DNA from: an uncultured SAR116 cluster alpha proteobacterium
Lineage (GTDB): Bacteria > Pseudomonadota > Alphaproteobacteria > Puniceispirillales > Marisalimonadaceae
Direction: 5' to 3'
Length of the DNA stretch: 35,375 nucleotides
Assembly (NCBI GenBank): GCA_902543145.1
Contig: CACBXG010000012.1
Span: 1-35,375, forward strand
Made by a program: the position numbers and the translations under genes. Shown here one piece after another: positions 1 through 35,375 of this stretch; within the stretch, counting starts at the first letter, position 1, and every line of letters starts with the position of its first letter. The notes below the pieces were generated by a model that searched no databases, was not told the origin of the DNA, and saw only the letters and a list, made by a program, of their open reading frames with translations.

Positions 1-683
1 TTTGAAGGTGAAAGATTAATTTCATCTACAATGGTATTTCTACTTAATGCAAGAATATAAGCCACTGTAGATGAAATATCTCTCAAGTTTATAACATTTT
101 CCTCACTATCTCCTGGCTCAAAATTTAAATTTTTAAAAAAATCAGTTCTTACCATACCTGGATTTATTATAGCTACTCTTATGTTATTATTAGATACATC
201 TTTGCTTAAAGCCTCAGAAAAACCTTTTAAACCAAATTTTGCTGCACAATAGAGACTTCCGTTTTTAGCCCCTGATAATCCTGCCTCAGACCCAACATAA
301 ATTATATCTCCCATTTTATTTCTTTTAAAATGTGGTAATAAAAGTTTTGTTATGATCAAATGTGAAGTTAAATTTGTTGCTAAGAAATTATTGATTTGGA
401 ATGTAGAAAAATTTTCAAGAGGACCAAAATTACCATAACCTGCATTACTTATAAGACAATTAATTTGAGGATGGTTTTTTAAAATTTGTTTAATAAGTAT
501 TTCTAATTTTTCATGAACACTTACATCACAGTTATATGTTGTATAATTCTTGTTTACTAGATTAGATTTATCATGGTTTCTAGCTATTCCAATTACCTTT
601 GCTCCTAAATCAAGAAGTTTTGAGGTAATTTCATAACCTATTCCACTTGAACTGCCAGTAATCAGAACGCATTTGTCTTTCAT
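1..683 (-). CDS. Short-chain dehydrogenase/reductase (SDR), 3' end cut by window edge
   Basis: Translating the minus strand from the ATG at 683 gives an open frame of 227 codons that runs off the window without a stop. It starts MKDKCVLITGSSSGIG, which carries the classical SDR cofactor motif TGxxxGIG at residues 9-16. The NAG motif follows near residue 80, and the active-site YxxxK (YCAAK) lies about 14 residues after a serine in VGSEAG. The last visible residues (VDEINLSPS) resemble the end of classical SDRs, so perhaps 10-20 residues are missing. The substrate cannot be told from sequence. It starts 18 bp after the end of the SPL-like gene on the same strand, so it is probably the last visible member of that operon. 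Confidence 0.85.
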   Translation of the reverse strand, partial: MKDKCVLITGSSSGIGYEITSKLLDLGAKVIGIARNHDKSNLVNKNYTTYNCDVSVHEKLEILIKQILKNHPQINCLISNAGYGNFGPLENFSTFQINNFLATNLTSHLIITKLLLPHFKRNKMGDIIYVGSEAGLSGAKNGSLYCAAKFGLKGFSEALSKDVSNNNIRVAIINPGMVRTDFFKNLNFEPGDSEENVINLRDISSTVAYILALSRNTIVDEINLSPS

Positions 684-701
684 AAATAATTACCAATCAA
701 T

Positions 702-1694
702 TTAGATAGAACATTTAAATATTTTATCTTCATTTATATACCTTAATGATAAGTTTTTACAATATGAAGTCATCTCTTCCTCTATCTCAATGTCATATGA
801 AATCATGTTGTTATTAAGAGATAATGGACTAGTAAATAATGGTTCATTTGGATAAAGTTTAAAAATATCTTTGAACATTCTCTTAGGAAATCTTAATGTT
901 CCAAAACTAACAGAATGTAAACAATCAATAGAAATATTATTATATATATTTTCTAAGAGTTCTTTATACAATTCTTTCCAGTTTTCACCATGTATCAATG
1001 GATCAAATCTTAAACCTATCTTCCAACCTTTTGAAGCTAATTCAGAAATGACACTAATACGTTTTGAAATTGAGGGAGCTTTATTATCCAAAGAATTTGA
1101 CATCAACTTTGGCATAAGACTATAAGCTAAAATAACATTTTTCATAGGTTTCAATGACAAAAATGGTTGTTTTTGAATACTTTTAGTCCTGAATTCGATT
1201 TCAATTTGAGTGTACGTTTTAAAAATTGATAAAATATGTTTTGCAAATCCTGTAACATTCTCAAGTGCAAGCGAGTCACAATCATAGCCAGAAAAAAAAG
1301 TTACTTTTGTATTTATATTTTTTTCTATAATCTTTTTAATTGCAATATCAAAATCTTCGAAGTTAACAAAAATTACATAATTAGCTGACGAATACATTCC
1401 TTGCAGAAAGCAATATCTGCAATCATAAATACAATTATACATATGCGAAAAGTAAAAATTTTTTGATGAGCCTATTCCAAATCCTTCAGGTGCTGGCAAT
1501 ACAAAACCATCTTTTTTATGAGCAAGGATTAAACAAGGATTACTTTTTTGAATTCTAAAATTTTGATTTCTTTTATTAAATATTTCTCCATACTTATCTA
1601 TTAATATAATTCGAGATTTTTTAAAATTCTTTAAAATAAATTTTGTTCTTGGATGATTTTTAATTGCCTCTTCAACATATATTGTTTCAATCAA
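702..1694 (-). CDS. Spore photoproduct lyase-like radical SAM protein
   Basis: A 330-aa protein of the SPL family. A CxxxCxxC cluster motif (C88, C92, C95 in NCIYDCRYCFLQG) would bind the [4Fe-4S] cluster and SAM. The segment around 135-146 (SGYDCDSLALE) corresponds to the region where true SPL has its hydrogen-donating cysteine, and C139 falls close to that position. SPL splits the UV-induced spore photoproduct in DNA; proteobacterial homologues are mostly uncharacterised. The start ATG overlaps the stop of the upstream nucleosidase-like gene by 4 bp (ATGA), which implies coupled translation. Because this organism is unlikely to form spores, either another UV lesion or a non-DNA substrate is possible. 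The family call is firm; the function is open. Confidence 0.8.
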   Translation of the reverse strand: MIETIYVEEAIKNHPRTKFILKNFKKSRIILIDKYGEIFNKRNQNFRIQKSNPCLILAHKKDGFVLPAPEGFGIGSSKNFYFSHMYNCIYDCRYCFLQGMYSSANYVIFVNFEDFDIAIKKIIEKNINTKVTFFSGYDCDSLALENVTGFAKHILSIFKTYTQIEIEFRTKSIQKQPFLSLKPMKNVILAYSLMPKLMSNSLDNKAPSISKRISVISELASKGWKIGLRFDPLIHGENWKELYKELLENIYNNISIDCLHSVSFGTLRFPKRMFKDIFKLYPNEPLFTSPLSLNNNMISYDIEIEEEMTSYCKNLSLRYINEDKIFKCSI

Positions 1695-2542
1695 AATTTA
1701 CTCCAATTTACTAAATTATTTTTAATCTTCAAATTTAAGACATTAATAACAGAATTAGATGTTTCACAATTTTTAATTAATTTTTCTATATCTTTTTTAT
1801 TACAAAAAATTTTAATACGCCTGAGTAAACTCTCAAGTTTAAAAGATTGTGTTGCTGAAAAATGCCATTTTGATTTAATATCATTAAATAATTCAGGTTT
1901 ATCAATTATTAGAAACTCTGCCTCAGATGTTCTTTCATAATATGAAACCACATCAATTATCTTATAAAGATTTACTTTTATTAAATTACTAATTTTTGAC
2001 TTAGTTATTTCTTTAATATCATTTTTGGGGCCATCAGATATTACCTTCATTAAACAAATAAATTCTTTTGAAGTTAACTTGCTTGCAATATCAAAAAAAG
2101 CACTTCCTTCCATGTCAATTAATTCATAAGATGTATAATCTGATATAGGAATATCAGACGTAAACAAATGCATCTTCGGCAAAGTTGACTTTGGCATTGT
2201 TGATGGATATGTGCTTTTTTTTCTTTGATAAGTTGAAATTTTATCTACTAAATATAAATCTCCATAATTACCCTTATCAGATCCTGCAATTCCAATATTT
2301 ATCCATGATGTATATATTGATGCTTTACTATATGAATAAAGATAAGCAGTTGAGGCTGCTGCATTACTTCGACCAATTCCAGATATAATTAACCAATGTG
2401 TCTCTTCTTCATTCTTATAAATTGGGTAAATAGTTTTTTCATTAACTAGTTTTAGTCTAAAATAATTTAAAATTACTTGAGCTTCTTCCTTTAAAGCTAT
2501 AACAAATCTAATAGAAATTTTTTTTATATTAATATTGTTCAT
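1691..2542 (-). CDS. Nucleoside phosphorylase / nucleosidase-like protein (MTA/SAH nucleosidase superfamily)
   Basis: A 283-aa protein whose first about 180 residues fit the PNP/UDP phosphorylase fold. ALKEEAQ (E19/E20) matches the N-terminal catalytic glutamate region. A glycine-rich ISGIGRSNAA strand is near residue 55, and NIGIAGS is near 83. ELIDMEGSAFF (M144, E145) matches the DMEG purine/ribose-binding signature, and ISDGP (D170) sits where the catalytic aspartate lies. The C-terminal about 90 residues are not recognised. Such enzymes cleave the N-glycosidic bond of adenosine-type nucleosides. It ends 4 bp inside the start of the SPL-like radical SAM gene, so the two are probably made together. 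Its ligand could be 5'-deoxyadenosine, a SAM by-product, or an adenosylated product. ATG at 2542 overlaps the glycosyltransferase end by 14 bp. Confidence 0.7.
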   Translation of the reverse strand: MNNINIKKISIRFVIALKEEAQVILNYFRLKLVNEKTIYPIYKNEEETHWLIISGIGRSNAAASTAYLYSYSKASIYTSWINIGIAGSDKGNYGDLYLVDKISTYQRKKSTYPSTMPKSTLPKMHLFTSDIPISDYTSYELIDMEGSAFFDIASKLTSKEFICLMKVISDGPKNDIKEITKSKISNLIKVNLYKIIDVVSYYERTSEAEFLIIDKPELFNDIKSKWHFSATQSFKLESLLRRIKIFCNKKDIEKLIKNCETSNSVINVLNLKIKNNLVNWSKF

Positions 2543-3404
2543 TGTTAAAATTATCTAATTCCAATAGCCAGTGATTCAATTTATCTTTATATTTTCTATA
2601 GATTTCTTCATTATCTCTTTTTTTTGCTCCATTTGATAGAATAGATAGTTTTTTAATTAATATATTAAAAACACTTTTTTTTTGCTCCAGGGTAAACCAG
2701 TTGTTTTTTAAATTTTTTTCTAGAGATTTAATTCTAAATCTATCCATTCCCCAATATTTTTTTGAGAGTTGATCATCATGTCCTCCATATTTGATTACTA
2801 ATGGATAATCTAGAAAACCAACCTCTTCCTTTGCTGTTATTCTTATCCACATATCATAATCTTCACAAACTTCTAAACATTCGTCAAAAAAACCATAATC
2901 ATCAAAAATTTCTTTTTTCATAAAAACACTACTTGGAGAAACACAACAAAATTCCAAAGACTTTTTAAAAATATCTCCTCCTGATTTTTCATGTTTTTTT
3001 TGTTGATTTTGAAATTTATTATTTTTATACCAAATCTCATTCGTATGAATAAGCCTGTACTTTTTGCTGTTATTGTTTGTGAAAAAAAGTTGTTTTTCTA
3101 ATTTGTTTGGTACCCAAGCATCATCAGAATCTAAAAAGGCAATCCATGTTGCGTTACAATTTTTTATTCCTAAGTTTCTCGCTATACTTACCCCTTTTCT
3201 CTTTTCATAAAAATATCTTATTTCAGGAAATAATGAGGATATCATTTCATATGTATTATCTGTTGATCCATTATCAACAATAATAATTTCTCTAACATTA
3301 ATAGTTTGATCTAAAACAGAATTTATAGCCCTTTTTAACAATTCGCATCTGTTATATGTGGGTATTACAATAGATATGTCCGCAACATTTTGGATTTTTG
3401 ACAT
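2529..3404 (-). CDS. Family 2 glycosyltransferase
   Basis: About 291 aa from the ATG at 3404. The GT-A fold is plain: SIVIPTYNRCELLKRAINSV at residues 11-30, the nucleotide-binding VDNGSTDNT near 44-52, and the metal-binding DSD (FLDSDDAW) at 92-95, followed by a WxxNKLEKQ segment. A CEDYDMWIR motif near 180 is the acceptor-side ED region typical of these enzymes. It should transfer a sugar from a nucleotide donor to an unidentified acceptor in the cytoplasm. A longer version from a TTG at 3437 would overlap the GFA gene by 17 bp; I prefer the ATG because the conserved domain begins right after it. No strong ribosome binding site is seen. It lies in the middle of the minus-strand operon. Confidence 0.85.
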   Translation of the reverse strand: MSKIQNVADISIVIPTYNRCELLKRAINSVLDQTINVREIIIVDNGSTDNTYEMISSLFPEIRYFYEKRKGVSIARNLGIKNCNATWIAFLDSDDAWVPNKLEKQLFFTNNNSKKYRLIHTNEIWYKNNKFQNQQKKHEKSGGDIFKKSLEFCCVSPSSVFMKKEIFDDYGFFDECLEVCEDYDMWIRITAKEEVGFLDYPLVIKYGGHDDQLSKKYWGMDRFRIKSLEKNLKNNWFTLEQKKSVFNILIKKLSILSNGAKKRDNEEIYRKYKDKLNHWLLELDNFNNEQY

Positions 3405-3420
3405 AAATAAATTTTTTGTT

Positions 3421-3822
3421 TTAAGGTATTTTATCAAAACATTTTAAATTATCGTCTATATGATGAAATTTTTGTTTATCAATTGTATAAATTGCTATTT
3501 TAGGATCAAAAATTGATGGATCATCAAACGTACCAACTTTCAAAATAATTGACTCTGCTCTCATTGGATTTCGAGTTCCAATTGCCGTTCCACATTTATC
3601 ACAAAAAAGTCTAGTAACAGCGTTTTCTAAATCACTTCTTTTAAACTCTTTAGGTTTGCCACTAACAAATTTAAATCCTTCAAGTGGCATTATCATAATA
3701 ACGTTAGGATTACCGCCCGTTATATATTGGCATTCTCTACAATGACATTGTATAGAGGCTTGAACTTCTCCTTTGGATTCATATCGTATCTTACCACAGT
3801 AGCATCCTCCTTTTAAATTCAT
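3421..3822 (-). CDS. GFA / CENP-V family zinc protein
   Basis: A 133-aa protein with the cysteine pattern of the GFA (glutathione-dependent formaldehyde-activating enzyme-like) family: CYC at residues 7-9, CHCREC at 26-31 and CDKC near 74-77, all expected to bind zinc. The conserved GG(N/D)P and CGTAIGTRNP stretches are present. The name of the family comes from one member; most relatives have no proven link to formaldehyde. A strong AGGAGG ribosome binding site precedes the ATG, and the start overlaps the stop of the broken upstream gene in an ATGA junction. It is followed after 16 bp by the glycosyltransferase, suggesting one transcript. Confidence 0.85.
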   Translation of the reverse strand: MNLKGGCYCGKIRYESKGEVQASIQCHCRECQYITGGNPNVIMIMPLEGFKFVSGKPKEFKRSDLENAVTRLFCDKCGTAIGTRNPMRAESIILKVGTFDDPSIFDPKIAIYTIDKQKFHHIDDNLKCFDKIP

Positions 3823-4178
3823 AATAACTTACCTCCTAACTTATTATCTTCTAAAAACAATAATTTTCTAACTTCTAAAACTTCGATTGATTCTTTATCA
3901 TACTTTATTTTTGGATCGTAATAATCATGGGGTAATTTTGTTAGTTTTTCAATTGGTAATGTATCGACCCAAACTAAAAAATTAATTTCAACATTTGCAG
4001 CATTGTTAAAAGGTAATTTATTTTTAATTTCGAATTCATCGTTAAAAACTATATTATCTTCTTTAATTTACCTAAATGATCCTTTGTTTAGATCATTGCC
4101 ATAAAATGTAACCTCAAATCTTACATTCCAATCATTTCTATTTGTATGCCGCACTTTGTAACGATTATTAGTTTTCAA
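3819..4178 (-). pseudogene. Small unknown gene interrupted by one in-frame TAA
   Basis: On the minus strand one reading frame stays coding-like from a TTG at 4178 (overlapping the end of the upstream gene) to a TGA at 3819 that overlaps the GFA start as ATGA. A single TAA at 4070-4068 breaks it. The part before the stop reads RYKVRHTNRNDWNVRFEVTF; the part after it reads VEINFLVWVDTLPIEKLTKL and continues to LFLEDNKLGGKLL. Both halves have balanced, protein-like composition, and both junctions have the tight spacing seen elsewhere in this operon. This fits a gene of about 119 codons recently inactivated by a point mutation. I do not recognise the family. A sequencing error, or two separate small ORFs, are alternatives. 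Confidence 0.55.
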
Positions 4179-4392
4179 CTTTTAATTTTTGTTTTTTTTC
4201 AGTAGATCTTGCTAAAGCTGGTGCTGGAATCTCTTCTGTAATTTCAGCTTTATGACAAGTTAAAAGATTCATGACTTCTTCTGCTTTTTCCCTTCTACTC
4301 CATGTATGTACCACATGATCTTCTAAGTCTTTATATAGAAACCAATCTTTTTCACTTTTAGATAACCAAACTTTTATTGCATAAACTGACAT
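4168..4392 (-). CDS. Small hypothetical protein (74 aa)
   Basis: The ATG at 4392 is preceded by GGAG at a good distance (TTTGGAGTTTATT before the ATG), so I take it over the TTG at 4404. The protein begins MSVYAIKVWLSKSEKDWFLY, contains HVVHTWSRREKAEEVMNLL, and has a charged, lysine-rich tail. It has no signal peptide or membrane segment and no motif that I recognise. The body looks like a small cytoplasmic alpha/beta protein. It is the first gene of the minus-strand string, and its stop overlaps the start of the interrupted gene downstream. It lies 117 bp from the tRNA-Met fragment, on the chromosomal side of the island end. Confidence 0.6.
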   Translation of the reverse strand: MSVYAIKVWLSKSEKDWFLYKDLEDHVVHTWSRREKAEEVMNLLTCHKAEITEEIPAPALARSTEKKQKLKVEN

Positions 4393-4508
4393 AATAAACT
4401 CCAAAGTTTATAATAAAACATTTTAACATAATACGTCATCAATTACGTTTTATGTAGTATTATATTAAAATTTTATATGACAAAAAATTGGTTTTAATAT
4501 TGGTATCA

Positions 4509-4565
4509 TGGTAGCGGAGGAGAGACTTGAACCCCCGACACCCGGATTATGATTCCGGTGCTCTA
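4509..4565 (-). repeat. tRNA-Met 3' fragment, left attachment site of the island
   Basis: Identical at 56 of 57 positions to 24795-24851 of the intact tRNA-Met, covering the CCA end, acceptor 3' strand, T arm, anticodon arm (CAT) and the 3' side of the D stem. The one difference is at 4523 (A versus G at 24809). Similarity stops abruptly after 4565. It lacks the 5' half and cannot make a tRNA. Confidence 0.9.
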
Positions 4566-4618
4566 TACTTATAACTCTTTGTTTAATAACAATATTTTTG
4601 CTAATGTAAATTAGCTGC

Positions 4619-4634
4619 CACATCTCCGTCACAA
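4619..4634 (+). repeat. Left copy of 16-bp end repeat, probable integrase arm site
   Basis: CACATCTCCGTCACAA, identical to 24701-24716 near the other end of the island and in the same orientation. Together with the next bases it also forms a small hairpin (CTCCGT-CACA-ACGGAG) directly upstream of the integrase ribosome binding site, so integrase binding could also affect int expression. Confidence 0.6.
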
Positions 4635-4647
4635 CGGAGGGAAAATA

Positions 4648-5604
4648 GTGGCTAGTTTTCGTAAAAGAAATAACTTATGGCAAGTACAAGTAAGAAGCAA
4701 ATACATAGGTTCTATATCTAAATCATTTCATAGTAAATCAGATGCTCAGAAATGGGCGAAAGAACAAGAAGTCTTGATGCAGTGTGGTCAATGGTCAAGG
4801 AGCAAAGAACAATCATTCACTCTTCATTCTCTCATAACAAGATATAAAAATGAAATTACACCAAAGAAAAGAGGGTTCATTTCAGAAGATCAAAGGTTAA
4901 GAAGGTTACTTAAAGAAAAAGACCTTATGAAAATACCTTTAGAAAGACTCCACCCCCCTATTCTGGCTACTTTTAGAGACAGAAGACTAAAGGATGGAGT
5001 TCGAGCTTGTCAGTATGATCTAGTTTTGATTAGACATGCTTGGAATATTGCATCTATAGAATGGGGCTGGGACTTAGGTGATAATCCAGTTGAAAAAATT
5101 AGACTGCCTAAAAATAATCCTCCAAGAGAAAGACGATTAAAACCCGGTGAATATGAAAGATTGAAGAGAGCATCCTCTGAAACAAAGGTTTGGTATCTAT
5201 GGCCCATTATTGAATTTGCCATTGAAACAGGAATGAGACGAAGTGAGATCTTAAGTATGAAGTGGGAACATATTGGAATTGATAATCAAAGAGTCTTATT
5301 ACCACTAACAAAGAATGGTAGTTCAAGATGGGTGCCTCTTACTAAGAAAGCTATGGATATATTGGGCCAAGTTCCACGGACCACTGACCATGTGTTCCCT
5401 ATTACTGATGTGGCTTTAAGACAATCCTGGGAAAGGCTTCGTAATAGAGCTAACCTAATTAACTTTACTTTCCATGATTTAAGACATGAGGCCATATCAA
5501 GAATGTTTGAAAAAGGATTGAATGTTCCAGAGGTTGCATTAATTAGTGGGCACAAGACGGCTAGTCAATTATTTAGATATGTACAAGTTAATGCTAGGTT
5601 ATGA
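4648..5604 (+). CDS. int: Tyrosine recombinase / phage-type integrase
   Basis: A 318-aa integrase. The N-terminal about 60 residues (FRKRNNLWQVQVRSKYIG) form an arm-binding-type domain, followed by a SAM-like core-binding region and the catalytic domain. Catalytic residues visible: R in ETGMRRSE near 195, HDLRH near 277-281, H in SGH near 299-301, and the nucleophile Y311 in LFRYVQ. Only seven residues follow the tyrosine, shorter than usual. The final codons and the stop (5596-5604) are part of a 16-bp match to the tRNA-fMet anticodon arm. The start is GTG at 4648, chosen for the GGAGGG ribosome binding site six bases upstream. It lies beside the tRNA-Met fragment, as expected for an island integrase, yet its 3' end points to tRNA-fMet. 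Confidence 0.92.
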   Translation: MASFRKRNNLWQVQVRSKYIGSISKSFHSKSDAQKWAKEQEVLMQCGQWSRSKEQSFTLHSLITRYKNEITPKKRGFISEDQRLRRLLKEKDLMKIPLERLHPPILATFRDRRLKDGVRACQYDLVLIRHAWNIASIEWGWDLGDNPVEKIRLPKNNPPRERRLKPGEYERLKRASSETKVWYLWPIIEFAIETGMRRSEILSMKWEHIGIDNQRVLLPLTKNGSSRWVPLTKKAMDILGQVPRTTDHVFPITDVALRQSWERLRNRANLINFTFHDLRHEAISRMFEKGLNVPEVALISGHKTASQLFRYVQVNARL

Positions 5605-5706
5605 GCCTGACTATTTTCCGTAGAGTTCTGCCATTTATTAAACGTGGTTGGTACAGTGATTGGTACGATTTTTCTAACTTTCTCATGGTTGGTATTGTGT
5701 TTGGTA
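5596..5706 (+). repeat. tRNA-fMet-like 16-bp core at the int stop plus two TTGGTA-N6-TTGGTA pairs
   Basis: AGGTTATGAGCCTGAC (5596-5611) is identical to 12202-12217 of the tRNA-fMet fragment. Downstream are two pairs of TTGGTA spaced by exactly six bases: 5648-5653 with 5660-5665, and 5689-5694 with 5701-5706. A core next to the integrase gene followed by paired short repeats is how a phage attP with arm sites looks. The rest of the gap to 5819 is AT-rich. Confidence 0.6.
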
Positions 5707-5770
5707 TAAAATATAAATCTAATCGTTTTTTTATAAACTAAATTTAAAATTACAACTTGTTTAATTTATT

Positions 5771-5788
5771 GTAATGTTATAACATTAC
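5771..5788. promoter_or_regulatory. Perfect 18-bp palindrome upstream of the DsrE-like gene
   Basis: GTAATGTTATAACATTAC has no mismatch and lies 31 bp before the ATG at 5820. Its size and place fit a dimeric repressor operator. No candidate regulator is adjacent. Confidence 0.4.
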
Positions 5789-5819
5789 GTTTTAGATTAA
5801 TTATAGTTCGGAGAATTTT

Positions 5820-6197
5820 ATGAAAATTGCATATGTATTTAAAACTGATCAGTCCAGTACTTTTCAGTTAAATTCAATGATTTTACCACAATTAGAGCAG
5901 GGAAATCACATGGTTGATGTAATAGGAATGTTTTTCTTTGATGATAATATTTTATGTCTACAAAAAGGAAATGAATTTGGTGAACGATTAGCAAAAATAG
6001 CTAAAGAAAAAAATATGCTATTAATGGCTTGTGACCAATGTGCAGTTAGAAGAGGCTTTGCAGAAGGTACATTCGAACAATGTGGTAGTGGAGATGTTAA
6101 ACCTAAAGGAATGGTAGAGGGTGTTCAGGTAGGTTGTTTTCCACAACTATATCAAGCTTTAGGATCAAATCCCCCAGACCAAGTAATAACTCTCTAG
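5820..6197 (+). CDS. DsrE-family protein
   Basis: A 125-aa cytoplasmic protein. The N terminus MKIAYVFKTDQSSTFQLNSM and the glycine-rich end fit the DsrE/DsrF-like fold. A CDQC motif (C71, C74) lies where family members carry reactive cysteines, with further cysteines near 88 (EQCGSG) and 106 (VGCFPQ). DsrE-type proteins handle persulfide sulfur in sulfur-relay pathways or act in unknown redox roles; which applies here cannot be told. GGAG lies 7 bp before the ATG. It stands alone, convergent with the antiporter gene, behind a perfect palindrome, and looks like separate cargo. The organism's other sulfur genes (27-29 kb) are outside the island. Confidence 0.75.
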   Translation: MKIAYVFKTDQSSTFQLNSMILPQLEQGNHMVDVIGMFFFDDNILCLQKGNEFGERLAKIAKEKNMLLMACDQCAVRRGFAEGTFEQCGSGDVKPKGMVEGVQVGCFPQLYQALGSNPPDQVITL

Positions 6198-6271
6198 ATA
6201 AACTTAATTTAAAGAATTATTAAAACTCAAAATTTTAACTAATCTTAACAAATTTTTTTGCTTAAAAAAAA

Positions 6272-6303
6272 TGAAGTACCAAACTAGGGGGAATGATACT
6301 TCA
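6272..6303. terminator. Weak hairpin between convergent genes
   Basis: TGAAGTA (6272-6278) pairs with TACTTCA (6297-6303) around an 18-nt loop, in the 241-bp gap between the ends of the DsrE-like gene and the antiporter gene. A run of seven T lies further on (about 6338), not directly behind the stem, so intrinsic termination is doubtful. Confidence 0.2.
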
Positions 6304-6438
6304 CTGAACAGAAGAGATATGTATATTGTATTGTTCTTTTTTTGTTAAGCTAAGCATCTAAGTGATATCTAATAAAAAATACTAAATATGATTAAAATAT
6401 CGACAATTATATAAGAATTTTATTATTTTTATAAAGAG

Positions 6439-8007
6439 TTAATAATAATCCATATTTTTATTATTTTTTTGCATCTCGTTAATTATATTTGTAACACCTA
6501 TGCCAACGGCTTCGTAGGCATCATATATTTCATCTGCTCCTGAATTTTCTAATATTTTTGTATTTTCATTTGATCTTGTTGGGACTATGATTTTTCCTAT
6601 AAAGCCGTATCTTCTAGCTTGTAAAGTAGACCAATTTTGTGCATGAAATTCTGGTAATGCGAGTACAATAACTTTTAATTTTCCAAATCTTAATTTAGAC
6701 CAAAATCCTGGATCTTCAGCATCAGCGAATGCCACCCTGTTTCCTTCTGATAATTTATTTAAAGCTATTTCTGTATCAGCGTCAACGCCTACAACTTTTA
6801 TACCTTTCTCAGTTAATTTATTAAAAATTGAACTCCCAATTCTACCCATACCGACAATCATGATCTCAGCTTCTCCAAAAGTATGTGGTTGCTCATCAGG
6901 ATGATGTTTTTCTCTTTCAAATTTTATTAAAAAATTTTCAAGATATACAAAAATTTCATGAACATATTTATTCAACACGGAACCAATAATAAAGCTAATA
7001 CATACTGACAATACTAGAATAGCTAAAATCTTTTGGTCTATTATATTTAAATCATACCAATATGTAGCAACTATGAGACTAAATTCTGAATAAGTTATTA
7101 ATGAGATTGAAATTAAGAACGAAGAATATGCTCTCAAATTAAAGAAGATTAGTAGAAAAAATAAAGATAAAAATTTAACTACTAGCAATAAAATTAAGAA
7201 GAATGAATTTAAAATAATTTCCTGATTAAGATTTAATTTCATTCCAAGAGATACAAAAAATGCTACTAATAAAATCTCTCTTAAACTCCATATCTTTTCA
7301 CCTAATCTATCAGCAAATTTAATGTTTGATAACATCATTCCCATTATTAGGGCACCTAATTCTCCCGACAAACCAAGTTTTTCAAACAAATATCCTCCTA
7401 AAAAGAGACCAATTATTACAGAAGTAAGCAGTTGTAATTCTTCATTTGATTGTAGTTTTTCTAAAACGATTTTTACTATTGGGATGCATAAAGGAGTAAA
7501 TAAAAGAAGAAGTGTATAAAATGATAAATTAGTTTCATTTGTATAAAGTAATAAAAAAAGAGCTAAAATATCCTGAAAAATTAAAATTAAGATTGAGTTT
7601 CTCCCATGAAAAGAATTAATTTCTTTTCGATCCTCGAGAGATTTTGAGGCTATTACTGTGCTTGAAAAAGTTAAAATAATACAAAGCAAAATTTTTGCTT
7701 CGAAATCTATGTTTATATTTAATAAAATAAAATAAATTAGTGTTATTAATAAAGAATGGAGAAAAAAAACATTTAAAAAGCTTAAACTTAGAAATGAAGA
7801 AGGTTTTACCTTTAAGCCTATAGAAAAAAGTAATAATTCAACACCAATTTTTGAGGGTATTGACAAAATTTCATCATTATCTGAAAAACTTATGTATGAG
7901 AAGAAATATCCAGAGGTTATAAAACCAATTAAAATTGGTAATGATAAAACCTTGAAAATAAAACCAAAAAATAAAGCTCCACTCAACCAAATTAAGATCA
8001 AATCCAT
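6439..8007 (-). CDS. Kef-type monovalent cation:proton antiporter with RCK/TrkA-N domain
   Basis: A 522-aa protein. About the first 350 residues are a series of hydrophobic segments of the CPA2 Na+/H+ exchanger fold, including LGLSGELGALIMGMMLS, typical of the family. A short hydrophilic linker then leads to a Rossmann RCK_N domain with IVGMGRIGSS (the dinucleotide-binding GxGxxG, near 390) and an acidic VVGVDADTE strand. It would export potassium or sodium in exchange for protons at the inner membrane, gated by a nucleotide. KefB/KefC are longer (about 600 aa); this form lacks a clear RCK_C domain. It is monocistronic. The 245-bp gap upstream (8008-8252) shows no gene or clear signal. Confidence 0.88.
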   Translation of the reverse strand: MDLILIWLSGALFFGFIFKVLSLPILIGFITSGYFFSYISFSDNDEILSIPSKIGVELLLFSIGLKVKPSSFLSLSFLNVFFLHSLLITLIYFILLNINIDFEAKILLCIILTFSSTVIASKSLEDRKEINSFHGRNSILILIFQDILALFLLLYTNETNLSFYTLLLLFTPLCIPIVKIVLEKLQSNEELQLLTSVIIGLFLGGYLFEKLGLSGELGALIMGMMLSNIKFADRLGEKIWSLREILLVAFFVSLGMKLNLNQEIILNSFFLILLLVVKFLSLFFLLIFFNLRAYSSFLISISLITYSEFSLIVATYWYDLNIIDQKILAILVLSVCISFIIGSVLNKYVHEIFVYLENFLIKFEREKHHPDEQPHTFGEAEIMIVGMGRIGSSIFNKLTEKGIKVVGVDADTEIALNKLSEGNRVAFADAEDPGFWSKLRFGKLKVIVLALPEFHAQNWSTLQARRYGFIGKIIVPTRSNENTKILENSGADEIYDAYEAVGIGVTNIINEMQKNNKNMDYY

Positions 8008-8252
8008 ACAGTAATATAGAATTAAATGATAAAAAAGTGTAAAAATAATAACTCGTGTGACCTTTTTTTATATTTTGATGTTTTGTTTGATGAAAACTTC
8101 ATCAATTCACAATGAAATTTATGATATATTTATTTCTAAATTAGATTTCATTAAACTAATTAATTGCAAGGACAGAATTAACTTAAAGCTTTATGATTGA
8201 TATCTGGACCTTATTTAGTTGCCCGATAAATTATTCATTTTTTAAGATAAGA

Positions 8253-8645
8253 CTAGCTTTTAACTTCGAGAATTTTAATCATAAAATCATATAAACCAGG
8301 ACCCTTTTTATCCACAGCATCCCTAATCGTGAGATGGATGTTATTTGGATTTTTTCCATCCAACATTATCATTTTCTGTCCACCTGTAAAATTAGCTTTA
8401 GACAGTTTTAGGGGGATATTTTCAATGATCAACTTCAAGCGCTCGATATTGTCTCTTAGCCATTTCTTTTCAAGATCTTCTTCCCCAGCTGGGAATATAT
8501 ATCGTCGGTCAACCAATTGTTTTATGTGAAGAACACGCTCAGCAATTTCCTGAAGTTTTGAATAGCCACCAATAACACTAACTGCGTCTCTTATGTCACG
8601 ATTAAATCCACTGCCGTCAGCACGAATCTTTGGGTTTGGGGGCAT
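8253..8645 (-). pseudogene. C-terminal piece of the carboxyltransferase, out of frame
   Basis: A 130-aa frame starting MPPNPKIRADGSGFNRDIRD. Read upstream of its ATG it continues as PQLPFYAM back to the C9 tract at 8665-8673. With one extra C the tract would join it in frame to the 8591-10159 gene (TPPPQLPFYAMPPNPK). It is therefore the lost end of that protein, not an independent gene. It is helical, with an IERLKLIIENIPLKL segment. It has no biotin-attachment MKM motif, so the rebuilt protein would lack a biotinyl domain. Separate translation from the internal ATG cannot be excluded. Confidence 0.75.
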
Positions 8646-10159
8646 CGCATAAAATGGTAATTGAGGGGGGGGGTGTCTGGCGAGTTACATTCATTAGCGA
8701 CGCTAAGTATATGCCCTATTGCCTTAAATGATCCTGAATCCTTAAGCAGTGAGGCAGAAATATTCTGACGTAACGTTGGCTTTAGCAAACCAACTTCGAC
8801 TAATTTTTCTTCAGCAATTGGGATGCCATTAGGGCGATCGACCGCCTTCGTATACTTTTCTGAAGTCTTCAGATTAAGTTGCTTTAAAGCTTTTGTTATT
8901 AGCTTTTTGCTGGTGCTAGATGGAACTTTTCCATGACGTCCTACAAGATAATCAGCAATGCCAGGATAAAGAGAATGGTATTTGTCACGGCCTTCTAACT
9001 GATTCCAGAGTGATAGTGCAGCTTGACCAGTAGTATTTGCTGCATAAGGGGTAACTTGGGTTGGTTGGCCAAGGTCTTCTAAAATTTCTGCTTGCATTTT
9101 ATATATTGCAATCTGGATTTGGTCCCAATCAGCATGATGACCATCCACTCCTAAAAGACGTCCAAGATTCTCAACCAGTCCAGGTATTGATTTGAGTGTT
9201 GCAGACGCCCCACCAGGTGTGCGTGCGTAGTACATTGCTTCTACAAGTTTAGAATTATAACGTGACTCGAAATCACGATATTGAAAACGCAGCCCATAAA
9301 GGGAAGACATACTAGCCTTGATAGCATCGTTATTTAATTGTGGGGATTTTGTTGCAACTCTTTCATCAGGATAGTTCCTAATAAGGTTTAACATCTTGTT
9401 CATGCTTGGTTGCGCTGTTGACCCTGAAAGAGCTGGATGTTGTACATCCATTGTTATGTCCTTATTTAACTCCACTGCTGCCAAAACCGCAGCCATGTAA
9501 CAGACAGGGGCCTCACCATAAGTGGAATGTGCGTGAATGTTTACTTCATGGTCAGGAAAACGCTTATATAATGCTGATACAAGTTCATATACGAAATAGG
9601 CGCTTAATCTACCACTGGCAGATTTCAAATAAAATCCTTTATGGCCAAGTTCTACAAGTTCATCAGCAAAAGCAAGACATCTGGCAACAGTTATGTTTGG
9701 ATTATCTTCAATGCAAATTGTTCCCTGTGCTAAAATATCATAACCTGCATCTTGGGCTTCTGCTACAGCTTGAGCAACACCGGAAAGACATGATGCATCA
9801 TTAAGGCCATGAAAATTCTGCAGGATATTCATTCCCATACTAGCATACTCAAAAACTAGCGCTCTTATTACATCATAAGGTTGAGGCTCATAACCAAGAA
9901 GAAAATCTCCACGTATAAGGGCAGATTGCCTCACCCCAAGACTTTTAAAATGTAAAAGCAATTTTTCAACTTCTGCCCATTCATTTCGTCCTTTCTTGGC
10001 AAAAATATCAAAAAATGTACCCCCACCCGTTTGAATCGATTCAGTACCAATCAGATGTGCAGTTGGATAAGAATCTATGATTTCCTGTGCAGACGGGTTA
10101 GTTCCAAATAAAGACTGAATAGAATCGCGTAAAACGTCTTGGAATTTTATTTTTGACAT
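8591..10159 (-). CDS. Pyruvate/oxaloacetate carboxyltransferase-domain protein, frameshifted near its 3' end
   Basis: Related to pyruvate carboxylase subunit B and oxaloacetate decarboxylase alpha (HMGL-like TIM barrel). Visible marks are FQDVLRDSIQSLFGT at the start (family form LRDxxQS), the metal-binding HAHSTYGEA near 214-222, YLKSASGRL near 176-184 where the family has the carboxylated lysine in KDMAG, and QHPALSGSTAQPSM near 240. A PYC-type middle domain follows (about 290-490). The family moves a carboxyl group between biotin and pyruvate/oxaloacetate, but no biotin domain is encoded and no carboxylase partner is nearby. Codons after the C9 tract (about the last 30 here) are the wrong frame. 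The gene is visibly richer in G+C than its neighbours, suggesting separate acquisition. Confidence 0.82.
   Translation of the reverse strand: MSKIKFQDVLRDSIQSLFGTNPSAQEIIDSYPTAHLIGTESIQTGGGTFFDIFAKKGRNEWAEVEKLLLHFKSLGVRQSALIRGDFLLGYEPQPYDVIRALVFEYASMGMNILQNFHGLNDASCLSGVAQAVAEAQDAGYDILAQGTICIEDNPNITVARCLAFADELVELGHKGFYLKSASGRLSAYFVYELVSALYKRFPDHEVNIHAHSTYGEAPVCYMAAVLAAVELNKDITMDVQHPALSGSTAQPSMNKMLNLIRNYPDERVATKSPQLNNDAIKASMSSLYGLRFQYRDFESRYNSKLVEAMYYARTPGGASATLKSIPGLVENLGRLLGVDGHHADWDQIQIAIYKMQAEILEDLGQPTQVTPYAANTTGQAALSLWNQLEGRDKYHSLYPGIADYLVGRHGKVPSSTSKKLITKALKQLNLKTSEKYTKAVDRPNGIPIAEEKLVEVGLLKPTLRQNISASLLKDSGSFKAIGHILSVANECNSPDTPPLNYHFMRCPQTQRFVLTAVDLIVT
8665..8673 (-). other. C9 homopolymer tract (G9 on the plus strand) at the frameshift
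   Basis: Nine consecutive G on the plus strand at the exact point where the coding frame switches between 8591-10159 and 8253-8645. Adding one base, or removing two, restores one frame of about 630 codons. It is the only such G/C run that I notice in this AT-rich window. Confidence 0.85.
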
Positions 10160-10466
10160 AGCAAATTTCTCAATAATAGTAGCAGTGTCAGTTTACTAAA
10201 GTACAAAATAGAAGTATGAGTACGACCATTTTTAAGTTCTGTTTTTAACTTTTGAAAATTGAAACTTTAAACTAAAGTCTAGTCTTAATAAATATTATAG
10301 TTAGGTAAAGGTGTACTTAAAACAACAATAAGCCTAATTATCTGACAAATTCATAAATCTGTTAATAAAGTGAGCAATATTTTAGTAAATTGTCTAAAAT
10401 CAGCGATTAAATCTAGAAAGCTTTTCCAGGATTATTTTATGATAGTTTGACGGAGTTGGTTTGTTA
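10160..10466. other. Gene-free stretch, nothing identified
   Basis: 307 bp of AT-rich sequence between the carboxyltransferase start and the reductase stop. It must hold the carboxyltransferase promoter, but I see no clear promoter boxes, hairpin, repeat or missed ORF. Confidence 0.5.
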
Positions 10467-11483
10467 TTATTTTGTTTGAATTAACTTAATTGCATTAGCA
10501 GTTTCAACTACAGTCTTTTTAAAAGGCATTGGTCTCCATTTGAAAGTTTTAATTGTACTTGAATTATCTGCAGTAATTTTTATTCCTAATAATGCTAGCA
10601 TACCTTTTGCTTCACGATCAAATAAAGATAAAAATTTGAATAAAAAATTTGGTGCTTTTTTAGTACTTGGGCCTTTGTAACCTTCATTTAAAAGTAATTG
10701 TGCAACTTCAGCAAAACTCACAGGATTTGTTCCAGAAGCTATAAATCTTTTTCCAGCAACTTTTGAATTTGTTAGAGCTTGTACATGTAATTTTGCTACA
10801 TCTCTAACATCTACCATAGGAAAAGCAGCATCTGGTACCATAGGTATTTTACCATTTAGAACTTTAGAAAGTATAGTTAATGATTCGCAAGAGATGTTAT
10901 CCCCAAGAGGGGGGCCAAACACTCCTCCTGGAGCAATTACAACTAATTCCATTTTAGATATTTTTTTATTTTCATTTATAAAATCCCAAGCTGATCTTTC
11001 TGCAATAGTTTTGCTTCTTATATACGTATTTAGATTAGGATAATTTAGATCAGTCCAATCTTTGGGGCCAAACTGACCACGACGAATACTTGACATCATT
11101 GAGACAATTGAACTTGTTAAAACTACTCTTTTTATTCCTGCTTTTTGTGAAGCTTCCAACACACGTCTTGTTCCTTCAACAGCAGGTGATATCATATCAT
11201 TTTCATTCTTGGGATTTGCAATTCTAAATGGTGATGCAACATGCATAACATATTCGCAATCTTGAATTGCTTTATCCCAACCATTGTTATAAGTCAGCTC
11301 TAATATTTCGAATGTAAGATTTTTTAAATTTATATCATTTTTTTTGAATGTATTAATAACTTCTTCTCTTTTAGCAGAATTACGTACAGTACCTATTACT
11401 TTATAACCTTTTTCTAGTAATTCCTTAGCGCAATAAAGTCCTATGAAACCAGATATTCCCGTAACTAAAACTGTTTTTGACAT
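10467..11483 (-). CDS. NAD(P)-dependent epimerase/dehydratase, dihydroflavonol-4-reductase-like extended SDR
   Basis: About 338 aa from the ATG at 11483. MSKTVLVTGISGFIGLYCAK carries the extended-SDR cofactor motif TGxxGFIG. HVASPF near 85-90, VVLTSSIVSMM near 120, and the active-site YIRSK (YxxxK) near 160 match the DFR / cinnamoyl-CoA-reductase-like subgroup, as does the APGGVFGPPLG loop. The substrate is unknown; bacterial members reduce various aldehydes and ketones. A TTG at 11498 would add five residues, but the conserved fold begins directly after the ATG. The 93-aa barrel-like protein lies 45 bp upstream on the same strand, so the two may be co-transcribed. Confidence 0.85.
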   Translation of the reverse strand: MSKTVLVTGISGFIGLYCAKELLEKGYKVIGTVRNSAKREEVINTFKKNDINLKNLTFEILELTYNNGWDKAIQDCEYVMHVASPFRIANPKNENDMISPAVEGTRRVLEASQKAGIKRVVLTSSIVSMMSSIRRGQFGPKDWTDLNYPNLNTYIRSKTIAERSAWDFINENKKISKMELVVIAPGGVFGPPLGDNISCESLTILSKVLNGKIPMVPDAAFPMVDVRDVAKLHVQALTNSKVAGKRFIASGTNPVSFAEVAQLLLNEGYKGPSTKKAPNFLFKFLSLFDREAKGMLALLGIKITADNSSTIKTFKWRPMPFKKTVVETANAIKLIQTK

Positions 11484-11528
11484 AGATAAATTTCTCAAAT
11501 TAATTAAACTAAAATTTTCCTGCTACAA

Positions 11529-11810
11529 TTAATTGTTTCTTCTAATTATATTATGCAATTCTATTACTTCAGGTTCACCTGGGTCCAATCCCATCTCTGA
11601 TAGAACAGGACCTATTTTTGCACCAAATGACTCAAAATGTTCTTTAGAGTCAAAAAGCAAAGAAACTTTCATTTGATCACCTGATCCAAAACATAATTCT
11701 AATTCAAGTCCAGGGTCAGGATGTATACCTTCTTTATAGAGTCTTTCCAAAATTGTATCGTACTGTTCTGCTGTCATGGATGGAGGTGAAAAGCGTACCA
11801 AAATACTCAT
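11529..11810 (-). CDS. Small unknown protein, probable dimeric alpha/beta-barrel type
   Basis: A 93-aa protein: MSILVRFSPPSMTAEQYDTI, then a helix, an LELELCFGSGDQMKVSLLFD strand pair, a helix EHFESFGAKIGPVLSEMG, and a final strand. This beta-alpha-beta-beta-alpha-beta order is that of ferredoxin-like dimeric barrels (ABM, EthD, muconolactone-isomerase types). I see no recognisable active-site signature. It is probably the first gene of a two-gene unit with the reductase. It is one of four small proteins of this kind in the island. Confidence 0.6.
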   Translation of the reverse strand: MSILVRFSPPSMTAEQYDTILERLYKEGIHPDPGLELELCFGSGDQMKVSLLFDSKEHFESFGAKIGPVLSEMGLDPGEPEVIELHNIIRRNN

Positions 11811-12166
11811 AAGAATTCCTTTCTAAATTTATAAATTATTTAGACACATTTATTGTTTTGAATGCTAATTATTTTATTAAAAAATTATATATTTATGACG
11901 TTTTGCAATTAATTAAGTCATAATTGACTGAATGAAAGATTGAAATTTACTTAACCATTTGAAACTGAAATTTCTCAGGACCAAAGTGCACTCATCCAAT
12001 ATGAACAAATCAAGTAATAAAAGAATCTATTGAAAATTTAATGTTATCTAAAAAATACAGATAAAAACCTGACGACCGGTTGGTATTAAGAATAAAAATT
12101 ACAATGAAAAACCCAAAAACCGAAGTCTTTAAGGGTGATCTAAGTTATTGATTTTATTGATACAGT

Positions 12167-12222
12167 TGGTTGCGGGGGTAGGATTTGAACCTACGACCTT
12201 CAGGTTATGAGCCTGACGAGCT
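12167..12222 (-). repeat. tRNA-fMet 3' fragment (attachment-site remnant)
   Basis: On the minus strand it reads as the 3' part of initiator tRNA: AGCTCGTCAGGCTCATAACC (D-stem end and CAT anticodon arm), then the T arm and CCCCCGCAACCA. Similarity ends at 12222, the same point in the tRNA at which the tRNA-Met fragment breaks. The 5' half is missing, and no intact tRNA-fMet is in the window. Its anticodon part repeats at the integrase stop. Confidence 0.85.
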
Positions 12223-12240
12223 GTTCACCGATCAAACAAG

Positions 12241-12279
12241 GGTTACTGCACCCTTTTACTAATCAACAATGGTCAATGG
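12241..12279. repeat. 39-bp direct repeat, left copy
   Basis: 37 of 39 positions match 21379-21417 in the same orientation; the shared core includes CTGCACCCTTTTACTAAT and AACAATGGTCAATGG. It lies 18 bp after the tRNA-fMet fragment. The two copies bracket the 9.1-kb block that carries urtABCDE. Confidence 0.85.
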
Positions 12280-12293
12280 AGCATGGATTGGAG

Positions 12294-12311
12294 TTGGTAG
12301 TTACGTTGGTA
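12294..12311 (+). repeat. TTGGTA-N6-TTGGTA pair, possible integrase arm site
   Basis: TTGGTA at 12294-12299 and 12306-12311, with the same 12-bp period as the two pairs downstream of the integrase. It sits 72 bp from the tRNA-fMet fragment. Confidence 0.5.
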
Positions 12312-12443
12312 AGATTACTGTTAGGTAAATTTGTTTGAAATTAAAGATAAACGTTTCTAAATAAAATGTTTAATATTTAAGCTAATTATACATTCAAATA
12401 CAATATACCTTGATTGTAACTTCTATTCACTATTTTGTTATGT

Positions 12444-12704
12444 TTAATTATTATCCATTTTAGTCAAAGTATACATCTCATGTTCTAGTCCAAGTTTAGG
12501 CGCTATTTCTGGTATTCTTTCTGACATTATCTTTTCCATTTTTTCAGGGTCGGTTATCGTTGCTTTTATCATTGCAGTGTTTTCGTCAACTTTCCCAACT
12601 ATGTCATCTTTCATAAATTGTTTTCTTAGTTCTAAATCTCCATCATATACAGATTTCCATTCGTTATAACTACAAGTAAATTTTGCTACAAAAAAAACAT
12701 CCAT
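12444..12704 (-). CDS. Small unknown protein, probable ferredoxin-like fold
   Basis: An 86-aa protein, MDVFFVAKFTCSYNEWKSVY, with a first strand, a helix with an xxWxxxYD motif, strands around GKVDENTAMIKATITDP, and a helix MEKIMSERIPEIAPKLG before a last strand. The pattern suits small dimeric barrels; DUF3764-like proteins have a similar strand-EWxxxFD opening, but I cannot confirm membership. It lies 66 bp downstream of the 124-aa gene on the same strand, so co-transcription is likely. Confidence 0.6.
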   Translation of the reverse strand: MDVFFVAKFTCSYNEWKSVYDGDLELRKQFMKDDIVGKVDENTAMIKATITDPEKMEKIMSERIPEIAPKLGLEHEMYTLTKMDNN

Positions 12705-12770
12705 TATCTTATTCCTTTAATATTTTTTTAATATGTTTATTCTTTAAATTTTTTTATTACAGTATATGTC

Positions 12771-13145
12771 TCACCTTATTGAGTGATAAATCATACCTCC
12801 AGGACTAATAACTTTTCCATAATCGTGAAGTATATTACCAAAGTCTTCAAAATAGTCATTTTTCATAGCATTCTCTATATGACGTTGAACACTTTCTAAT
12901 GAAGTAAATCTCTCATTTATTGTGAAAACTATATTTCCAGTTTCGCCCTTTGAGGGATCAGTTGGATCAACAAATTCAGGTGCTTTAGTGAAATAAGAAT
13001 TTAAAAGGTGCTCCTGACCATTGTTATTTTCTGAATAAAACTCTTCCATCCAGGATGCGTGTTTTTTAAAAATACTTTCAACTTTTTCTGCACTCTCTTT
13101 CGGAACCACATATCCTAAATTAATACATCTTATTTCTTCTGACAT
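12771..13145 (-). CDS. Small unknown protein, probable dimeric alpha/beta-barrel type
   Basis: A 124-aa protein. It begins with strand EEIRCINLGYVVPKESAEK, then a helix with FKKHASWMEEFY. A loop region holds a proline/threonine-rich FVDPTDPSKGETGN, and a strand NIVFTINERF leads to a second helix VQRHIENAMKN. No signal peptide or cofactor motif is seen. It resembles stand-alone monooxygenase/NIPSNAP-like folds without conserved catalytic residues that I can name. It sits between two other small genes on the minus strand with gaps of about 65 bp. Confidence 0.6.
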   Translation of the reverse strand: MSEEIRCINLGYVVPKESAEKVESIFKKHASWMEEFYSENNNGQEHLLNSYFTKAPEFVDPTDPSKGETGNIVFTINERFTSLESVQRHIENAMKNDYFEDFGNILHDYGKVISPGGMIYHSIR

Positions 13146-13209
13146 TTAAACTACTCCTATTTATTATAAGTAAATGTTTTTCTTCTAGATTTAAAATAAT
13201 AGCTATTTA

Positions 13210-13827
13210 TTATATATTTAATAACACCCTTGATGATATTAATGTTCCAGCATTACTTGCTTTTAAAACAATCTTTTGAAATTCTTCTGACATACCAACT
13301 CTATCAATTTGTTCTCCCATAGAGGACATATCACGGAAATAATAACAAGCAATTAATCTATCCATGTTTGTTGCTAATAACGGCACAACTGCCATAAAAG
13401 AAGCGTCTTCATCTTTTATAATAGCGTCTATTTCAGGAAAGATTTGAACAGCTTCAGACAAATTATTTCTAGATAACTGGTATTCTCTCATCATAATTAC
13501 ATTATGCTCAGGTGAAATATTACCATATATAGTTCTAAAAACTTCAGGACCTATTAAGTGACCTCCAGGATCAGCTTCTCTTTCTTTCATTAAAGCAATT
13601 CTAGCTGGATCTTGTGACATTTCGTTAAATGAATTACAGCCCTTTTCCATGTTTTCATATGATGCGGTTAAATGAATTGATCCCGCTAAATCACCCGCAA
13701 CTATTCTTGCAACCCTAGCCTTTGCACCATGGTTGGACATTATTTCTTGCAAAGATTTAGCCCTCTTAAATACTAAATCACTTTTACCTAGAATTGGCGT
13801 TAATATACGTCTTGAAATGATAGTCAA
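13210..13827 (-). CDS. Unknown protein, probably a tandem ferredoxin-like (dimeric barrel) protein
   Basis: A 205-aa protein. It appears to hold two similar halves: about 1-110 (SRRILTPILGKSDLVFKRAK, then ARVARIVAGDLAGSIHLTAS and a helix ending EREADPG) and about 110-205 (NVIMMREYQLSRNNLSEAVQ, then ASFMAVVPLLATNMDRLIAC and a helix EQIDRVGMSEEFQKI). Each half has a strand-helix-strand-strand-helix order, as in internally duplicated dimeric barrels. No catalytic motif is recognised. It is the first gene of the three-gene minus-strand set, with a possible AGGAGG-like ribosome binding site (GAGGTAAAATTGACT before the ATG). The gene is divergent from urtA. Confidence 0.6.
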   Translation of the reverse strand: MTIISRRILTPILGKSDLVFKRAKSLQEIMSNHGAKARVARIVAGDLAGSIHLTASYENMEKGCNSFNEMSQDPARIALMKEREADPGGHLIGPEVFRTIYGNISPEHNVIMMREYQLSRNNLSEAVQIFPEIDAIIKDEDASFMAVVPLLATNMDRLIACYYFRDMSSMGEQIDRVGMSEEFQKIVLKASNAGTLISSRVLLNI

Positions 13828-14266
13828 TTTTACCTCCTCATTAAATATATTTAAATTAGAAACTAAATATATTGATAATCAAAGTTTTTTATTAAGGTTT
13901 CATTACAATGATATTTTTTTGTGCATATTAAATTATAATGACCGTAGTCCATAGAACTCGGATCAGGGTTCAATGATGGGTTTGAAATAAGATTGATTTA
14001 GTAAACTATAAGTTAATTTTAAATTACAAATTTTCTGTAGAATCAAAATCCAATTATAAATAATTAGCAATTTATTTTAAATTAAATTTGACCAAAAAAT
14101 AATCAATTTCAAATTGGACTAATTTTAATTGAATTTCAAATAATTGATATAATTGAATTAAATTTAAATTTCAAATCTCAACAGACGTGGGTTCTAATAT
14201 TTGCAATTCATAAAATAACTCATCAATATTTACTATTTTTATTTAATTCGAGAAAGGTGAAATATT
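13828..14266. promoter_or_regulatory. Divergent promoter region of urtA with three AATTTCAAAT repeats
   Basis: 439 bp without a supported gene, very AT-rich. AATTTCAAAT occurs at 14105-14114, 14132-14141 and 14167-14176; the first lies in a palindrome CAATTTCAAATTG. A consensus TATAAT is at 14148-14153. These are candidate regulator sites for urea-transporter expression, but such words arise easily in AT-rich DNA. Confidence 0.35.
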
Positions 14267-15538
14267 ATGAGATTATTAATTACTATATTGTTTTTATGTT
14301 TTAGCAGTCTAGGTTTTGCAGATGGACATAAGAAGCCAATAAAAATTGGAATTTTACATTCATTATCTGGAACAATGGCTATTTCAGAAACTACATTAAA
14401 AGATACAATGTTGATGTTAATTGAACAACAAAACAAAAAAGGTGGCATCTTAGGTAGAAAAATAGAGCCCGTAGTTGTTGACCCCGCCTCAAATTGGCCC
14501 TTATTTGCTGAAAAAGCGAGAGAACTTTTAACAGTTCAAAAAGTTGATGTTTTATTTGGGTGTTGGACTTCTGTCTCAAGAAAATCTGCACTACCAGTTC
14601 TAGAAGAGTTAAACGGTTTACTTTTTTATCCAGTACAATATGAAGGAGAAGAGAGCTCTAAAAATGTTTTCTATACAGGCGCATCTCCAAATCAGCAGGC
14701 TATCCCAGCAACAGATTATTATTTAGAAGAGCTTGATGTTAAAAAGTTTGCTTTATTAGGAACTGACTACGTATATCCTAGAACAACTAATAAAATCTTG
14801 AAACAATATCTTATAGATAAAGGAATACCAGAAAGTGATATTTTTGTAAATTATACTCCATTTGGACATTCTGATTGGTCTAAAATTGTTTCAGATGTAG
14901 TTTCTTTAGGAGCTGATGGTAAAAAAGTTGGAGTTATTTCTACCATTAATGGAGATGCTAATATTGGATTTTATAAAGAGTTAGCTGCTGCAGGTGTTAA
15001 AGCAGATGATATCCCGGTAGTTGCCTTTTCAGTTGGTGAAGAAGAATTATCTGGATTAGATACAACAAATTTAGTTGGTCACTTAGCAGCATGGAATTAT
15101 TTTCAGTCAGCTGAATCTGATCTTAATTCAAGTTTTATAAAAGATTGGAAAGCTAAAATGGGAAATAAAAGAGTTACAAACGATCCTATGGAAGCTCACG
15201 TTATTGGATTTAACATGTATGTTAAGGCCGTTGAAAAGGCCGGAACTACAGATGTTGATGCTGTTAGAAAAGCTATGTATGGTATTAAAGTTCCAAACTT
15301 GACTGGTGGTACGGCTGAAATGTTGCCAAATCATCATTTATCTAAGCCTGTCTTAATTGGTGAAATATTGGAAAATGGCCAGTTTGACATTATAAGTCAA
15401 ACTAAGGAAGTGCCAGGAGATGCATGGACAGATCATTTACCTGAATCTGCTGTTTTAAAATCTGATTGGAAGTCCCTTGGTTGTGGTATGTACAATACTA
15501 AGACAAATACTTGTATTCAACTCAAGTCAAATTATTAG
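14267..15538 (+). CDS. urtA: Urea ABC transporter, substrate-binding protein
   Basis: A 423-aa periplasmic protein with a signal peptide (MRLLITILFLCFSSLGFADG, cut probably near residue 18-20). The mature part opens with IKIGILHSLSGTMAISETTL, the hallmark of UrtA as opposed to amino-acid LivJ/AmiC proteins, followed by VDPASNWPLFAEKARELL, GCWTSVSRKSALPVLEE and LLFYPVQYEGEESSKNVFY. It binds urea and passes it to UrtBC. A GAAAGG ribosome binding site lies before the ATG. It is first in the urtABCDE operon, and a strong hairpin follows it before urtB. No urease genes lie in the window, so urea hydrolysis must be encoded elsewhere. Confidence 0.95.
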   Translation: MRLLITILFLCFSSLGFADGHKKPIKIGILHSLSGTMAISETTLKDTMLMLIEQQNKKGGILGRKIEPVVVDPASNWPLFAEKARELLTVQKVDVLFGCWTSVSRKSALPVLEELNGLLFYPVQYEGEESSKNVFYTGASPNQQAIPATDYYLEELDVKKFALLGTDYVYPRTTNKILKQYLIDKGIPESDIFVNYTPFGHSDWSKIVSDVVSLGADGKKVGVISTINGDANIGFYKELAAAGVKADDIPVVAFSVGEEELSGLDTTNLVGHLAAWNYFQSAESDLNSSFIKDWKAKMGNKRVTNDPMEAHVIGFNMYVKAVEKAGTTDVDAVRKAMYGIKVPNLTGGTAEMLPNHHLSKPVLIGEILENGQFDIISQTKEVPGDAWTDHLPESAVLKSDWKSLGCGMYNTKTNTCIQLKSNY

Positions 15539-15553
15539 ATAAACTATATTAAG

Positions 15554-15582
15554 GATAATGCTATGGTTTCCATAGCATTATC
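15554..15582 (+). promoter_or_regulatory. Perfect 13-bp-stem hairpin between urtA and urtB
   Basis: GATAATGCTATGG (15554-15566) and its exact complement (15570-15582) with a TTT loop, 16 bp after the urtA stop. No T-run follows. It fits an intercistronic stem that protects urtA mRNA or partly stops transcription, giving more binding protein than membrane parts, as is common in ABC operons. Confidence 0.6.
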
Positions 15583-15593
15583 AATATTAATTT

Positions 15594-17606
15594 ATGAAGT
15601 ACTTATTAATTATTTTATTTTCATTATTAAGTTTCAATTCTGCATTTTCAGAAGAGAACTTTGACAATTTTTTATTTAAAAACTCTAAACTGATTATAAA
15701 TAGTTCTTCAAAAACAGTTGGAACATTTTTAGAAAAAATAAATGTTTATGATCAAAACACCGTATCAAGATTTTTAAATCTCTGGAAAAATAAAAAATTA
15801 TTTTACATAAAAGAAACAAAAAAAATTGTACTAATTTCCAAGTTTGATAATAAAACATATTACGCAATTGATATTTTTTCCAACGCTAAAATTGGAAAAA
15901 AGAAAAAAAAAGATTTCAAAAAAATAAAACCGAATAGTGGTGTAAGGGCAAAGATTGCAACTGCACTTGTGAACTTTCAAATATTTAGTAATGATAAAAA
16001 TAAAAGAATAAATAGCATAAATGCTCTTGAAAAAAAAATATTACCTGAACATTTAAAACTCCTTAGAAAAGCATTTTTATTAGAGGAAGATGATAGGTTA
16101 AAAATTAAAATAAAAAAATTATTACAATTTGCAATTTTACAACATGGAACTGACGATAAAGAGAAAATTAAAGTTCTGAATGAATTAAAGACTAATACTT
16201 CAATAGAAGTAAGAGCAGTTTTGTCAAAACTCCTAAGGACATCTGAAATTAAAGTTACTAGAAATATTGAAGATTTAAATAATTTAAATATTGCTCAAAT
16301 AATTAAACCAGAAGTAATTAGTAAAAAACAATTCGGTGAAGTTATAAAAAGTTTTTTCTATAAAGAAAACTTAAAACTTAGTGTTATTGATGCTTACAAA
16401 ATAGCACAAAAAAATGGATTTTTAGATAAGAGAGTCAGTTTAAATGAATTAAAATTAATTTTAGAAAATAACATTGTTGACAATAAAATTTTAGGAATTG
16501 ATATAAAGGAATTTAATGAAAATTCTAAAAGAATCGAAGTTTATAATAAATTAGCCAAGATAAAAAATCTTAATATTTATCGAGATGAAACAGAATTATT
16601 AAATGATTTAAAACAACTACATTTTTACAAAATTTACATTGAGAAAAATAAATACATAACAAACAAGACTAAACAAGTTTTAGATTCAATTAATTTTAAA
16701 GTTAAATTCTATAAGTATTTAGATTTATTTATTGATGGTCTTAGTCTTAGTTCTATATATTTTCTTGGTGCTATTGGCTTGGCAATAACATTTGGAGTCA
16801 TGCGTGTGATTAATATGGCTCACGGTGAATTTATAATGATGGGAGCTTATACTGGCTATGTTGTTCAATCATATATTACTAATCATACATTATCTCTGAT
16901 AATAGCTTTTCCTCTCGCTTTTATAATTACTTTTATTGCAGGGGTTATAATGGAAAGGTTGGTGATAAAACATTTATATAAAAATCCTCTTGATACTTTG
17001 CTAGCAACTTTTGGTATAAGTATAGCTCTTCAACAACTTGCTAAAAATATTTTTGGTACTCAGGCTAGACCTTTAACATCACCTTCTTGGTTAGATGGAT
17101 CTTTAATAATAAATGATGATCTTTCGATAAGTTACATTAGGATAGCTATATTTGTTTTGGGAGTTTTATTTTTTTTGATATTATTATTTGTAATGAAAAA
17201 AACTAGATTTGGATTAGAAACTAGATCCGTAACTCAAAACCCTGTAATGGCATCGAACATGGGTGTTAACACTGAAAAAATAAATATGTTAACTTTTGGT
17301 TTTGGGTCAGGCATTGCTGGTGTTGCTGGTGTTGCTATAGGTTTGTTTTCCAAGGTCACATCTGAACTTGGCTCAGAATACATTGTTCAAAGTTTTATGA
17401 CAGTTGTAGTTGGTGGTGTAGGAAGTATTTGGGGTACACTTGCAGGCGCTTCATTAATTGGCTTTTTACAAAAGTTTATAGAATGGTTTAATCCTTCTAA
17501 TACATTAGCTGCTCAAACATATATGATTATATTTATAATTTTATTTATTCAATTTAGACCAAGGGGATTAATTGCCTTAAAAGGGAGAGCAGCAAATGAT
17601 AACTGA
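15594..17606 (+). CDS. urtB: Urea ABC transporter, permease UrtB with long N-terminal domain
   Basis: A 670-aa protein. After a signal-like segment (MKYLLIILFSLLSFNSAFS) comes a hydrophilic, lysine-rich region to about residue 375 with HEAT-like helices (VRAKIATALV, VRAVLSKLLR), presumably periplasmic. From about 377 the LivH-type permease follows: DGLSLSSIYFLGAIGLAITF, GVMRVINMAHGEFIMMGAY, later AGVAGVAIGLFSK and VVVGGVGSIWGTLAGA. UrtB proteins usually carry such an N-terminal domain, but most have a total of about 520-550 residues; here it is well over 100 residues longer. It forms the channel with UrtC. The stop overlaps the urtC start by 11 bp. Confidence 0.93.
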   Translation: MKYLLIILFSLLSFNSAFSEENFDNFLFKNSKLIINSSSKTVGTFLEKINVYDQNTVSRFLNLWKNKKLFYIKETKKIVLISKFDNKTYYAIDIFSNAKIGKKKKKDFKKIKPNSGVRAKIATALVNFQIFSNDKNKRINSINALEKKILPEHLKLLRKAFLLEEDDRLKIKIKKLLQFAILQHGTDDKEKIKVLNELKTNTSIEVRAVLSKLLRTSEIKVTRNIEDLNNLNIAQIIKPEVISKKQFGEVIKSFFYKENLKLSVIDAYKIAQKNGFLDKRVSLNELKLILENNIVDNKILGIDIKEFNENSKRIEVYNKLAKIKNLNIYRDETELLNDLKQLHFYKIYIEKNKYITNKTKQVLDSINFKVKFYKYLDLFIDGLSLSSIYFLGAIGLAITFGVMRVINMAHGEFIMMGAYTGYVVQSYITNHTLSLIIAFPLAFIITFIAGVIMERLVIKHLYKNPLDTLLATFGISIALQQLAKNIFGTQARPLTSPSWLDGSLIINDDLSISYIRIAIFVLGVLFFLILLFVMKKTRFGLETRSVTQNPVMASNMGVNTEKINMLTFGFGSGIAGVAGVAIGLFSKVTSELGSEYIVQSFMTVVVGGVGSIWGTLAGASLIGFLQKFIEWFNPSNTLAAQTYMIIFIILFIQFRPRGLIALKGRAANDN

Positions 17607-18765
17607 CATGAATAAATCTGTAAAAAAACATTCGCTGATTTTTTTAATAACTATTTTTTTATTTACGTTGTTAGTCACCTTTTTAAGTGAACCTTTTGGT
17701 ATAAACTTTATATCAACAAGCTTTGTAAAAGTCCTTGGAAAAACTCTTTGCTTATGTATTGCTGCAATTGCTATGGATGTTGTGTGGGGGTATTGTGGTA
17801 TTTTATCCTTAGGTCATTTTGCTTTTTTTGGCTTAGGTGGATACATGATAGGCATGTGGTTAATGTATGAGAGAACGTCTATTATTGTATTGAATTCTTT
17901 AGATGACTCACAATTACCCTTTACTGAGATAGAATTACAAGAAGCGATAGGTAATCAAATTTTTGGTGTTGTTGGTGGAACAGAAATACCACTTATTTGG
18001 ACATTTGCAGATAATTTATATTTTCAAATAATTTTTGTTATTTTAATCCCTGGTTTAATAGCATTTATTTTTGGTTGGCTAGCTTTTCGTTCAAGAGTAA
18101 CTGGAGTATATTTGTCAATTTTGACTCAAGCAATGACCCTAGCTTTATCTTTATATCTATTTCAAAATGATAGCGGGTTAAGAGGAAATAACGGATTGTC
18201 TGGATTGCAAAATATTCCTCATCTTGAAAACTTAAGTCAATCTACAATTTCAATATTATTTTTATGGTTAAGTTCAATCGGACTCATATTTTCATTTGTA
18301 ATTTTTAATTATATAATTCAAAGTAAATTTGGATCAGTAATTACCGCTATCAGAGACAATGAAACGCGTCTTCGTTTTTTTGGATACAATGTAGAAATAT
18401 ACAAACTTTTTATATTTGTTATCACAGCCATAATTACTGGATTAGCAGGAGCTATATATTATCCTCAAGCTGGTATAATAAACCCAGCTGAGATTGCTCC
18501 TATTGCCTCAATATATTTAGCTGTCTGGGTTGCTATTGGTGGACGAGGAAAATTGTATGGTGCAATTTTAGGTGCAGCGTCTGTTTCTTTGCTATCCTCT
18601 TGGTTTACTGGAGGAAATGCTCCAAATATTCCCCTCGGTTTTTTTACAATTGAATGGGTGAATTGGTGGACTGTATTTTTAGGAATTGGTTTTGTGGCAA
18701 TAACAATTTTTAGTAAGGGTGGTTTAATTGGTATGCTAAATACATTATTGGTTAAAATCAAATGA
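17596..18765 (+). CDS. urtC: Urea ABC transporter, permease UrtC
   Basis: A 389-aa LivM-type permease with about 8-10 membrane segments. Visible marks are AMDVVWGYCGILSLGHFAFF near 55-75, GWLAFRSRVTGVYLSILTQA, FQNDSGLRGNNGLSGLQ (an NGLTG-type motif typical of UrtC) and AIRDNETRLRFFGYN (the EAA-like ATPase-contact loop). The ATG at 17596 overlaps the urtB end by 11 bp; a second ATG four codons on is possible. The stop overlaps the urtD ATG by 4 bp (ATGA). It pairs with UrtB in the inner membrane. Confidence 0.94.
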   Translation: MITDMNKSVKKHSLIFLITIFLFTLLVTFLSEPFGINFISTSFVKVLGKTLCLCIAAIAMDVVWGYCGILSLGHFAFFGLGGYMIGMWLMYERTSIIVLNSLDDSQLPFTEIELQEAIGNQIFGVVGGTEIPLIWTFADNLYFQIIFVILIPGLIAFIFGWLAFRSRVTGVYLSILTQAMTLALSLYLFQNDSGLRGNNGLSGLQNIPHLENLSQSTISILFLWLSSIGLIFSFVIFNYIIQSKFGSVITAIRDNETRLRFFGYNVEIYKLFIFVITAIITGLAGAIYYPQAGIINPAEIAPIASIYLAVWVAIGGRGKLYGAILGAASVSLLSSWFTGGNAPNIPLGFFTIEWVNWWTVFLGIGFVAITIFSKGGLIGMLNTLLVKIK

Positions 18766-19502
18766 AAACGTTGTTAGAAGTTGATAATGTTTCAATCTCT
18801 TTTGACGGTTTTAAAGCAATAAAAAATTTAAGTTTTTCAATAGGGTATAATGAATTACAAGCCATTATTGGACCAAATGGCGCAGGGAAAACTACTTTTA
18901 TGGATATAATTACAGGTCAAACAAAGCCAGATAATGGACATATTTTATGGGGAGAAAAAAGCATTGATCTAATCAGAAAAACAGAATCAGAAATAGCATT
19001 ACTTGGTATTGGACGAAAATTTCAAAAACCTACGGTATTTGAAAATAAAACAATTATTGATAATTTAATTTTATCTCAGAAAAAAAATAGAAATCCATTT
19101 AAGGTTTTATTTCAAAAAAATACAAAATCTGAGCTTACAAGCATTGAAAAAATTTTAAAAGATATAAATCTTTACATGATTAAAGATAGAATTGCTGGTG
19201 AGATTAGCCATGGTCAGAAGCAATGGTTAGAGATTGGGATGCTTTTAAGCCAAAATCCAAAATTAATGCTCATTGATGAACCTGCTGCAGGCATGACACC
19301 AACTGAAAGAAATCAAACAGTTAGTATTTTAAAAAATATTGCAAAATCTAGTTCAATTATTGTGGTTGAACATGATATGGAGTTTGTACGTAATTTAAAT
19401 TGTCGAGTAACAGTACTTAATGAAGGTAGCATTCTTTCTTCTGGTTCAATTGACTTTATAACTCAAAATGAAAAAGTCATAGAGGTTTATTTAGGAAGAT
19501 AA
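18762..19502 (+). CDS. urtD: Urea ABC transporter, ATP-binding protein UrtD
   Basis: A 246-aa ABC ATPase with Walker A GPNGAGKTT near 38-46, GIGRKFQKPTVFENKTIIDN (a Q-loop form typical of UrtD), ABC signature ISHGQKQWLEIGM, Walker B LMLIDEPAAGMTP and switch VVEHDMEFVR. The SHGQKQWLEIG form and the AAGMTP ending separate UrtD from LivG. Translationally coupled to urtC by a 4-bp overlap. It powers urea import together with UrtE on the cytoplasmic face. Confidence 0.95.
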   Translation: MKTLLEVDNVSISFDGFKAIKNLSFSIGYNELQAIIGPNGAGKTTFMDIITGQTKPDNGHILWGEKSIDLIRKTESEIALLGIGRKFQKPTVFENKTIIDNLILSQKKNRNPFKVLFQKNTKSELTSIEKILKDINLYMIKDRIAGEISHGQKQWLEIGMLLSQNPKLMLIDEPAAGMTPTERNQTVSILKNIAKSSSIIVVEHDMEFVRNLNCRVTVLNEGSILSSGSIDFITQNEKVIEVYLGR

Positions 19503-19504
19503 TT

Positions 19505-20200
19505 ATGCTTGATGTTAAAAAAATAAATTTAAATTATGGCTCTTCTCAAATCTTGTTTGATGTTTCAATAAAAGCCAAAAAAGGCAATATAACATGCTTA
19601 ATGGGATCAAATGGCGTAGGTAAAACTTCTTTACTTAAATTTTTGTCTGGAATACAAAATGCAAAAAATGGAACTTATTTCTATAATAACAATGATATAT
19701 TTAATCTTCCATCTTACAAACTGGCAAAATTAGGAATTGGATACGTTCCTCAAGGAAGAGATATATTTCCCCTTTTAAGTGTTAAAGAAAATTTAGAAAT
19801 TGGATTTGCATGTTTGAATAAAAAAAATTGGTTTATCCCTGATGAAATATTTAACTTATTTCCAATATTAAAAAAAATGCTTCATAGGAGAGGTGGAGAT
19901 TTGTCTGGAGGACAACAACAACAGTTGGCTATTGCAAGAGCACTTGTTGCAAAACCAAGTTTATTATTGATGGATGAGCCTACTGAGGGTATTCAACCGA
20001 ATATAATTAAACAAATAGGCGAGGTAATCTTATATTTAAAAAAAGAAAAAAAAATTACAATATTTTTAGTCGAACAATATTTTGATTTTGCATTTAATCT
20101 TTCTGATTATTTTTATGTAATGCAAAGGGGGAAAATAATTATAGAAGGAGATAAAGAAAAACTAGGTAAAAAATTACTTAAATCTCAATTAAGTTTTTAG
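19505..20200 (+). CDS. urtE: Urea ABC transporter, ATP-binding protein UrtE
   Basis: A 231-aa ABC ATPase with Walker A GSNGVGKTS near 34-42, GYVPQGRDIFPLLSVKENL Q-loop region, signature LSGGQQQQLAIARALV, and Walker B LLMDEPTEGIQPNIIKQIG. The GRDIFP and TEGIQP forms are marks of UrtE rather than LivF. It begins 2 bp after the urtD stop. Its last 12 bp overlap the 3' end of the convergent LysR gene, so the two transcripts can pair at their ends. Confidence 0.95.
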   Translation: MLDVKKINLNYGSSQILFDVSIKAKKGNITCLMGSNGVGKTSLLKFLSGIQNAKNGTYFYNNNDIFNLPSYKLAKLGIGYVPQGRDIFPLLSVKENLEIGFACLNKKNWFIPDEIFNLFPILKKMLHRRGGDLSGGQQQQLAIARALVAKPSLLLMDEPTEGIQPNIIKQIGEVILYLKKEKKITIFLVEQYFDFAFNLSDYFYVMQRGKIIIEGDKEKLGKKLLKSQLSF

Positions 20201-21076
20201 TTGGTTAATTTCGTCAATCAAAAATTTTTTGAAAGCCTTTAATCTTTGGTCATCTTTTAAATGATATTTATAACATAATGAAATATTTAATTTTGGACCC
20301 TTTAATTCAGATAATATTTCTTCTAAATTAATAAAACTTTCCATCCAACTAGGTAAAGAAGATATACCTACCGAGTTTTGAGTAGCTTCTACAATGCCGT
20401 GAATATTTGAAATTTCTAATATTGGATTTCTAATATTATTTTTTTCTCTTCCAATATTTAGCAACCAATTTAATCTATTTCTGTTTAGAGGTGGTTGAGC
20501 AGTTTCTCCATAGGCAATTATTTTGTGATAATCTAATTCATCTACTGTTTTAGGAACTCCAAATTTTTTTATATATTCTTTAGAAGCATATATTTTATAT
20601 CGGAATTCTGAAATTTTGATTTGAACGTCATCTTGTGAATTACTTTCTGTCATCCTAATTTCTAAGTCAGAGGCGTAGTGTAAAACTTTAGGCTCAGAAT
20701 CTCTTAAGTTTAATGCAATTTGTATTTTAGGATATTGTAATAAAAATTTATTTATCCTTGGTGTAATCCAAAGCGCGCCAAAAGCATTTGTTGCAGCAAT
20801 CTTTAGCTTTCCAATTGGTTCGGATGAAGAAGAAAAGTTTGTTAAATTTTCAATTTGTGAAGAAACTTTATTTACTTCTTTATATAATTCCTGACCTTCT
20901 GGTGATAATGACAAACCTTTTGAATTTCGAAAAAAAAGTTTTGTTTTAATTTCACTTTCTAAAATACTAATTTGTCGGCTTAGGGATGAATGACTTATAT
21001 TCATTATTTCAGAAGCTCTTTTCAAATTAAGAGTTTGAGAAACAATATGAAAATATTTTAAACGATCCCATTTCAT
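20189..21076 (-). CDS. LysR-family transcriptional regulator
   Basis: A 295-aa protein. An N-terminal winged HTH (MKWDRLKYFHIVSQTLNLKR, then ISHSSLSRQISILESEIKTK and LFFRNSKGLSLSPEGQELY) is followed from about residue 90 by the periplasmic-binding-like effector domain (KLKIAATNAFGALWITPRIN). The ligand and targets are unknown. LysR genes usually control a divergent neighbour; here that is the HGGASTGP side, with a 430-bp gap, while the convergent urt operon overlaps its 3' end. Control of urt is possible but not shown by position. The start ATG has no clear Shine-Dalgarno. Confidence 0.9.
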   Translation of the reverse strand: MKWDRLKYFHIVSQTLNLKRASEIMNISHSSLSRQISILESEIKTKLFFRNSKGLSLSPEGQELYKEVNKVSSQIENLTNFSSSSEPIGKLKIAATNAFGALWITPRINKFLLQYPKIQIALNLRDSEPKVLHYASDLEIRMTESNSQDDVQIKISEFRYKIYASKEYIKKFGVPKTVDELDYHKIIAYGETAQPPLNRNRLNWLLNIGREKNNIRNPILEISNIHGIVEATQNSVGISSLPSWMESFINLEEILSELKGPKLNISLCYKYHLKDDQRLKAFKKFLIDEINQLKT

Positions 21077-21201
21077 AGTTAAACATCTCTAATATTTGAA
21101 ATTCTTCAATTCTAATTAATGCAACTCTGAATGTATTAATCAGAGATTCAATATAGTTTGAAAATAGTTAATATATAAAGAATATCCTCCCTTCCCGCTT
21201 G

Positions 21202-21232
21202 AGAGCATACTCTGTGTTACAGAGTATGCTCT
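21202..21232. repeat. Perfect inverted repeat, 14-bp stem
   Basis: AGAGCATACTCTGT (21202-21215) pairs exactly with ACAGAGTATGCTCT (21219-21232) around GTT. No T-run follows on either strand, so a classical terminator is unlikely; an operator, mRNA structure or recombination mark at the cargo boundary is possible. Confidence 0.6.
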
Positions 21233-21378
21233 AATAAAATTAAAATGAAATTATTTTGAAAAACTATTAAATTTATATTATAAGTGAACATCTTTTAATC
21301 ATTTGATTTTTATAATATAATGATCATTAGATAATTAATTAACAAAAATTTTATATTGAAAATTCTAATTTTAACTGA

Positions 21379-21417
21379 GGTTGCTGCACCCTTTTACTAA
21401 TTAACAATGGTCAATGG
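21379..21417. repeat. 39-bp direct repeat, right copy
   Basis: Matches 12241-12279 at 37 of 39 positions, same orientation. The similarity stops on both sides. It lies 90 bp before the HGGASTGP gene. Confidence 0.85.
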
Positions 21418-21506
21418 TCCATGATTTTATTTTAAGTAATGTAAATATATTAAACTAAGTTTACCATATCTTTTAAGCTTACATTAATTTTGTTATAATA
21501 AAACCC

Positions 21507-21881
21507 ATGTTAGGTGGTTTTAAAAAGACAACAAAAAGAAACCTTTTAAAAGGCATACCCTGGCGTTTTGGCCCTAACTGGCCTGGTAAAAGATGTGAAG
21601 CCAAAACTAGAAAAGGTACACCTTGTCAACGTCCAGCTAAACTGCCAGTAGGTCGATGCAGACTTCATGGAGGTGCTAGCACTGGTCCAAGGACTGAAGA
21701 AGGCCTAAAAAGATTAGCAGATTCTAAAACTAAACATGGACGCTTTACAAAGATTGAAAGAGAAAAAGCTAAAGCTAGAGCAGAGCAAGGGAGAATAATT
21801 AGAAGTCAACTAAAAGAACTCGAAGCTTGGTTCATTGACCACGGACATTTGAAAAAGAATTGGCGAAAAGATTGGGCATAG
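21507..21881 (+). CDS. HGGASTGP-motif phage-type protein
   Basis: A 124-aa basic protein. A CEAKTRKGTPCQRPAKLPVG stretch with two cysteines leads to CRLHGGASTGPRTEEGLKRL, the HGGxSTGP motif near 50-58. A helical, charged C-terminal half follows (EREKAKARAEQGRIIRSQLK), ending HLKKNWRKDWA. Proteins with this motif occur in phages, satellites and prophage-like islands, often near packaging genes, but their role is not established. The two-cysteine and histidine arrangement could bind a metal. It is convergent with the primase gene; the two ends are separated by a possible hairpin. No clear ribosome binding site precedes the ATG. Confidence 0.75.
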   Translation: MLGGFKKTTKRNLLKGIPWRFGPNWPGKRCEAKTRKGTPCQRPAKLPVGRCRLHGGASTGPRTEEGLKRLADSKTKHGRFTKIEREKAKARAEQGRIIRSQLKELEAWFIDHGHLKKNWRKDWA

Positions 21882-21892
21882 TAAAATGCAGC

Positions 21893-21984
21893 AGAGGTGT
21901 AGAGGTGTAGATTATTTTCCTTAAAAATTTGTTCAATGTTAGTTTTTAAAAAAGTTTTTAAGATTATATCTGCACCCCTACACC
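21893..21984. terminator. Inverted repeat between convergent HGGASTGP and primase genes
   Basis: A tandem AGAGGTGT-AGAGGTGT (21893-21908) provides GGTGTAGAGGTGTAG (21896-21910), which pairs at 13 of 15 positions with CTGCACCCCTACACC (21970-21984), the latter overlapping the primase stop. The 59-nt loop is long, so simple termination is uncertain. Confidence 0.3.
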
Positions 21985-24245
21985 AACTGCTTGTATCTGA
22001 TATAGTTAGAATGTTTGTCCCTACCCATTTCAAGCTCTACATCATCCCTAACTAATTGCCTAATCCTTTGTGCAAATCGATTTCTAGTTGGGACATATTG
22101 ACCATCTCCTATTTCTTCCATGTGTGTTTTAAATTTTGAATATGCATCAGTAATTCCTACTTTTTTATTTTTACGAGCATCTAACAATTCATGAAGATAA
22201 TTTTCCTTAAACCAATATAATATTGAGTCTGAATCTTCAAACCATTGAGTTGTAGACTGTTCAACTACACTTGGGATGATGAAGCCATCATTTTCAATAA
22301 CATCCAATGCCCCTTTTATAGCGAACTTAAACAATTCATCTTTTTCATATAAAACTATTTTTTCAGCAATTCTTGGCACTCTCTCTTTCATAGGAATAGA
22401 TCGATCGAATGGTATAACTTTTACCCTTCTGTTAATTCCTTCATCTACTCCTCCCTTGAAATTAGGGAGAACATTGGTTGCAAATATGTGGATCGCATTT
22501 GGTTTAAATGAACATACTGGTTTATAAACCTTTTTACCTGACACGGTATCACCAGTTACAACTGCTTTAAGTTTGTTTGATCTTATTGCATTAGCCCCCA
22601 ATAATTCGTCAGATAAATTTGCCATTTTACCAACTAATTCTATTAAATACTGTTCTTTGCCTAAATCAGCTGGGGGTATAGATGAACAAGCATTTTTGGG
22701 TAGAAGAGACCGTATTAATTCTAAGATCTGTGACTTACCATTAGATGCAGAAGGGCCATATAAAACAAAACATATTGGAGTTGACAATTTTGTTGCAATC
22801 CCAGTTATACTTACCCCTAATATTTGTTGAATGAGTCTTATCAGTTGGGTTTTGATGATTTCATCTAAACTCATAAAACAACCGTTGATTAGTTTCCTAA
22901 GATAACCAGAAAGTATAAAATCTTCATCATCCCATTTGGCATCAAATACAAATCTTTGTTTATGATTTGGATCATGTTGCAACAGTTTAGTTTTTTTATC
23001 GTAAGACATCTCTAAAAAACCATTCTTACAGTTCACTCCCATTGGTTGATCTTCAAAGAATCCTGGCTCAGAACACATTGACATTAATTCGTGAAGGCAG
23101 CCATCTATGAACTGTTTACTTACTTGAATCAATTTGCCAGATTTGGTTTTCTTTTGATCTAATTCGTGGACTAACTGTCTTAAGTCACTATCAGGGATAA
23201 TCTTCCAACACAAACCATTATATTTCCAAAGTTCCCCCTCATCGTAGACTGGTATTGGACCTTCTAATTCAAATTGCTTTTTTAGATATTTTGCTATTGA
23301 AGTGTGTGTATTACTCTCAATTTCAAAAATACCACCTCCTTGCCAACCATTTTGGGTTGCAAGTTTAAATATATATCTTTTGTCAATTTTTTCTGGATTG
23401 AATGAATTCCATTTTTCTTTGTTAAACTCTTTATTTTGATAATTAGGGCATGGAGAACCATCTATTTTATATTTTGACCAATCATCAAAGATTTCAAACC
23501 CATCTCCTTTAAAAGTTTTTTTAAGAGCAAGGCCTATATTTACCCATGTATTATAATCTTCAGGATCTATATAGCTTAAGGCACTCCGTACTAAAGGAAT
23601 ATCCTTAATACCCTCTTCCCTTTTGTGTTCATTTATAGATGTCTTTATTGTTGATATTTTAACTTCTTTTTGTACAACATGGTTTTGTAATAGCGTTTCA
23701 GATTGAGTAATAATATTTTTCACTTGTTTAAGGGTTACACATGGAAGATCCTCACTGTGCACCTCTAAGGGACTTTCATCAATCCATTGATAAGATTGTT
23801 TTGTTTCTGGGTGAGTTCCAAAAATTATACATTGTGTGCCACTAGCTAATACTTCTAATTGAGCTTTTCCTTTTTCAAGATTAAAAATTTTAGTAGATTT
23901 TTTTCTAAATTCATCTCCACTTCTTCTATAAAACAATGCTCTCTTTGGAAATTTTCCAATTCTTTCTATCGTATCACCCAGTTCACGAATAATTATGTCT
24001 CTAATAAGAAGGCTTTGTTTGTCATCTAGAATATCTATATCAAATACAATTAAATCATTTAATAGAACACCCACACCTGCATGTGGGTATTCTAAGGATA
24101 GTTTCTCAATTTGGGCATAATCATTCTTGATGCTTGACCAATTTTTAATGCTTGGCCTTTTTGTTGCTGGAATGATTGGGATTGGAATATAGCCATTTTC
24201 ATGTAACTTTAAAGCTGCATTGCCGTAAGACTGTAAAGATGGCAT
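21978..24245 (-). CDS. Primase-polymerase / SF3 helicase replication protein (phage P4 alpha-like)
   Basis: A 755-aa multidomain protein. Residues about 1-170 are a prim-pol domain: GYIPIPIIPATKRPSIKNWS, and the metal-binding pair D69/D71 in VFDIDI. About 215-290 is a PriCT-2-type segment (SALSYIDPEDYNTWVNIGLA). A D5_N-like region follows, and then a superfamily 3 helicase with Walker A GPSASNGKS near 492-500, a NLSDEL acidic motif, a VVTGDTV segment and IHIFATNVLPNF sensor. It ends with a winged-helix-like region. It would start and unwind replication of the excised element. Its ATG overlaps the alpA stop by 1 bp, so the two are co-translated. The gene is full length, with no breaks. Confidence 0.9.
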   Translation of the reverse strand: MPSLQSYGNAALKLHENGYIPIPIIPATKRPSIKNWSSIKNDYAQIEKLSLEYPHAGVGVLLNDLIVFDIDILDDKQSLLIRDIIIRELGDTIERIGKFPKRALFYRRSGDEFRKKSTKIFNLEKGKAQLEVLASGTQCIIFGTHPETKQSYQWIDESPLEVHSEDLPCVTLKQVKNIITQSETLLQNHVVQKEVKISTIKTSINEHKREEGIKDIPLVRSALSYIDPEDYNTWVNIGLALKKTFKGDGFEIFDDWSKYKIDGSPCPNYQNKEFNKEKWNSFNPEKIDKRYIFKLATQNGWQGGGIFEIESNTHTSIAKYLKKQFELEGPIPVYDEGELWKYNGLCWKIIPDSDLRQLVHELDQKKTKSGKLIQVSKQFIDGCLHELMSMCSEPGFFEDQPMGVNCKNGFLEMSYDKKTKLLQHDPNHKQRFVFDAKWDDEDFILSGYLRKLINGCFMSLDEIIKTQLIRLIQQILGVSITGIATKLSTPICFVLYGPSASNGKSQILELIRSLLPKNACSSIPPADLGKEQYLIELVGKMANLSDELLGANAIRSNKLKAVVTGDTVSGKKVYKPVCSFKPNAIHIFATNVLPNFKGGVDEGINRRVKVIPFDRSIPMKERVPRIAEKIVLYEKDELFKFAIKGALDVIENDGFIIPSVVEQSTTQWFEDSDSILYWFKENYLHELLDARKNKKVGITDAYSKFKTHMEEIGDGQYVPTRNRFAQRIRQLVRDDVELEMGRDKHSNYIRYKQLV

Positions 24246-24454
24246 TATAAATCTCCATCATCACGTCTTATTTCCATTTCCATAAGCCAATCATCTATTT
24301 CAGAACACCTCCATAATCTTGTTTTAGATGAGGGTTTAATAGGTTTTGGAAAATCTTTATTCTTCATCCAATCTTTAATTGTTTCTGAAGTAACCCCAAA
24401 AAATTTAAGGATTTCTTTTCCATTTACATATGTTTTATTTTCAAATAGTGCCAT
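24245..24454 (-). CDS. AlpA-type excisionase / transcriptional regulator
   Basis: A 69-aa HTH protein. NGKEILKFFGVTSETIKDWM is the MerR-like helix-turn-helix, followed by KDFPKPIKPSSKTRLWRCSE, which matches the AlpA signature FPxPxxxxxxxxxW, and by EIDDWLMEME. AlpA of satellite elements acts as an activator of integrase expression or directly as an excisionase. A strong GGAGG lies just upstream of the ATG. The stop overlaps the primase start, so regulator and replication protein form one operon. It lies 340 bp from the intact tRNA-Met at the island's right end. Confidence 0.9.
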   Translation of the reverse strand: MALFENKTYVNGKEILKFFGVTSETIKDWMKNKDFPKPIKPSSKTRLWRCSEIDDWLMEMEIRRDDGDL

Positions 24455-24794
24455 CGTGGCCTCCTTTTAATTAGATTAAAAAAACAGGCATCGATTTTTT
24501 AAGATGAGATTCAACTTCTACGATGTTCACTGAAGTTGTTGCATACTGATTACGCTAGTATGGCAGCGAGGTGCCCTCACCGAGCATATACATTATATCA
24601 GGTCCAGAATCGCTAGAAAAGGCCCTATTTAGATTTTTTTTAATTTTTTTTTAAGTTATTGGATTTACTAAAAAGGAGATAAAAATTAATTAAAACCGGT
24701 CACATCTCCGTCACAATTGCTTTGACTTTTATGAAAAATCCTGAGATTCTATAATTATAACAAGTGAGGTGTGGCTTATTATTCAAAAGGTTAT
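24455..24794. other. Right end region of the island
   Basis: 340 bp without a gene. It contains the alpA promoter region, long T/A runs near 24636-24654, an orphan AAAAAGGAGAT, the 16-bp end repeat at 24701-24716 and unique sequence up to the tRNA-Met. Confidence 0.5.
24701..24716 (+). repeat. Right copy of 16-bp end repeat, probable integrase arm site
   Basis: CACATCTCCGTCACAA, an exact match to 4619-4634. In the circular form the two copies would flank the tRNA-Met core on opposite sides, as P and P' arm sites do. Confidence 0.6.
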
Positions 24795-24871
24795 TGGTAG
24801 CGGAGGAGGGACTTGAACCCCCGACACCCGGATTATGATTCCGGTGCTCTAACCAGCTGAGCTACTCCGCC
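24795..24871 (-). tRNA. tRNA-Met (CAT), elongator type, intact
   Basis: A 77-nt cloverleaf including encoded CCA: GGCGGAGTAGCTCAGCTGGT opens the acceptor and D arms, CCGGA-ATCATAA-TCCGG is the anticodon arm (anticodon CAT), GTCGGGGGTTCAAGTCCC covers the variable loop and T arm, and CTCCGCTACCA closes it. The first pair is G-T. The pairs match elongator tRNA-Met rather than initiator; a tRNA-Ile with modified CAT is less likely. It is the integration target of the island and lies 65 bp downstream of the VOC-family gene. Confidence 0.93.
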
Positions 24872-24936
24872 TTATTACTAAGTTGTTACTAAATATAATT
24901 TATTTTATAGTCAAGTAATACATTCATAAGTATAAC

Positions 24937-25587
24937 TTATAATGAAATAACTAAATCCCTTAAATTATCCTTGAGCTTTAACTTAAAAATAGAAGGCTTC
25001 TTTTGTGTTGTCATTGAAACTGAAACATACTCAATTTTTCCAAAGGAATTCAAAAAATTATTAAATTGTTGTTGAGTTTCAGAGAGTTCAATTTCAAAGC
25101 TAATTAGTTCAAATTGATTTTTTTTCATTTGATATATTGGCTTTTCACTTTCCCAAGAAATTAAACAAGGTATAATTCCTGTTTCTATAATTTCACTATC
25201 TAAAATATTATTATTAAAAGTTGGCATCGCAAATTTCCATTTGTACCTATCACGTGATGCTTCAAAAAAAGGATCATAATATTTATTTATGTTTCTATTA
25301 TTATTTTCAACAACATAACCTATAATTTGAGGTGATTTTGTTAATTTGGACTGTAAATTTGAGTTATCTAAGTTGAACCATTTTCTATTTTTTAAATTCT
25401 TTCTTTTAGGATCAATTGCAACTACCTCAAGGTAAACCTTTTCACCAATTCTTATCACTCTATTATGCGTTCCCATATCTTTATGGAAACCAATATCACT
25501 TAGCTTGGCTTGAAGTATATTTTCAACAAATTCAGTTCCCTCTTCTAAAGTGCTAGATCCAAATACAACATGATCTAATTTATGCAT
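24937..25587 (-). CDS. VOC / glyoxalase-like domain protein
   Basis: A 216-aa protein. It starts MHKLDHVVFGSSTLEEGTEF, the first beta-alpha unit of a Glyoxalase_3-like VOC fold, with the metal-type histidine in LDHVVF. HNRVIRIGEKVYLEVVAIDP follows, with its glutamate in the second VOC half-position. The C-terminal half (strands FELISFEIEL and FKLKLKDNL) is less conserved. The reaction is unknown. It starts one base after the mnmA stop, so it is the last gene of the cysE-mnmA operon, though its role there is unclear. Confidence 0.78.
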   Translation of the reverse strand: MHKLDHVVFGSSTLEEGTEFVENILQAKLSDIGFHKDMGTHNRVIRIGEKVYLEVVAIDPKRKNLKNRKWFNLDNSNLQSKLTKSPQIIGYVVENNNRNINKYYDPFFEASRDRYKWKFAMPTFNNNILDSEIIETGIIPCLISWESEKPIYQMKKNQFELISFEIELSETQQQFNNFLNSFGKIEYVSVSMTTQKKPSIFKLKLKDNLRDLVISL

Positions 25588-25588
25588 T

Positions 25589-26770
25589 TTAGAGATTTAT
25601 TTCTGTTAACTTATTAGGAGCTTCTGTTATCCAGCCACCGCCCAATACATGAGAAATTTCATTAATATTATAAAAAACAGCAGCCTGGCCAGTTGAAACA
25701 CCAAATTGAGGTTCATCAAATGATAGACAAGCAAGAGTTTTGTCATAGTTAACTTTAATTGTTCCAATTACTGGTTGTGATGAGTTTCTTAACTTAACTA
25801 AAACTCTAACTTCTGTATCTAGTTGTAAATCAATTAGCCAGTTGCAATCACTTATTTTAATTTTATTACAAGATAAGAACTCTTTAGGACCAACAATCAC
25901 ATTATTTTTTTCTGTGTCAAGACCAATAACATATAAAATACTGTTGTTATCATCTACTCCTTTTCTACCTCCAACACCAATCCCTTTTCTTTGACCAATG
26001 GTGAAGTCAATTATACCGTTATGTCTTCCTAAAACATTTCCATTTACATCTATTAAATTACCAGCCTCAATACTCCCTGGTCTCAATTTTCTTACTACAT
26101 CTGCATATTTACCTTCAGGAACAAAGCATATATCTTGGCTGTCAGGTTTGTTTGCTACATTAAGATTGTGATGTTTAGCAACAGATCTTGTTTCATTTTT
26201 TGTTAACGATCCGAGGGGAAATCTAACAAATTCAAGTTGTTTTTTAGTTGTAGCAAATAAAAAATAGGATTGATCTTTTGAGAGGTCTACACCAGTATGT
26301 ATGCTTGGATGTCCTTGTTTTGTTTTTCTTCTGATATAATGTCCAGTGGCCATAGCGCTAGCACCAAGATTTTTTGCTCTATCAAACATATCACTAAATT
26401 TAACTGTCTGATTACATCTTACACAAGGAATTGGAGTTTCACCTCTTAGGTAAGAATCTGCAAAATTATTTATAACTTGATCTTTGAAAATATTTTCGTA
26501 GTTCAAAACATAATGAGGAATTCCAAGCTTACTGCAAACTAATCTAGCATCATTGATATCTGAACCTGCACAGCACGCCCCCTTTTTTTGAAGAGCTTTG
26601 CCATAATCATATAATTGCATGGTTAAACCAACAACATTATAACCAGCTTCAACAAGCAAAGCGGCTGTGACAGAAGAATCCACACCGCCTGACATTGCTA
26701 CAACTATGCGATGATTGGATGGATCACCCTCTAAATCCATTTCTTTTATAACTTGGTTAATTTTGATCAT
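25589..26770 (-). CDS. mnmA: tRNA-specific 2-thiouridylase
   Basis: A 393-aa protein. The PP-loop ATP-binding motif is VAMSGGVDSSVTAALL near 25-40. CVRCNQTVKFSDM holds the first catalytic cysteine region (CxxCN), SQDICFVPEGKY the second cysteine region, and a C-terminal beta-barrel ends the protein (GVSTGQAAVFY). It puts sulfur on U34 of the Lys, Glu and Gln tRNAs, using persulfide sulfur from a cysteine desulfurase. It lies 5 bp after the ferredoxin gene, and the desulfurase is two genes upstream, so donor and acceptor share one operon. Confidence 0.95.
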   Translation of the reverse strand: MIKINQVIKEMDLEGDPSNHRIVVAMSGGVDSSVTAALLVEAGYNVVGLTMQLYDYGKALQKKGACCAGSDINDARLVCSKLGIPHYVLNYENIFKDQVINNFADSYLRGETPIPCVRCNQTVKFSDMFDRAKNLGASAMATGHYIRRKTKQGHPSIHTGVDLSKDQSYFLFATTKKQLEFVRFPLGSLTKNETRSVAKHHNLNVANKPDSQDICFVPEGKYADVVRKLRPGSIEAGNLIDVNGNVLGRHNGIIDFTIGQRKGIGVGGRKGVDDNNSILYVIGLDTEKNNVIVGPKEFLSCNKIKISDCNWLIDLQLDTEVRVLVKLRNSSQPVIGTIKVNYDKTLACLSFDEPQFGVSTGQAAVFYNINEISHVLGGGWITEAPNKLTEINL

Positions 26771-26775
26771 TAACC

Positions 26776-27099
26776 TTACTCTTCAGGAATGGAGACTCTT
26801 AAACCATCAAGCTTGTCAGTCACTTCAATTTGGCAACCTAGTCGAGAAGTCGGTTTTAATCCATCAGCTAAATCTAGCATATCTTCTTCATCGGGATTAG
26901 GCCCTCCTACAACTGGAAACCATTCTTTGTCTATGATGACATGACATGTACAACAGGAGATTGATCCTCCACAAGTCCCTTCAATTCCTAAATCATTATC
27001 TCTAGCTACTTCCATTAATGATAATCCATTTTCTGTTTCTACAGATTTTTCATTACCATCTGAACTAACAAATACAAGTTTTGTCACATTAGACTCCAT
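26776..27099 (-). CDS. fdx: [2Fe-2S] ferredoxin, adrenodoxin/ISC type
   Basis: A 107-aa protein. EGTCGGSISCCTCHVIID carries the Cx5Cx2C cluster motif of ISC-type ferredoxins, and a fourth cysteine lies in SRLGCQIEV about 36 residues on. GLSLMEVARDNDL is the conserved helix before the loop. It transfers electrons for iron-sulfur cluster assembly; a P450 partner is possible but none is nearby. It lies between the desulfurase and mnmA with gaps of 13 and 5 bp. Confidence 0.9.
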   Translation of the reverse strand: MESNVTKLVFVSSDGNEKSVETENGLSLMEVARDNDLGIEGTCGGSISCCTCHVIIDKEWFPVVGGPNPDEEDMLDLADGLKPTSRLGCQIEVTDKLDGLRVSIPEE

Positions 27100-27112
27100 A
27101 TTATCGTTTTAC

Positions 27113-28231
27113 TTACAAATTTGCCCAATACAATGCCAACCTATCTAATTCTTTTGTAGTAATCAAGTTTTCTGAATTTAAAATAGCATCATTTGGAGGA
27201 AAAGAGAATCTTACAGAATTTGACTCAAGTTTATCAAATCCCATTGCGCTAACAACATGACTTTTAGCAATTTTACCAGAGCTACACGCTGATCCAGAAC
27301 TTACTGAAAAGGATTCCAAATCTAATTTCATTAATGCTAAGTCTCCAGATATATTAGGATGAGCTATTAATAATGTGTTTGAAACTCTATTTGCTTTTTC
27401 TCCAAAAATAATCGTTTCAGGGCTTAAATTTTTTATTATTTTTTGAAAGTAATCTCTTAGAAATTTTACTTTTGAGCAATTATTTTCTTTTAAATTATTA
27501 ACGAATTTAGCAGCTTCACCAAACCCTCTTATTCCAAGAATGTTTTCTGTTCCTGCTCTCATCCCTTTTTCTTGCCCACCACCTAGAATTAATGGTGCTA
27601 AATTTATATCATTGTTGTAAACTAAGGCTCCTATTCCAGTTGGAGCACCAATTTTGTGACCTGAGAGTGTTAAAAAATCAAATTCTATTTCCGCAAAATC
27701 AATCTTTACTTTACCAAGAGCTTGTGCGGCATCACAATGGACTAAACATCCATACTTTTTTGCAATTTCAACAACATCTTTAATTGGCTGTATTACCCCA
27801 GTCTCATTATTTACCCACATAACGGATACTAGTATTTTTTTATTACTTTTAATTAATTTTTTTAGATATAATTCAAGAAAATTCAAATCTACAATCCCAT
27901 CTTGATTTACGGGGATTATGTGATCACTTTTAGATGAAGATAACACTGCCAAGTGTTCAATAGAACTTACGACAATAGTGTCAAAATTTTTAAATAGCAT
28001 ATTAATTGCTTCCGTTGCAGAACCAGTAAAAATTATATTATTTTTGTTTGTATTAACTAATTCACTAATATTTTCCCTAGCAACATCAATTATATATTTA
28101 CCTTTTCTACCAAAATAATGTATTGATGATGCATTCAATGGTCCAATATCCATACTATCTATTAAGGATTTTTTTACTTCCTTTAATAGTGGCACAGTTG
28201 CATTATAGTCTAAATAAATTTGTTTTTTCAC
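27113..28231 (-). CDS. Cysteine desulfurase (NifS/IscS family)
   Basis: A 372-aa PLP enzyme. It opens with IYLDYNATVPLLKEVKKSL; the aspartate/PLP region HCDAAQALGKVKIDF, the PLP lysine in TLSGHKIGAPTGIGALVY and the active cysteine loop SVSSGSACSSGK near 318-329 are all present. The SSGSACSSG loop is of the IscS/NifS type with a mobile cysteine. It releases sulfur from cysteine as a persulfide for cluster building and, given mnmA in the same operon, tRNA thiolation. It lies 33 bp after cysE, which supplies O-acetylserine for cysteine synthesis. Confidence 0.93.
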   Translation of the reverse strand: MKKQIYLDYNATVPLLKEVKKSLIDSMDIGPLNASSIHYFGRKGKYIIDVARENISELVNTNKNNIIFTGSATEAINMLFKNFDTIVVSSIEHLAVLSSSKSDHIIPVNQDGIVDLNFLELYLKKLIKSNKKILVSVMWVNNETGVIQPIKDVVEIAKKYGCLVHCDAAQALGKVKIDFAEIEFDFLTLSGHKIGAPTGIGALVYNNDINLAPLILGGGQEKGMRAGTENILGIRGFGEAAKFVNNLKENNCSKVKFLRDYFQKIIKNLSPETIIFGEKANRVSNTLLIAHPNISGDLALMKLDLESFSVSSGSACSSGKIAKSHVVSAMGFDKLESNSVRFSFPPNDAILNSENLITTKELDRLALYWANL

Positions 28232-28264
28232 AACTAAAGTCTGACACCTAAAATATTATAATTT

Positions 28265-28960
28265 TTAATTTTGTTTTTTATTATTTATTATTTTTTTGCT
28301 ATCTAAATTTTTTACTTTTTTTTCTAAATTCTCTACTTTTTTTAGTAAATTGACTAAAATTTTTTCCCTTGGATCAGTATCATTTGCTGATATTCCATAA
28401 GCTTTAAAAGTCTCCTTTTTTTTAGACCTTGCAAACTCTCTTGCAGGCACTCCTGCTACAGTTACATTAGGCGGCACATCTCTAGAAACAACAGAATTAG
28501 CTCCAATTCTTGCGTTGTCCCCTACTTTTATTGCTCCTAGAATTTGAGCACCAGAGCCAATAATTACATTGTTTCCTATTGTGGGATGTCTTTTTTGATT
28601 TCTTTGCAAATCACTTTCTATCGACGGCATAATACCACCTAAAGTAACGCCTTGATAAATAGTTACGTTTTCTCCTATTTCTGCAGTTTCACCTATTACT
28701 ATGCCTAAACCATGATCCATAAAAAAATTACTACCTATTTTTGCTGCCGGATGTATTTCTATACCCGTTAAAATCCTAGCAAAATACATAATCATCCTTC
28801 CAAGAAATTTTAAATTATATCTCCAAAAAATATTTCCGATCTTATAAAAAAGCATAACATGAAATGTCGGATATAAAAATACAACACCTAGCCTGCTTCC
28901 AGCAGCTGGGTCTCTTTCAATAATAGAATCAATCTCATTTATAAAATTTTTAAAAATCAT
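28265..28960 (-). CDS. cysE: Serine O-acetyltransferase
   Basis: A 231-aa protein. An N-terminal helical region (DPAAGSRLGVVFLYPTFHVM) leads into a left-handed beta-helix of hexapeptide repeats: AKIGSNFFMDHGLGIVIGET with the catalytic aspartate-histidine, then VTIYQGVTLGG, KRHPTIGNNVIIGSGAQILG and PPNVTVAGVPAREFAR. The tail is a lysine-rich coiled-coil-like segment (KVENLEKKVKNLDSKK) that is unusual for the family. It makes O-acetylserine from serine and acetyl-CoA, the first step of cysteine synthesis. It heads the minus-strand sulfur operon and is divergent from the alpha/beta hydrolase gene (210-bp gap). Confidence 0.94.
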   Translation of the reverse strand: MIFKNFINEIDSIIERDPAAGSRLGVVFLYPTFHVMLFYKIGNIFWRYNLKFLGRMIMYFARILTGIEIHPAAKIGSNFFMDHGLGIVIGETAEIGENVTIYQGVTLGGIMPSIESDLQRNQKRHPTIGNNVIIGSGAQILGAIKVGDNARIGANSVVSRDVPPNVTVAGVPAREFARSKKKETFKAYGISANDTDPREKILVNLLKKVENLEKKVKNLDSKKIINNKKQN

Positions 28961-29170
28961 TATTCATACCATAAACCTAAAATATTTTTATACTACATTC
29001 TTAATAAAAGTAATTTTAATTTGAAATTAAATTTTAACGACCACTTAATATTGACATATCCTAATTTAGTAATTAATGGGAGGATTAAACTTTATATCTT
29101 ATTCTCTTTAGAGTTTTATACAAACTTTATTTTATGATATAAATCATTAATTAATTTCTGGAGAAAACAA

Positions 29171-29830
29171 ATGCCTGAGGTAATTCTAAATGGTCCGCAC
29201 GGAAGGATAGAGTGCAGATATCATTCTGGGCAATCGCCTGACAGCCCAATTGCTTTGATATTACACCCTGAACCAAATAAAGGCGGTAGTATGAATAATA
29301 AAGTTTCTTATGGCATGTATCATGAGTTTAGAAATAGAGGTTTTTCAGTATTACGTTTTAACTTTAGAGGCGTAGGAAGAAGTGAAGGTATATATGAAGG
29401 GGGTGAAGGCGAACTTGCGGATGCAGCAGCAGTTTTAGATTGGATACAATCGCAAAATATTCATTCTAGATATACATTCATTGCTGGATTTTCTTTTGGT
29501 TCTTGGGTAGGAATGCAATTAATGATGAGAAGACCAGAGATTGTGGGTTTTATTGCAGTATCACCTCCTGCTGATAAATTTGATTTTTCTTTTCTTGCAC
29601 CATGCCCAGCATCAGGCCTTATAATTCATGGAGAAAATAATAAAAGAGTTCCAAGTGAAGTTATACAAAGACTTATAGATAAAATATCTATCCAAAAAGG
29701 TATAAAAATAGAAGTGGAGTTTATAAAAGAAGCAAATCACATGTTTTCAAATCATGATCAAGAATTATTAACTTCAATAAAAAAATATCTTAATAATGCT
29801 TTGGACCCATCTGAATACATTGAACTTTAA
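29171..29830 (+). CDS. Alpha/beta hydrolase
   Basis: A 219-aa protein. ALILHPEPNKGGSMNNKVSY, then VLRFNFRGVGRSEGIYEGGE (the oxyanion-side RGVGxSxG) and the nucleophile elbow GFSFGSWVG with serine near 114. An aspartate/glutamate region (IIHGENNKRVP) and a histidine in EANHMFSNHD near 194 complete the triad. It belongs to a small, conserved hydrolase group often found in alphaproteobacteria; the substrate is unknown. A TTGACA-like box lies at 29051-29056. A TTCTGGAG ribosome binding site precedes the ATG. tyrS follows after 24 bp, so the two are probably co-transcribed. Confidence 0.85.
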   Translation: MPEVILNGPHGRIECRYHSGQSPDSPIALILHPEPNKGGSMNNKVSYGMYHEFRNRGFSVLRFNFRGVGRSEGIYEGGEGELADAAAVLDWIQSQNIHSRYTFIAGFSFGSWVGMQLMMRRPEIVGFIAVSPPADKFDFSFLAPCPASGLIIHGENNKRVPSEVIQRLIDKISIQKGIKIEVEFIKEANHMFSNHDQELLTSIKKYLNNALDPSEYIEL

Positions 29831-29854
29831 TATAGATAATTACGAGTTTACAAA

Positions 29855-31096
29855 ATGAGTAAGATTAATAGCTCAGATTTTATTAATATTATGAATGAAC
29901 GAGGTTTCATTCATCAAATTACTGATAAAGAAAATCTTCAAAAAGAAATGATTAACACCTTTGCTGTAGGATATATAGGGTTTGATTGTACTGCACCATC
30001 ATTACATGTTGGATCTCTAATTCAAATAATGATGTTGCGTTGGTTCCAAAAAACAGGAAATAAACCGATAGTGCTTATGGGTGGAGGCACAACAAAAGTT
30101 GGAGATCCTTCAGGTAAAGATAGTGCACGACCTTTACTTTCTTCAGAAAAAATACAATTCAATAAAGAGAATATTAAAACTATTTTTGAAAAATTCTTAA
30201 AATTTGGTGAATATGACAATGATGCTATTATGGTAGATAATGCAGATTGGTTAGAAAATTTGAATTATATATCATTTTTAAGGGATTATGGTTCTTATTT
30301 TTCAGTTAACAAACTTGTCAACCTAGAAAGCGTTAAACTAAGACTAGAAAGAGAACAAAATTTGTCTTTTTTAGAATTTAATTATTCACTTCTCCAAGCT
30401 TTTGACTTTCTACAACTTTCTAAAAATTATAATTGTAAATTGCAAATGGGTGGATCTGATCAGTGGGGTAATATTGTTACAGGCATAGATTTAGTAAGAA
30501 AAGCTTCTTCAAAACAAGCTTTTGGTCTAACTTCTCCACTTCTGACAACTAGTAGCGGATCAAAAATGGGCAAAACAGCTAATGGTGCTATTTGGTTAAA
30601 TAATGATCAATTATCTGACTGGAATTTTTGGCAATTTTGGAGAAACACTGAAGATTTGGATGTAATTAAATTCTTAAAATTATTTACTGAACTTCCCATT
30701 TCAGAAATAAATAAATTGGGAAAATTAAAGGGCGCTGAAATTAATGAGGCTAAAATAATTTTAGCAAATGAAGTTACAAAGTTATGTAGAAGTTCAGAAG
30801 CAGCCGATAAAATTTCTTCGTCATCCGCAAAATTATTCAGTAAATCTGCAATAGATGATACTTTGCCAAGTGTGGAAGTTACTAATTGTGAAATAAGTTT
30901 CATTGAAGCTTTAAAGATTCTAAATTTTTTAAACTCAAACGGAGAAGCAAGAAGATTAATTAGAGGCAATGGCGCCAAAATCAACGATGTTGTCATAAAT
31001 GACGAAAATTATATTTTGTCTAATAAAGATTATGAAAATGGCAAAGTGAAAATTTCATATGGGAAAAAAAAACATGGACTTCTCATTTTAAGTTAA
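29855..31096 (+). CDS. tyrS: Tyrosyl-tRNA synthetase
   Basis: A 413-aa class I synthetase. The tyrosine and ATP site begins with YIGFDCTAPSLHVGSLIQI (HVGS is the HIGH motif). MGGSDQWGNIVTGIDLVRK is the tyrosine-binding helix, and GSKMGKTANGAIWL is the KMSKS loop. A C-terminal S4 RNA-binding domain is seen around GEARRLIRGNGAKINDV. It matches the TyrRS I length of 400-430 aa. It charges tRNA-Tyr. Its stop is directly next to the stop of the convergent AsmA-like gene with no space, so no separate terminator fits between them. Confidence 0.96.
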   Translation: MSKINSSDFINIMNERGFIHQITDKENLQKEMINTFAVGYIGFDCTAPSLHVGSLIQIMMLRWFQKTGNKPIVLMGGGTTKVGDPSGKDSARPLLSSEKIQFNKENIKTIFEKFLKFGEYDNDAIMVDNADWLENLNYISFLRDYGSYFSVNKLVNLESVKLRLEREQNLSFLEFNYSLLQAFDFLQLSKNYNCKLQMGGSDQWGNIVTGIDLVRKASSKQAFGLTSPLLTTSSGSKMGKTANGAIWLNNDQLSDWNFWQFWRNTEDLDVIKFLKLFTELPISEINKLGKLKGAEINEAKIILANEVTKLCRSSEAADKISSSSAKLFSKSAIDDTLPSVEVTNCEISFIEALKILNFLNSNGEARRLIRGNGAKINDVVINDENYILSNKDYENGKVKISYGKKKHGLLILS

Positions 31097-34000
31097 TCAA
31101 TCTGTAGTCTTTTTCATAAAAAAATTATTATTATCAAGCCAATCCTCTGAAAATAATTCCCTTAAAATTCCTGGAGCAAATGACATTGTATTTAATGTGA
31201 TTTTTGGGTTGTTAATTGATCCTTTCATTTCAAATTGCCCTGCAAACAAACCTTCTTTTTTTAATCCTGTTAATAATTCACCTACAGCAGGTACAACACT
31301 TAGTATTTTTGATATTAACTTAATTGGAGCAACTGAACCTTTCATATTAATTGATTTTTTTTCAATGTTTAAGCTACCTTTTGCTGCAATTCCTAGCGAT
31401 TCGCTTGTTAGGTAAAGCTTATCAAAGTAAAAATTTTTATTTTTTACCTCTAAATTTACCTCCCCTTTATCAAAAAAAACTCCTTCACCAATTATTATTG
31501 ATCTAATTCCTGAAAAGCTTAAAACTGAAAGTGAATTAATTATTCCAGGTGCATTAATTAAACTAAAGTTTCTCGATTCTATTCGCCCTTCATAATGATT
31601 ATATCTATCATTCAAAAATTTTATGTTAATTTTCATTTGCCCACTTTTTAAGTTTTGCGTAAAACCTAGAGCGCTTAAAAGCTTCCCCCCGTTAGAAGTA
31701 TCAAATATTAAACTTGGAAATTTATTAACTTGTTTTTGGAAATTAATTTTTGTCTCTGCTCCCCCAATTAAACCTATACCTTCTAATATAGAAATTTTAC
31801 TATCTGAGAGTATTTCAAACTTACCATTGTCGAGTAATGGCTTACCTACTATTGATAGTTTGCCATATGCTATAGATTTAAACAACGAACCGTTTATTTC
31901 TCCTTTTAAATTACCTGTTAAGGATATTTCAGAATTTAATTTTATTGAATCAGCAGTTAAATCAATAACTACATGTTGACTCAATTTGGTTTTACTTTTT
32001 AAATTTTTATTAAGACTGGACAAATCAATCTTTTTACCAGACGCTTGTATGTTTAAATTATTACCATTTTTCGATATGATCATTTTATCTATATTTATGT
32101 TAGGTGTTACTAAATTTTTGAGTAAAAATTTATCTATATTTTCCTTATTAAACTGAACCAGACCAATTTTATAAGTTTTACTTGCAATGCTTAAATTAGT
32201 GTTTTTTAAAAAAGCAATTTTACCTTTAATAAATGATATTTCGGCCTCAATAGAAGATGTTATATTTTTCTTTTTAATTAAATCTAGATAATGGATTTTC
32301 AGATATGAGTTTTTTAAATTAGAATTTAATTTTAAATTAAAGTTTAAATTATTAAGATTACCTCTTAGAAAAAAATCTAAATTTATATTTCCTATCATTT
32401 CAATATCAAATTTACTTTTAATAAAATTTGAAAACTCTGCATTGTTTTTTATTTTTAAAGTACATTTTTTGACGTTCATATTATTTATAGTTGTATTACT
32501 GATAATATATTGTACTTTTTTTTCTTTGATGTGTTCTGCTTTTTCTATATTAAGCGTATCTTTACTAAATCTAACATTATGAAAAATATACTCTAATTCT
32601 GAGTTATTAAAAAATTCTGCCTTGGAAATTAAAAAATCATTTTTATGTAATCGACCACTTAATATTGCTTTACCAAATTTATATTGAATGTCTTTATTAA
32701 CTAAAATAAATCCATCATTTGCATTTAAATTTACGTTAATAAAATTATCATCAAGTTTTTTATGTTTAAATTTAAAATCAAAATTACCTGAAATAGTGCT
32801 AAGTAATTTCTTAAAATCTTTATCACTATAGTCAAACCTAGTATTACTAAAATTTGATGTTCCAATAATTTCTTCAACAAGAAATTTTTCTAGTAAAGAA
32901 AATTTTATATTTATTTTAAGATTTTTGAGGTTGCCTCCCCTAAATTTGTTTGAAATTTTTTTTAAATTAAATTCGTAAGGGAAATAATCATAATTCAAAA
33001 ATTCATTAAAATAGTTTTTAGTATCCTCAACTGAGATTTTTTTTAATGAAAAATTTGAAGTGCCTTTTTGAGATATTAAGTCAATATCACCAGATGCAAA
33101 TAAGCGGTCACCTATAATTACATCAGTAAATTGTACCAGGTTTTTGTTCTTCTCCCAAGATAATACACCACTAAAATTAGTATTTAAAATTTTCTCATCT
33201 TTATTATTTTTTAAAGTTAAAGCAGAACTATCTGATACAAAATTTACATTTTGTATACTAAAATTTTTTTTAGTTTTAATATTATAACTTCCGTTTAATC
33301 CAAAATGTGAAATTGTTTTAAAAAATTTGAAATTTTCTTTTAGCCAATAATCAAAAAAGAAATTTGAATTAACATTGTTTATTTTACCACTAAAGCTATT
33401 AAAATCTTTATTTAAATTAGCTCTAAGAGAAAATAGATTGTTTTTTTCTTTGTTACAATCCATATCTAAGTATCTAGATTTATTAGTACTCTTGGATATC
33501 GTAACATTTTCACACTTTATTTCTAAATTTTCTTTTTTCTGGGGATTTCTGTCATTTATTAATAAAAGATTTATCTTTCCAATTACAATTTTGCTATCTA
33601 AAATGTTTTGTAAAGAGGATTGAACTTGAAAATTATTTTTGTTAATTAATGAAAAAATTTTTACTAAAGGACCAAGTAATACTTTATCTTTTTGAATTCT
33701 TGCATTTAGTGTTAAATCTCTAAATTTTATGTAACTAAATTGAATTTTGTTTTTATTTGGAAATATATTTGTTAAAACTTTATCATAAGTGAACCCTAAT
33801 TCTATTGAATTGATTTTTGAATCCCTTTTTTGTTTTAATGAATGAATATTCACATTTTTTAATTCAATTTTTGCAATATTTGGCCAATCAGGTTTCAAAA
33901 TATTTATTGATTCTATATCAACATTTATGTTGTCGTCGTTTATTTTACTTGAAATGAAATACTTAACCTTTTTATTTAAAAAAGTTTTTAAATTAAAAAA

Positions 34001-34108
34001 CTCAACAATGAAATTTTGAGTTCTATCTGGGTAAATAAATAGTGTCGAGATTGATCCAACTAAAAAAAGAGTGAATATAAAAAATGATGTAAAAAAAAAT
34101 TTTTTCAT
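31097..34108 (-). CDS. AsmA-like / DUF3971-type large envelope protein
   Basis: A 1003-aa protein. A single N-terminal membrane anchor (FFFTSFFIFTLFLVGSISTLFI) is followed by a very long beta-rich, lysine/asparagine-rich region in repeated amphipathic strands. The C-terminal part (SLGIAAKGSLNIEKKSINMK, then VPAVGELLTGLKKEGLFAGQ and FEMKGSINNPKITLNTMSFA) is the AsmA_2 / YhdP-like end. Related large AsmA family proteins span the periplasm and are linked to phospholipid transport to the outer membrane. It is probably monocistronic, convergent with tyrS and divergent from bcp across 99 bp. Confidence 0.82.
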   Translation of the reverse strand: MKKFFFTSFFIFTLFLVGSISTLFIYPDRTQNFIVEFFNLKTFLNKKVKYFISSKINDDNINVDIESINILKPDWPNIAKIELKNVNIHSLKQKRDSKINSIELGFTYDKVLTNIFPNKNKIQFSYIKFRDLTLNARIQKDKVLLGPLVKIFSLINKNNFQVQSSLQNILDSKIVIGKINLLLINDRNPQKKENLEIKCENVTISKSTNKSRYLDMDCNKEKNNLFSLRANLNKDFNSFSGKINNVNSNFFFDYWLKENFKFFKTISHFGLNGSYNIKTKKNFSIQNVNFVSDSSALTLKNNKDEKILNTNFSGVLSWEKNKNLVQFTDVIIGDRLFASGDIDLISQKGTSNFSLKKISVEDTKNYFNEFLNYDYFPYEFNLKKISNKFRGGNLKNLKINIKFSLLEKFLVEEIIGTSNFSNTRFDYSDKDFKKLLSTISGNFDFKFKHKKLDDNFINVNLNANDGFILVNKDIQYKFGKAILSGRLHKNDFLISKAEFFNNSELEYIFHNVRFSKDTLNIEKAEHIKEKKVQYIISNTTINNMNVKKCTLKIKNNAEFSNFIKSKFDIEMIGNINLDFFLRGNLNNLNFNLKLNSNLKNSYLKIHYLDLIKKKNITSSIEAEISFIKGKIAFLKNTNLSIASKTYKIGLVQFNKENIDKFLLKNLVTPNINIDKMIISKNGNNLNIQASGKKIDLSSLNKNLKSKTKLSQHVVIDLTADSIKLNSEISLTGNLKGEINGSLFKSIAYGKLSIVGKPLLDNGKFEILSDSKISILEGIGLIGGAETKINFQKQVNKFPSLIFDTSNGGKLLSALGFTQNLKSGQMKINIKFLNDRYNHYEGRIESRNFSLINAPGIINSLSVLSFSGIRSIIIGEGVFFDKGEVNLEVKNKNFYFDKLYLTSESLGIAAKGSLNIEKKSINMKGSVAPIKLISKILSVVPAVGELLTGLKKEGLFAGQFEMKGSINNPKITLNTMSFAPGILRELFSEDWLDNNNFFMKKTTD

Positions 34109-34207
34109 TTTTCCTTTATCTCTAATTATTAAATGATAGTTAATATATTATTTTCGTATAATATAACTTAATTACAAAATTAATTCTAATTATTAGAAAG
34201 ATAGTTC

Positions 34208-34672
34208 ATGTTAAAAATTAACGATAAAATTCCTAATTTTGAAATTTTAACTGATAAGGATGAATTTAAAGTTTCAAATCATCTTGGTAAGAAAATAGTT
34301 GTTTTCTTTTTCCCTAAAGCCGATACTTCTGGCTGCACAGCAGAATCCATTGCATTTACAAATCTTCAAAAAAAGTTTGAAAACTTAAATTGTATTGTTA
34401 TTGGAATTTCAAAAGATAATATAAAAAAACAAGCTAAATTCAGAAAAAAATATAATCTTACTTGTGAACTTGGCGCTGATTTTGAAAATAATGTTTGTGA
34501 ACAATTTGGAGTTTGGGTTGAAAAATCCATGTATGGTAGAAAATATATGGGTATTCAAAGAGCAACTTTTTTGAGTAATGAAAAAGGTATTATAACAAAT
34601 GTTTGGGAAAAGGTAAAAATACCTGGGCATGCTGATGAAGTGCTAGCTGCAGTTGAAAAAATGAATATGTAA
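34208..34672 (+). CDS. bcp: Thioredoxin-dependent peroxiredoxin, BCP/PrxQ type
   Basis: A 154-aa thioredoxin-fold protein. VVFFFPKADTSGCTAESIAF carries the peroxidatic cysteine near residue 39 in the (S/P)GCT motif. In many BCPs the resolving cysteine lies five residues after it; here that place is an isoleucine or alanine (ESIAF), so this is an atypical or 1-Cys form, with other cysteines at LNCIVIG, LTCELG and NVCEQFG as possible partners. It reduces peroxides in the cytoplasm. The 3' end lies 4 bp from the end of the convergent prfB. Confidence 0.9.
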   Translation: MLKINDKIPNFEILTDKDEFKVSNHLGKKIVVFFFPKADTSGCTAESIAFTNLQKKFENLNCIVIGISKDNIKKQAKFRKKYNLTCELGADFENNVCEQFGVWVEKSMYGRKYMGIQRATFLSNEKGIITNVWEKVKIPGHADEVLAAVEKMNM

Positions 34673-34676
34673 TTCT

Positions 34677-35375
34677 TTATCTTTTCATACCCACTTTTAA
34701 AGCTAAAGCAGATTCAATAAAGACATCAATATCTCCATCCAATACAGATTGAGTATTTCCTACTTCTACATTGGTTCGAAGATCTTTAACCATTTGATAT
34801 GGATGAAGCACATAAGATCTAATTTGACTTCCCCATCCAATTTCACCTTTTTCAAGATTATCTTGATTATTGACCTCTTCTCTTTTTTTTAATTCTATTT
34901 CATATAATTTAGCTTTAAGCATTGACATTGCTTGAGCTTTGTTTCTGTGTTGTGATCTATCATTTTGGCATTGAACAACAGTATTGGTAGGTAAGTGTGT
35001 TATTCTTATAGCTGAATCTGTTTTATTAACATGCTGACCACCTGCACCTGATGCCCTATATGTATCAATTCTTAAATCCTTATCTTCTATTTCTATATCT
35101 ATATCGTCATGAATTTCTGGATAAACCCATATTGAAGCAAAACTTGTATGTCTCCTAGATGATGAATCAAATGGGGAAATACGTACTAATCTATGAACAC
35201 CAGATTCTGTTTTTCCCCATCCATATGCATTAAAACCCTCTAATAATAAAGTACAGGACTTTATACCCGCTTCATCTCCTAAACTTTCTTCAATATTAGA
35301 TACCTTAAAACCTCTTTTCTCAGACCATCTTGAATACATTCTTTGAAGCATTAGAGCCCAATCTTGAGCTTCAGT
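34677..35375 (-). CDS. prfB: Peptide chain release factor 2, 5' part cut by window edge
   Basis: The frame runs from a stop at 34677 to the window end. At the edge it reads [20 protein letters not shown], the conserved RF2 segment, so the true start lies outside and the N-terminal third is missing. The catalytic GGQ lies in [40 protein letters not shown] and [15 protein letters not shown] also match RF2. It releases peptides at UGA and UAA. Whether the usual programmed +1 frameshift near codon 25 is present cannot be seen in this window. Confidence 0.95.

Follow-up and report, generated by a model that had tools for sequence, protein, structure and literature searches.

The window, the whole stretch of 35,375 nt that was analysed, carries an island that ends on one side in an intact tRNA-Met(CAT) gene and on the other in a duplicate of its 3' part (Table 1). 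This duplication, already pointed out in the initial annotation, covers 57 of the 77 tRNA bases at 98% identity and is not a chance match, since the E value in a search within the genome was 7.9e-22; core copies of 57-60 bp were also found at the integrase end in G038, G018, G013, G012, and G039. A 16-bp repeat present at both island ends is probably the arm site of the integrase, and it is kept at both ends in G038, G013, G018, and G012 at a nearly equal distance to the core. The initial annotation further placed an integrase at one end and AlpA, a primase/helicase, and an HGGxSTG protein at the other, without capsid or conjugation genes. The former were confirmed by profile matches, which for AlpA and the primase/helicase lie over the cut-offs, including 46.5 bits against a cut-off of 27.6 for DUF5906 (PF19263) in the primase, and the primase-helicase was found at amino acid identities of at least 81% in nine further genomes, one of them partial. 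Likewise, the scanned island ORFs matched no family of capsid, terminase, relaxase, or conjugation proteins; the scan took in part of the short ORFs, and several small ORFs gave no match.

The cargo in between includes the complete urtABCDE set that had been annotated, with UrtA, UrtB, UrtD, and UrtE over the NCBIfam cut-offs and UrtC just below as a best match. In mobile-type copies reaching far enough, lysR adjoins urtE (G038, G013, G005, G024, G020, G022, G003, and G046). The ends and genes of the element thus stood as first described, but three junction-repeat remnants (~12240, 13939, and 21376) and a second tRNA-Met 3' fragment had been overlooked. Six other genomes contain the cassette of three small ORFs at 93-99% nucleotide identity, with 71-100% of its length covered. 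Cargo varies among the islands: urt genes occur in the window (G000), in G038, and in the right half of G013 (part of urtB to urtE), an ABC-transporter/CobW/Fur cassette in G018, G038, and G013, and MMPL/LolA-like genes in G012.

Table 1. Features of the tRNA-Met island and its cargo (positions in the window).
Feature	Position	Strand	Remarks
Left attachment core, duplicated tRNA-Met 3' 57 bp	4509..4565	-	98% to 24795-24851
Probable integrase arm-type repeat CACATCTCCGTCACAA, 16 bp	4619..4634	+	exact copy at 24701
Tyrosine recombinase (integrase)	4648..5604	+	PF00589 E 1.4e-25; phrog_1
DsrE-like protein, cargo	5820..6197	+	PF02635 just below cut-off; 100% aa in G013
KefB/C-type cation:proton antiporter, cargo	6439..8007	-	PF00999 + PF02254
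Conserved ORF	8253..8645	-	accompanies the 8591..10159 gene in G038, G035, G012
Pyruvate-carboxylase-B / OadA-like protein, cargo	8591..10159	-	every match below curated cut-offs
NAD-dependent epimerase/dehydratase, cargo	10467..11498	-	PF01370
3' fragment of another tRNA-Met, corresponding to the one linked to rRNA in G035	~12160..12230	-	
Junction-repeat remnant, centre missing	~12240..12290	+	
Three small ORFs, one cassette (12444-12704, 12771-13145, 13210-13827)	12444..13827	-	junction remnants at borders
Right half of junction repeat, at left border of urt cassette	13939..13982	+	
urtA	14267..15538	+	TIGR03407, over cut-off
urtB	15594..17606	+	TIGR03409, over cut-off
urtC	17596..18765	+	TIGR03408 best match, 289.4 vs cut-off 296.2 (just below)
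urtD	18762..19502	+	TIGR03411, over cut-off
urtE	19505..20200	+	TIGR03410, over cut-off
LysR-type regulator, in urt cassette	20189..21076	-	PF00126 + PF03466
Junction-repeat left half, urt right edge / backbone left edge	21376..21423	+	
HGGxSTG-domain protein	21507..21881	+	NF041373
Prim-Pol / PriCT_2 / D5_N / DUF5906 primase-helicase	21978..24245	-	all over cut-offs
AlpA-family regulator/excisionase	24245..24454	-	PF05930 29.9 bits, cut-off 21; phrog_66
Second arm-type repeat CACATCTCCGTCACAA	24701..24716	+	exact copy of 4619..4634
Intact tRNA-Met(CAT)	24795..24871	-	core common with left end 24795-24851

The locus was surveyed in 18 genomes, the window included, in which a single contig holds both flanks. 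Four of them have an empty tRNA-Met site, with 108-295 bp at the locus, and four, again including the window, carry int-alpA-primase there with differing cargo, so that the proposed mobility of the element is borne out both by unoccupied sites and by the variable cargo of related genomes. When joined, the window flanks align across the empty junction of G011, and across that of G016 except for one ~190-bp stretch further upstream.

Cargo cassettes are separated by a ~100-bp junction repeat, which was present in 45 of 58 genomes of the family and in 32 of 40 of the genus, while outside the family one of 78 genomes held one 23-bp match. Adjacent repeats were co-oriented in 37 of 38 pairs; counts over the arrays do not represent random sampling, because the contig pieces were mostly chosen for holding the repeat. 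Breakpoints of inter-genome alignments of at least 96% identity fell on the repeat in 33 of 119 cases, against an expected 2.2 and a maximum of 7 in 500 random placements, and 25 of 36 repeat-to-repeat intervals were covered to at least 50% at an identity of at least 93% in another genome. Among 74 repeats, 39 pairs had only the left flank in common, 35 only the right flank, and 14 both (one of these being overlapping hits in G028), the pairs not being independent. At the level of aligned sequence, these comparisons demonstrate cassette exchange at the repeats, and the exchange probably proceeds by RecA-type homologous recombination. To the right of urt, one 6.5-kb cassette separates the window from G038, and the window retains one hybrid junction; since all three of its repeats are degenerate, the window's copy may no longer exchange cassettes. 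In a raw count, 19 of the 34 repeat-bearing pieces hold a tRNA gene and six have the repeat within ~100 bp of one (G000:C1, G020:C2, G022:C1, G037:C1, G037:C10, and G035:C4). In three loci (L190, L187, and L191), an Rfam scan placed no RNA family on the repeat, its matches being to rRNA, tRNA, and two below threshold, one a tRNA fragment. The repeat was not found in the published literature, by searches that work by text and not by sequence.

The urt cassette of ~7.4 kb, measuring 7,368-7,376 bp from repeat to repeat in five arrays, is ~99.5% identical among several species, in different contexts. In the four genome pairs measurable for both, identity at 4-fold sites was 98.7-99.2% for urt and 63-73% for the flanking core genes; G005 and G024 are without the core-gene side, and G013 supplies only urtC-E and lysR. 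The earlier suggestion that urea uptake spreads horizontally agrees with this near-identity. Mobile urt was also observed apart from the satellite: tRNA-Ser islands contain it, and another genus has a 94-97% version. The cassette thus moves independently of the island, and it is often the cassette rather than the island that constitutes the mobile unit. The initial view of the island as a nutrient-cargo element is supported, with the change that urt also occurs away from the satellite. Beside urease, native urt was cleanly absent from 14 of 24 loci read (14 of the 20 decidable), and eight of these 14 genomes have mobile urt, as opposed to none of the eight with native-type urt. Judging by family membership, mobile urt would supply urea uptake where urease has been kept and native urt lost.

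We consider it likely that a mobile system of two levels operates here, consisting of a satellite-type tRNA-Met island and of cassettes exchangeable at junction repeats. At the first level, the island, ordered int - cargo - HGGxSTG - primase/helicase - AlpA, would recombine through its tRNA-Met core with the 3' end of the host tRNA-Met, be triggered to excise by AlpA, replicate itself, and be packaged by a helper phage. At the second level, cargo cassettes of 1-11 kb, in one orientation and with ~100-bp family-specific repeats between them, would be added, removed, and re-ordered by recombination between the repeats, both inside the tRNA-Met island and in arrays next to other tRNA genes, and the urt-lysR cassette would by this route have moved from species to species and between two genera. 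Weighing against this explanation, 86 of the 119 breakpoints lie off the repeat, 11 of the 36 intervals are without a counterpart in another genome, and six of the 14 genomes with native urt loss, incomplete at 59-88%, are without visible mobile urt. Phage packaging of the island is unproven, and urt islands of 20-28 kb are large for a satellite. Four IMG/VR scans for the primase, int, and the repeat gave no relative (the closest records to the genome of the window are possibly missing there), and the urt cassette had no near match among 50,697 phage records, both of which weigh against satellite packaging. Primase relatives occurred in 764 phage records, all with identities under 60% and with less than 80% of the query covered, and a single phage record matched the HGGxSTG protein at more than 30%.

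According to the passages of PMC10803314 concerned with it, the PICMI satellite model requires int, AlpA (marker families PF05930 or PF12728), and a DUF5906 primase, while fis appears as an optional marker in one passage and as one of four mandatory genes in the methods. The island has a tyrosine integrase, AlpA, and a DUF5906 primase, in line with the initial reading of this trio as a satellite core, and, like PICMI and P4-like satellites, no capsid genes were seen in it. Unlike PICMI as described in those passages, it is integrated at tRNA-Met rather than at fis, and the islands, spanning 14-28 kb, are not limited to a minimal gene set but carry metabolic cargo. Tycheposons and VEIMEs, as cited in parts of PMC10803314, PMC11389934, and PMC10872708, are tRNA-targeted tyrosine-recombinase elements with nutrient cargo. 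The island resembles them in its tyrosine recombinase at a tRNA with an attachment duplication and in nutrient cargo that varies among copies, but differs from what is cited there in host group, in the ~100-bp-repeat order of its cargo, and in the urea-uptake cassette.

A different and rather doubtful explanation is an ordinary additive flexible genomic island, in which elements accumulate at tRNA genes through tRNA-repeat insertion, general recombination reshuffles them, and the satellite genes are relics, with no transfer by phages. Other marine bacteria are known to gain and lose cassettes at tRNA genes, as far as the relevant parts of PMC7771536, PMC10872708, and PMC5217437 describe it, and cassettes are inserted at tRNA genes here too. 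Moreover, tRNA 3' fragments lie within the island, the core occurs in tandem copies in G012, G001, and G031, and two of the four int-alpA-primase islands (G018 and G038) have a broken int, which also weighs against our own explanation. In contrast, the window has uninterrupted reading frames for int, primase, and alpA, the arm repeats and their spacing are conserved, and primase and alpA are 97-100% identical at the amino acid level in G038, G013, G018, and G034 while core genes diverge, indicating that the backbone itself moves. Furthermore, cassette borders are mostly formed by a specific, conserved non-tRNA repeat, in arrays beside several tRNA genes, unlike the islands described in those sources.

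Integron arrays, such as the V. cholerae repeats, are directional with a conserved ~100-bp repeat between cassettes, and the SAR116 arrays share these properties, whereas their cassettes are multi-gene and lie at several tRNA loci. A dedicated exchange system, with a recombinase acting on the repeat as an integron integrase acts on attC and homologous recombination only blurring the record, nevertheless seems unlikely to us. The repeat is long, strongly conserved, and directional, half-repeat hits are many and often end near 40 or 59 (several being one junction by descent), cassette lengths are reproducible within a few bp, and the event between the window and G038 sets one crossover within ~10 bp of the 5' edge of the repeat. 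Against this, the integron-integrase cut-off (TIGR02249) was passed in none of 40 genomes, weaker Xer-like matches occurred in 37 of the 40 and likewise in 14 of 14 control genomes, and crossover positions vary by mismatch patterns, no fixed crossover base being found among the few usable full-repeat pairs (only 4 same-left and 13 same-right). A conserved hairpin was also rejected: the folds of individual copies reach z-scores of no more than -0.6 to -2.1, and the consensus fold of 36 copies has six pairs with almost no covariation, hence no attC-like fold with compensatory changes. An integron was rejected on these two grounds, the integrase and the fold. Only tentatively would we propose a non-integron cassette system of a SAR116-cluster clade, in which an unknown recombinase or element-encoded annealing functions use the ~100-bp directional site and satellite islands anchored at tRNA genes take up, discard, and exchange nutrient-uptake cassettes (for urea and probably for zinc) across species and genera, a core trait having turned mobile after loss of the native operon. 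Finally, cross-contamination or assembly artefacts within one sequencing series are a highly improbable and already disfavoured source of the near-identical urt genes: five of six named relatives belong to one isolate-name series (AG-8xx, presumably a single-cell series) and contig ends often fall at repeats, but urt is embedded in long contigs (G022:C1 265 kb, G020:C2 202 kb, and G038:C6 99 kb) between flanks specific to each species, its copies differ in SNPs and contexts, and the other genus has its own version.

For the two-level system that we favor, the junction repeat offers a sequence tag for following cassette trade in uncultured marine bacteria, in metagenomes as well as in virion DNA, and the choice between general recombination and a dedicated enzyme in the arrays becomes testable. 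In conclusion, a nitrogen-uptake trait of abundant ocean bacteria would have disappeared from its ancestral site next to urease and been resupplied from a shared pool of nutrient cassettes, part of which would ride on satellite-type islands.

The window corresponds to contig C12; its genome comprises 1.9 Mb in 69 contigs and is 76% complete. The same primase is found in six named relatives, of which five are recorded as SAR116-cluster alphaproteobacteria and the sixth as 'Alpha proteobacterium SCGC AAA536-G10'. The initial annotation had described a tRNA-Met 3' part duplicated at both island ends and an island devoid of capsid or conjugation genes, and both points were borne out: the last 57 bp of the intact tRNA-Met (the core) recur at the far end with 98% identity, and no capsid or conjugation family was detected among the scanned island ORFs, several small ones of which have no match at all. 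Between the two copies lie an integrase, cargo, urtABCDE with a LysR regulator, an HGGxSTG protein, a Prim-Pol/DUF5906 primase-helicase and AlpA. Judging from this gene content, and from excerpts of PMC10803314 stating that AlpA is necessary and sufficient for activation of PICMI satellites, the island would be excised, replicated and packaged. Outside the island, a 1003-aa ORF is weakly YhdP-like (28.8 bits, cut-off 46) in a stretch of 20-28% G+C.

Coordinates of features in the window and in contig pieces (L) of other genomes (G, contig C)
Feature	Sequence	Coordinates
Repeated tRNA-Met 3' part	window	4509-4565
Intact tRNA-Met(CAT)	window	24795-24871
3' fragment of second tRNA-Met	window	12160-12230
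YhdP-like ORF	window	31097-34108
Multiple core copies	L096 (G012:C3)	182-239, 3174-3221
Multiple core copies	L206 (G031:C13)	
Multiple core copies	L188 (G001:C8)	
Integrase 3' end copies	L187	5317-5463, 15615-15767
Integrase 3' end copy	L190	5942-6212
Integrase 3' end copy	L191	11958-12089
Integrase 3' end copy	L186	3561-3711

Integrase-driven integration at tRNA-Met is well supported. The genus shares conserved flanking genes: o4168, GFA and glycosyltransferase to the left of the island, glyoxalase-like and mnmA to its right. Both flanks lie on one contig piece in 18 genomes, including that of the window (G000). The comparison of relatives at this locus, proposed with the initial annotation, revealed both empty sites (4/18) and other DNA of 1.9-13 kb (8/18). 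In G011, G003, G002 and G016 the tRNA lies 108-295 bp from the left flank and the core is not repeated, hence these sites are empty; window flanks joined by script align across the junction of G011 and, except for a ~190-bp stretch further upstream, of G016, and the stretch adjoining the tRNA has diverged in G002 and G003. Integrase, AlpA and primase occur together in four genomes (G000, G012, G018, G038; 16-28 kb) and integrase remnants in two (G001, G007). The island of G013 is divided between two contigs, and a contig of G004 ends inside alpA, adjoining the tRNA. Loci with several core copies (Table) are stacked or decayed insertions.

In the window, the 16-mer CACATCTCCGTCACAA is located 94 bp away from the start of the core (AlpA side) and 54 bp away from its end (integrase side). 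It recurs at both island ends, with almost unchanged spacing, in G038, G013, G018 and G012 and is a putative integrase arm site. A primase 97% identical to that of the window adjoins tRNA-Phe in G034, as do 81% relatives in G032, G019 and G028. At these loci (G034:C8, L092; G032:C6, L098; G019:C40, L102; G028:C62, L103) the primase/AlpA module sits at tRNA-Phe, not tRNA-Met, with the HGGxSTG protein in L092, L098 and L102. Identity between the window and G034 drops between alpA and the tRNA, so the replication module has been joined to different attachment ends. Broken copies, with a stop inside the primase frame or the primase spread over two frames, or with stops in the integrase, were seen in G048:C53 (L010), G072:C4 (L106), G018:C3 and G038:C6. 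Copies of the last ~48 integrase codons (Table) also occur a short way downstream of junction repeats elsewhere, each beginning near codon ~271.

Comparing the island with its relatives revealed this junction repeat, of ~100 bp, at cargo borders. The repeat was found in 32 of the 40 genomes of the genus and in 45 of the 58 of the family; of 78 others in the order, one has it, as a 23-bp match. A repeat profile found 74 copies or half-copies on 34 of 74 contig pieces, many of which were chosen for holding the repeat; on six pieces a tRNA gene is no more than about 100 bp away from a copy. Copies next to each other (spaced 0.2-12 kb, median 4.9 kb) are co-oriented in 37 of 38 pairs. Only the left flank is common in 39 pairs of copies, only the right in 35 and both in 14, one of the latter being overlapping matches. 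In inter-genome alignments at least 96% identical, 33 of 119 breakpoints fall on the repeat (expected 2.2; maximum 7 in 500 random placements). Of 36 repeat-to-repeat intervals, 25 recur in another genome (at least 50% coverage and 93% identity) and 11 do not. In five arrays the urt interval measures 7,368-7,376 bp. Another interval, of 6.5 kb, holds a FecCD and Peripla_BP_2 transporter, ABC ATPase, DUF1636, Fur and CobW and is predicted to serve zinc uptake; it occurs in G038, G013, G018 and G022 (94-99.7%). Unlike G038, the window lacks this cassette right of urt and keeps one hybrid junction, which matches the urt side of G038 on the left and its backbone side from the first repeat bases on. 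Within the island, a fragment of a second tRNA-Met (that following 5S rRNA in G035:C4) adjoins a junction-repeat remnant, so cargo was probably imported from another tRNA hotspot.

Reproducible cassette borders and directional arrays would fit the less likely alternative of a dedicated exchange system acting at the repeat. No integron integrase exceeded the cut-off in any of 40 genomes, the repeat has no covarying fold and crossover positions vary along it (4 and 13 usable pairs), making homologous recombination within the repeat the likelier process. Satellites, tycheposons/VEIMEs and additive islands are already known kinds of element; neither the junction repeat nor a urt cassette on such an element is described in the excerpts of PMC10803314, PMC11389934, PMC10872708, PMC7771536, PMC5217437, PMC12416821 and PMC11366302.

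The urt genes and lysR of the window are 98.7-99.2% identical at 4-fold sites to those of G038, G013 (urtC-E and lysR only), G020, G022, G005 and G024, and the figure for core genes next to the tRNA is 63.3-73.4% in the four of these six genomes compared (G038, G013, G020, G022). G000, G038 and G013 (there in the right half) have the unit in the tRNA-Met island, G020 and G022 in a tRNA-Ser(gga) island; it is also found on other contigs, in G005, G024, G004 (a fragment) and G003, where it adjoins a KefB copy. A second genus of the family carries a 94-97% version in G043 and G046, preceded by an almost complete junction repeat, and a partial one in G053 with no repeat visible; same-order operons at 77-78% in G049, G052 and G056 suggest this genus as a source.

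An excerpt of PMC11366302 reports that 60% of the SAR116 genomes from the South Pacific Gyre have urea-use genes. Among 24 urease-adjoining loci, the native urt is intact in four (G001, G008, G021, G035), and in 14 a clean junction of 34-47 bp stands in its place; four loci lie at contig ends and are unassignable, two of them with native-type urt genes. In the remaining two (G036:C4, L286; G026:C5, L295) nothing of the operon was detected except a urtE remnant, which probably represents an intermediate stage in losing it. The mobile urt occurs in 8 of the 14 clean-loss genomes (G000, G005, G020, G022, G038 and, partially, G003, G004, G013) and in none of eight with native-type urt (G001, G008, G021, G035, G029, G031, G033, G039; Fisher p = 0.018, with kinship ignored and genomes incomplete). 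Both the urtE remnants and the occurrence of native urt in each subgroup suggest that its absence arose by loss.
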